From: Cliona cf. orientalis
Taxonomy: Eukaryota; Porifera; Demospongiae; Clionaida; Clionaidae
Length of the DNA: 64,000 bases
NCBI GenBank assembly: GCA_963930775.1
Contig: OZ005703.1
Coordinates: 7,874,001-7,938,000 of the forward strand
Reading direction: 5' to 3'
Part shown: positions 1 through 64,000 of the stretch, piece after piece
Position numbering within the stretch: position 1 is the first letter of the stretch
Layout of the letters: each line of letters begins with the position of its first letter
Notes under the pieces: generated by a model
Databases searched by the model: none
Seen by the model: only the letters and a program-made list of their open reading frames with translations
Told to the model about the DNA's origin: nothing
Translations under genes and position numbers: made by a program

Positions 1-679
1 GCTGACTGAACTCGAGGAAGATGGAAAGGTGATCCTATTACTAGCATATTATTTTATAAAAACTCGAGTGGCTAGTATAAGCAGAAGCATGCTGCACTAG
101 TGGTGTGGTATGGTCAAGGGCTTAGAAGTCTATATAAGCCCTTGGTATGGTAGATTGTATAGTTTGTTTTTTTTAATCGCTATTTTTTCTTGTTATCCAG
201 GAGATGAGTGTGAAGTACTGGCCGGGTGAGGTCGGTGAAGCCAGTCTGTTTGGCTCCTTCCAGCTTGAGCTAAGTGAGGATGAGAAAGATAAGGGAGACT
301 ACGTCACCAGGAAATTCAAACTATCACACGTTGATACAGTAAGTGAAGGCTAGCTGGTAGGTACAGGGTCGTCAGTAGACAAAATCGCTATTTGAACATT
401 ACCTGCCCCCTTCCTAAGCTATAAGGGGAATACTGGTGACATATTAATTTGTCATTTCTTTGATTGTCTGTTTAGCCTCAGGATTGCCGTATAGTGACAC
501 AGTTCCACTTCACCAAGTGGGCTCGAAGCTCCACCCCCAAGGACACTCATTCCGTCATCGACCTCATCGACGAGATCCAGAGGGTTCAGAGGAAATCAGG
601 AAATCAACCAATCACCATACACTGCGAGTGAGTCAATCATCAATGGTAACAATAGGGGCACCCCCATCAATACTTAGTG

Positions 680-721
<42 letters not shown>

Positions 722-1840
722 GTGAGAGAGAGAGAGAGAGGCCTCTGTCTATATAAGGGTAAGCCTGGACTATTATTGTGACATTGTGTTGGATGTTTAA
801 GCCATGGTGTGTTTAGGTAGTGGTGTGACAGGAACCACATCCTGATAGCTGACATTTCCAGTGCTTCCATTTTGAAACATACACACACCTGCCATATTAT
901 GTCCATGTATTTAGCTAGTCGAGTCATGAAGGCTGGCCATATCCATCTATCCATCCCCCCTGGATGACATCACACCTTCATAAGGGAAACTAGCTATTTA
1001 CACATCCTTGCATGGCAGTCTGAGTCAGCATTAGGTCTTGCTAATATTATAGTAGTATATAGGTGGCTGCTATGTATAGTATGGTTGATCTGCTCCAGTC
1101 ACACCTATGTTGACATAGCACATTGTAATAATTATGGGCATCAACTGGAGCATGTCATAACTGGACATGCATATGGAGTGCATTCTTATCCAGTGTGTTT
1201 ATTATTGTGATTGAGAAGATATTATCAAGATTTTGGTAATTAGCACAATGACAATATTTTCAACATCGTGGTACAATTTTGTACATAATAATATAGTCAT
1301 AAAATAATATTTTTTCGTCTACTTCACTTCTCTTCTCTTTGCTTACCCTCTCACTGCAGTGATGGTATCAGTCGTACCGGTGCATTCTGCACTTTGTACT
1401 CTGTCCTTGAGCGAGTGAAGGTGGACCAGGTAGTTGATGTCTACCTCGCCACAAAGACGCTCAGGATCCAGCGAGCTGGACTGCTAGAGACACTGGTGAG
1501 GGATACTATTGTAGACTAGACAGCTCCACAGCTGTTTTTGTTGGCTATTTTGAGAGATGGAGTACCGTACTTAATCTAATACTACAATGAAAAATTTTTG
1601 AAAAACGTGTGCTTTTCTGGTAAAGGTCGTCAATCGCTCCACATAATATACACGTTACGAGAATTCTAATTTCTTATGTTAGATTGGATCATACGTTGTA
1701 TTCGATTAACTACGGTATTCTAGAGTCTATGGCAGCTAGTTTAGTTCAGGGTGTTGGATGTTTTTGAAGAGTGTGTAATGACTGGGAAGAAAGGTGCTAG
1801 TGATTCTTTTACGTCTCTCTCTCTTTCCTTTCCCCCCCCC

Positions 1841-1872
<32 letters not shown>

Positions 1873-1958
1873 TCTCCCCACAGGACCAGTACATCTTTGT
1901 CCATAAGGCAGTGATAGAGTTTCTTGATGCATTTTCTGACTACCAGAACTTTAAGTGA
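1..1958 (+). CDS. 3' end of a receptor-type protein tyrosine phosphatase, D2 domain (partial)
   Basis: Five exons are visible: <1-28, 201-338, 476-627, 1360-1495 and 1884-1958, all with GT-AG borders, ending in TGA at 1956-1958. The pieces read as the second half of a PTP domain: LTELEEDGK, then KYWP, then the QFHFTKW strand, then the signature HCDDGISRTGAF (HC-X5-R), then the C-terminal helix region (QYIFVHKAVIEFLDAF). The protein stops right after this domain, as the membrane-distal D2 of tandem-domain RPTPs does. The signature Cys and Arg are kept, but the WPD loop is replaced by W-A-R-S-S-T, so the general-acid Asp is missing. By family knowledge such D2 domains are weakly active or regulatory. 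The 5' part of the gene is outside the window. It converges on the gene A RPTP. Confidence 0.85.
681..740. repeat. GA microsatellite in an RPTP intron
   Basis: An almost pure (GA)n run in the intron between the 476-627 and 1360-1495 exons. Similar GA, CT or C tracts occur at 1806-1872, 9640-9662 and 11708-11736. No function is apparent. Confidence 0.8.
1563..1717. mobile_element. MITE with TACCGTA-type ends (copy 1)
   Basis: Its two ends are inverted repeats: TACCGTACTTAATC on the left and the reverse complement of TACCGTAGTTAATC on the right. It lies in the last intron of the + strand RPTP. A second copy in the opposite orientation is at 63755-63931, sharing the internal sequence around the GGTAAAGGTCGTCAATCGC motif. 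There is no coding capacity. Confidence 0.7.
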
Positions 1959-2945
1959 TGCTTCAGTGCACCTTGACCCCTTTAATTATCATAATAATAT
2001 TATTATGGTTCTGAATATTCAGTGACAATGTTAATTATTAGTTATTATTATAGGTAATTAATTTGTTCCTCTATTATGACACTGTATCCTGCCTCTTTTT
2101 TTTTAGGTTAGTGTATACTAATGTTATAGCAATGATTTGTTTGAGCTGTAAATTGTGCATTATGATTGTATATGATGTTTGATTCTTAAAAAAATGGTGT
2201 GTAATTTGGTGAGCGAGCCCTGAATATAATATTATATACGAGAAAACAGAGTGTAATTATACTATAATATTATTATTATACAACAAATACTTTCAGATCT
2301 TACCTGGAGGGCATTACTTTGAATAATAAAAACAAAAATGAAGGAACCCCATCCCCCCACCCCCAGGCCGAGTCACCGCAGCTTCAGTGACCTGTATAAG
2401 GTATGTGCAGATTACCATAGCACAGTTGGCACGCTTCGAATTCCAGGATCGGATAAGGGCGGTCCCTAAGCCATAAGTGTCCAGATCCTTAATTAGTAAC
2501 AAAGAGAGAAGGAGGGCAATGTTGTGAATAATTTATTTTTGTTACTTCAAACATAATAAAAATACTTCAAACATAATAAAAATAGCCCCAATCATCCCCC
2601 CCCCCCCCCCCAGAAATGGTATAATAGGGATTCAATGAGGGATACATTTTCCTCACTAGTGAAAAAAAAAAATTATAACCCCATCCTCCCATCGACCTTC
2701 CAATCGCAGAGCTCTAGGCTGGAATGTTGGTCAGGGTACACTGCAGACATTACTGCAGCCAGTTAGGCTTCTGTGTCACAACCACAGGGGACCGAAGTCA
2801 GCCTATGGTGGATTACCAGGCTTTATCCAGGATGGGGGGTATTCGAGGGAGGAACCTGGGCGACCCCTAAGCCATATATGCCCAGGACCATGTGCAGTTT
2901 TCAGCTGCAGGTGCCAGAGGGGATACCCCTGACACCGTCTAGCCC
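1959..2945. repeat. AT-rich 3' flank followed by dispersed repeat units
   Basis: I see no gene here. From about 2330 the sequence holds diverged copies of a unit that recurs at 4000-4220. The clearest is 2815-2945, a near-perfect direct repeat of 4095-4220 containing CTAAGCCATATATGCCCAGG. The two direct copies bracket the minisatellite at 2950-3940. Confidence 0.7.
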
Positions 2946-2949
2946 CGAT

Positions 2950-3940
2950 AGGTAAAATTGGTAAAATTAGTAATTTAATATGGCGCTTTAGGTGACGGCA
3001 GCGAAAAGGGTAATGTTGGTAAAATTGGTAAATTAGCAATTTTGGTGAACTGTAGGCGACGGCAGTGACAAGGTAAAATCTGTAAAGTTGGTAAAATTGG
3101 TAAAATTAGTAATTTGGTGAACTGTAGGCGACGGCAGTGACAAGGTAAAATCGGTAAAGTTGGTAAAATTAGTAATTTTGGTGAGCTGTAGGTGGCGGCA
3201 GTGACAAGGTAAAATTGGTAAAATTAGTAATTATGGTGCTTTAGGTGACGGCAGCGAAAAGGGTAATGTTGGTAAAATTGGTAAATTAGCAATTTTGGTG
3301 AACTGTAGGCGACGGCAGTGACAAGGTAAAATCGGTAAAGTTGGTAAAATTGGTAAAATTAGTAATTTTGGTGAGCTGTAGGTGACGGCAGCGACAAGGT
3401 AAAATTGGTAAGGTTGGTAAAATTAGTAATTTTGGTGCTGTAGGCGACGGCAGCGAAAAGGGTAATGTTGGTAAAATTGGTAAATTAGCAATTTTGGTGA
3501 ACTGTAGGCGACGGCAGTGACAAGGTAAAATCGGTAAAGTTGGTAAAATTGGTAAAATTAGTAATTTTGGTGAGCTGTAGGTGACGGCAGCGACAAGGTA
3601 AAATTGGTAAGGTTGGTAAAATTAGTAATTTTGGTGCTGTAGGCGACGGCAGCGACAAGGTAAAATCGGTAAAATTGGTAAAATTAGTAATTTTGGTGAA
3701 CTGTAGGTGACGGCAGTGACAAGGTAAAATTGGTAAAATTGGTAAAATTAGCAATTTTGGTGCTGTAGGTGATGGCAGTGACAAGGGTAAAATTGGCAGC
3801 AATAAGGGTAATCTTGGTAATATTAGTAATTTTGGTGAACTGTAGGTGACGGCAGCGACAAGGTAAAATTGGTAATGTAATAAATTGGTGGGTAATGTTG
3901 GTAAAATTGGTAAATGTGAACTGTAGGTGACGGCAGCGGA
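2950..3940. repeat. Minisatellite with 9-bp internal periodicity
   Basis: Tandem array of roughly 55-110 bp higher-order units built from GGTAAAATT, AGTAATTTT, GGTGAACTG, TAGGCGACG and GCAGTGACA blocks. Each block is 9 bp, so the array has a 9-bp sub-period. Long minus-strand open frames here, with NFT-type repeats, are by-products of the period being a multiple of three, and I do not annotate them as genes. Confidence 0.85.
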
Positions 3941-3999
3941 TAATGGAAGGAAAAAAATCCACCACACTCAAGTCAAAATTATGCAAAAAAAAAAGAACA

Positions 4000-4230
4000 A
4001 AAATAGTCCCAATCATTCCTCCCCCCGGGCCGAGGTGCCGCAGCTTCGGTGATCCGTTTGGGAGTGACCCTGCGGACATTACCGCAGCTGGCATACTTCC
4101 AGGGATGGGGGGTATTCAAGGGAGGAACCTGGGCGACCCCTAAGCCATATATGCCCAGGACCATGTGCAGTTTTCAGCTGCAGGTGCCAGAGGGGATACC
4201 CCTGACACCGTCTAGCCCCGTTATCGATAG
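4000..4230. repeat. Right flanking copy of the dispersed repeat
   Basis: Direct repeat of 2815-2945, sharing the GTGCAGTTTTCAGCTGCAGG stretch. It follows the minisatellite immediately. The remaining 4231-4983 is AT-rich intergenic sequence in which I see nothing else. Confidence 0.7.
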
Positions 4231-4983
4231 TACCTCCCAGAAAATGCTATTTATTGAGCTGGGACAGGGGGTAGCAAAACGCGTATGGTTTTCACGTTGG
4301 AATGTACAGACCGCGACGTAATTAATTAAAAGCTATGAATATCATTAATTCTATACCGCGGCGCGCGCCAAAGTGTATCTCAGCAACGGAAAGAGCTATG
4401 GAGCTGGAACAAAAACCAAAGTGTAGCTTTTGAACAGATGAAAGCAGCTACCATGCATGGTACCGAATATACTGCTTCATATCTTGACTGTATATGTCAT
4501 AGTGAATACTATACTATAGTGTGAAAATGCTTATGGGTGTCGCTGTATATAGAATGTACTCAATTCATATGGTAGTATGTAGCTCAAAATCAGGTGAAAG
4601 CACTTGCACTGTACATGTTATAAGATTATGGAGTCTGACTCCATTAAAAATTTTATATCATCAAACATGTATTGTGCGAAAAATAATACACAATTAATAC
4701 TATCATACAACTCGAGTGTATACATGTATACAATGTCATGTTGTCCCAGTGACCCAGCACAAAGATAGACTAGTCATATAAACAGCCTACGATAATAATA
4801 TAACCACGTAATAAAATTATGTATATATGACATTCTATAAACATAATATGAAGCACAGACAAGCTTGGTACACAAAATAGCAAGACAGCAACGAACTTTT
4901 GTTTGCGAATAAATGATTTGAGTGATTGAGAAACAAAGAGAAATTAAAGGCTCTCTCCTTTTTTCTCGACAGTGAAAATTGTT

Positions 4984-5955
4984 TCAGATGTTCTGGAAGT
5001 TGGCGTAAGTATCAAAAGACTCCAGAAATACCAAAACCGTTTCAAACAATGTCTTGTACTGAGACTGAAGAAATAAAAAGTGGATAATAACTTTAATTAT
5101 TGCAACACGAAATCAATGAGTCTGACTCACCACAGTGGGGACAGCCCCTGGTTTCTGTACTCGCAGAGCCTTGACGACCTGGAACACATCCACCACTCCC
5201 TCTGTCTTGCATCTCTCAATGGTGGTGGCAATGGCACAGAACATTCCACTGCGAGTCACTGTATCACTGCAGTGGACAACAATGGGTTTGTTGCCTGATC
5301 TTATCTGGACCTTGGTCATCTCCTCAATCACATCAGTGACACTCTTCAGGTTGGAGCAATGACCATCAGGCCTCCAGCATGTGATGTGGAACTGAGTAAC
5401 TTTGAGAGATTTCTGAGTCTGAAAACAGAGAGTTGGTAAAGGTCGTCGAATAAAAAAAGCACATTCAACAAAAAGTGTGTGAAATTCTGGCCAAAATTTA
5501 TGCTCAATTACAGCTAATAATGTTCTGTCAAACATACTAATAATTCACATAGCAAGTATGCTCGTTCTTGTTACACCAATTAGTATCTATTACCCAACTA
5601 AGAACCTCGATATCTTAATACTAATAATAATTGCCCGTACCCTGTTATCAGTGATGCTGATGTCTCGGATGATGAACCCCTCTAGCGGTTCCTCTCCCAT
5701 TAGCTCAACGTTGTACTCTCCGTACTGGTAGGAGCCACTGCTGGGCCAATACTGAGCACTGGCCTCCTCCCCTCCCTCTACCAGGTCAGACAGCATCACA
5801 ATCACAGCACTCCCACGATCGTGGATCATCTTCAAGAAGTTTCTGACCGTTGATTTTAGTGGGCCTTGAGCAATGATGAATGCTTTGTGCTTCTTGTATC
5901 CCTGGATATGGGAGAAATAACATGGAGAGCTCTCTCCTCCCCCCTTCTCTCTTAA

Positions 5956-5986
<31 letters not shown>

Positions 5987-7057
5987 TTCTAACACACACA
6001 CACCTCTTCAAAGCATAAGGGTACAGGCCCCAACAATTCAATCCCAGGGGGACAACCCTTACAGGCTTTCCTCAAACTTCTCAACCACACTACTTCCTCT
6101 CAGTTGACCCCCAAACATGTTTATGACATACTCTACTACTCAGCATTGTGTTGAAGCAAACCTCAATACTATACCAGGAAACGCTATTCACACCATAACA
6201 TAATATAGTGGAGCCTTTCTATTAGGAACACCCTCTCTTTATTACAGAGGTGCATGTAGGTTAGTACACCTCTCTACAACAGAGGCGATGCCCTACTTAA
6301 AATATAATTAATTAGAGGGGCGTCCTCTTTTCAGGCCGGGGTTCTTAATAGAATAGAGGCTCTGTATACTAGATCATCCTCACATTGATGTTGACTGCAT
6401 GTATGTAGTCAGGCTGCTCTCCTTTTAGAATAGCCCTCCAACGATCCGCTGAAAAATGAAAAAAACATGTAAAATTTTTTTGCTACGCAGGCAGCTAGTC
6501 CAATCAGCCTAGGGCGATCAGCCTAGGGTAATCAGATCAACGATAAACACACGAGAGAGGTTTGAATAAGCAAGGAGGCGGATTATAATAATTCCACTAC
6601 AGTCAATAAACACAAAACAGTGCTTATAGTAATAAGCAAGCTACGGGTGGTGCACAGTGGAAACGAAAATACACATACATCACATTATCGAAAGTTGAAA
6701 GTACATTCATGGAGTTTTTGTCATTGAAGGGTAAAGCATACAATGCCAGGCATGCATGAAGATCTAGAGTACGTAATTTGTAGTTGGAGTGAATAGGGGA
6801 AGCAGACTCAGTGCCGTGGGATGCCAGTGGCTTACATCACCATAGCATATCTGCAGCTAGCCTACGCTCATGACTATGGGTCAAGGTTCACCCACATGCA
6901 AGCAACTCCTTCCATAAGAAGCATTAATTGCCCCAAGTAACCGCCATTATCGTGAGTGCTGACCTGGCAGATATTTGTTTCCCCTGTTCCTGTCCGAATA
7001 TCGCAGAGCTTGGTTGCATACGACATCATTGGTCTTTGGGGACACCTGCTCCAAGAT
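4984..7057 (-). other. Gene A phosphatase D2 domain (degenerate)
   Basis: Exons 6964-7057, 6384-6448, 5641-5901, 5131-5418 and 4984-5064. The substrate-recognition region (FIIAQGPL) and the signature [10 protein letters not shown], with Cys and Arg, are present. The WPD loop region reads TCWRPDGHC, which shifts or loses the normal W-P-D spacing, and the signature lacks its central Gly. The C-terminal exon ends ANFQNI, followed by TGA. By analogy with other RPTPs this domain is probably regulatory. Confidence 0.8.
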
Positions 7058-10000
7058 CTGTACCATAACATTATTATAAAATAACGTGATTATCTGTGTA
7101 ATTATTGGTGAGCTGCAGTTTCAAAGTTTACACTACAACAAGATAATTACAGAGAGCTAGATAAGCTGAAAGCTGAATGCTCCAAACGTGTAAATGTTGA
7201 CTGTCTGTCGAAAACATTATCATTAATCTCGTAGGATTTCTTTCCAATGGGAAGGGACTGACAAGTGAACATCCAACAGACTTGTGTGCAAATACTCACC
7301 AGCTCATATCCTTCTCATGTGCAATTCCACAGACTATTGTTACATCTATATACCCCTCATACAAGTCACCTATGGCTGCAATACATGCTCATGGGATTTA
7401 TCATTAGCTCAGACACACCTAACAGTAAACCATTTTCAAAATGCCATACATACATACAAAGGTACATACTGACTGCACATTATTATACACTAGTGTCACA
7501 GAAGATTGCATGGTAGACGCCATCACCTACTTAGCTAGCGGCTGGCCATAATTGTATGAACAAGACGCCCTAATTACCACTACATACACACCAAATACAG
7601 CAAAAAATGTCAGAGCTAATGGATCTGGACGAAGATAGCCATTACTTCCAGTATGAGTTATGTACATTGTGCATGTACAATAGCATGTTTACATAAGGAT
7701 ATGCATTGTGTAATCAATGTACATGTACATGTACATGTATGTATAATACATTATGCAGGTACAAGAACATGTTACAACACTACTTACTGGCCATCACCTA
7801 GCAACCAAAAGTTTTTATAGGCAAATTGCCGGCCACCATGGGGGTGTGGATGATCATAGGGTAGGCCAATGATGAGAGGGGGTCATGGGCCAATAAGACA
7901 GTTACAAGACCTTAATTGGGGTGCATTTGACCATGCATCTCATGCACCCCAATTAAGGTCTTGTAACTATAACATGTTAATGTCATGTATAATAACATAC
8001 AGCATGTCATGTACAGAGTCATAATAATATCTGAATCAGTGAGGCTAGTTGATCGAATAGAGAGAGGCCTATGGCAATGATATGTGACTGTTTTACCTGG
8101 AACTGATGTTGGAAGGCATTGAGCTGGTTCAAAGGATCTTTCTTCTTCATCCGGTTCAGCGAGCTCCTCAGGTTGGTGGCTGCGATCTGAGTATCTCCAC
8201 AGGTGACTGACTCTAGGATGGCGTCGTGGATGAACATGAATTGATCCTGTGAGGGGAAACAATAACTAGCAGTCAAATATAATAATATTATTTTTGTTAT
8301 AATAACAATCAATGTGTTAGGTGTTATAGTGGACCCATGCTGTGAATAGCATGTCAACAAGCATGTAGTCAGAGCTGTCCGAAGCATGCGTGTATGTGCA
8401 TGTACATGTACACGCCAACACTATCGACACGAAATGTAGGTGGTTTTTATAACAAGCTAGTCTTTGCAAATACTTGAGCAAGATTGGCTTTGAGATAAAG
8501 GGGACCTAATCCATCTGGTGACATGTGTTAAGCACTTAGGAGGAATCCTAGACAAACAAAGATTATCATTATTTCAGAGGTTTTCCCATAATACTAAACC
8601 AAGGGCTTTGGGGTCTATAAGTCCCGACTAAACAGACAGCTAGCTATAGCCATTAGCTAGCTAGGTGCACATGTACGTACAGTGTAGAGACTGTTATCCC
8701 TACAAGCTCTCTACTTACATCAGTTTGGACCATTTTCATTCTTCTTTGTCTGATCTTGGTGATGGCTCCTGGGATGTCCACCACCTGCTCTTTCTCTATC
8801 TGCTCCAGCACATTGTCTATTGTGATGAGTGTACCTGTGCGACCCACACCAGCACTGAATGTGTACAAAACCAAAAGATTTAATAATATAATATGCTTGA
8901 TATGGTTTAGCTATCTTTCTCACCTGCAGTGTACTACCATTGGTCCCCTGGAGGGGTGGTGCTGAGCCTTCACTCTCCTGTGGAAGGCTAAGATGGATGT
9001 GGCATAGTCTGGTACTCCATGATCAGGCCAGGCAGTGAAGTGGTATTGAGTCACCTTGTGGGAACGCCCTCCAGAACCAAGCTAGGATGTTGAGAAAATA
9101 ACAAAGGTTCACGTTTGCTCTGAAAAGTGATGCTTTAACCAAAATTTACCGAGACAGAGAGAATTCTGATGGTGTAGTCTGCAAAGATCTGCTGGTCTGT
9201 TATGATCACTTGAAAAGGTCCAAAATCTTTCTTCCCACTCTCCGGCCAATACTGCTGACACTTGATACGAGTACCCTCCTTCACGTTGGTCACCATGACA
9301 ATGGTAGGGGGACGCTCCTGCCAAATTAGCCGCCAGAAATCCACCACTGTCTTAGGCAAGGGACCTGTGTATAATAAGCATTATATAGATAATATTAGAT
9401 TTTGCTATGGGAGCGTGAAAATTGATCAGTCAACTAAGATTGAGGTTGAGGTACATTGCAACTAATTATAAGTGATTGTGGAGCTATTCGGACAATCATG
9501 TGATCCCATTAGTAGATTACAAATTTCTACTTTCAAGTGCAGCAGCCATAATTATTATAGTGTGTTAGCATGGAGAGAGAGACTCACCTTGAGTGGCTAT
9601 GTACTTGTTGGGAATAGAATATCCCTGCAGGGAGGGGAGAAAGAGAGAGAGAGAGAGAGAGAGACAGAATTTGAGTGGGTGTAGAGATGCTCTTTTGTTT
9701 ACTGTTAATTAGTTTTTCACAGTTTATACTGGTCTGTTAGTTTAAAATGAACACTACAGAAACCCAATTTTATGATAGTTACATGTTAATTAGCTGAGTG
9801 GGCGTGTCTTAACTAATTACATACATCAATGTAGCAGGCGTTGATGTAGTCCTGGCAATCATCAACTCCTGGCATCAGATCAAGGACAATCCGGTTATCA
9901 TCGTCTGAAACAAAATGAAAGCGCAACAATAATTGTACCATACACACTTGTGCATACGTACATACATACAGACAGACAGTCAATATAACAATAAATAATT

Positions 10001-13000
10001 CCAGTTGACATACTAAACAGTTCCAGTAACGGCAAGTGATGTAGATTCATTGTCAGCGGTGGGGTCCTACATTTCTACACCCCTACACACATACACACAA
10101 CAGATGGACGGATTGCGGACGCCTTCATACCCCAACTGACATTCATACACTGGGCATCAATGAATACCGTATCCTTAATGATATTCATAGCCCACTGATG
10201 GGTGGGGTAGAGTAGAATGATTTATGCCTTTGCTGGCCAAAATAGGGTGTGCACATGTACACAAGTGGTGTGTTTAAGGTAAACCATTATAACAATATGG
10301 ACATGTAATCACAGGCTCCATTGCACGTACACGTACATGTACGTTAATTATTTTTGTACAATCACCTAGTTAATGGAAGGTGTGTGTGTGTAGGGGAGGG
10401 GGTAAGGGGATGTGTGTACGCAAGTGAGAAAGGCTTTTAGTCAAAAATGCAGCTGTTTTGCTAATAAAAAAAAACCCACCCACCCACACGTGCACACACA
10501 CACACTCTCTCAGGGCGGGCGGCCATTGAACAACAGGCTAGTGCAAGAGAAGCACTCTCACAGCTAGTGCAGTATTTATGCATGGTTTACTGGTGTGTAC
10601 ATGTAGCTCAGTATCAAAGGCAGCTAAGTAGTTTTGGTTGATCATGGAGAGATAAGTACACTCGTACTCCTTAGCTTTCAAGGTTTTGCTTATCTACCTA
10701 AGTCCTCTAGTGAGTTGAGGATCCTTCATTGTGTGTCAGATGACCATGGAGTAGGACAGCCTTAGCTAGGCCCTGCTCAGAGTAGGAGCTAGGATGAAAA
10801 TACAATTAAGGTTGAAACTAATTAAGGCAGGGAACAGGCTAGGGGCATGTAAAGGTACACAGAAAGGAAGACAGTGGAGCTAAGAAGCTAAACAGGAGAA
10901 GCTTGGCTAAAACGTAGCTGGGGAGGGAAGCAGGACATACTCAGCTACTACAGTTGAGACCTCAGCTGAGGTTGGTAAGGCTTCAGTACAAGGTGAACAG
11001 CACTCACTGCAGACCACTGTTCAATGGGGAGGGGGGCCCCACAAAAGGTCTACATCCACTTTGAAACCAAGGGTAAGTGCAGCTTGCCCACAATGAGAGA
11101 CTATATACCCTTTAGAGGAACCTTTGAAGGGGAAAAGAGATGAAAACACTAGTTCCTTATTTGGACTATCAGTGTTCAACAAGTTCCCAAATGCACCCAC
11201 TGGGCTGCCACTTGGCCACATCTGTGCAGTCACACACATCCACTCAGGTACACATCTGTTGCAGAGCCTGACCATTTAGGCTTGGGAGACACACAAATAC
11301 AGTTCTCTGACTACCAGTACACTGGGCATGAGTAAACATCAATTGCACAATGACATGTTGTGACTTAAACAAAATTACCTTTTATATACAGTCACATTCA
11401 ACAGCAGTAGCATTGCAGAAAGTATAATAATATGAATGAAGTACTGTCCCAGCTAAATGGGGATACCCCTTTAATTAGGGCACCACACATACAAGGAACA
11501 CAAGAGAAGTTTATAAAACATTATTGTTACCCCGAAATGAAGGCACCTCCCTTATTAATGCCATTGTCAATTCAATTAGTGCTGATGTTCACTTACATAC
11601 AACAATGTTCCCAAATCTGTTGAACATTTTCCGTGGACCATCAGTGGCATAGGTCACATTGTGTCCCTGCTCACCAGAGTCCAGAGCCTAGGGGGAGGGA
11701 GAGGAAAGGAGAGAGAGAGAGAGGGGGGGGGGGGGGTAGGATAGACAAGCAAACACATAACCATTCCATTCTAGGAGTTGAATCATCAAAGTTGAAATGT
11801 CTAGGACAACAAAAACTGTTGATCTAAGCTAAAAGCACTCGTATCTGTGCAGGAAGAGAAACTGTCAACATATGTCCACGTGTTTGATAGATCAACTGAA
11901 GGCCAGCAGACATCAACTACACAATGACTCCAGCAGAGAATTAAGTCTAAGGGGTGAGGGTATTGTAAGGGAGAGTTTTATGGGAAATAGCCAGGCAATG
12001 ATTAATCCACTGAATCAACAGTGCCGTGCATAATATCATCAACACCCAATCTTTGTGTGTTTAAACACAGTGTCTGTCCACTAATAAACAACATTAACAC
12101 AAATCTGTGCACACAACTTCACCAATTTTCCCTCTATTTTAAAGACAATTTTCAACATTTCCATAATAGCCTTGTATGTGTGTGTATTGGTGTGTGTATA
12201 TTTTACATAATATAGATTATGTAGTACTCACCTCAAAAAGATCTTTGAAAGGTTGATTCGAACTGGCATGAAGATTAGCAACGTACTCCCCAAACTCAGG
12301 AATGGGAATGGGACGCGATGAGACGATGTCACCGACGGCAACAGCCGTTGAAGCTCCTCCCTCCTCGTTAACCATCAGCTTGATTTCCCTCTCTTCAGAG
12401 CCGTGTGAGTTGGCAGCCACTGCCTTGTAGACTCCAGAGTGTTTCAGCTCCGTGGAGAGAATGGTCAGGCTCCCGTCTGACTCAATCTCACGGGCATAGT
12501 CTGCTCTGACTGGCTCCCCATCGTGGTACCAGGTCACTGTTGGCTGTGGCTCTCCACTCACCTTGATCCTAAAGTACACTCCCTCTCCCTCAATGACGGT
12601 TGTATCAGAGGGAAACTTCAAGATTTGTGGATCTGAAAGTTTGTACCAGATCAAGCACTTTAAAATTAAGGGTCATACAAGTATCAGCTATTATCAAGGG
12701 CTCATAGACTCTTTGGGGCCTTGCTATTACATTCTATACTGAGCTAATTAGCACTTGAGAAGAACAATAGACAAAGTAGACTAAAAACGGTTAGTGCACC
12801 CCAAGCCCAAATAATCAGCAAAGAGCGATGAAGCTAGTACCGGTAATAGTACGAACGTTGATTGAATCAAACTTACTTGAGTTGTTTCCCCCAAGTCCAG
12901 TGATCTTGTTTCCATTGCGTGTCTTTGAGTAGGCAATGGGCGGAGCCGGGCGAGACCGACCAGAGCTACTGATGTAGGGCTTATCGGAACGACGACGCCT

Positions 13001-16000
13001 GGAGAGAGAAAGTGAGAGAGAGAGACAGAGAAAGAGAGAGAGAAACATTGAAGAATTGTTGGGGGTGGCACATCATAATAGCTATGACTCACCGTAAGAA
13101 GAACACTACAAATATCACTGCGATTATCACTATCACTAACACCAGGACTACAACGATAGCAGCACCAGCCGCCACTCCCGCACCTGGTCCACCACTATCT
13201 TGCTCACCAGGATCTAGGAGAGAGTGAAAAATTAATCCTTCAACTTTTAACTGCCATGGGTAAATTTATATCATTGACTTACTGCCTGAGGGGTTTGGTG
13301 GGCTAGTAGTAGTAGGTAATTCCAACACTGTATGCAAAATTTGTATGATCATGATAATAAGATAATTAATTTAATTTTGCTCACCGATATTAATGCAGGT
13401 AGTCTTGTCAGTTGAGGTAGCATCAGGTACCACACAACAGTATTGCCCCACTGGGGATGTGGCATCGTTCCTGCGATTGAGGCGTACACTACCAAGGCCT
13501 CTGTCACGATAAAAATCATCATTACTTCCATTAACACGAACAAATGATCCATTGGGATAAAACCACTCCCCCAGAGCTCCACCTACACCAGGAGTATCCT
13601 CACCACGGCAACACTGGACTAGGTCAGTGATACAGAGCAGAGCTGCTTCATCTCCCTCTCCAATCTCACCAATCAGAATGTGGCTACCATTATGGTAGGG
13701 CTGACCTCCCAGTGTGAAGAACACTCCTGCATGGAATATGAACTCTAGATGAACATTGCTAGTGTATTATACTGCAATACACAACCACACCAATAGTGAT
13801 TTTTGTGGTATCCATTCCTGAACCAGATCCGGAGAGGTAAGTTGAAGCTGGCAGTGGTCTGACAGTAGTATTGCAGGTATAGTTTCCAGAGTCATTCCTC
13901 CCAAATGAGCTGATCTGGGTAGTGTAGGTGAAGGTTGTGCCCCTCATTGTGTTAGAGAGACTCAGCATAGTTCCATTTGGGTGGGTCAGCTGTGCAGATA
14001 CCATCAGCAGTGAGAGATCAGACTCCATCACTGATGGGCCCAACTCAACAACACAATTCACAGCGACAGTGGAGGTAATATCATTGACTGGGCTAGATGG
14101 AGTGCTTGAGACAGACACAGAGACTGGAGGGGGGACTGAGGGAGGAAGAGAAGATCATCACTTTATGGCTCTACTTTCTCTGGAATCACACTTACTTGTT
14201 AGTCTGATGTCTTGAGGGGGGCTACTGAGTATCATCCCGTCCACAGTGACCTGGCAGGTGTACTGGCCACCATCACTGAGTCTGAGAGAAGAGAAGGAGA
14301 GAGTTGATTCAGTGCTAACTTCAGTGCCATCCTTCCTCCACTGGTACGCACTGACAGTACCGCTAGCTTCACTACTGACTTCACAGGTGAGGGAGTAGCT
14401 CTGCCCTAGACCTGCAGTGCCAGTGATCCGTACATTGACGCCAGCACCTGGATGTCAAAGACCAATCATGAGCAATAGAAAGTAACCACAATACTATAGA
14501 AGAAATTCAGCCAACTCACCAATGTTAGCACAGACTGTCTGTATAACATTTAGGGCATTATGTACTTCACAGCAGAACAGTCCAGTTGGCATCATGACAC
14601 CGGAGTTTCGATTTAGGTTGACTGTTCCATCATCATTGCCTCTGTTTCTGTAGAAATTCACCATAGTTGATGGTCCTGGAACCATCATCCTATCAGGAGT
14701 GTACATGTACCACTCTCCTGTTCGGAAAGCATGCCTGCAACATGGTATTCTGTCACTGATGCACTGGAGCCCATTATTTAGATCAGTATCAGGATTAGTC
14801 TCTCCAATCTCAGTGATCTGGATGGCGCTGTTGTTAGCATAGACCATATCCTTTAGGGAGAGGTAGACACCTGAAGGTGAGTGTGTGCATGCATGTGTGT
14901 ATATTACGTATTTATCACCTAGAAATCTCAGTAGGAAAATTATCAGCTATATGGGATAAGTAAAAGTAGTATTATGGATAACTCAATGATAGGGTAGCCA
15001 GATGATGAAAGGGGTCATAGACAAAAAAATCAGTTGTCATGTAACTACCATGTGCATGTACGTATACTCTTCCCCTCTCCTTATTATTTACTCTTGGTAT
15101 GCACGTATACCTGTATGTATGTAGTAAATTAATGGGTACCTCACCAGTGGTGACTCTGAGTGTTCCAGATTGTGAACGGCTGTTAAAAAGAAATGAATTT
15201 GGAGGTGATGGACTAACAGTAGCTGAGCAGGTGTAGAGTCCAGATTGATCTCTCCCAAATGAGCTGATGGTAGCCATGCTGCTGTAGGTTGATCCAGTCA
15301 TTGATGGAGTAGTGGTAGTCAGTGGACTCCCAGCTGGATCACTCAACTGAATATTCACAGTCACTCCAGGGACATCTATTGCTGGATCCAAGTCAGCCAT
15401 GCAGGTCAGAGTAACACTGGATCCAACAGGACGAACCATCAGTGGGTTGTCTTGATTCGTCGAGATTCTGATCGTTGCTGGCCTAGGTACTAAAGATAAA
15501 ATAATTTTGAGTTTGTAGGAGCTGTAACTATTAAAGAGTTCAAGACCTACAAGTCAGTCGAATACTCAAGGAGTTGGCTGAGGCAGTGGTAATGGGACCA
15601 CTCAGTAGACTGGAGGTGACAGTGGCTTGACAGGTGTAGCTTCCAGCATTAGAAGAGGAGAGAGAAGAGAAGGAGAGAGTAGCCATTGTCTGATCTGAAA
15701 CCACTGCACCATTCTTAAGCCACTGGTAGGTCACCATAGCACCAGCATCAGTGAGCCTCTCAGCTCCAGTGACAGTACAGGTGAGGGAGTACATTGATCC
15801 TACCACTGGAGTAGCTACACTGGATGTAACTCTGACAGTGATGGTTGGGGCTGGAGATGAGAAGACATAATGAGAAAATTCAAGTACCATAGTGTCCCCA
15901 CGTATTTAAAGTTCAAGAAAAACCTACAAGTCGGTTGAACACTCAAGGAGTTGGATGGGGCAGTGGTAATGGGACCACTGAGTAGACTGGAGGTGACAGT

Positions 16001-17520
16001 GGCTTCACAGGTGTAGCTTCCAGCATTAGAAGAGGAGAGAGAAGAGAAGGAGAGAGTAGCCATTATCTGACCTGATACCACTGCACCATTCTTACACCAC
16101 TGGTAGGTCACCATAGCATCAGTGAGCCCCTCAGCTCCAGTGACAGTACAGGTGAGGGAGTACATTGATCCTACCACTGGAGTAGCTACACTGGATGTAA
16201 CTCTGACAGTGATGGTTGGGGCTGGAGATGAGAAGACATAATGAGAAAATTCAGGTACCATAGTGTCCCCATGTATTTAAAGTTCAAGAAAAACCTACAA
16301 GTCGGTTGAACACTCAAGGAGTTGGATGGGGCAGTGGTAATGGGACCACTGAGTAGACTGGAGGTGACAGTGGCTTCACAGGTGTAGCTTCCAGCATTAG
16401 AAGAGGAGAGAGAAGAGAAGGAGAGAGTAGCCATTGTCTGACCTGATACCACTGCACCATTCTTAAGCCACTGGTAGGTCATCATAGCACCAGCATCAGT
16501 GAGCTTCTCAGCTCCAGTGACAGTACAGGTGAGGGAGTACATTGATCCCACCACTGGAGTAGCTACACTGGATGTAAGTCTGACAGTGATGGTTGGGTCT
16601 GGAGATGGGAAGATACAAGAACATCAATAAAACCTCAAGTTATAATCGCTTCACTCACTCTGCACAGTGATGGTTATGGATGCCGAGTCCACAGCACTGC
16701 CCAGTGTAGTTCTACATGTGTATGTCCCAGCATCAGAGGCTGACAGTGGGTTAAATATCAGTGTGCTCATGCTACCAGTTGTCACTATTCCAGATGAAAC
16801 CATCATTTGGTTGTTCATAGGACCCATCAGCCAGGTGATGGTTGGCTGATCAGTTGACCCAGTCACAGTAACAGTACACTCCAGACTGTAGCTCTCCCCA
16901 GCAGTGGCAGCACCAGAAGAAGTGATGGGGGAGACAGTGACAGAGACAGGAGTTGGTGGTGGGTCCACTAGAATGGAATGAAACAGAGATCAGTAGTACT
17001 AGTATCACAGTCTATGATATGTATACAAACTACTCACCAATATTCACAGACATATTCATATTGACCCCAGCAGCATTGGCTACCTCACAGCGAAAACGAC
17101 CTCTCTCTGATGGATTATTTCGACGATTCAAACGCACTACTCCATCTCCCCTATCTCTGTAAAAGAAATTTCCTGTCCTTGTACCTTCAATTAAGACTTG
17201 ATCTCCATCAGGGAAGTACCACTCTCCCTGAGCTGCACCGTCTGAACCTCTGCAACAATCACTTCTGTCAGTGTTGCAAAGTAGACCACCACTACCCTCA
17301 CCGATGGCAGTGACTAGGACAGTGCCATCATTGGGGATTGTCTCTCCATCGAGCGTGAGGTACACTCCTGTGACAGTGAAAAAACAGCTAACGTTATCAG
17401 ATCACTTTCAGAGATCAACCACTTACCTCCAGACTGTCCACTGACAACTGAAATGATGGCTGTAGTCACAAACAGCAGCGCAGTAAGCAAGAGCGACAGC
17501 TGCGAACATTGATTCGCCAT
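4984..17520 (-). CDS. Gene A: receptor-type protein tyrosine phosphatase with ten extracellular Ig-type domains
   Basis: About 26 exons on the minus strand. In order: signal peptide 17427-17520 (start MANQCSQLS, followed by a hydrophobic core and VVSGQ); Ig-V-like 17038-17365; Ig 16659-16967; three near-identical Ig exons 16299-16598, 15928-16221 and 15551-15850; Ig 15145-15489; Ig-V-like 14520-14870; short Ig 14196-14447; Ig 13791-14135; Ig-V-like 13385-13726; stalk 13283-13327; transmembrane 13093-13213; juxtamembrane 12877-12998; cytosolic Ig 12232-12632; linker 11597-11687; phosphatase D1 8097-9904; D2 4984-7057. D1 has WPDHGVP and [10 protein letters not shown], so it should hydrolyse phosphotyrosine. 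The start is the ATG that opens a good signal peptide and is shared with B-F. An in-frame upstream ATG at 17562 is not used consistently in paralogues. Likely role (inference): a cell-surface recognition receptor that counteracts tyrosine phosphorylation, possibly of the tails of neighbours B-G. No lesion was seen. Confidence 0.85.
7790..7975. mobile_element. MITE-like dispersed repeat in a gene A intron
   Basis: It starts with a segment reading CACCTAGCAACCAAAAG and ends with the palindrome CCTTAATTGGGGTGCA...TGCACCCCAATTAAGG. The same family recurs inverted at 49270-49460 and direct at 50200-50530. Partial copies (GATCATAGGGNAGCC plus a GACCATGCATCTC end) sit at about 24150-24710, 40060-40490, 59770-59830 and 62590-62720. 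It is non-coding. Confidence 0.65.
8097..9904 (-). other. Gene A phosphatase D1 domain (intact catalytic site)
   Basis: Exons 9825-9904 ([10 protein letters not shown], then DYINACYID), 9588-9624 (NKYIATQ), 9150-9364 ([15 protein letters not shown]), 8924-9081 ([12 protein letters not shown], then VVHC), 8719-8854 ([14 protein letters not shown]) and 8097-8246 ([12 protein letters not shown]). Every canonical PTP motif is there: the NxxKNxY-like entry, the DYINA recognition loop, TQGPL, WPDHG and HCSxGxGRTG. This is the domain expected to carry the activity. Confidence 0.9.
9905..11596. other. Large gene A intron, no gene seen
   Basis: This 1.7-kb intron separates the D1 start exon from the linker exon (11597-11687). 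It contains CA-rich and simple-sequence tracts and short open frames with no recognisable domain. I see no structured RNA or transposon ends in it. Confidence 0.6.
12232..12632 (-). other. Cytosolic I-set Ig domain of gene A
   Basis: One exon encodes an I-set fold. It has [12 protein letters not shown], then [17 protein letters not shown], then [10 protein letters not shown] with the core Trp, then SDGSLTI, then [14 protein letters not shown]. Both positions normally held by the disulphide cysteines are other residues (Ile-Lys in strand B, Lys-Ala in strand F). The exon follows the transmembrane helix and a basic RRRRSDK stop-transfer sequence, so it should lie inside the cell. Cysteine loss fits a reducing compartment. 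An Ig domain between the membrane and D1 is not a standard RPTP layout. Confidence 0.8.
13093..13213 (-). other. Transmembrane exon of gene A
   Basis: About 25 aliphatic residues ([20 protein letters not shown]), preceded by Gly/Ala-rich sequence and followed by FFLR and RRRR across the next splice. Positive-inside topology puts the Ig array outside and the phosphatase inside. Confidence 0.9.
15551..16598 (-). repeat. Tandem triplication of one Ig exon in gene A
   Basis: Three exons (16299-16598, 15928-16221, 15551-15850) and their introns repeat with a period of about 371-377 bp and are nearly identical, including intron sequence. B, E, F and G have a single copy of this exon, and C and D have none. 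All borders are phase 1, so copy number can change without breaking the frame. Confidence 0.9.
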
Positions 17521-17580
17521 AGCTCGTTTGGATAATACAATTATGTAAGTGAATATCTTCATATGTCGATCATTATCAAC

Positions 17581-17791
17581 TACCGTATAGCGGGAAATTT
17601 TCGAGGGAGAAAACTTTCGCGGATCGGTAGGAAAGCAGCATTTCGCGGAGAAAACTTTCGCGGAATGTTAAAACTGGGCGCATAATGGGTGTGGCATGCC
17701 TAGAATTTCGTGGAGAAAACTTTCGCGGATGGCGGGAAAATCGCGAAATTCGTGAAAGTTTTCTCCCTCGAAAGTTTCCCGCTATACGGTA
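17581..17791. mobile_element. MITE between the start codon and promoter box of gene A
   Basis: Ends TACCGTATAGCGGGAAA and its inverse. The gene C upstream region has the uninterrupted site (CAAC-TA-TGTGAT), so this is an insertion with a TA target duplication. Related elements are at 24185-24635, 31644-31852 and 59098-59545; 49540-49730 is a looser relative. Confidence 0.85.
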
Positions 17792-17811
17792 TGTGATTGT
17801 CACGACGACTC

Positions 17812-17840
17812 TACGGTACGCATGCGCAGAATAAACGTGT
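17812..17840 (-). promoter_or_regulatory. Conserved upstream box of gene A
   Basis: Contains ACGGTACGCATGCGCAGAAT, conserved upstream of A, B, D, E and F. The CGCATGCGCA core resembles an NRF1-type palindrome. In A it is about 300 bp from the ATG because a 208-bp MITE intervenes; in the others it is about 80 bp away. Confidence 0.55.
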
Positions 17841-18051
17841 AAACACACCAGCTAGGCTGATGTGTCTCATATAATTATTATTATTATAGCCCAGCCAAGA
17901 CAAACAATAATACTTAGCTAATATCTGTGCAAACATTATGAACCTGAATCTACATACAGTATATTATAATAATATAGTTCTGCAGTACATGTAAATACAG
18001 TAGTGGTATTATTATTATGCAAACAGACACTGTAGAAATTTCAAGTTGATA

Positions 18052-21000
18052 TTAAACTGTTGTTTTTCCACTGTTAGTGTTATCATCTGCTGTAGCATAC
18101 ACTGGAACCTCTGGTTTACTAACAGGGAACTCATAGGGAGCTGGACATCCTGTTGGTTCATAGTTCCCTCCACCTCCTCCCCCACCACCTCGTCCTGACC
18201 TAGCCAGCTTGTCTGGATCCTCATACTCTCCACCTGCATCTCCCAACCCCCCCAGCTTCACCTGACCATAGGCCATGTTTGCTGACACAGCAAAATCACT
18301 CTTGCTTGACTTCCTTCGCCTGTGGAGTACAGTGAAAGTACACATAGCTAAAAGGATACTTGCCAGTAGTGATTTATACCAATATCAAGAATCATGTATA
18401 ATAATATTTTACACTGACCAGCATATGACCACTGTGATAGCAGTCACTGCAGCAATGGTTCCCACTACCAGAATCACCACCCCCACAGCAGTACCAACCT
18501 CACTGGAGCATGTGCGCAGTGTCTCATCTGACGATGCTATGCGGCAATTCAATAAGTTGGGTACATTAGCCATAATCTTTACATAGTAGTTTACCTGTAG
18601 TTGCAGTGATCAGTTCACTGGGTAGCTGAGTTGACTCGGAGCGGACAGACACCGACTCTATCTGACTTGACTCCACAAAGTTTAGCACTATGCGGGTGAC
18701 GTATGAAGGAACAAAAAGATTTTGTTGATTGCCATAGAAGATCCTGTACCCAATAATAGCAGGGGCAGCATCAGATGGAGGACTCCAGCTGACCTCCACT
18801 GGGGCAGAGGAACCAGACTGAGTGGCTACAACATCCACAGGGGGAGCAGAAACTGGAGAAAAAAAATGATAATATCAACTTTAGCTATGTCGTACTGTAT
18901 AGGTACATACACTGTAGATTTATTATACCTTGCACAACAAAGTTAGCTGAACCTAAATCTTGATCGCTGGTCCCTCTTATCGTGCATGTGTATGTTCCTG
19001 GAGTCCTACCACTGACCGTAAGGACACTGCTGTAAGAGAGAGTGGAGGCATCAGTCTCTACTAGAGGATTGGTATTATGCAATAAGAAACCATCTCTTGT
19101 CCAAACCACACCACTAGCTCGCCCGCCAGTGGAGTTACAAGTGAGGGAGAAGCTGATATTCATAGACTCTTGATCTATGAGCTGAAAGTTAACTTGAACC
19201 ATTATACCTGCATGGAAATCATAAATCTATAAAATAGCAATGAATAGTCACAACAACACTGACTTACGAGTAGTGAGTATAATAGCATTGCTGAGCACTA
19301 CAGATCCAGAGAGATAAGTTGCAGTTGGTTGTGGTCCAACAATAGCCGTGCAGGTATAGTTTCCAGAGTCACTCCTCCCAAATGACTCAAACCGCCTGGT
19401 ATAGGTGAAGGTTGTGCCAGTCACTATTGGTCCACTTAGAGCCAGCGGAGTTCCATCTCTGGATAACTGTGCAGATACCATCAGCAGTGAGAGATCAGAC
19501 TCCAGTATTGCTGAATTTAACTCCACGGTGCAGGTCACAGTGACAGTGGATGCAACGCTGATAGGACTAGATGGAATATTTGTGACAGATACTGATGCTG
19601 TGGGTGGGACTGAGAAGAGAAGGTCATCAATCACTTTATGGCTCTACTTTTTCTGGAATCTTACTAACTTGTTAGTCTGATGTCTTGAGGGGGGCTACTG
19701 AGCATCATCCCATCCACAGAGACCTGGCAGGTGTACTGGCCAGCATCAGACAGTCTGAGAGAAGAGAAGGAGAGAGTTGATTCAGTGCTAACTTCAGTGC
19801 CATCCTTCCTCCACTGGTATGCACTGACAGGACCACTAGCTCCACTGACTTCACAGGTGAGGGTATAGCTCTGTCCTGGAGCTGGAGTAGCTACACTGTC
19901 TCTGATTTGTACAGTGGGACCAGAAACTAGACATGGGGAATGAAAGGTAAAAATTGAGGCAGAGGCCCTGAAATTCGTGTGATATTAACTCACCAATGTT
20001 AGCACAGACCCTCTGCGTCCTACCAGAAGCATCAGATACTTCACAACAGAACAGTCCAGTTGGCCTGATGATATTAGTATTGAGGCGGTTCAGGTTGACT
20101 GTTCCATCATCTCCTCTGTTTCGGTAAAATGTTGTAGGTGCACCAACAATTGGTGGTACAGTTACCTCATCAGGAAAGTACCACTCTCCAAATCTGTTTG
20201 ATTGAGCAGCACAGCATGGCATCCTGTCAGTGATACACTGTAGTCCATTGTTGGAATTTGGAGGTGGTGGCATAGCAGTGTTAGTCTCCCCGATCTCAGT
20301 GATCTGGATGGCACTGTTGTTAGCATAGACCACTCCCCTTAGAGAGAGGTAGACACCTATTTAAATTTAATGTGTGTGCATGTGTTAAAGAGGCAATCAG
20401 TATCATGGCCTCACCAGTGGTGACTCTGAGTGTTACAGACTGTGAACTGCTGCCAGAAAGGAATGAATTTGGAGGTGATGGACTAATAGTAGCAGAGCAG
20501 GTGTAGAGTCCAGATTGATCTCTCCCAAATGAGGTGATGGTAGCCATGCTGCTGTAGGTGGATCCAGTCACTGATGGAGTAGTGGTAGCCAGCAGACTCC
20601 CAGCTGGATCACTCAACTCAATATTCACAGTCACTGGGACATCTATTGCTGGGTCCAAGTCAGCCATGCAGGTCAGAGTAACAGTGGATCCAACTGGACG
20701 AACCATGAGTGGGTTAGTTTGATCCACAGAGATCCTGATCGCTATTGGCCTAGGTACTAAAGACAAATTTAAGTTTTAAGGAGGTGTATCTATCAAAAAT
20801 TAAAGACCTACAAGTCAGCCGAACACTCTCAGAGTTGGCTGAGGCAGTGGTAATGGGACCACTGAGTAGACTGGAGGTGACAGTGGCTAGACAGGTGTAG
20901 CTTCCAGCATTAGAAGAGGAGAGAGAAGAGAAGGAGAGAGTAGCCATTGTCTGACCTGATACCACTCCACCATTCTTAAGCCACCGGTAGGTCACCATAG

Positions 21001-22057
21001 CACCAGCATCAGTGAGCCTCTCAGGTCCAGTGACAGTACAGGTGAGGGAGTACATTGATCCCACCACTGGAGTAGCTACACTGGATGTAAGTCTGACAGT
21101 GATGGTTGGGTCTGGAGATGGGAAGACACAAGAATATCAATAAAACCTCAAGTAATAATCACTTCACTCACTCTGCACAGTGATGGTCATGGATGCTGAG
21201 TCCATAACACTGCCCAGTGTAGTTCTACATGTGTATGTCCCAGCATCAGAGGCTGACAGTGGGTTAAATATCAGTGTGCTCATGCTACCAGTTGTCACTA
21301 TTCCAGATGAAACCATCATTTGGTTGTTCATAGGACCCATCAGCCAGGTGATGGTTGGCTGATCAGTTGACCCAGTCACAGTAACAGTACACCTCAGACT
21401 GTAGCTCTCCCCAGCAGTGGCAGTACCAGAAGAAATGATGGAGACAGTGACAGTCACAGGTGGAGATATAGTTGGTGGTGGGTCCACTAGAATGGATTGA
21501 AACAGAGATCAATAGTACTAGTATCATAACAGCACATGTATACAAACTACTCACCAATATTCACATACAGATTCACCAAGTCACTAGTAGTATCAGGTAT
21601 TTCACAGCGAAAACGACCTCTCTCTGTTGGATTATTTCGACGATTCAAACGTACTACTCCATCTCCCCTATCTCTGTAAAAGAAGTCTCCTGTCCTCGTA
21701 CCTTCAATTAAGACTTGACCTCCCGGAGGATCAGGAAAGTACCAGTATCCCTGAGCTGCACCGTCTGAACCTCTGCAACAATCACTTCTGTCAGTGTTGC
21801 AAAGTAGACCACCACTACCCTCACCGATGGCAGTGACTAGGACAGTGCTATCATTCGAGACTGCCTGTCCGTTGAGCGAGAGATGCACTCCTGAGCGTGG
21901 CAGAACACACTGACTATTAAACGTTGGATCAGACTAGATCACCATCATAGATCAACCACTCACCTGAAGGCTGTCCGCTGACAACTGAAATGATAGTGGT
22001 AGTCACAAATAGCAGCGCAGTAAGTAAGAGCGAAAGCTGCGAACATCGATTCGCCAT
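18052..22057 (-). CDS. Gene B: Ig/FN3 receptor with tyrosine-rich tail (intact)
   Basis: Exons: signal peptide 21964-22057 (MANRCSQLS); Ig-V-like a 21555-21890; Ig 21172-21486; Ig 20812-21111; Ig 20415-20756; Ig-V-like b 19994-20356; short Ig 19669-19926; Ig 19268-19609; Ig 18929-19207; fibronectin III 18595-18852 (VEVSWSPPSD and SEST motifs); transmembrane 18419-18527; tail 18052-18319. Every exon reads through and the ectodomain borders are phase 1. The helix is neutral (VGVVILVVGTIAAVTAITVV). The tail has tyrosines in AYGQV, EYEDP, NYEPT, PYEFP and VYATA, a glycine run, and ends KTTV, a class I PDZ-ligand pattern. Two tyrosines fit YxxP, an SH2-docking pattern used by Crk-type adaptors. 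Function is inferred to be cell-surface recognition with tyrosine signalling. The ectodomain is close to that of gene A. Confidence 0.85.
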
Positions 22058-22130
22058 AGCTTCAACTCGGTAAGTGAATATCTTCATGCGCCGATCATTA
22101 CCAACTATTATGTGATTGTCATGACGATTC

Positions 22131-22160
22131 CACAGCACGCATGCGCAGAATAAACACACC
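22131..22160 (-). promoter_or_regulatory. Conserved upstream box of gene B
   Basis: CACGCATGCGCAGAATAAAC, about 80 bp upstream of the ATG and in the same position as in D, E and F. Confidence 0.5.
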
Positions 22161-22349
22161 AGCTAGGCTGATGTGCCTCATAGCCCAGCCAACACAAACA
22201 ATAATGTTTTAATAGCTAATATCTGTGCAAACATTATCATTTATGAATCTGAATCTACAGTGTAATAATTATTATATATAGCTCTGTAGGAAATACAGTA
22301 GTGGTATTATTGTCATGCAAACAGACACTGTATAAATTTCAAGTTGACA

Positions 22350-25300
22350 TTAAACTGTTGTTTTTCCACTGTTATCATCTGCTGTGGCGTACACTGGAGC
22401 CTCTGGTTTACTAACAGGGAACTCATAGGGAGCTGGACATCCTGTTGGTTCATAGTTCCCTCCACCTCCTCCCCCACCACCTCATCCTGACCTAGCCAGC
22501 TTGTCTGGATCCTCATACTCTCCACCTGCATCTCCCAAACCCCCCAGCTTCACCTGACCATAGGCCATGTTTGCTGACACAGCAAAATCACTCTTGCCAG
22601 ACTTCCTCCGCCTGTGGAGTACAGTGAAATGTTCACCGTGTTCAAACTTGTACGTAGCATTGAAAAAAACAACAACTACAAACAACATCTATTCATAGCC
22701 AGCTATAGCTGTTTTTATTTTTGTACAATAGCTACATGTACCTACCAGCAGATCACTGTGACAATGATAGCAGCCACTGCAGCAATAACTCCCTCCACAA
22801 GAATAAGTCCACCAACAGCAATACCAACATCACTGGAGCATGTGCACAATGATTCTGATGACAATAACTGTTCACCTATAGATTAGTATTATTATCATAA
22901 TAATAATATACATACATAACATTGTCATTGCGATCACTTTAAGTAGGTCTTACCTGCCATCATCACAGTTGCAGTGACCAGTTCACTAGGCAATTGAGTT
23001 GACTCAGAGCGGATAGACACTGACCCCACTTGACTTGAATTTAGCACTATTCTAGTGACGTACCAAGGAACAAGAAGATTTTGTTGATTCCCATAGAAAA
23101 TTCTGTATCCAGTAATGATGTTATCTCTGTCAGATGGAGGACTCCAGCTGACCTCCACTGGGGCAGAGGAACCAGACTGAGTGGCTACAACATCCACAGG
23201 GGGAGCAGAAGCTGAAGAAAAAAGAATTAGATTAAAGCTACATTGTGTTTACCAAGCAGCTGGCTAGAATCTACCTTGCACAATAAAGTTAGCTGAGCCT
23301 AAATCTTGATCGCTGGTCCCTCTTATTGTGCAGGAGTATGTTCCTGATGCCCTGCCACTGACCATAAGGATACTGCTGTAAGAGAGGGTAGAGGCATCAG
23401 TCACTACTAGAGGATTGGTGTTGTCCAATAAAACACCATCTCTTGTCCAAACCACACTACTAGCTACTCCACCAGTCGAGTTACAAGTGAGAGAGAAGCT
23501 GATAACATCATCAGAATTTTCACTGACTTCAAAGTGGAAGTTAACTTGAACCATCAAGGAGGGCACTGACTCATCTGAAGGAATTACCGGTAATTAAATT
23601 TTGCATCATAAAAACGAGAATGTAATACAATAATCTTTGCTTACTGATATTAATGCAGATAATCTTGTTAGTGAAGATAGCGTCAGGTACCATACAACAG
23701 AACTGCCCAATTGGGGACATGGCATTGTTTCTGCGATTTAAACGTACAACACCAAGGCCTCTGGTACGATAAAAGTCATCACCACTATCTTCAATTTGAA
23801 CAAGTGATCCATCGGGATAAAACCACTCCCCCAGAGCCCCACCTATACCAGGTGTATCATCACCACGGCAACATTGGATCAGGTCAGTGACACAGAGCAG
23901 AGCTCCATCATCTCCTTCTCCAATCTCATCCATCAGAATACTGCTACCATTGCGATAGGGCTGATCTCCCAGTGTGAAGAACACACCTGGAATACGAAAT
24001 CTAGATAAATATTACAGGCATATTGCACACAACAATTTCATAGTAAATGTGTGTACTTTTAAAAGTATGTGTATTTGCCTAATAACCAAACTTTGTTTTG
24101 TAGAAAAATTGTTGGCTTTGAGATTAGTCTAGATCTCCTGGATGAGTATAGATGATCATAGGGCAGCCTGATGATGAAAATTAATACCGTATAGCGGGAA
24201 ATTTTCGTTGGTGCTAATTTTCGTATGATTGACCAAAACACCCTTAGAATAAATTTTCGTATTTTTAAATTTCGTATGCTTGCTGCGGGAGATTGCGCGC
24301 ATGCGCAGCTGGTAGTATGTGCGGTATGCGGTAACGCTAGCATCTTGATCGTAGCGGGGCTAATCGATGCTGATAACGGTCCACTGGGATCAGAAAGGTC
24401 ACTCCATTTCGATGCCTTGGCAAAGAACCGATAAAAAGGCAGCGTTCAGTAAGCTGGGCTTGCATTTAGCACCTGCTACTAGCGACAGCGTGTGGTGCGT
24501 ATAGGTCAAAGGTCACGCGCGAAAGGAAAATTTTTCACACATTCAAATTTTCGCAGTTTTTATTTTCGTATAAAGGATGGAGCATACGAAATATACGAAA
24601 ATTAGCACCATACGAAAATTTCCCGCTATACGGTAGATTCATGGCCAAATAAATTGGTTATGTGTCAATGTAGAATGCACTTGACCATGCATCTCTTTCA
24701 CTCCAATACCATGTGCATGCATATTATGTGTGCATATTATTTTGATGGTAGCAAATCAAGTAGCTATTATAGCCTCACCAGTGGTGACTCTGAGTGTTCC
24801 AGACTGTGAACCGCCGCCAGAAAGGAATGAATTTGGAGGTGATGGACTAACAGTAGCAGAGCAAGTGTAGAGTCCAGATTGATCTCTTCCAAATGAGCTA
24901 ATGGTAGCCATGCTGCTGTAGGTGGATCCAGTCGCTGATGGAGTAGTGGTACCCAGTGGACTCCCAGCTGGATCTCTCAACTGAATATTCACAGTCACTG
25001 GGACATCTATTGCTGGGTCCAAGTCAGCCATGCAGGTCAGAGTAACAGTCGATCCAACTGGACGAACCATGAGTGGGTTAACTTGATTCGTTGAGACCCT
25101 GATCGCTGTTGGCATGGGTACTAAATGAGAAAATTTTGAGTTACATGTACTAGCTACTATTATTTAGTATCACTTACACTGCACAGCGACAGTCCTGGAT
25201 GCTGAGTCCATAGCACTGCCCAGTGTAGCTCTACATGTGTATGTCCCAGCATGAGAGACTGCCAGTGGGTCAAATGTCAGTGTGCTCATGCTACCAGTTG

Positions 25301-26155
25301 TCACTACTCCAGATGTGATCATGTTGTCCATAGGATCCATCAGCCAGGTGATGGTTGGCTGATCATTTGACCCAGTCACAGTAACAGTACACTCCAGACT
25401 GTAGCTCTCCCCAGCAGTGGCAGCACCAGAAGAAGTGATGGAGACATCAGTGATAGTTGGTTGAGTAGTTGTAGGTGGAGCATCTGTTGCTGGTGTATCT
25501 GTAGGGGCAGCAGTAGTGCTTTCCTTAGTAGTGACAACTGTTTCTGTGGTTATAGGTGGCTCAGTGGTAGAAGGTGGTAATGTGTCCACTGGAATGGTTC
25601 ATAAATAAAAACTAGCAGTCAATGATGATTCAAACCAACCACTCACCAATGTTCACATACACAGTCACATTGACCCCAGCATCATTGGGTACCTCACAGC
25701 GAAAACGACCTCTCTCTGGTGGATCACCAATACGATTCAAACGCACTACTCCAGCTCCCCTATTTCTAGAGAAGAAGTTAGAAGTGGGATCATTATCCTT
25801 CTCCTGTGTGAAACTCCCAACTTGGTTCCCATTAGGGCGGTACCAGTGTCCCTGAGCTACACCATCTGTTGCATCTGCACCTCTGCAACAATCACTTCTG
25901 TCAGTGTTGCAAAGTAGACCATTAGCCTCTGAACCAATGTCAGTGACGCGGGCATAGCCATCATTGGGGATAGTCATTCCACGGAGCGAGAGGGTCACTC
26001 CTGAGCCAAGCAAAACACATTTATTAACGTTGGATCAGATCACTATCAGATATCAACCACTCACCTGACTGTCCGCTGACAAATGAAATGATGGTGGTAG
26101 TTATTTGCAGCAGCGCAGTAAGCGTGAGCGAAAGCTGCGAACATCGATTCGCCAT
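22350..26155 (-). pseudogene. Gene C: shorter Ig/FN3 receptor, tail truncated by a nonsense codon
   Basis: Exons: signal peptide 26065-26155; Ig-V-like a 25647-26000; Ig with a Thr/Pro-rich mucin-like N-terminal stretch 25176-25588; Ig 24779-25120; Ig-V-like c 23645-23986; Ig 23275-23574; FN3 22954-23211; transmembrane 22746-22875; tail 22350-22611. It lacks four ectodomain exons found in B. Everything reads through until the tail, where the CGA of paralogues (ARSGRGGG) is TGA at 22482-22484. This is a C-to-T change in a CpG. The truncated tail keeps AYGQV and EYEDP but loses the other three tyrosines and the PDZ-type end. The helix carries a central Glu (LILVEGVIAA). It could still be expressed as a short-tailed receptor, so pseudogene is the cautious label, not a certainty. 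Confidence 0.75.
24185..24635. mobile_element. Inverted-repeat MITE in a gene C intron
   Basis: Ends TACCGTATAGCGGGAAATTTTCG and its inverse, with further inverted ATTTTCGTA-type segments inside. It sits inside an older dispersed repeat whose uninterrupted version is at about 40405-40490 in gene D. A short open frame inside shows no domain. Confidence 0.8.
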
Positions 26156-26940
26156 AGCTTCAACATATGCCGATCATTACCAACTATGTGATCGGTTCAT
26201 TATTTGTCCCTATCCCCGCCAAGATAAACAATAATGTTTGGCTAATACTTATGCAAACATTTATCATTCATGAACCTGAATCTACATAATATTGTATACT
26301 ACAGTTCTGTAGTAAATGTAGTCTAGTAATACAATTATATTGCCATACAGGCATACACTATATTATATAATATAATTTCACTAAACTGTTATTTTTCCAC
26401 TGTTAGCTATAGCTATATATAGCTAGCTAGTGGTATCATCTGTTGTGGCATACACTGGAGCCTCTGGTTTACTAACAGGGAACTCGTAGGGAGCTGGATA
26501 TCCTGTTGGTTCATAGTTCCCTCCACCTCCTCCCCCACCCCGTCCAGATCTAGCCAGCTTGTCTGGATCCTCATACTCTCCACCTGCATCCCCCAACCCC
26601 CCCCCCCCCAGCGTCACCTGACCATAGGCCATGTTTGCTGACACAGCAAAATCACTCTTGCCCGACTTCCTCTGCCTGTGGAGTACAGTGAAATGTTCAC
26701 CGTGTAGCTAGCATTGTTAAACACTAAGTAGTTACACACTAAGTAGAAAAAAACAAAATAAATTAATTCACGGGGGGTTTGGGAGCACTTGAGGAGATTA
26801 TTTTTACATGGGCACGCAGAATGGGTCGTAACTAGAGATTTGACCTTGGGGAATTTTGATTCACACCCTAAAGTGAAAGTTACAACACTTTCAAGTTTCC
26901 CCATATGTTTGTGCAGGGAAGCCACGTATTTGCAATGTTT

Positions 26941-27034
26941 TGAGTCCCGGTGTGCGTTATTTAGAACGTGCTCGCATATCAGCGCATGCGCGCGCTGGGC
27001 ATTAATGAGTCCCGGTGTGCGTTATTTAGAACGC
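26941..27034. repeat. Short tandem duplication upstream of the Helitron-like frame
   Basis: GAGTCCCGGTGTGCGTTATTT occurs twice, at about 26941 and 27006, separated by a GCGCATGCGCGCGC stretch. It may belong to the element's promoter region. Confidence 0.5.
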
Positions 27035-27222
27035 GTTTGTATATAAGTGCGTGCCTAGGGCGTTTGAGCTCAGTTCCTCGTCTACCGGTTTCTGAAAAGA
27101 GTCGTGGTCAGGAGGGTGCAATCGAACTTTTCCTCGTTTTTACCAAGTGTTGTAAGTATAAAGTATAGCAATCATTTAACAATTTTTAGCGTTTGGTAGG
27201 CACAGTCAAATTTTGTTGACAA

Positions 27223-28208
27223 ATGCCTGTCCGTGCTAAGCTATGTAGCGTATGTGGCCACGCAGTGAACAACGTTCGTGCTATGGCCTGTATTAGTTGT
27301 GGGGAGAGCTTTAGGAAGCGAGATCGTCCTCGTGGGACTACCCGACAAGCTGGCTATGGTAGGCAATGCCCAGAGTTTCATGATACCATAGAGCTTCCAA
27401 CTGATTGGTGTCACTCTTGAATTGGTGAACATTGATGATGAGCTGCTAGATGCCTGCGCACGTAGAAGTTCACAGCAGCGTACCTTTGATCAGAAACCAC
27501 TGGGTTTAGCTGTGTGTTACGGGTGTGGCCATCTATTGTGGAGTAGAGTTGATGGTGGTCACACCTTTCTTGTGGACAAGCCCAGTGGCATGAGCGAAGA
27601 TGAGGCGCCTGCAAATGCTTACTTGCGAGCTGTACCTAGCTGTACAGTAGGATTTGTGTACACTGAGAGGGGTACATCAACTAAAGAGCGATGGTACTCC
27701 TGTCCCTATTGTAGGTGCAATACTATTCCATCAAACCAGCATATTGGGTGTATCCTTGATCATAGTTTAAATGTGAAGCCTATCAATGAGTGGGATATCA
27801 GCTTTCCCACGGAGATACATTCTCTAGCAAACCAATATGAGCGTGGACAGATATCTATCTGTGGCTTATTTTCTAGTACTGTCAGGGAGGCAAGCATGAC
27901 TCAGTATCGCCATTTTCAAGGTGAAGTCAATGCTATCACAAGACTAGATAAGCATTATCATGGTAACATGTCAGGTGCTACATCTAACGTTGATACTTCA
28001 AAGTCACAGGCTCCTGATAGTATTGAGCATCCAAAATATGGAAGAGGGCGTCCACCTAAGAGAGCCAATAGTGATAGCAGTGGACAACCCCCTAGTAAAG
28101 TGCTTAAGCTTAGTACGGTGGCCCTGGAGGTCACGCGTCACGCCAGTGGCTATCACGTATCACTCCAGTATCCTCTCCTCCTACCGTCGTCACGTCACCG
28201 CCGTCCGT
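27223..28208 (+). pseudogene. Helitron-like N-terminal protein fragment, frameshifted
   Basis: Frame 1 (27223-27420) starts MPVRAKLCSVCG and has two CxxC pairs. Frame 2 (about 27392-28208) continues with CYGCGHLLW, SCPYCRCNTIP, then SLANQYERGQISICGLFS and TVREASMTQYRHFQGEVNA. The last stretch resembles the region before the replication-initiator domain of Helitron-like proteins in marine invertebrates (recalled resemblance, not searched). The two frames need a +1 shift or an unseen intron near 27392-27420. The C-terminus switches to an AT-hook-like GRGRPPKR segment, and no Rep or helicase domain follows, so the element is truncated. Confidence 0.5.
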
Positions 28209-29489
28209 AACGCTGATGTCCGTACAGTTCAGTCTCCGTACCGTCGCCGTTCTACGACCAGTCCTAGGGGTGTGGCTATCAAGTGTTCACTGACCGCCAC
28301 ACCCCCTCTTCCGAGGGTGCGATGTGAGCGTAGCTACGATCAACAAATAAAATTATTTTAACGATGATAAAATCAAGTATGTGACCCTTGATCTGTTGCT
28401 GTGTTCTTATTGTCAATGATAGATACCTCAGTGTGTTATAATTTGTTCTCTCAAGGGATGATCCAGAAGTTGCCATGATAATGAGTTTAGTATTGAACTG
28501 ATAGTACCATCAGTACCAATGATACATGATTGCACGGATGTACCACCGTGTAATCCACACACTCCGTCATCTTGTTACGTTTTTGACCCTATATATCCCA
28601 AGATTCTTAGAACAGTCACCCTGGAGACTTCTATGATGCCACATAATTTTAAAGTATGGCGAAAAACCGTATGTACTGTATATCTTGACTGTCAATATAG
28701 ATAAAAAAAAAAAAAAGATTTTTAATTAATTAATTCAGGGGGGAACTGGGAGCACTTGGTGACATAATTTTTGCACCGGCGCGCAGAATGGATCGAATGC
28801 AGAGATTTGACCTTCAGGAATTTTGATTCACGCTTTAGAATCAAAGTTACGGCCCTTTGAAGTTTCCCCATATGTTTGTACAGGGAAGCCATGTGTTTGC
28901 AATGTTTCCGCCCACGCGCTACGTGAGGGGCGGGGCCACGCGCGCACATAAACGTGACGACCTTTACCAATTTTTTGATAAAATTGAAATTTAGGTTGCC
29001 TGCTTGCATTGTATGGTTCCACTATGCACCCAGCTCGTCTATATGGTGGTTTTTGGACAATTTTTTTTTCTGCTTAGTGTTCAGGTCGCCTTGAAAAAAA
29101 AAAAAAAAAAAACAACTAGCTACAAGCAACATCTGTTATAGCAACTATAGCTGTTTTTGTTTTTGTACAATAGCTACATGTACCTACCAGCAGATCACTG
29201 TGACAATCGGATAGCAGCCACTGCAGCAATAACTCCCTCCACAAGAATAAGTCCACCAACAGCAATACCAACATCACTGGAGCATGTGCGAGATGATTCT
29301 GACGACATATCTTCAACTAATTACCGTATTTCCTCGAAATCTCGCCGCGGCGAGATTTAATTTCAAGTCGCTGCACCCTGCGGCGAAATTTCGAGATTTC
29401 GAGGGCGGCGACTAGTCCACTCACCCGCCTCGTATGGGAGGTGAATAGTGCCAAAATTAGGCACCATGCACTTTCCGGTCATAGAGTGT

Positions 29490-29850
29490 AGAGGAGGTAT
29501 GTATTATGAAGTGGAGGGGGCATGTTTTGTGTAGTGGAGGCATGTTTAGTGAAGTGGAGGGGGTATATTTGGTGGAGTGGATGCATGTTTAGTGAAGTGG
29601 ATAGTGTATAATATTTGGTGGAGTGGAGGGGGCATGTTTAGTGAAGTGGAGGGGGTATGTTATGAATTGGAGGGGGTATAATTGGTGCAGTGGAGGGGGA
29701 ACCTTTTGTGACATGGAGGGACAGGTTTGGTGCTGTGGAGGGGACACATTTCATGAGTGGAGGGGGTACGTTTGGTGCAGTGAAGGGGGCATGTTTCGTT
29801 AAGTGGATGGGCACCTTTCGTGAAGTGGAGGGGGGCATGTCTCGTGCAAT
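29490..29850. repeat. Left subterminal repeat array of the 9-kb transposon
   Basis: About a dozen imperfect units around AAGTGGAGGGGGCATGTTT. They are probably transposase-binding or structural subterminal repeats. The matching inverted array is at 37720-38060. Confidence 0.75.
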
Positions 29851-31643
29851 TGGAGGGGTGGGGCTGCTGATCTGCGCATGCGTGCTCTCGCAGTTTTATG
29901 ACCACACCCACGATCGTCAGAGCGCGCGCGGGCTAGCTTGATTGCGGTTTGGTATTAAAAAGAAGACCGAGTACAGCGTATTGAGCCACTAATTTAGTAC
30001 TACGACCACGCGGCCTCGAAATCTTGAATGTCTGACATAAGAAATTTGGTCACTGCTACCAGCCAGCTACAACAACAGCTTCAACAGGCTGTTCGTCACC
30101 TGCAAAATCAATCACCTGCATCTGGATCTGGTCATGTAGGTACGTTTTCCAGAATATCCAAACAATTTAGATATTGAGCCAAATTGCATGCTCATTTGTA
30201 ACTTATATTTATAAACTTCATAGACTAAATATAAGTACACTACATGGTCAGTACAGTGCATGAGGTTTGGGCGGAGTTAAATTTGTCCGTGGGTGTGGCT
30301 TGAATGACGGTGTCAATAAATAATATCCTAAGTGGAAACTATGACCCCCAAGGGTGTTGATCAAGCCTCCATGTAGCTCTTCTTACTACAGGTAATCCTT
30401 GCCCACCTTCTACATCTCAGCAAGCCTTTCCAGCAACCAACCAATCCAATCCTTTGCCTGCTCATAATACCCCTTCATCTCAACAAGGATGTTCCGTTGC
30501 CAATCCTGCACAACATCAAGCTAGTTTGACTTCATTATTCCGTTGGAATCCGACAAGTTTAATAGGGAAGAAGCGCAAGGCAACTGGCCGCAGTGCACGC
30601 AAGTCACACAAGAAGAGATTGCCTACATGGAGTCATACATTCGTGTGTCTTGCCAGTACCACTCAAGAGTTACTTCCTGATGGTGAAGAGAGGGCTGCCT
30701 TGCAAATAGCTGGACTCGGGGAGAAGAAAATCTCGTTAAATGCATTTGCAGATGCTCAGGAAATTTACCAAGATTTAGCATTTCATTTTCCTAAGCTATG
30801 TGATGGTGGGGGATTTGAGCTCTTGAGGGTGCCAGAAGGTGGAGGGAAGCAACTTGATGTGATCGCTTCTCCTGAGTCAGGGTACTCAGTATCCTATCTG
30901 AGAGCTGTTGTGCATCATGCAAGGATTTTCATAAGGCCCTTGCAAAAAGATCTAAGCTTAGAGCCACAAAAGGATGAGGTTATACAACCTTTTTTTTAGT
31001 TGTATGATTATTGTGTTACTAAAATTAATTTCATTTTTCATGCAGGTGATCCTAGATCCTCCCAAGGAGGCTTGCTTGTGTTGTGGAGAAGTGGTGACAG
31101 TAACATCCCTCAGGGAACACATGGTTACTTGTAAACGCAGGTGATTATTGCAACTAAGCTCAGATGCAGCATGTGCTCAGTGTCACCGTGATAATTAAAT
31201 TTTGTGGGTAATATGCAGAAAGACTGATGAGCAAAGCAGTTTAAGAGATTCTTCCCATTCCTCTGTCACTGATGATCCATCAGCTGATCTGACAGCTGAT
31301 CCACCCACTGATTCATGGGATAGTCCACCAGATTATGCTGACTCTCTTTCCATAGACCATCATGATCCTAGCGTCGACAGTCCCATTTTAATTGATTCTC
31401 CCAGAGTAAGTAATGAACACTTATTGTACAATGTGGTATTATAATATAATGCAGAGTGTCTTGGAGTCAGGGGCTGATGATCAGGATCCAGTTCTTGAGG
31501 TAGCAATTCACCTGAGCAAAGAACAGAAGCAACCAAGTACAGCTGATGAGCCTAAGTGAGTGAAACACCTGTGCGTAATAATTAAGCTACCGGGGGGTTG
31601 GCAAAAATTATAATCATGGTATTGCTTCCCACAATAATATTAT

Positions 31644-31852
31644 TACTGTATAGCGGCAAACTTCAAGAGTGAAAACTTCGTAAATTAGTAGGAAGGGAGC
31701 ATTTTATGGAGAAAATCTTCACGGGATGTTAAAACTTGTCGCATAATGGGTGTGGTATGCCTAAAATTTCATGGAGAAAACTTTCACGGATGGCTGAAAA
31801 CTCGCAAAATTTGTGAGACTTTTCTCTCTCGAAAATTTCCCGCTATACGGTG
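31644..31852. mobile_element. MITE of the TACCGTATAGCGGG family inside the HECT gene
   Basis: Diverged copy of the 17581-17791 element, sharing the GGAGAAAACTTTC and GCATAATGGGTGTGG segments. It lies in an intron. Confidence 0.75.
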
Positions 31853-32941
31853 TATGTTGGATTCATGAATTCCATCCTAATATAGCACTATTGCTGATGT
31901 GGTTGCTAATCTCCAGACAAAGGTTGTAAACAGGTCCCCCCCCCCTTTGACATGGTGATCAGAAGATCTAACATCCTAAGTGATGCTCTACGCAGAATGG
32001 AACGTCTATCTTTTGATCCAGAAAGGGAGTTAAATGTATGGATCCAACACCTGTCATAATAATGAATCATTATGTTTGTGTATAATAATACTCTAAAGGA
32101 GTGTAATAAAATAACGCCACTGTGTTGGGAGGAAATAGGTCAGAGTATAAATTAGTATGCTTACCACACCCACAATAACTGTAGTTAACTGTTGATATGG
32201 ATGTGTTTTGGATGTCACTGAGGTATTTCATGGTTTTAATGTAAGCTACTAAGAGATTACTAATCACCCCCCCCCCCCCCTGGATGAAACCCTGCTTGAT
32301 GCAATAATGATACTGATACACAGGTAGTTTTTGTTGGTGAGAGTGGAAAGGACACAGGAGGACTAACAAGGGAATTTTTTAGATTAATCTCTTACAGCAT
32401 CAGTTCCAAGTATATGTTTTCTACTGGCTGCTTCCGGCATAATGCAATTGCATACCAGGTACTTTAAGTAGGGACATGAATCACATGACTCCTATACATA
32501 TTGGGCTTCACTTGTATTTATTGTAATTATAATAATAATATTATTATGTGACTTACTCAACAATTGCAAGACAATATTAATATAATGGGCACATGTTAAC
32601 CATGTCACTAGAATGACAGTACTAATGTCACTCTTAAAGCTTACGGGGGAGATACATGTACTGATGCTCTAATGTATAATAATTGTACAAATACTCTGTT
32701 AATAGGAGGGTGTATATTCAAGACTTGGAAAGTTGGCAGCCATGTCGCTAGTTCATGGAGGAGGTGCCTTTAGGTTGTTTGGCCCAACCGTGTTCAATTT
32801 TCTATGTGGATCAAATCCAGCTGACCTAATTGCTGGTGTTAGTGAGGTTCCTGATCCTTCAGTAAGGGAATTTTTGAAGCAAGTGAGTTTAATTTGAAAG
32901 GCCCCACCCTGCATGACATTGTGTGAATTTGGAAATTATTA

Positions 32942-33045
32942 ACCCTCGCCGCAAAGCATAGGGGGAGGGTTACTGCAATCGTTTGGCGTTTTTTGTCCGT
33001 CCGTCCGTTTGTCCGTTTGTCCGTCTGTTTGTCCGTCCATCCGTA
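32942..33045. repeat. CCGT-rich tandem stretch
   Basis: CCCTCGCCGCAAAGC followed by a run of GTCCGTCCGT/GTCCGTTT units in an intron of the HECT gene. A dispersed repeat end is likely; I assign no function. Confidence 0.5.
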
Positions 33046-34000
33046 TGGTAAGGGTCTTCTGGGAGAATTCAAAGTATGCATCTGAGGATTACCAGGCATT
33101 ATGGAAGAGTGGTCACATTAAGTCCTGCCCAGTGGTGTAGTAGTGTGCAGCTGTGGGTAATTACCATTCTGTGCCTTGCTGGTCAGTTGTCAATGCAGTG
33201 ACAGTGTAAACAGGCAGTGGCTCTCAAGTGCATAATTCAGTTTAAATAATATAATCACAGAGGCTTTCAGTTAATATAGTGACATAGGCAGGTGCCTTCC
33301 CCCTACACTTATATCATGCACTGACTCTGAAGAAAACTGGAGTACCTCAGGTGCAGGGTATGTATATTATGGTAGTATGTATTTAGTTCAATACTCCTGA
33401 TCCTGAGATTTGCTATAGATCTACATGTGCATGAGTCATGCATGCATGTAGCGGTGAGGGTTCTGCACTCCTGTGCATTCATTATACTTGAAATCAGTAT
33501 CAATGATAGATGATGTGTCTTGTGTACGTGTACATGTGATAATAGGTTCAGACTACTACAGACATCTCTGAGTTGCGAGAGATAGCAACCAACCAGATTG
33601 ATCTATTGATAGAATGTGGTTTTAATAAGCCTCTTATCAACATCGAATTGAGTGATAAAGTCAATATCATTCAAACAGTGGCCTTACACAAGGTTATTCT
33701 TGGGTCCTTAGCTGAACTATCTCAGTTTCGTGATGGTCTTGCTTCTCTTGGAGTTTTGGATGCTATTAAAAAATATTCCCACTTGCTTTGTTCCTACTAT
33801 TGTTGTGACTATGATGACAAGTTGTCTTCAGGTATAATATAATTATATTATTATAATGATCTTTTAATATTATTGTTTATAGCTAGACCCAAACACTAAT
33901 AATGATTTCAAAATTATTATAGATGCCATTCGTAACATCTTTTCTGAAATCAAATTTTCTGAGAATGGAACAAATGCCCGTTTAAATGAAGAAACTACAT

Positions 34001-34795
34001 AGCGTAAAGTACCAATTATCGGCACCTAAATTTGCCCCGCGCATAACTTACCAGCAGAACAACCTATGATGATGGTTCTTGCACCAAAAGGTAGGTTTTT
34101 AACTCAATATACTATACCGCAAATCCAAGGCTATAGATACAGTTCTTCGCGAAACTATGGACAGCACAGCCAAGGTATCAAAAAATCAGATATCGGCACC
34201 CCGTACGTATTATCGGCACCCCATAGTACTGCCTATACTCAATTATCGGTACCAGCAAGCTTTCGTGTATCTTGACACTTGTCACTTACTTGGAAAATTC
34301 TGAAAAAAATTCCACAGGTTCCTTTCAATGTGCTCCACTAACAGTAGCGTTTAAAGAGAGTGAATCTTTCCATTCGCTACGTAATAGCTAAAATTACATC
34401 CAAAAATACACAAAATTTTCTCTTAGATATGATCGGCGTTAGTCTGACACTTTGTAGGCTAAACTCTAGCTTCTGGCAATAGCCTGAAGCTATAGAACTC
34501 ATAAATAGTAACTTCAAGACTCAGTGGAGACTACCAGACAACAAAATAGCAAAAAAACTCGATCCCAAAATTCGGCTAGCAAACTGGGGGTCGAAGGTCA
34601 CTTTCTTGGGCTCTATGGGTCCGTTGCCACGCCTACATAACGGCTGTTGGCCTTAAAACGTCCTGTTTACTTCCTTTCGAGAGATAGCGCGAGTTTTTGT
34701 TCCAGGACCGTAAACGGGTCTGTAATTTCCCGTAAAATTTGCCGTAAACGCGGGTGCCGATAATTGATACATGCCGATAATCGGTCGTTTACGCT
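34001..34795. mobile_element. 795-bp inverted-repeat element in a HECT exon
   Basis: Ends AGCGTAAAGTACC and the inverse of AGCGTAAACGACC, flanked by ACAT on both sides (33997-34000 and 34796-34799). Inner inverted segments contain ATTATCGGCACC. It interrupts the exon that should join NARLNEE to YFIDYLDDCEKG. Confidence 0.75.
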
Positions 34796-35582
34796 ACATG
34801 TATTTTATAGATTACCTGGATGATTGTGAAAAAGGTACTAATGATTATATTGATATCATGACATTGTGTATTATACCAGTATGCTAATGTCCATGATTTC
34901 CTGACCAAAAATAATAGTTGAAGCAACTGCTGCCCCGGACGACTTGGATAATATCATGATTGAAGAGGGGGAGGAAGATATTGCCAGGGGTAGGTTATTG
35001 ACTTAAAAAGATTAAACAGATGAGTATAATAGTACAATTTTATCTTGGACAGAGACTCAGTGGAGATAAGGTTTCATTGAAGATGGTGCTCTCATTCTTC
35101 ACAGGAGCTGATAGTATTCCGGGCCCCTCTTGGCTACAAATCCGCTATACTACATTTCAATCCCAATAATCATTATCCTACAGCTTCTACGTGTGCTATT
35201 CAGCTCACTCTCCCAACCAAGTACCAAGATTATCAAGAGTTTAAAAAGCAGATGGATGTGGCATTTTGTATGCATGGGGGGTTTGGGCTCATGTGAAAAC
35301 ATGCTGAAACTTATGCAATGGTCATACAATCTTCATACTTATAGTTGTTGAACATAATCATGATTATTAATAATATTATTATGATCGGACTACAATATTA
35401 TTGTAGCTACTCTTTTTTATTGTTAATGATAATCAATATTAATAATAATAATATATTATTATTATTATATAACTAAATTTTATTTTGATCATAATAGTTA
35501 TTACTTGTTATACTGAGTAACCAAGACTTAGTTATTTCATGACTATTGAATGTTGATATCGCAATGAACTTATAAGTCTTGA

Positions 35583-37627
35583 TTAAGGGTAGTTACTGAT
35601 CTTTTGACATACAAATTGTAGACATCTAAGAAATACATCAACTCCATGACATTCACTTGTGTCAACAGGGGATATGGTAGCCTGTAGCTGTAGAAAATCT
35701 GCCTCTTGAAGGGGATTCAAAGTGTTAGCTACAGTAACCAGATCTTCCACTGTATCTGGAATTGGACCATTCCAGTCAATGCCATACAAAGCAGTATCAA
35801 TCTGCATGAATAATAATATTATTATGGATGCTATAATCTTAATAATATTAATAATTATAGTTGTGCATTATTATCACTCTTACATACCTCAGTCAGATAT
35901 TCAGGGGAAGGATTCCGAGATAAACCAGAAATCCAAAGTTGAATGGGAGATAGGTTGCTCATACTGGAGAGAGGATGGTGGTTCCAGGCTTCCAAAAACT
36001 GGTTTATTGCATGATTTATTCTTGGCAAATACACATAATGGAGGCAAAATGTGTGAATCTCATTGTCAACATTCAATATCATGAGATCTTCCATTTGATA
36101 GAACAGGTGATAGAAAAGAATTAAGCAGCTTTGAAAAAGATCATGCCAGAGACGTTCTATCCTCTGATTATGAACGGACCTTCCGCTGATGAAACTGCCA
36201 CGTCCAGGACCCCTCAGTGGATGTTGCATCATATATTGTGCCACACCAACATTTTCTCCTCCTCTATCAGCACGCACGCGACTTGGAAGACCTAATCGAT
36301 TTACTGCATCAGTAAATAGCTCAAGAACAGTTTCTGCCCGATTATTGTCAACAGCTTTCAGGTAAACGATTCTTCTGCTATACCCATCAATACAGCCGTG
36401 CACGACAATCCTCCATCTACGTGGTAATACAGACATACATGTACACTTGTAGGCAATGGGCATGCAGCTCTGACAGTGTCACATGCACGGTTATACAGTC
36501 AAAGATCCTGGCATGGTATGCACCATGCAGCTAGTAGTACAAGCTTTCATACTAAGTCTTACTATGACGGTAAGTACTCACCAGTAACTTATACACTAAT
36601 AATATTTGTGATATAAAAGCAATAACCATGTCCCATGAGGGAAAAGGCTTCTTGGTTGGAGTACGTACTGTCGAACCTCTAATAAAGAACCCTCTGAGAA
36701 AGGGACACTGTTTGGGATCCCAAAGTTACTATTACATATAGTTTCTATTCATTGAGAACCTCCAATAAAGGGACAACTTCTCTATAAGGGCTGAATTTAC
36801 ATTGTTCCCAAAGTATCCTTTGTTTGGAGATTTGACTGTATACCGTAGTGTGCATATAATATTATAATCGTATCATACTATAGCTAATACTATATTAGAG
36901 GAAAATTTGCATTCTCACATGCAGGCAGGTTGGGTGCTACAAAAAATTAATAAGAACCGAGAAATTGTGGTATCATACACATGCGGCTGTCACTTATACT
37001 GTCGCGGCAGCTGATCAATGTATGTGGATGGGTTCTCAAAGCACAAGCATAAAGTAGTTAAAGCAACATGGCTCCATGATAATGGTATACAATCTTGGAG
37101 AAAGGGGAGGGACCCTAATTGTAGTATCTGCAAACCTAAATGAGCACTGCATTTGTACCTTATCAATTTATGATGACCATCAATATGATAAAGTGAGCGA
37201 GGAGAAGGAACTGAATACTCACGCCTATTAAGGACGTGCAGACGTCGTATTATGGCTCCTTCAGGATCTACTCTTCGTTGTGATTCCCTAATTCGATTTT
37301 GTTGCACGCGGTATCCTCTAGAGAGGAGATGACCCTGCATTTGCCTGTTTCCACACATGGGAAACTGACGCTGGACCTCGCTATATTGCGCAGTTCATAC
37401 AAGGATCTCATCCTTGAAAGGCAGCTTCGAACAATTTCAGTAGCCTGACACTGGATGGGGCTTAATTGAGCCGTGGTCTCCAAGACGATTAATTCTCGGT
37501 AGACAAATTCCATTGACACAATGAAAGAATCAAGAACATCCTCGGGAATGTCTCTTCCATCAGTAAAAACGGATAGATCGCTTGATAATCGGCGTAGAGT
37601 ATCAACAGCCAAACTTGTCATCTTCAC
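35583..37627 (-). pseudogene. DDE integrase of the 9-kb transposon, internally deleted
   Basis: Exons 37159-37627, 35888-36416 and 35583-35801 with matching phases. The retroviral-type integrase core has the first Asp in HIDGHHKLIR, the second in RADRGGENV and the Glu in HNQRIERLW. The C-terminal exon (ALYGIDWNGP) is typical of the family. Within the first exon the frame changes near 37380-37400: the N-terminal helical region (SLYELRN) jumps to SEVQRQFPMCGNRQMQG. Intact relatives, as I recall them, have a helix-turn-helix between these segments. A deletion with frameshift is the likely explanation. It resembles integrases of Ginger/IS3EU-type eukaryotic elements; exact class untested. Confidence 0.75.
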
Positions 37628-37719
37628 AGCTAAGGTTAAAGTTCAAAGTGCGAATGGGGGATATAGCCACGCCCACAATTGGTAGCATTGCGCATGCGCG
37701 CTTCATCAAACACGTACAC

Positions 37720-38060
37720 CTCTCCACTTTTAAACACATGTCCCCTCCACTTCATCAGACACACCCCTCCAATTGATTAAATATGCCCCCTCCAAATCAC
37801 CGGACACACCTCTCCAATACATTAAACATGCCCCCTCCAATTCACCGGACACACCTCTCCAATTGATTAAATATGCCCCCTCCAAATCACCGGACACACC
37901 TCTCCAATACATTAAACATGCCCCCTCCAATTCACCGGACACACCTCTCCAATACACTAAAAGCACCCCCTCCACTACACTAAAACATGCCTATCCACTT
38001 CAAGAAACATATACCCTCCATTCTAACAGAAGAATAATCATGCCCCCTCAAACTCACGAA
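37720..38060. repeat. Right subterminal repeat array of the 9-kb transposon
   Basis: Units around CCCCCTCCAATTCACCGGAC and ACACCTCTCCAATACATTAA, in inverted relation to the left array. A block of about 110 bp is itself duplicated (37785-37890 and 37855-37960). Confidence 0.75.
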
Positions 38061-38499
38061 ATACGCACCCTCTGATCAAGTTATACAGTTAGTATGTGTG
38101 TCCTAATTTTGGCACTATTAACCTCTTATAGCCTCGCGCCTTGCGCACTCGTCCATTTCGATAGTGCAAATCGTGCGCGTGCATTGCGCACCTGCATTCC
38201 GCGTACTTTGAATCCGACGACCCTTTTCCATGCGGCGAGATTTCGAGGGCGGCGTTTGTTGGAACCAGCCTCCTTATAGGTGCGGCGAGATTTCGAGGGC
38301 GGCGGGATTTCGAGGTGCGGCGAGATTTCGAGGAAATACGGTATAACAGTGATCCTAAATTCAACACTACTAAAACATTACTATTGACTTACTGGGTGTT
38401 GGTGAGCTATAGCTAGTAGCAGGTAACTCCAACACTGTATACATAATAATTTTGATCACAAACAATCATAGAGTCTACAAGTAGGGATGACACGGATAT

Positions 38500-38870
38500 A
38501 CCATATATTATATGTCCGATCTAATTAACGCGCCACTAAAAAATTTATTGATCTTGGGTGGTGCATAGTTAGAGCACGGAAATTAACGTTCTGATCCAGG
38601 TGGCGCATCTTTTAGAGAGGTGCATTGTAATTAGAGCGAAAGTGTGGAACCAGTACTCAGTACGGGATACTCGGTACTATTGAGCTATTGGCAACTGCAA
38701 GTATACGGTAACCTGTATCACTCTAATTAGAATGCGCCTGGAAAAAACAATCAGCATGGCCACATGGCGCATACTTAGTCTAGAGCGCGAAAATTAGGAT
38801 TCTGGCGTAGGTGGCGCATTCATTAGAGAGGTGCCTTAATTAGAACGGGTACGGTACCTCAAAAAAGGTA
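38500..38870. repeat. Intronic repeat with GGTGGCGCAT units in gene D
   Basis: Two direct copies of a roughly 70-bp block (about 38565-38635 and 38765-38845) share GGTGGCGCAT and TTAGAGAGGTGC. An inverted AATGCGCC segment lies between them. It looks like ends of a degraded transposon. From 38870 to 39549 I see only intron sequence. Confidence 0.5.
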
Positions 38871-40076
38871 ACTGTGTGGAATTTTTAAGTATCAAAATCG
38901 GAATCTCCAGGAAATTATCTAACAAGACCAAGATCATTCATCAAATCCATTGTTACATTACATGCCAAAACCAGATGTTCGAAAAAATGGCCATTTCTCA
39001 TTCTTTCTTTCTAGTTTCTTGGGCTAGCTCAAGATTGCCTTGATCTCCCATCTTAGTTTGAGTATAAATCCATTCCATTTAGTCTGAGCGTGCAGTGCAG
39101 TGGCATGCTAATTTTGCGTTATCTTGACAGCTACGTAATAGTGGGTGTGTACGGGGTAACAACTGGGTGTGTCTGATACGCCATTTTGAGATATAATGCG
39201 CATGTTCAGAATGTGTTGCCATGGTGAAGTCATGTGACAGCGCCCTGGCCCTCGGTGATTCCCTAGCCCTAGCACATGCAGTGCTAGTGCTCTACTGGAT
39301 TGATCATGGATATGAAAGCACAAGGCTCAAGGAGCGTTTTTTTTTAGGGGTGCAAAAACAGTAATATCTTCCATATGCAAGTAAAGAGCGCTTAATGAAC
39401 AAGTTAGGTGCATGATAATCGAGAAAAGCAAGTATAGGGATGATTATCCCTACAAATCTTGTTTTTGACCCTACCATCCCTACTTCAATTTTATTCAATT
39501 GTTTTTATACTTGTTATTGGTAGTAGTAGCAAGATAATTATTTCCTCACTAATATTAATGCAGGTAGTCTTGTCCATGAAGGTAGCATCAGGTACCACAC
39601 AACAGAACTGGCCAGTTGGGGACATGGCATTATTTCTGCGATTTAGACGTACAATACCAAGGTCTCTGTTGCGATAAAAGTCATCACCATTGTCTTTAAC
39701 ACGAACAAGTGATCCATTTGGATAAAACCACTCCCCCAGAGCTCCCATTCCACCTGTATCCTCACTACGGCAACACTGGACTAGGTCAGTGACACAGAGC
39801 AGAGCTGCTTCATCTCCCTCTCCAATCTCACCAACCAGAATGCTGCTACCATTGCGGTAGGGCTGACCTCCCAGTGTGAAGAATACACCTGGAATATGAA
39901 ATCTAGATAAATATGACATGCATAATATTGCATACAACAATTTCATAGTAAATGTGTGTACTTTTAAAAGTATTTGCATTTGCCTAACAACCAAAGTTTG
40001 TTTTGTAGAAAAATTGTTGGCTTTGAGATTAGTCTAGATCTCCTGGATGAGTATAGATGATCATAGCAGGGGCGTA

Positions 40077-40397
40077 GCCAGGATTTTCTGAGGGGGTTTC
40101 CTAGCAGTTGCGCGCGAAGCGCGCGCGAAAAAAATTGAAGGCCACGCCCACTTTTCGTCACGCCCTCTAATTAACAATCGCCATTTTCAGCAAGATTTTG
40201 CTAGATTCTCGAGATTTTGGCAGAGAAAAGCACAAAAGGAGGAGATCTAGGCTAAGTTTTAGGAGATTTTAGTGCCTGCACATTGAATCTGGAAACCAAG
40301 GGGGTTTCCTGATAGCTAAATCATACTAAGATAATACTGAATCTGACTGCCAGGGGGGGTTTCCGGGCAACAAGGAAACAACTAAGCTACGCCCCTG
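40077..40397. mobile_element. hAT-like MITE in a gene D intron
   Basis: Ends CAGGGGCGTAGC and its inverse, flanked by the 5-bp duplication CATAG (40072-40076 and 40398-40402). It is nested inside the older dispersed repeat. Confidence 0.85.
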
Positions 40398-42088
40398 CAT
40401 AGGGCAGCCTGATGATGAAATAGAGTCATGGACAAATAAATCAGTTATGTGTCAACATAGGATGCACTTGACCGTGCATCTCTTTCACTCCAATAAAATT
40501 TATATTATTACCATGTGCATGCATGTGTGCATGCATATTATGTGTGCATATTTTGATGGTAGCAAATCAAGTATTACAGCCCCACCAGTGGTGACTCTGA
40601 GTGTTCCAGATCGTAAACTGCTGCCAGAAAGGAATGAATTTGGAGGTGATGGACTAACAGTAACTGAGCAGTCGTAGAGTCCAGATTGATCTCTCCCAAA
40701 TGAGGTGATGGTAGCCATGCTGCTGTAGGTGGATCCAGACACTGATGGAGTAGTGGTAGTCAGTATCCCCCCAGTTGGATCTCTCAACTGAATATTCACA
40801 GCCACTGGGACATCTATTGCTGGGTCCAAGTCAGCCATGCAGGTCAGAGTAACAGTCGATCCAATTGGACGAACCATGAGTGGGTTAACTTGATCCGTTG
40901 AGACCCTGATCACTACTGGCCTAGGTACTAAATGAGAAAATGATTGAGTTACATGTATTACTATTAGTATCACTTACACTGCACAGTGATGGTTGTGGAT
41001 GTTGAGTCCATAGCAATGCCCAGTGTAGCTCTACATGTGTATGTCCCAGCATCATGGATCAGAGGCTGCCAGTGGGTTGAATGTCAGTGTGCTCATGCCA
41101 TCAGTTGTCACTACTCCAGATGTGATCATATTGTCCATACCGGGACCCATTAGCCAGGTGATGGTTGGCGGATCATTTGACCCAGTCACAGTAACAGTAC
41201 ACTCCAGCCTGTAGCTCTCCCCAGCAGTGGCAGTACCAGAAGAAGTGATGGAGATATCAGTGATAGTTGGTTGAGTAGTTGTAGGAGGAGCATCTGTTGC
41301 TGGTGTATCTGTAGGGGCAGCAGTAGTGCTTTCCTTAGTAGTGACAACTGTTTCTGTGGTTATAGGAGGCTCAGTTGTTGAAGGTCGACTGGGGGTAGTT
41401 ACAGGTGGCCCAGTGGGAGGAGGTGGTAATGTATCCACTGGAATGGTTCGTAAATATAAATAAGCTTGTCAAACAAAATTAATGATGATACAAACTACTC
41501 ACCAATGTTCACATACAGAGTCACGATGTTATTATCAGCATTGGGTATCTCACAGCGAAAACGACCTCTGTCAGACTCTGGTGGAGTACCAAAACGATTC
41601 AAACGTACTGTTCCAGTTCCTCTATTTCTAGAGAAGAAGTTTCTAGTGGCCCCAGTGTTAGCAGCCTCATCTGTGAAACTACCAACTTGGTTCCCATCAG
41701 GGCGGTACCACTGTCCCGGAGGTGTATCTGAAGCCCTGCAACAACCGCTTCTATCAGTGTTGCAATGTAGACCAGAATCCTCTGCACCAATGCCACTGGC
41801 TAGAATATAGCCATCATTGGGTATAGTTGTCTCATTGAGTGAGAGGTACACTCCGCCTGACAGTGGTAAACACAGCTATCAAACGTTGAATCACTGCATG
41901 ATTAGGCTCAGAGATCAACCACTTACCTGGCTGTCCATTGACAACTGAAATGGTAATTATCAACAGCAGCGCAGTAAGCAAGAGCGAAAGCTGCGAACAT
42001 CGATTCGCCATAGCTTCAATTTTTCTTGGTGTTGATATAGACTTAATATCTATCATCTTCACGGAGCGATCATTACCAACTTAGTCTC

Positions 42089-42113
42089 TACGGCACGCGT
42101 GCGCAGAATTAAC
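42089..42113 (-). promoter_or_regulatory. Conserved upstream box of gene D
   Basis: ACGGCACGCGTGCGCAGAAT, about 80 bp upstream of the ATG, a slightly diverged copy of the family box. Confidence 0.45.
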
Positions 42114-45100
42114 AAACATAGCCAAGATAAACAATAATAAATATTTAGCTAATAATATCTGTGCAAACATCATCATTTATAAATCTGAATATAAAATTTG
42201 TACATTGTAGCTCTGTATTAAACGCAGTAGTCGTGATGTATAAATTCCATGTCGACATTAAAGAGTTACTGTTGTTTTTCCACTGTTAGTGTTATCATCT
42301 GCTGTGGCATACACTGGAGCCTCTGGTTTACTAACAGGGAACTCATAGGGAGCTGGACATCCTGTTGGTTCATAGCTCCCTCCACCTCCTCCCCCACCAC
42401 CTCGTCCAGATCTAGCCAGCTTGTCTGGATCCTCATACTCTCCACCTGCATCTCCCAACCCCCCCAGCCGCTTCACCCGACCATAGGCCATGTTTGCTGA
42501 CACAGAAAAATCACTCTTGCCCGACTTCCTCCGCCTGTGGAGTACAGTGAAAGTGCTCATAGCTAAAGGATACTTTCCAGTAGTGATTCAGAAACAATAT
42601 CAACGCAATTTTACAATAGTTACCTCATCACTGACCAGCAGATGACCACTGTGATGGCAGTCACAGCAGCAATCGTTCCCACTACCAGGATCACCACCCC
42701 CACAGCAATACCAACCTCACTGGAGCATGTGCATGGTGTCTCCAATGATGACTGTTTATCTATGTGATTCAGAAGTTGGGTCTCACTAATCTTTATTACA
42801 GTATAATAATTATAGTAGTTTACCTGCAGTTGTCACAGTTGCAGTGATAGATTTACTGGGTAGCTGAGTTGACTCAGAGCGGACAGATACTGACTCTATC
42901 TGACTTGACTCCACAAAGTTTATCACTATGCGAGTGACGTACGAAGGAACAAGAAGATTTTGTCCATTGCCATAGAATATCCTGTATCCATTAATGATGT
43001 TAGCTCCATCAGATGGAGGTCTCCAGCTGACCTCCACTGGGGCAGAGGAACCAGACTGAGTGGCTACAACATCCACAGGAGGAGCAGAAGCTAGAGAAAA
43101 AAAAAAAATCAACTTTAGCTATACCCATAATAATAATATTATGACATTGTCATACCATAGCTATAATACTGTAGATTTATTATACCTTGTACAATAAAGT
43201 TAGCTGACCCTAGAGCTTGATCGCTGGTCCCTCTTATTGTGCATGTGTATGTTCCTGGAGTCCTGCTACTGACCATAAGGACACTGCTGTAAGAGAGGGT
43301 GGAGGCATCAGTCAATGCTAGCTAGAGGATTGGTGTTATCCAACAGAAAACCATCTCTTGTCCAAACCACACTACTGGCTACGTCACCAGTGAAATTACA
43401 GGTGAGGGAGAAGCTGATATCATCAGAATTTTCACTGACTTCAAAATGGAAGTTGATTTGAACCATCAAGGAGGGAACTGGCTCATCTGGAAAAAAGAAT
43501 GAATAAATTTTGCATCATAAAAACAATAACAGTCTTTATTTACTGATATTAATGCAGGTGATCTTGTTACTTGAGGTAGCATCAGGTACCATACAACAGA
43601 ACTGGCCAGTTGGGAACATGGCATTGTTTCTGCGATTTAGACGTACACTACCAGGACCTCTGGTACGATAAAAGTCATCATTACTCCCATTAACACGAAC
43701 AAGTGATCCATTGGGATATAACCACTCCCCCAGAGCTCCACCTACACCTGTATCATCACCACGGCAACACTGGACTAGGTCAGTGACACAGAGCAAAGCT
43801 CCATCATCTCCCTCTCCAATCTCACCAATCAGAATAATGCTACCATTGCGATAGGGCCGACCTCCCAGTGTGAAGAACACACCTGGAATATGATATCTAT
43901 GTGAACATTAGCACACAACATGAATATTATACACCAATAGTGATTCTAGCGGTGTTATTTAGTGGATCCGATCCAGAGAGGTAGGTTGTGGCCTGATAGT
44001 AGCAGTGCAGGTATAATTTCCAGAGTCACTCCTCCCAAATGAGTTGATCTGGGTAGTGTAGATGAAGGTTGTGCCTCTCGTTGTGTTAGAGAGACTCAGC
44101 ATAGTTCCATTTGGGTGGGTCAGCTGTGCAAACACCATCAGCAGTGAGAGCTCAGACTCCATAACTGATGAGCCCAACTCAACAACACAATTCACAGTGA
44201 CAGAGGAGATAATGTCATTGACTGGGCTAGACGGAGTACTGGTGACAGACACAGAGAGTGGAGGAGGGACTGAGGGAAGGAGAGAAGATTAACGGTCGGC
44301 TTCTTTATTACACTTACGGCTACTAACTTGTTAGTCTGATGTCTTCAGTACGACTGAGCATCATCCCATCCATAGTGACCTGGCAGGTGTACTGGCCAGC
44401 ATCAAACAGACTGAGAGAAGAGAAGAAGAGAGTCTGTCCTGTTTCAGAGAGCACAGTGCCATCCTTCCTCCATTGGTAGGCACTGACAGGACCACTAGCT
44501 CCAGTGACTTCACAGGTGAGGGAGAAGCGCTGCCCTAGAGCTGGAGTGGCTACACTACCAGTGATCTGTACATTGACACTGGTAGCTGAATGTCAAAGAA
44601 GGGAAGGAGATCACTTGCTAACAAAATTGCAATTCATTTCCAACTCACTGATATTAGCACAAAGTCTCGGCATATCACCAGCAGCATCAGGTACTTCACA
44701 ACAGAACAGTCCAGTTGGCATAAATACATTAGTATTGAGTCGATTAAGGTTGACTGTTCCATCACCTCCTCTGTTTTGATGAAATGTGGCAGCACTGCTT
44801 TGCATTGGAACATGTGTCCCATTAGGAAAGTTCCACTGTCCAATCTGGGCTCCTGCACAACATGGCATCCTGTCAGTGATGCACTGGAGTCCAGTGTTGG
44901 ACGTAGTCCCAATCTCAGCAATGGGAATGACACCGTTGTTAGCATGGACCATTCCATCAAGAGAGAGGTAGACACCTGAGTGTGTGTGTGTGTGTGCGTG
45001 TGTGAGTGTGAGTGTGAGTGTGTGTAGCTCTTGACATACCAGTGGTGACTCTGAGTGTTGCAGATCGCGAACTGCTGTCAGAAATAAATGAATTTGGAGG

Positions 45101-46887
45101 TGATGGACTAACAGTAGCAGAGCAGGTGTACTCTCCAGATTGATCTCTCCCAAATGAGCTGATGGTAGCCGTGCTGCTGTAGGTGGATCCAGTCACTGAT
45201 GGAGTAGTGGCAGTCAGTGTCCTCCCAGCTGGATCTCTCAACTGAATATTCACAGTCACTGCATGGGACATCTATTGCTGGGTCCACGTCAGCCATGCAG
45301 GTCAGAGTAACAGTGGATCCAACTGGACGAATCATGAGTCGGTTAACTTGGTTCGTCGAAATACTGATCACTGTTGGCCTAGGTACTGAAGATAAAAAAA
45401 TATTTTAAGGAGGTGCAACTATTAAAGAATTATATAAAGACCTACAAATCAGTCGAACAATCAAAGCGTTAGATATAAGGCAGTGGTAATGGGATCACTG
45501 ATGAGTAGACTGGAAGTGACAGTGGCTCGGCAGGTGTAGCTTCCAGCATCAGAGATAGTGAGAGGAGAGAAGGAGAGAGTAGCCATTGTCTGACCTGATA
45601 CCACTGCACCATTCTTAAGCCACTGGTAGGTCACCATAGCACCAGCATCAGTGAGCCCCTCAGCTCCAGTGACAGTACAGGTGAGGGAGTACATTGATCC
45701 TACCGTTGGAGTAGCTACACTGGATGCAACACTGACAGTGATGGCTGGGTCTGGAGAGTAGGTTGATAAAACCTAATGAAGTTATAGCTACATGTAATCA
45801 CTTTACTCACTCTGCACAGTGACGATCCTGGATGCTGAGTCCACAGCACTGCCCAGTGTAGCTCTACATGTGTATGTCCCAGCATCAGAGGCTGCCAGTG
45901 GGTCAAATATCAGTGTGCTCATGCCACCAGTTCTCACTGCTCCAGATGTGATCATGTTGTTCATCAGCCAGGTGATGGTTGGCGGATCATTTGACCCAGT
46001 CACAGTAACAGTACACTCCAGACTGTAGCTCTCCCCAGCAGTGGCAGTACCAGAAGTAGTAATGGGCGAGACATTGATAGTTACAATGGGCTATTCCAGT
46101 TAATTAAGGATACACCCCCATGGAAGAACACTAATTAGTCTTCAGGGTTTTTTTTTTGGAGAATCTAATTTCTGTCTTATGGGCTCAAAATAACATTTAA
46201 TAATTCGTCTGATGGGCATCTTAAATTAGATTAATAATTTGTCTGATGGGTAGATGGGTATTTTAAAGAAGTGAGGGAGAATCAAATCATACAATTAATT
46301 ATTAATAATCAGGGATTCCCCCAGAATAGAATCCAAACTGGGTGCTTAATGATATTCATAGGCGTTTAATTAAGTTGTGGTTTTAAACTCCACCCATTTC
46401 TTTGATGTTTATCCAATTAGCCCAAAGTCAAACCGGGTGGCCCACCCTGATTCAGGTATGCTGGGGGAAACACTGAATAATAATAACCAATACTTCAAAA
46501 TAATTTACTCATCAGCCTTAAATTACCTATACATCTCAGATGCTCCCACAACCATGGTATCACAGTGCTGTATTATTATAGTATACAGTGCATGGAACCC
46601 CTCTATAAGGACATCCCTGAAATGATGAAACCTCCCTTAATCAGGACACCATGCATGGTTCCAGTAACCTATAGCTAGAAAGGTGCATAAAACTTCCCCT
46701 AGAAATGAGAACACTTTTGATCAGGACACCTTAAACTGTCCCAATTTGGAATATACAGAGAATTCTACTCTACTGTAGAAGTATTGAACCACACTATCAC
46801 ATATATCCTAGCTCTAGAGTATATCTGTGCATACCGACCCCATAGGATAAATATAAAAGGGGTCAGATATAGCTACCCGTTCAGACT

Positions 46888-47273
46888 AATTGTGACCTGC
46901 TCTGAGAAAAGGGACCACTCGGGATATTTCATAAAAATTGAGTTTTTAGCAAGGATTGATCTGTGTGTGCTGAATCCAATGGTGCAAGTTTCATAAAAAT
47001 TTATATTGATCACTAGCCGAGTTATGACCATTTTTATACACGCAGATAGATATAATATTCGATTTTCGGAAAATGCGTATATTTAATTAAATTTTGTATT
47101 AAATTGTATGTGTCCGAGCAATTGCAATTTGCGCCCATAACGATAGTTTACATTATCAACTACATAAACATAGCATATCAATATGAAGCCAAAATCCTAT
47201 AGTTTCTGGTAATAAAAGTAAAAAAATGATATTTTATCCCGAGTGGTCCCTTTTCTCAGAGTGGTTCACAATT
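46888..47273. mobile_element. MITE with GTGGTCCC-type ends
   Basis: ATTGTGACC followed by GAAAAGGGACCACTCGGGAT at the left, and the inverse (ATCCCGAGTGGTCCCTTTTC) at the right. Non-coding, nested in the 5.2-kb element. Confidence 0.8.
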
Positions 47274-48098
47274 ATTTGGATACATACTATATGTATTGAT
47301 ACACAGCCTAGCTTTAACTTACATCATGATTTTGGTTTCATAATTTATCCCTAAAGATATAGATAGACCCCCTAGGGACATGATTTATATTATTGTCGAC
47401 TTAGCTAATAATTATCCCTATGGAGAATTACGTAATACTGTAGAGCTGGAAAATTTGGCAGGGAATAAAATTGGGTGGGTTGATGGTATGTCTCTAAATT
47501 AAATTCTGATCTGCATGCATGTAATATATGTACACATAATAACAAGAGAGTATAAGATAATAATATTATAGCGATACCATACCATAACCGCCAATTTAAA
47601 ATCAATTTAAAGTGCTGAATAGTGTGAAATGCGCCATTGGGACCCAAATTGCCTAACTTATGTGACTGCCAATATTTTCGCCTATATGGTATATTAATTT
47701 AATCCAAGCTATCCTTCAAACAAACTCTCCCCATTACCATAATAATTAATGATAAGTTTGTGCTCAAGTATTGTCATAGGGCTTACTTGGGCCAGTGTTC
47801 ATTCTGTCAATCACGTTTATTTGCATAATATTATGATTTTTTCTAGGGGTTATGACTCTGTATGCGCATGGTGTGCGTATACACATGTGCATAACTATAG
47901 CAGTTGAACCTTGCCATGTTTCTCTAGTTTCTGTATTGTAATGTTTTAGAGATGCTACTTAATTGTTGAGCTCAAAAACTCCAGAAGATTTTATAAAATT
48001 TACCTAATATTATGCCACTTGTCGAGAGGTGAATAGTGAGGTACTGTTTATTATAATAATATTATAATTAGCTATCTTTGTTGTGACAGCTAAATATG

Positions 48099-48329
48099 CA
48101 GTGGCGTGTCCAGAATTTGAAGGAGGGAGGTGCTAAATTTTAGGCCACGGCGCCCAAAATGTTGCTTACAAAGCGAATTTTAAGTTCATTGTTGGTTCTG
48201 GCTACCAGTTGTTGATTATCAGCATAAAGAGTTGCCACTGAGCTACTGATCTGGCTGTTGTGCCAGATCGAGCTGAGGGGGGTGCTCGAGCACCCTGAGC
48301 CCCCCCCCCCCCCCTTGGACACGCCACTG
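48099..48329. mobile_element. hAT-like MITE with 5-bp target duplication
   Basis: Ends CAGTGGCGTGTCC and its inverse, flanked by ATATG (48094-48098 and 48330-48334). Same end type and duplication length as 40077-40397. Confidence 0.85.
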
Positions 48330-49269
48330 ATATGTTTCATACAAGTGTGAACTAGCTATAATAAACTCGAGGACAGGTGTTAGCAACAGCAAGAAAGTAG
48401 ATAGTGATCATTACTCATTAAGTTAATCGATTTTATAAACCAGTGCCCCCTCCTCTGTATGCAACTCTGACCCCTTAGAAACGAGCCAGGCTTCCCCTTC
48501 AGAATACCAGCATGTAAGTTTAGGTAAATAGCTTATAGGCCATATTCACAATAACATTCTATTATCACCACTAGCATATCACAGGGAGAATGGCACTGTT
48601 GGTATGCTAGTAAGGTAGAGCTATCAGGAATTATGGCTGAGGACTCATACCCCCCAGTAATAGAAAATAAACAAGGAGGAGCTAGAGGGTCTGGCTGGTG
48701 TACTACTAAAGTATCCACAAAGAGAGGGAAGGGGTGGTGAATGAAGCTGGCCAACAGCAGCACTTGATCTATACTTTCCTGAGGCTCCAGCTCAATTCAG
48801 GATCATGCAGTGTGTGCAATAGAGTTAGTGATTGTGTATGTGAAGCTCAGGGTGGTCTCCACCACAGATGGAGTGATGCAGCCCTAGGGGTGCACATAAT
48901 TAGTCTGTTTGGGTTAACACCTTCCTTATAAGGAAAGTGTGAATGTCACTATGTACACACCTGTCCACTGCTGCATAAAAGTTACTGCTTTGAGTTTGCA
49001 AAGCTCACTGGCAACCTATATATATTATGCTCCAATCTCATCATACTCTTAAACACATTCCCCAAATTTATATGACATACAATGTACTCAGACAGCATAA
49101 TTCACTCTCAAACTCAGAGCTTCAAAGGTCACACTCTATTGTAATACCCTAATCACATCACACATACCCTAATCACATAAACAACTCATACATATCCTAA
49201 TCACTTCACACATTATCATATCATACCCTAATCACATCACACTCTCAAACAATTAACTAGTATACATAT

Positions 49270-49460
49270 AATAGTTATCTGCCAGTAATTGGGGTGCATG
49301 AGATGCATGGTCGAATGCACCCCAATTACTGGCAGATAACTATTTTGTTGGTAGCTGACCTCTGTTCATCATTGGCCTACTTTATGATGATCCGACCCCT
49401 TCCCATATGCATAGCCGGCAAATTGCCTATAAAAACTTTGGTTGCTAAGCAACTACCAAC
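49270..49460. mobile_element. Inverted copy of the GGGGTGCA palindrome repeat
   Basis: Begins with GTAATTGGGGTGCATGAGAT and its palindromic partner, and ends with a segment containing CCTATAAAAAC and GGTTGCTA. It is the same family as 7790-7975 in opposite orientation. Confidence 0.65.
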
Positions 49461-49539
49461 AAATATCCATACACTCTAATACCTCCAAACTATTCATGAA
49501 CATACCCAATTAAACTATCACTTCATTGACTCATACACA

Positions 49540-49730
49540 TACCGTAAATTGCGAATATTTCGTGTCTAAAATATTTCCTGCGATAAATTTTCACGTTAAA
49601 TAATTTTCGGACAAACGACCCTGTACCACATTATCGTTAATATTGTGTATGTATTTTCGTGCGTTTAATTTTCGGACAAGCCAGGCTATCCGAAAATATT
49701 TTAACAACGAAATATTCGCGATTTACGGTA
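49540..49730. mobile_element. MITE with TACCGTAAATTGCG ends
   Basis: TACCGTAAATTGCGAATATTTCG at the left and its inverse at the right. A relative of the TACCGTATAGCGGG elements. Confidence 0.75.
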
Positions 49731-50199
49731 TATCCCCATTCCATCATTGATCAATATAAAAATAATACAATGTACCCTAATCACCTCAATCGCAATTGAG
49801 TATTACCAATCACATCACACATATACCCTCATAACCCATAATACATACCTAGCCTAATAATCACATCAAATTAATACCCTAATATCACACAGCTCAAACA
49901 CATAATTGCCAAGGTAAATAGTGGCAGAATATTCTCCAATACAGAGATTAGAGTCTCAAATAGGTTCATGTTAGTGTACACAGTGACACTGTGGGCAACA
50001 TGCTCAATATAAAAGAATTATTAAATTCCTATGTCAAGGTCTAACAAGTCAGTTATATGGCAGCCACTGCCTTGTATATATATAACTTATTGTATCCCCT
50101 CACACACTCATTGACAAGTAACATAACACCACTTACCCACTTAGATACATAATACCACATACAATCTCCATTATTATTATTATGGACTATACAGTACAC

Positions 50200-50530
50200 A
50201 GTACGTAGTTGACCATTGCCTAGCAACAGAAGTTCTTATAGGCAAATTACTGGATACCAGAGGGGTATTGGTGATCATAGGGTAGCATAGGTGGCAGAAC
50301 CAGGGGGGCATCAGGGGCATGTGCCCCCCTTGCATGATAGTCCTTTAATAGATCCCTATTGTGGTAGACATGTGACATATCCACTGCGTCTCTCCCCCAA
50401 TCATCCTCTGCCACTGGGTAGGCCAATGATGAGAGGAGTCATGAGAAACTTAACTAGTACGTTGTATGCAAGACCTTACCTGGGGTGTATTCGATCATGC
50501 ATCTTGTGCACCCCAATTAAGGTCTTGTAT
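50200..50530. mobile_element. Direct copy of the GGGGTGCA palindrome repeat with a nested insertion
   Basis: The CCTAGCAACAGAAGT start and the CACCCCAATTAAGGTCTTG end match 7790-7975. About 120 bp (50285-50415), beginning TAGGTGGCAGAACCAGGGGG and ending in CTCTGCCACTGGGTAG, is extra sequence with inverted ends. Confidence 0.55.
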
Positions 50531-50864
50531 AGCTTACAATCCACCAGTCGTGCTGTTCTTGTATTATACTTAATGCATTAATTCTCTTGGCTGTGCCACG
50601 GACACATTCAATTCTTCAATAGTAATCCCCTACCGTTTTTGCAGTGGTTCCCTTCAAGCACAGTATCAATTACCTTATTGTTTCTGCTAATTAAAGGGTA
50701 ATACCCCAGACATCATGCATTTAGCAGCTCCCTATCGACACTACCTCTCAGTGCCCTATGGACACTGTAATGTCAATTAAAAAATGCTTGAGATAATAAT
50801 CATATTATTATGGAATAAATAGCCATCATTGCTAATCTCACCTGTGAGGAAGTATATTATTATA

Positions 50865-51190
50865 ATTAGTCCGGAAGGTATCCAGTGTATTCATTATGAC
50901 GTCTTGGGGGTTCAATGAATTATAAGTTGTCATCAGGGTAAAATTAATGTACCCATAATTAGTCCGGAGGGTACCCAGTGTAGTCATTATGACGTCTTGG
51001 GGGGGGGGGGGGGGGGGGAGAAGTGGCTTTAATTAAGTTGTCATGAGGGTAAATGTATAATATATACCCATAATTAGTCCGGAGGGTACCCAGTGTATTC
51101 ATAATGATGTCTTGAGGGGTGAAGTGGCTTCAATTAAGTTGTCATCAGGGTAAGTGTGCCCATAAATTAGTCTTGAGGGTGTTTAGGTGG
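50865..51190. repeat. Tandem array at the right end of the 5.2-kb element
   Basis: Four to five units around TAATTAGTCCGGAGGGTACC and TTATGACGTCTTGGGG, with a poly-G run at 51000-51018. It probably expanded from the element's subterminal region. Confidence 0.8.
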
Positions 51191-51839
51191 TTTTAATTAT
51201 TGTCATGGGGGGAAACGTGATAGTGTTCTTCCATGGGGGTGTATCTTTATTAACTGGAATAGCCCAATGTTCACATACACAGTCACATTGACCCCAGCAG
51301 CATTGGCTACCTCACAGCGAAAACGACCTCTCTCTTGTGGATTACCTCGACGATTTAAACGTACTACTCTAGTAAGCCTATCTCTGGAGAAGAAGTTAGT
51401 GGGATCGATAGCAAACTCCTGTGTGAAACTCCCAACTTGAGTCCCACCAGGGCGGTACCAGTGTCCCTGACCTACACCGTCTGCATCTGAATTTCTGCAA
51501 CAACCGCTTCTGTCAGTGTTGCAATATAAACCAGTACCAATATCGTTTGCGCTGACATAGCCATCATCGGGGATTGTCTCGCTATTGAGCGAGAGGTGCA
51601 CTCCTGAGCGTAGCAAACACAGCTAACGTTGGATTAGATCATTATCAGAGCTCAATTACTCACCTGAAGCCTGGCTGTCCACTGACAACTGAATTAATGG
51701 TGATAGTCACAAACAGCAGCGTAGTAAGCAAGAGCGAAAGCTGAAAACATCGAGTCGCCATAGCTTCAACTTTTGTTTGGTGCGGTAAATGAACATCTTC
51801 ATGTGTCGATTATTACCAACTGCATGTGTGAATCGGTTC

Positions 51840-51868
51840 TACGGTACGCATGCGCAGAATAAACACGT
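51840..51868 (-). promoter_or_regulatory. Conserved upstream box of gene E
   Basis: ACGGTACGCATGCGCAGAAT, about 80 bp upstream of the ATG. Confidence 0.5.
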
Positions 51869-52062
51869 AAACAACAGCTAGGCCGTCCCCTGCGCGGCCA
51901 GCCAAGATAAATTAATAATAATTGTTATGATTAGCTAATATCTGTGCAAACATTGTCATTTATTTATAGTACCGGTGTATAAATGTAGCTCTATAGTAAA
52001 TGCAGTAGTGGTATTATTGTCATGCAAGCAGACACTACCCGGCAAATAAATTCGAGTTGACA

Positions 52063-55000
52063 TTAAACTGTTGTTTTTCCACTGTTAGTGTTATCATCTG
52101 CTGTGGCATACACTGGAGCCTCTGGTTTACTAACAGGGAACTCGTAGGGAGCTGGACATCCTGTTGGTTCATAGTTCCCTCCACCCCCTCCCCCACCACG
52201 TCCAGATCTAGCCAGCTTGTCTGGATCCTCATACTCTCCACCTGCATCTCCCAAACCCCCCAGCTTCACCTGACCGTAGGCCATGTTTGCTGACACAGCA
52301 AAATCACTCTTGCCTGACTTCCTCTGCCTGTGGAGTACAGTGAAATGTTCACCGTGTAGCATTGAAAAAAACAAACAAAACAACAACTACAAGCAACATC
52401 TGTTATAGCAACTATAGCTGTTTTTGTTTTAGTATAATAGCTACATGCATGTACCTACCAGCAGATTACTGTTACAATGACAGCAGCCACTGCAGCAATG
52501 ATTCCCTCCACAAGAATAAGTCCACCAACAGCAATACCAACATCACTGGAGCATGTGCACGATGATTCTGATGACATATCTTCAACTAACAGTCATTACA
52601 AAGATATCATGTCAATAATAATTGTTAGGTTGTGGTTTACCTGCTAATATCACAGTAGCTGTGATCAGGTCACTAGGCAACTGAGTTGACTCAGAGCGGA
52701 TAGATACAGACCCCACTTGACTTGATTCAATAAAACTTAGCACTATGCTGGTGACATACAAAGGAATAAGGAGATTTTGTCCATTGCCGTAGTAGATTCT
52801 GTATCCAGTGATGGTGTTAGCTCCATCAGATGGAGGACTCCAGCTGACCTCCACTGGGGCAGAGGAACCAGATTGAGTGGCTCGGACATTAAGAGGGGGA
52901 GAAGAAACTGAAAAATATTTAAGCTACGTAAAAGGTATTACAGCTACTAGCTAGAATCTACCTTGCACAATAAAGTTAGCTGAGCCTAGATCTTGATCGC
53001 TGGTTCCTCTTATTGTACATGTGTATGTTCCTGGAGTCCTACCACTGACCATAAGGACACTACTGTAAGAGAGGGTTGAGGCATCAGTCTCAACTAGAGG
53101 ATTGGTGTTGTGCAACAAGAAACCATCTCTTGTCCAAACCACACTACTGGCTTGTCCACCAGTGGAGTTACAAGTGAGGGAGAAGCTGATATTCATAGAC
53201 TCTTTGTCTATGAGCTGAAAGTTAACTTGAGTCATTATACCTGCATGCGTGGAAAATTTATAAAAATTAGAATAGTCACAGCATGTGACTTACGAGCAGT
53301 GAGTTTAATAGTGTTGCTGAGCACTACAGATCCAGAGAGATAAGTTGAAGTTGGTTGTGGTCCGACACTAGCCGTGCAGGTATAGTTTCCAGAGTCACTC
53401 CTCCCAAATGTTTCAAACTGCCTTGTGTAGGTGAAGGTTGTGCCAGACACTGTCGGTCCAGTTAGAATCAATGGAGTTCCATCCCTGGACAGCTGTGTGT
53501 CCACCATCAGCAGTGAGAGATCAGACTCCATCACTGATGGGCCCAACTCAACCACACAATTCACAGCAACAGTGGAGGTAATGTCATTGACTGGGCTAGA
53601 TGGAGTACTGGCGACAGACACAGAGAGTGGAGGAGGGACTGAGGGAACAAAAGAGACTATAACGAAAATTAAAATGATATCACTAACTTGTTAGTCTGAT
53701 GTCTTGAGGGGGACTATTGACCATCATCCCATCCACAGAGACCTGACAGGTGTACTGGCCAGCATCAGACAGAGTAAGAGGAGAGAAGGAGAGAGTTGGT
53801 CCAGTACTAACTGCAGCACCATCCTTCCTCCATTGGTATGTACTGACAGGACCACTGGCTCCAGTGACTTCACAGGTGAGGGAGTAGCTCTGCCCTAGAG
53901 CTGGAGTGGCCACACTACCAGTGATCTGTACACTGATACTGGCATCTGGGCATCATAGAATGAAAGGAGATCAATTGATAATAAATTCATTTCCAACTCA
54001 CTGATGTTAGCACAGACCCTCCGCATAGCACCAGTAGCATCAGGTACTTCACAACAGAATAGTCCAGTTGGCATCATGACATTAGTATTGAGGCGGTTCA
54101 GGTTGACTGTTCCATCATCTCCTCTGTTTCGATAAAATGTTATAGCCACACCCACCGGTGGAACAGTTGCCCCATTAGGAAAGTACCACTCTCCAGCTCT
54201 GACTGCTGCACAGCATGGCATCCTGTCAGTGATGCACTGGAGTCCGGTGTTGGATATAGAGTTAGTCTCTCCAATTTCAGCAATGGGAATGGCGTCATAG
54301 TTATTATAGACTGTCCTCCTCAGAGAGAGGTAGACATCTGTGTGTGTAGCTATGTGTTTGTGTGTGTGCATTGCTCCTGAATCATTCAGAGGCAAATCAA
54401 GTCATCTCACCAGTGGTGACTCTGAGTGTTTCAGTCTGTGAACCACCGCCAGAAAGAAATGAATTTGGAGGTGATGGACTAACAGTAGCAGAGCAGGTGT
54501 AGAGTCCAGATTGATCTCTTCCAAATGAGCTGATGGTAGCCATGCTGCTGTAGGTGGATCCAGACACTGATGGAGTAGTGGCAGTCAGTGGACTCCCAGC
54601 TGGATCTCTCAACTCAATATTCACAGTCACTCCAGGGACACTTATTACTGGATCAAAGTCAGCCATGCAGGTCAGAGTAACAGTGGATCCAACTGGACGA
54701 ACCATGAGTGGGTTAGTTTGACTACTGATAATCCTGATTGCTGTTGGCCTAGGTACTAAAGAAAATTTGATTAAGGATCTATATTATTACCTTTAGTATT
54801 AAAGACCTACAAGTCAGTCTAACACTCTCAGAGTTGGATGGGGCAGTGGTAATGGGATCACTGAGTAGACTGGAGGTGACAGTGGCTTGGCAGGTATAGC
54901 TTCCAGCATCAGAGAAGGTGAGAGGAGAGAAGGAGAGAGTAGCCATTGTGAGGTCTGATATCACTGCACCATTCTTAAGCCACTGGTATGTCACCATAGC

Positions 55001-56082
55001 ACCAGCATCAGTGAGCCCCCCAGCTCCAGTGACAGTGCAGGTGAGGGAGTACATTGATCCCACCATTGGAGTAGCTACACTGGATGCAACACTGACAGTG
55101 ATGGTCGGGTCTGGATATGAAAGATACAAGAACATCAATAAACCTCAAGTTATAATCACTTTACTCACTCTGCACATTGATGGTCCTGGATGTTGAGTCC
55201 ACAGCACTTCCCAGTGTAGCTCTACATGTGTATGTCCCAGCATGAGAGGCTGACAGTGGGTTAAATGTCAGTGTGCTCATGCTATCAGTTGTCACTACAG
55301 TAACTCCATCTGCATTAGTATTAACCATGTTGTTCATAGGACCCATCAGCCAGGTTATCATTAGCTGATCATTTGACCCAGTCACAGTAACAGTACATAT
55401 CAGCCTGAAGGTCTCCCCAGCAGTGGCAGTACCAGAAGCAGTGATGGAGACTCCAGTGATAGTTGGTGTAGCCTCACTGGTGGTAGTCATAGGAGGCTCT
55501 GAAGGTGGAGGTGGGTCCACTAGAATGGAGTATAATATAGTATACGTAGCTATCACAATCCATAGTTTATACTCACCAACGTTCACAGACAGATTCACCA
55601 GGTCACCATCAGCATTGGGTATCTCACAGCGAAAACGACCTCTCTCTGTTGGATTACCTCGACGATTCAAACGTACTATTTTAGCATCTCTATTTCTGTA
55701 AAAGAAGTCTCCAGTACGGCCTCCTTCAATATCTACAGCAGTTTCATTAGAGAAATACCACTTTCCCTGACCACCACCATTTTGATTGTCCGTTGCTCTG
55801 CAACAATCACTATTTTCAGTGATGCAGAGAAGACCACCACCCGTAGTGGTCATATCATTACCACCTTCGCCAATGTCACTGGCGAAGACATTGCTTTCAT
55901 TGGAGATTGTCTGTCCGTTGAGCGAGAGGGTCACTGAGTGTGGCAAAACACAGCTAAACTTCTATCAGATCACTCTCAGAGATCAACCACTCACCTCCAG
56001 TCTGTCCACTGACAACTGAAATGATGGCAGTCATAAGCAACAGCGAGAGCGAAAACTGCGAACATATGCATCGATTCGCCAT
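52063..56082 (-). CDS. Gene F: Ig/FN3 receptor with tyrosine-rich tail (intact)
   Basis: Exons: signal peptide 55995-56082 (MANRCICSQF); Ig-V-like a 55577-55933; Ig 55169-55519 with a short Thr/Pro stretch; Ig 54811-55110; Ig 54411-54755; Ig-V-like b 54002-54337; short Ig 53688-53945; Ig 53294-53638; Ig 52962-53240; FN3 52641-52907; transmembrane 52459-52579; tail 52063-52327. The domain order is the same as in B and I see no frame break. Unlike B, the helix has an acidic residue in the middle (GGLILVEGIIAAVAAVIV). The tail keeps all five tyrosine motifs and ends GKTTV. The conserved upstream ATG (MKIFTY) is out of frame here, supporting MANRC as the start. Likely a surface recognition receptor (inference). 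Confidence 0.85.
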
Positions 56083-56157
56083 AGCTTCAACTCCTTGTTT
56101 GGTGCGGTAACGTAAGTGAATATCTTCATGCGTCGATCATTACTATGTGAGCGGTTC

Positions 56158-56187
56158 TACGGTACGCATGCGCAGAATAAACACGTA
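56158..56187 (-). promoter_or_regulatory. Conserved upstream box of gene F
   Basis: ACGGTACGCATGCGCAGAAT, about 80 bp upstream of the ATG. Confidence 0.5.
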
Positions 56188-57403
56188 AACAACAGGCTGA
56201 TGTGTTTCATAGCCCAGCCAAGACAAACAATAATGTTTAGATATTATCTGTGCAAACACGAACCTGAAAGTATATTATTATAGTTCTGTAGTAAATGCAA
56301 TAGTGGTATTATTGTCATGCAAGCAGACACTATAATAATAATATAAATTTCAAGTTGACATTAAACTGTTATCTTTCCACTGTTAGTGTTATCTGCTGTA
56401 GCGTACACTGGAGCCTCTGGTTTACTAACAGGGAACTCATAGGGAGCTGGACATCCTGTTGGTTCATAGTTCCCTCCACCTCCTCCCCCACCCCGTCCAG
56501 ACCTAGCCAGCTTGTCTGGATCCTCATACTCTCCATCTGCATCTCCCAAACCCCCCAGATTCACCTGACCGTAGGCCATGTTTGCTGACACAGCAAAATC
56601 ACTCTTGCTTGACTTCCTTCGCCTATGGAGTACAATGAAATGTTCACTGTGTTCAAACTTGTAGTATTAAAAAAAACAACAAAAAACAACATCTATAGCT
56701 ATAGCTGTTTTTGTTTTTTGTACACTAGCTACATGTACCTACCAGCAGATCACTGTGACAATGATAGCAGCCAGTGCAGCAATGATTCCCTCCACAAGAA
56801 TAAGCCCACCAACAGCAATACCAACATCACTGGAGCATGTGCGCGATGATTCTGATGACACTAATTGTTCACCTATTAGTATTATTATCATAATAATAAT
56901 ATTATATGCAATGATAACATTGTCATTGTGATCACCTTAAGTAGGTCTTACCTGCCATCATCACAGAAGCTGTGATCAGTTCACTAGGCAACTGAGTTGA
57001 CTCAGAGCGGATAGACACTGATCTCACTTGACTTGAATTTAGCACTATTCTAGTGACGTACCAAGGAACAAGAAGATTTTGTTGATTCCCATAGAAGATT
57101 CTATGTCCAGTGATGGTGTTAACTCCATCAGATGGGGGACTCCAGCTGACCTCCACTGGGGCAGAGGAACCAGACTGGGTGGCTACAACATCCACTGGGG
57201 AAGCAGAAGCTGGAGAAAAAAGAATCGGATTAAAGCTACATTGTATTTACCAAGCAGCTGGCTAGAATTTACCTTGCACAATAAAGTTAGCAGAGCCTAA
57301 ATCTTGATCACTGGTCCCTCTTATTGTGCATGTGTATGTTCCTGGAGTCCTGCCACTGACCATAAGGACACTGCTGTAAGAGAGGGTCGAGGTATCAGTC
57401 TCT

Positions 57404-57748
57404 ACATAATAGTTAGACACTGTTTAGGAGGTTTCTACGTGATTTAGAAGACCGAAGGGCTCTAGGTAGAATCCCGAGCGAAGCGAGGGTTCTACTGAGC
57501 CCTGAGGTCTTCTAAATCACGTAGAAACCGACTAAGCAGCGTCTAACATGTTTAGATCCTAGCAACAATGCCCAAAAGCTAGACACATAAACTGCTGCCT
57601 AGCAACAACCCTAACCATGGGCAAGAAAATTTACATGATTTTCTACAGAGCTTTACATGATTTTCTACAGAGCCTACATGATTTTCTATGAAGGATAGAT
57701 ACTTCAGTTTAACCAATCAGATCACAGTATTTGTTACAAGTAGGATCT
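57404..57748. mobile_element. MITE inserted in an Ig exon of gene G
   Basis: Paralogues read CAGTCTCTACTAGAGG without a break here. The insert has inverted segments GGTTTCTACGTGATTTAGAA (about 57430) and its complement (about 57510), and GTTAGACAC/GTCTAAC near its left half. The boundary bases are approximate. Confidence 0.8.
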
Positions 57749-59097
57749 AATAGAGGATTGGTGTTATGCAACAAGAAACCATCTCTAGTCCAGACCACAC
57801 TACTAGCTTGTCCACCAGTGGAGTTACAAGTGAGAGAGAAGCTGATATTCATAGACTCTTTGTCTATGAGTTGAAAGTTAACTTGAACCATTATACCTGC
57901 AGAGATGTGGAATACTATATAATTAAATTTTAAACAAGCTAATGAATATTGACAACGTACTGTTACTTACTTGCAATAATTTTAATAGCATTGCTGAACA
58001 CTCCAGATCCAGATAGGTAAGTTGCAGTTGGTTGTGGACTGACAGTAGCTGTGCAAGTATAATTGCCAGAGTCACTCCTCCCAAATGAGTTGATCTGGGT
58101 AGTGTAGGTGAAAGTTGTGCCTCTCATTGTGTTAGAGAGACTCAACATAGTTCCATTTGGGTGGGTCAGCTGTGCAGACACCATCAGCAGTGAGAGATCA
58201 GACTCCATCACTGATGGGCCCAACTCAACAACACAATTCACAGTGACAGAGGATGCAACGATGATAGGGCTAGATGGAGTACTTGTGACAGACACAGAGA
58301 CTGTGGAGGGGACTGAGGGAGGAAGAGAAGAGCATCACTTTATGGCTCTACTTTCTCTGGAATCACACTAACTTGTTAGTCTGATATCTTGAGGGGGGCT
58401 ACTGAACATCATCCCATCCGCAGAGACCTGGCAGGTGTACTGACCAGCATCAGACAGAGTGAGATAAGAGAAGGAGAGAGTCTGTCCTGTTTCAGAGAGC
58501 ACAGTGCCACCTCTCCTCCATTGGTATGCACTGATAGGACTGCTAGCTCCACTGACTTCACAGGTGAGAGAGTAGCTCTGTCCTAGAACCGCAGTACCAG
58601 TGATCCGTACATTGACGCCAGCAGCTGGATGTCAAAGATCAATCATGAGCAATAGAAAGAAGTAATCTATAGAAGAAATTCAGCCAACTCACCAATGTTA
58701 GCACAGACTGTCTGCATAATATCTCGGGCATTAGGTACTTCACAGCAGAACAGTCCAGTTGGCATCATGACACCAGGGTTTCGATTTAGGTTGACTGTTC
58801 CATCATCACTGCCTCTGTTTCTGTAGAAACTCACAGTAGTTGATGGACCTGGTACCATTGTCCTATCAGGAGTGTACATGTACCACTCTCCTGTTCGGAA
58901 AACATGCCTGCAACATGGCATTCTGTCACTGATGCACTGGAGTCCATTGTTTGAATTTGGAGGTGGTGGCATAGCAGTGTTAGTCTCCCCAATCTCAGTG
59001 ATCTGGATGGCACTGTTGTTAGCATAGACCACTCCCCTTAGAGAGAGGTAGACACCTGAAGGTGTGTGTGTGTAAGTATGTGTGTATACATGATAAT

Positions 59098-59545
59098 TAC
59101 CGTATGGCAGGTATAATTTTCGTGGGTGCTAATTTTTGTGGAAAGTCCAAAAAGGCCCTCAAAATTAATTTTCGTGGTTTTAAATTTCATGACAGCAACC
59201 AGTCCAGGGGCGTGGTACTGCTGCACAAGCGATGATGTAATCGATACACTCGTTCGATCTCGCTCACAATCTTCTTTGTTACTAAGCCATACCTACAGAG
59301 ACTTGGACAAATAGCATGAGATAGAAGAATATGTCGAAGACGCTATCAGCTGGATGACAGTGGCTACTGTTGCTTGCTAACACTGGGAAGTGTTGGCCAG
59401 GCTGCCACAATGTTTGTGGCCACGCCCATCATCATGGACTCAACCGTAGGCATTAATTTTCGTGGGTGGGAAAATTTCGTGACTGCCAAGTCAACCACGA
59501 AATGACGAAAATTAGCACCTCATGAAAATTACCCGCTATACAGTA
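59098..59545. mobile_element. Inverted-repeat MITE in a gene G intron
   Basis: Ends TACCGTATGGCAGGTATAAT and the inverse of TACTGTATAGCGGGTAAT, with ATTTTCGTGG-type segments inside. Same class as 24185-24635. Confidence 0.75.
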
Positions 59546-61088
59546 TCATCTAGCAATCACAGTTTTTTAGTAGGAAAACTATCCAACTATGGGATAAGTA
59601 AGTACATGCATGTAGGATAAGTGAAGTGGACTACTAGCATGCCTTCAAAAGCTTGTTCATGCAAGATGATACTAGTAATATACACCAGCAGTAAAGGCTT
59701 TTATGGCGTATAGGACTGAGGTTATTCATCATCCTACTATAATCATTGCCAAAATGCATCACATAGGCAAAGATGATGATCATAGAAAAGCCAGAATTAT
59801 GAAAGGAGGTCAGGGACAGTTATCATATAACTACCATGTGCATGCACGTACCTGTATGCATATGTGTGTATGTAGCTAGTAATCAAATGGCTACAGCCTC
59901 ACCAGTGGTGATTCGGAGTGTTTCAGATCGTGAACTGTTGCCAGAAAGGAATGAATTTGGAGGTGATGGACTAACAGTAGCAGAGCAGGTGTAGACTCCA
60001 GATTGATCTCTCCCAAATGAGCTGATGGTAGCCGTGCTGCTGTAGGTGGATCCAGTCACTGATGGAGTAGTGGTACCCAGTGGACTCCCAGCTGGATCTC
60101 TCAGCTGAATATTCACAGTCACTGGGACATCTATTGCTGGGTCCAAGTCAGCCGTGCAGATCAGAGTAACAGTCAATCCAACTGGACGAACCATGAGTGG
60201 GTCAAGTTGATTCGTTGAGATCCTGATCACTGCTGGCCTAGGTACTAAGGACAAAATTTGAGTTTTAAGGAGCTGCAACTATTAAATAGGTAATAATTAT
60301 TGAAGACCTACAAGTCAGTCGGACACTCAAGGAGTTGGATGGGGCAGTGGTAATGGGATCACTGAGTAGACTAGAGGTGACAGTAGCTCGACAGGTGTAG
60401 CTTCCAGCATCAGAGATAGCGAGAGGAGAGAAGGAGAGAGTAGCCATTGTCTGACTTGATACCACTGCACCATTCTTAAGCCACTGGTAGGTCACCACAG
60501 CACCGGCATCAGTGAGCCCCTCAGCTCCAGTGACAGTACAGGTGAGGGAGTACATTGATCCTGCCATTGGAGTAGCTACACTGGATGTAACTCCGACAGT
60601 GATGGTTGGGGCTGGAGATGAGAAGACACAAGAACATCAATAAAACCTCAAGTTATAATCACTTCACTCACTCTGCACAGTGATGGTCCTGGCTTCTGAG
60701 TCCATAGCACTGCCCAGTGTAGCTCTACATGTGTATGTCCCAGCATGAGAGGCTGCCAGTGGGTCAAATGTCAGTGTGCTCATGCTACCAGTTGTCACTA
60801 CTCCAGATGTGATCATGTTGTCCATAGGACCCATCAGCCAGGTGATGGTTGGCAGATCAGCTGACCCAGTCACAGTAACAGTACACTCCAGACTGTAGCT
60901 CTCCCCAGCAGTGGCAGTACCAGAAGAAATGATGGAGACATCAGTGATAGTTACCTGAGCTGTGAAGGAGCAGTTGACTCTAAGTTCAAGAACAATGAAT
61001 GACATCTTTTAATACCTGTCGCAGTCTGTGCACAGATCACTGAAATGAAAAATACGGCAGAAATCCACGAGGTCATAGGCTTGGCCAT

Positions 61089-62600
61089 AGCCTTCCCGCC
61101 CCTCTATAAGATCCTACAATTATTCTATGGACAATGCCCTCTTCGCAAACATTTTCAATTCGCGATAACGCGGAAATTTACCACCTGGCTTTACTGGAGG
61201 AAACCACCCTTTACCATTTAATATTGACTAGTGACTGCCCAAAATTTTGACTGCTGTGCTGCAGTCTTCATCAGGGCAGTCTACCAGAAATCCATCTGAG
61301 CCAACGCCTGTGCCCAAAAAAAAAAAAAAGAAGGAAAAGATTGATCCGAACTTTTATGATACACAAAATGCCCCCTCCCCCATATCTCTGCTCTTTAATG
61401 TCGCCCCCTCTCTTCTCTTCCTTTCTGCTGATTACATCTTATACATTGAATACTTGTTGTGTCATAGTAATGCCATTAATAATTTTATCTTTTGTCTTTG
61501 TTTCTACACTACCATAACTATTACTGTTATCCATTTCTTATTTACTTTATTTTGTCACATAGGCCAAATTCTGGCCAGATGCATTATTTAATGTGTACAT
61601 TAAAATATCTATCTATCTATCATAGTCTTGTACCCCCTATATTATAGCTAAGTCTCATATGGGCCAGCTCTTTCTATAGCCCGTGAGACTAGGCAATGAA
61701 ATATATATACCACCTAAAATTAAGCTCCGCTATCCCCTGCACAGATCACTGAAATGATAAATACGGCAGGAAATCCACGAGCTCATATGCTCTGCCATAG
61801 CCTTCCCGCTAGCGCTCCTCTAAGATCCAATTTTCTTGTACAATACTGGTATTATAGTTATAGTGCTTACTTACCCATGCACAAACATTTTCAATGCATG
61901 ATAACGTGGAAATTTTGGCTAAAAATTTAGCGTGTATTCAGTCTTCTCAAAACGACCGTTTACCATTTAATTATTTCATTATGTAATGTGTAGACATATT
62001 ATTGTATATGTAATGCCCAATCAAGAAGTTCACTGAAATACCCTTTACCACTTGTACATTCATGATTAATTCATCTATATATAATATACTAGGCATCTGG
62101 TCAAGTGTGTGGCAGACTGTGTAATAGAAGTCACTGTTGGTAAAAGTGTAGTATGCTATATACACCGATAGTGCTATAGCTTGAACATGTACGAGCACTT
62201 ATACTGCTTTTATATTTGATCTTTTGAGTCAATGTGGTCTATTGGATCATGGAGGCTAAGTGATCCAAACAAGGGGACTCATGCAATGCATGATTTGAGT
62301 AACCACAAGTAACTCAGCTATATGCCACATCAAGCTCCATTAATTTAAAATCGTGGATTGAGCAATTAATCAGTGATTGAGCCCAAAGTTCTGCACTTTT
62401 AATTTTTCACCCCCAATATTCTACATCAGGTTGTGAGCTAAAAATTGGGTGTCCGGAATTGCTACCATAATCACTCCTGAATTCTAGCAGGAATGATGGC
62501 GATTTATGCTCCCACGATAGGTGCAAAAACGAGCTTAACTTGCCCTCCAAAACTAATTAGGGATGAACATCACATGATTTTGGTTTTATATACACCATGT
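61089..62600. other. Intergenic region upstream of gene G with repeat debris
   Basis: I see no intact gene. A poly-A tract (61318-61330) and a TCTA tetranucleotide run at 61606-61620 suggest the 3' end of a retrotransposon, but the 114-residue frame at 61247-61591 shows no recognisable domain. A decayed copy of gene G's signal-peptide region is annotated separately. Confidence 0.6.
61735..61815 (-). pseudogene. Decayed duplicate of the gene G signal-peptide exon
   Basis: Minus strand, starting at the CAT near 61796. It matches gene G's exon 61016-61088 over the GAGCTCGTGGATTTCCTGCC and TCAGTGATCTGTGCA regions, but an extra C shifts the frame and the donor is lost. It indicates a duplicated 5' end of a receptor gene. 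Confidence 0.75.
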
Positions 62601-63760
62601 GCAAGGACACATTAATTGGGGTGCACTCGATCATGTATCTCTTGTATATGTACCCCATGTATACTAATTCCATGACCATTAATACTTTAATATACCGAAG
62701 CTGATGACTAATTTATCAGCACTTTGGTTGCTAGGTGAACACACACACACATACAATTATGAATAGATCATGCAGCTAAATAGCCACAAGGGGAGCTTTA
62801 TGGCTAATTAATAAATGGTGGGAAATAACTGGTCCAGAAGTTTATGGGAGAGTATTAACCATAGATGATGAATACGGTTCAGCTTCGGAGTAGAGGGGTT
62901 ATTTTTACAACAGTCTAAAAGTAGATGGACTAAACTACATAGCTGCCTCAAGATGGCCTCTTCTCTGTCAGGTAAGTTTTTGCATAGCTAATGAATAAAT
63001 ATATACTGTATAGTAATAATTACAACAATGTGTAGGCTGTAAGACTTACAAAAATTTAATAGTAAGAGCAGTAATTAAATAATTATTATTTTGGATACCA
63101 ATGGGGACTGAGTAAAGTTAGTGCAGTGATGCACTGATTTAGCCGCAAGTTTAGTGCACGAGGATATCAATGGGTTCGATTCCTAGCAGCTTCCGTGGAC
63201 TTTTTTTTTCTCTTCCAGCTGGCTTACTAGAAGAATTTGTGGTGCTCTAGCTGCTAATATGATTATTATTAGGACTACCATGTAACCTCCATAGTGAGAC
63301 AGGGTATAGACATGGCTAGCTCGCTCCCTCCTACCCAATGTTACCACGTCTTATGTTAATGACAGAGCCTATGCTAACCAGCAGCATCTGACAGCCTCTG
63401 CTTTTGTATTGGGTCTTCTGAGCCATATGGTGCTACATAAGTGGTCTAACCAAGCTAGGGCACTTATCATAGTAATAATTGACACACATACATGTACATT
63501 GTATTATAGGGGAAACAGAAGCCATTATTGACTGTAAAAAAATTGTTCTTTAGTGTTTGAGCCCAAAGCTTTGTACTTGAAAATTTTCACCTGCTAATAA
63601 TAATACTCTACTGTCAGGCTGTCAGGTATCCGGAATCGCTACGAAGGGCCACAATCACTCCTGGATTCTAGTGGAAATGACAGCGATTAAAATTTGATGC
63701 TTCCACAATCATAGGGAGCTTAACTTTCCCTCCAAAACTAACTAGGTATGTACATACTGT
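62390..63760. repeat. Pair of direct repeats near the window end
   Basis: 62386-62570 and 63555-63750 share TGAGCCCAAAG, ATCACTCCTG and CCTCCAAAACTAA in the same order and orientation. They are probably two copies of, or the two ends of, one dispersed element. No coding potential was recognised. Confidence 0.6.
63105..63200 (+). repeat. tRNA-derived SINE-like sequence (tentative)
   Basis: TAGTGCAGTGA resembles a pol III box A, and GGTTCGATTCC, about 40 bp downstream, matches box B. The sequence does not fold into a full tRNA by eye and is followed by a T-run, so I call it a possible SINE head and not a tRNA gene. Confidence 0.35.
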
Positions 63761-63931
63761 AGTTAATCGAATACAACGTATGATCCAATCTAACGTAAGA
63801 AATTAGCATTTTATGAATTCTCATAACGTATAATATATTATATGGAGCGATTGACGACCTTTACCAGAAAATCGCACGTTCTTCAAAAATGAAAATTTTT
63901 TTCCATACGTAGTATTAGATTAAGTACGGTA
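63755..63931. mobile_element. MITE with TACCGTA-type ends (copy 2)
   Basis: Reverse-complement relative of 1563-1717: TAGTTAATCGAATACAACGT at the left end and TATTAGATTAAGTACGGTA at the right. Confidence 0.75.
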
Positions 63932-64000
63932 ATATTGTTTAGGGCTAGGGTACACTATAGGATGATGAATCTTTATTATTAGAAATCTGGAGTCAATAAT

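Follow-up and report, generated by a model that had tools for sequence, protein, structure and literature searches.

A tandem sponge receptor locus in which related Ig ectodomains adjoin either a predicted tyrosine phosphatase or a short tyrosine tail

RESULTS

Seven related receptor genes lie head to tail on one strand

The window, a stretch of 64,000 nucleotides from the sponge Cliona cf. orientalis (GCA_963930775.1, contig OZ005703.1, positions 7,874,001 to 7,938,000), is part of a larger receptor region on chromosome C15 and contains seven genes, A to G, arranged head to tail on the minus strand, as a first-pass annotation had reported (Table 1). The shared upstream sequence described there was also recovered, with the 530 bp 5' of the A start matching the upstream regions of B, C, D, E, and F at 68 to 81% over 54 to 272 bp. 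Signal peptides (SPs), previously assigned to A to F, were recognized by pattern in A, B, and D and by frame reading in E and F, and that of C was likewise found; none was seen for gene G in the reading frames of 61 to 63 kb. Consistent with the proposed common exon borders, the ectodomain exons of the A, B, and F models begin and end in phase 1, and a phase-2 intron follows the transmembrane (TM) exon in all three.

The view of A to G as a single family stands as far as shared ectodomain exons and the presence of both endodomain types are concerned, but only A, B, and F are intact. Four of the seven genes are damaged: the tail of C is interrupted by a stop codon; D yielded no TM exon; in E the frame is broken in both Ig3 and IgP, and a gap of about 5 kb that lacks family exons separates IgV1 from Ig1; and in G neither SP nor IgV1 was found. 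Protein database searches, in which about 8000 candidates sharing most words were scored, gave 12 matches to B residues 450 to 1087, none of them a named sponge protein, and no match to residues 850 to 1087; Foldseek against a structure library gave no match under an E value of 0.001.

Table 1. Genes and features of the receptor locus (window positions)
Feature	Position	Strand	Description
Gene A	4984..17520	-	27 exons, 1868 aa; every intron GT-AG and a single terminal stop in the spliced model; SP-IgV1-Ig1-Ig2x3-Ig3-IgV2-Ig4-Ig5-IgV3-linker-TM-cytosolic I-set-PTP D1-PTP D2
A, ectodomain exons common to B-G	13385..17367	-	Phase-1 exons
A, TM exon	13093..13213	-	Within stretch ~13330-12640 without B-G or RPTP-cluster match (blastn)
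A, cytosolic I-set Ig domain and PTP juxtamembrane segment	12232..12632	-	Single exon; no TM between
A, PTP D1 exons	8097..11687	-	Catalytic motif split by intron
A, PTP D2 exons	4984..7057	-	WPD motif lost, another D2 motif kept
Gene B	18052..22057	-	12 exons, 1087 aa; SP-IgV1-Ig1-Ig2-Ig3-IgV2-Ig4-Ig5-IgP-FN3-TM-tail
B, tail exon	18052..18319	-	Five tyrosines: MAYGQV, EYEDP, NYEPT, PYEFP, VYATA
Gene C	22400..26165 (outer limits approximate)	-	Shorter ectodomain, IgV1-Ig1-Ig3-IgV3-IgP-FN3
C, tail stop	22482-22484	-	TGA
Gene D	26423..42011	-	SP, IgV1, Ig1 (two pieces), Ig3, IgV3, ~12 kb unrelated sequence, tail exon
Gene E	42258..51760 (outer limits approximate)	-	Exon set of A and B ectodomains
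Gene F	52063..56082	-	12 exons, 1099 aa; domain order as B; intact
Gene G	56361..60959 (outer limits approximate)	-	IgP exon split

Gene A is predicted to join an Ig ectodomain to tandem phosphatase domains

The A ectodomain comprises three IgV-like and seven other Ig domains, and the stop codon of the gene ends at 4984, as originally placed. Pfam identified an I-set domain at residues 1185 to 1271 of the protein and Y_phosphatase in two stretches (E 3.4e-140), so that A has the TM segment, the D1 with WPD and HCxxGxxR, and the D2 of a receptor tyrosine phosphatase (RPTP) with tandem PTP domains. D1 carries WPDHGVP and an HCxxGxxR-type signature and is active-looking, in line with the earlier description, while D2, without WPD, appears degenerate. 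The closest solved relative of D1 is PTPRS (2fh7, 466 bits), with PTPRF also among the closest; because the phosphotyrosine loop reads NRF in A D1 versus NRY in PTPRS, catalytic activity is not certain. Around the A TM exon, the sole exception to the lack of blastn matches is a weak linker match in D (13351-13273, 76%).

An Ig domain between membrane and phosphatase recurs in sponge RPTPs

We compared A with its best 120 of 698 database matches, obtained with a query that contained the I-set and hence favored proteins having one. Within this set, an Ig domain lay between TM and PTP in 15/15 evaluable sponge relatives versus 0/100 evaluable others (2 of 17 sponge proteins and 3 of 103 others could not be evaluated), and the CC-type IgV profile matched 13 of 17 sponge RPTPs versus 1 of 103 others, the lone non-sponge match being a many-Ig camel protein; the sponge group of 17 counts in P0028, which has no named source, and a few of the others likewise lack one. 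A itself shows both sponge features, an IgV domain outside and an I-set between TM and D1. The order IgV, TM, cytosolic I-set, and D1-D2 is found in RPTPs of Halichondria panicea, Geodia barretti, and Amphimedon queenslandica as well, and these RPTPs are 46 to 55% identical to A over the query region. Among the open-access papers listed, none dealt with a cytosolic Ig domain in an RPTP, and none was relevant to sponge RPTPs with Ig-like domains.

These data bear on whether A is one gene. It could instead comprise an Ig receptor whose 3' end has been lost or lies elsewhere and, beside it, an unrelated RPTP, and the intron of about 1.7 kb inside D1 would suit such an arrangement. Against this, the 27 exons connect in consistent phase throughout, with the TM and cytosolic exons linking ectodomain to PTP, the same domain order occurs in the three sponges named above, and it is repeated in 14 short RPTPs next to the window. 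The ectodomain-to-PTP join, which had been named as one point on which the original proposal could fail, is phase-consistent as far as sequence can tell, and a corresponding IgV, TM, and PTP join appears in database proteins such as Halichondria P0015. We consider the two-gene reading highly improbable, and A is probably spliced in the animal as modeled.

The ectodomains of the sponge RPTPs are otherwise unlike that of A, with Sushi domains in Halichondria and FN3 in Geodia and Amphimedon (Pfam; best 120 of 698). The B-protein searches, which returned no sponge relative among the roughly 8000 candidates scored, gave these RPTPs no tail-type partner that shares their ectodomain. Such varied ectodomains on one endodomain, like the closeness of A D1 to the LAR-family enzymes PTPRS and PTPRF, fit a conventional lineage-specific expansion of receptors that serve adhesion or matrix contact in tissue building, in which exons would be shared simply as a consequence of tandem duplication and serve no paired function.

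Tyrosine tails carry docking-type motifs

The tail exon of B to G, which had been credited with five conserved tyrosines, is present in all six genes, but that of C is interrupted by its stop; the exon has 35 matches in the genome. A pattern scan of the B tail detected no strict ITIM ([SIVLT]xYxx[ILV]) and no ITAM (paired Yxx[LI]); MAYGQV fits an ITIM by the relaxed pattern only. The tail has two YxxP motifs, a class bound by Crk/Nck-type SH2 domains. Of four cytosolic stretches scanned, one, from a tail beyond the window at C15:8.086 Mb, had one ITIM-like match and no ITAM. We also considered whether the tail represents the juxtamembrane segment of a receptor kinase; this was rejected, as a stop codon closes the B tail and, among the kinase matches listed (119 of 2511 candidates were scored), none falls in the window or in C15:7.84-8.29 Mb. 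The A and B endodomains may have opposite outputs, as first proposed.

The PTP-or-tail alternative recurs in the surrounding region

Adjoining the window are 15 further RPTP genes that share the I-set/PTP half of A, together with six genes in which a short ectodomain precedes a different tyrosine tail; thus, the alternative between PTP and tail recurs. The cytosolic I-set exon is present in 16 copies of at least 192 bits at C15:7.886-8.057 Mb, including that of A. Gene A is not unique, since gene H (C15:7.940-7.950 Mb) also joins an IgV ectodomain to a PTP, as do three genes at C15:8.238-8.268 Mb. Many PTP and tyrosine-kinase matches were seen elsewhere in the genome among the matches listed, an abundance that also suits expansion for tissue building.

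Exon mosaicism indicates exchange between receptor classes

When the segment from 14.2 to 4.9 kb was searched, the PTP half of A matched the RPTP cluster at up to 96% over 657 bp and the last ectodomain exons matched B-G at 74 to 89%, the switch falling between approximately 13.36 and 12.64 kb; the A ectodomain also has weaker matches to the RPTP cluster (67 to 80%). Nearest neighbors differed by exon: B for IgV1 (89.0%), Ig1 (96.7%), Ig2 (about 95%), and Ig4 (89.3%), B and C for Ig3 (90.6%), and E for Ig5 (89.3%) and IgV3 (88.4%), while for IgV2 it was G at 89.9% followed by B at 70.8% (90.5 and 77.8% when realigned). In 170-nt bins that included introns, G was as near to A as B was around Ig4. 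Clustering of informative sites reached the observed value in 0, 0, 1, and 0 of 2000 shuffles in four comparisons. Within D2, the exon at 5131-5418 is 98.6 to 99.6% identical to 13 RPTP paralogues, and the preceding exon, 5641-5901, only 67 to 73% identical to the 8 compared; the divergence of the latter exon argues against A as a recent fusion and makes its phosphatase half an old lineage. With ectodomain exons nearest to B, G, or E and RPTP-like PTP exons, A is a mosaic, which indicates gene conversion among the receptors of this region. Mosaic neighbors and clustered sites in this one genome are what is expected of paired receptors if gene conversion maintains the similarity of their ectodomains.

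On a tree of 20 short-type IgV domains, from which 7991682, 8067915, and 8081362 were omitted as split or partial, PTP and tail labels are mixed, requiring five changes, at least three of them forced by three well-supported branches; the IgV trees are mostly weak, with 3/16 and 0/7 branches well supported. Endodomains are under purifying selection, with dN/dS of 0.23 for the tail (five of six tails, C being omitted owing to its stop), 0.22 for the I-set, and 0.12 for the D1 exon, and ectodomains diverge faster. In Ig1, dN exceeded dS (ratio 1.69; dN minus dS was above zero in 99% of 200 bootstraps), the sole ratio above 1 among 11 window classes, uncorrected for class number. On average, dN did not exceed dS in IgV domains (IgV1, 0.72; IgV2, 0.37; IgV3, 0.53; short IgV, 0.50). 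Sets with split or absent exons excluded D for Ig1, E for Ig3, and D, E, and G for IgP, and the RPTP-cluster classes, short IgV among them, used 10 to 14 of the RPTPs.

The slower divergence of endodomains than of ectodomains and the repeated crossing of the PTP/tail boundary by exchange both count against expansion for tissue building with shared exons as by-products, which we regard as possible but rather unlikely.

DISCUSSION

We propose, as a reading that we think on balance somewhat probable, that this is a sponge receptor region with two signaling classes whose ectodomains are exchanged and whose tail and PTP signals are balanced. IgV-like and Ig ectodomains of one family would be carried by receptor PTPs and by short tyrosine-tail docking receptors, with tandem duplication and gene conversion swapping ectodomain exons across classes and endodomains staying conserved. 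The ectodomain would bind a ligand presented by an adjacent cell or by the matrix, and this ligand might itself be a matching ectodomain. A cytosolic kinase may phosphorylate the tail receptors, upon which SH2 adaptors would be recruited (YEDP and YEFP fit the YxxP class), and PTP-type receptors such as A would bind a similar ligand and remove phosphate nearby, the balance of the two types setting the response. RPTP A might thereby act on the tails of its neighbors, with its cytosolic Ig domain serving perhaps as a docking or dimerization module for D1. Similar roles in adhesion or growth control would leave the same footprint.

Two further readings keep the paired arrangement and assign it a particular function. 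Tail and RPTP receptors could form an allorecognition complex in which homophilic IgV binding distinguishes self from other individuals, much as Alr proteins of Hydractinia bind homophilically. The large cluster, its many and decayed copies, the mosaic exons, and dN > dS in Ig1 would fit, as would, by analogy, the Alr genes, which are likewise clustered with many pseudogene-like models according to the part of PMC11067881 drawn on here; work on sponges, in turn, has implicated aggregation factors (Grice et al. 2017, as cited in PMC12065747), and we judge this reading quite unlikely. Alternatively, the receptors may bind microbes or symbionts, the same ligand activating through tails and being restrained through the RPTP, with microbes driving diversification. 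The footprint is as in vertebrate paired receptors, in which ectodomains are kept alike by gene conversion, as excerpted accounts state for SIGLEC11/16 (PMC5701461) and the CEACAM families; this possibility, too, we consider unlikely, although a little less so than allorecognition.

The proposed balance of tail and PTP signaling can be extended to a bolder and, in our view, doubtful form, less probable than either function above. The distal megabase would be a histocompatibility-like complex built on phosphatase/substrate pairing, in which gene conversion keeps interchangeable IgV ectodomains ligand-matched, each cell bears both kinds of receptor, docking-tail and phosphatase, directed at one ligand, and the phosphatase is steered by its cytosolic Ig. 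It would be a separately evolved paired-receptor system, with an enzyme replacing the ITIM.

The region offers a concrete and testable candidate, with named exons, for the genes by which sponges recognize cells. It suggests that sponges arrived at the logic of paired receptors by using a phosphatase for one of the partners, and points to a sponge RPTP layout with an Ig on the cytosolic side that is absent from the other RPTPs examined (best 120 of 698).

LAR/type IIa RPTPs are defined by an ectodomain of I-set Ig and FN3 domains and have no cytosolic Ig. A resembles PTPRS, PTPRF, and PTPRD in its tandem D1-D2 and Ig ectodomain, and these are its closest solved PTPs; it differs in having no FN3 match and an Ig between TM and D1, seen in none of the 100 other evaluable matches, mostly named LAR-type (best 120 of 698). 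Geodia cydonium, which has tyrosine-kinase and SAM receptors, provides a comparison within sponges. Its Ig adhesion molecules, of which GSMS is named in the portion of PMC11999971 used here, are likewise sponge surface proteins with Ig domains. The Hydractinia Alr genes would be analogous as clustered single-pass Ig-superfamily receptors with many broken copies and, in an extract of PMC12065747, tails with signaling motifs, whereas the Alr passages drawn on mention no PTP-bearing members.

The layout noted in the first-pass annotation, one predicted ectodomain family on two closely linked kinds of endodomain, agrees with that of vertebrate paired receptors. In the latter, inhibitory partners recruit SHP phosphatases through ITIMs. 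SIGLEC11/16, CEACAM, CD300, and KIR/LILR are, like the sponge proteins, Ig receptors with common ectodomains and differing signaling parts, among which gene conversion mixes ectodomain exons. At the sponge locus, in contrast, the B tail lacks a strict ITIM or ITAM, and one partner would itself be a phosphatase.

Gene models in the window

The first-pass annotation placed the seven Ig-receptor genes A-G head to tail on a single strand, and the gene models, built in an assembly spanning 216.8 Mb with the window at 7874001-7938000 of contig C15, bear this out, with all seven on the minus strand. In A, which ends in phosphatase domains D1-D2, and in B and F, which end in the five-tyrosine tail exon, every ectodomain intron is in phase 1 and the intron 3' of the transmembrane (TM) exon in phase 2, so that exon exchange preserves the frame. 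One Ig exon, single copy in B, E, F, and G, is tandemly triplicated in A (window 15545-16613; 371-bp period, 94% match). Downstream of A lies a minisatellite (2951-3875; 64/199-bp periods), and plus-strand exons resembling PTP D2 (494-1498), which belong to a further receptor phosphatase and run on from C15:7.867 Mb, converge on A from the left. Gene D carries a mobile-element-like insertion and minisatellites (27000-39000), with an open frame (35858-36478, minus strand) that by eye appears integrase-like.

Receptor genes of the window and the wider region
Feature	Position	Strand	Description
Gene A	stop at window 4984	-	27-exon model, 1868 aa; introns all GT-AG, phases consistent
Gene B		-	12 exons, 1087 aa, intact
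Gene C		-	TGA within tail
Gene D		-	lacks membrane-proximal exons
Gene E		-	frame breaks
Gene F		-	12 exons, 1099 aa, intact
Gene G		-	lacks 5' end
Gene H	C15:7.940-7.950 Mb		RPTP, three IgV matches
13 RPTPs	C15:7.954-8.053 Mb	+	one IgV each, plus two or three more Ig matches
One RPTP	C15:8.054-8.059 Mb	-	one IgV, plus two or three more Ig matches
Six non-PTP receptors	C15:8.060-8.090 Mb (from 8059350)		IgV ectodomains similar to neighbouring RPTPs
Three RPTPs	C15:8.238-8.268 Mb (further 30 kb)		another PTP subfamily

The phosphatase-or-tail alternative recurs

The I-set/juxtamembrane exon, which encodes the Ig domain between TM and D1 of A, was found in 16 copies of at least 192 bits, including A's, at C15:7.886-8.057 Mb. 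When 264 kb (C15:7,844,001-8,108,000) were read with profiles built from the window's own exons, they yielded, besides A, gene H, the 14 single-IgV RPTPs, and the six non-PTP receptors tabulated above. The RPTP at 7.992 Mb has its IgV split in two. Five of the six non-PTP receptors share a conserved tail with VYEDPD and AYVTTT, four of these five ending in YYEL, and the sixth has a different tyrosine-rich tail. Because these tail receptors and the RPTPs beside the window share similar ectodomains, the PTP-or-tail alternative recurs, and is present at least twice within one region. C15 is 8.35 Mb long, placing this region near the contig end. In the further 30 kb, four IgV domains of the RPTPs are 68-75% identical to IgV2 of B. 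Among the short RPTPs, two pairs whose members lie ~34 kb apart (7998854 and 8033246; 8006431 and 8040777) have IgV domains that are identical or almost so, reflecting either a segmental duplication of recent origin or a repeat in the assembly. Tyrosine-kinase-like matches are grouped at C15:6.72-7.06 Mb, ~0.8 Mb from the window.

Matches to the B-type tail number 35 in the genome, spread over seven contigs. Among the best 150 IgV matches listed, a same-strand match lay within 8 kb upstream of at least 23 of the 35 tails (at least 19 of 29 outside the window) and of none of the other 12; the expectation by chance is about 0.003 per position. A pattern scan of the B tail found one YxxV and two YxxP, with no strict ITIM and no ITAM; the YxxP motifs presumably point to Crk/Nck-type adaptors.

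Exchange between classes and selection

The DNA of A from 14.2 to ~13.36 kb is matched best by B-G, and downstream of 12.64 kb by the neighbouring RPTP cluster. Over eight ectodomain exon classes, A's best matches were, in order, B, B, B, B/C, G, B, E, and E; realignment of four classes left its nearest neighbours unchanged, and informative sites were clustered beyond shuffling in all four comparisons (0, 0, 1, and 0 of 2000 shuffles). Mapped onto the tree for 20 short-type IgV domains, the PTP/tail label must change five times, against a mean of 4.7 when shuffled, a degree of mixing no different from chance; at least three of the five are forced by three well-supported branches. The IgV2 tree (10 domains) joins A with G (support 91/92), with no branch reaching the strict mark. 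The mosaic matches across classes are explained best by gene conversion or unequal crossing-over. A D2 exon of A (5131-5418) is 98.6-99.6% identical to 13 RPTPs and the preceding exon 67-73% identical to the 8 RPTPs compared, a pattern attributable either to local gene conversion or to unusual constraint.

Mean NG86 dN/dS was 0.72, 0.37, 0.53, and 0.50 for IgV1, IgV2, IgV3, and short-type IgV; 1.69, 0.83, 0.88, 0.48, and 0.48 for Ig1 to Ig5; 0.29 for FN3 and 0.28 for IgP; and, among endodomain exons, 0.23 for the tail, 0.22 for the I-set, 0.12 for a D1 exon, and 0.27 for the homogenised D2 exon. dN-dS exceeded 0 in 99% of 200 bootstraps for Ig1, a figure left uncorrected for the 11 window classes compared, and in 1.5% for IgV1. 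The pattern is one of fast-evolving ectodomains with slow endodomains, and falls short of proving positive selection.

Relatives in other sponges

Sponge origin of the DNA is well supported, the nearest named relatives of A's TM-I-set-D1 among the best 120 of 698 hits being sponge proteins. Seventeen relatives were taken from these 120, 16 named sponge proteins and one without a source name (P0028), and all 17 have a predicted TM ahead of the I-set motif. An automatic test placed an Ig between TM and PTP in 15/15 evaluable sponge-group relatives versus 0/100 evaluable other hits, with a query whose I-set favours such rows. Within the same 120, the window IgV profile matched 13/17 relatives versus 1/103 controls, the sole control being P0029, a many-Ig camel protein. 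One NCBI-annotated Halichondria protein (P0015) combines two IgV domains flanking its Sushi domains with a TM, the I-set, and the two PTPs. IgV and PTP thus occur in single proteins of other sponges, and their joining is not peculiar to this assembly. For B or its tail, no sponge relative was found among the ~8000 protein-database candidates sharing most words.

Proposed working and comparison with known systems

Beyond the gene models, we infer that tail receptors would be phosphorylated upon contact, that RPTPs carrying similar ectodomains would restrain them, and that gene conversion of ectodomain exons would maintain similar ligand binding, as PMC5701461 describes for SIGLEC11/16. Multiple sponge PTPs have been reported (Ono et al. 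1999, as cited in PMC5336234). Judged by titles and abstract openings, no paper among the matches listed in literature searches describes the present arrangement. The paired-immune-receptor logic proposed in the first-pass annotation survives in part: the likeness to vertebrate paired receptors lies in a putative paired-receptor-like working, in which ligands would be shared and effects opposed, whereas the B tail differs in having neither a strict ITIM nor an ITAM. With cnidarian Alr, as portrayed in PMC11067881, the sponge region has in common clustering and decay of copies, a likeness of layout.
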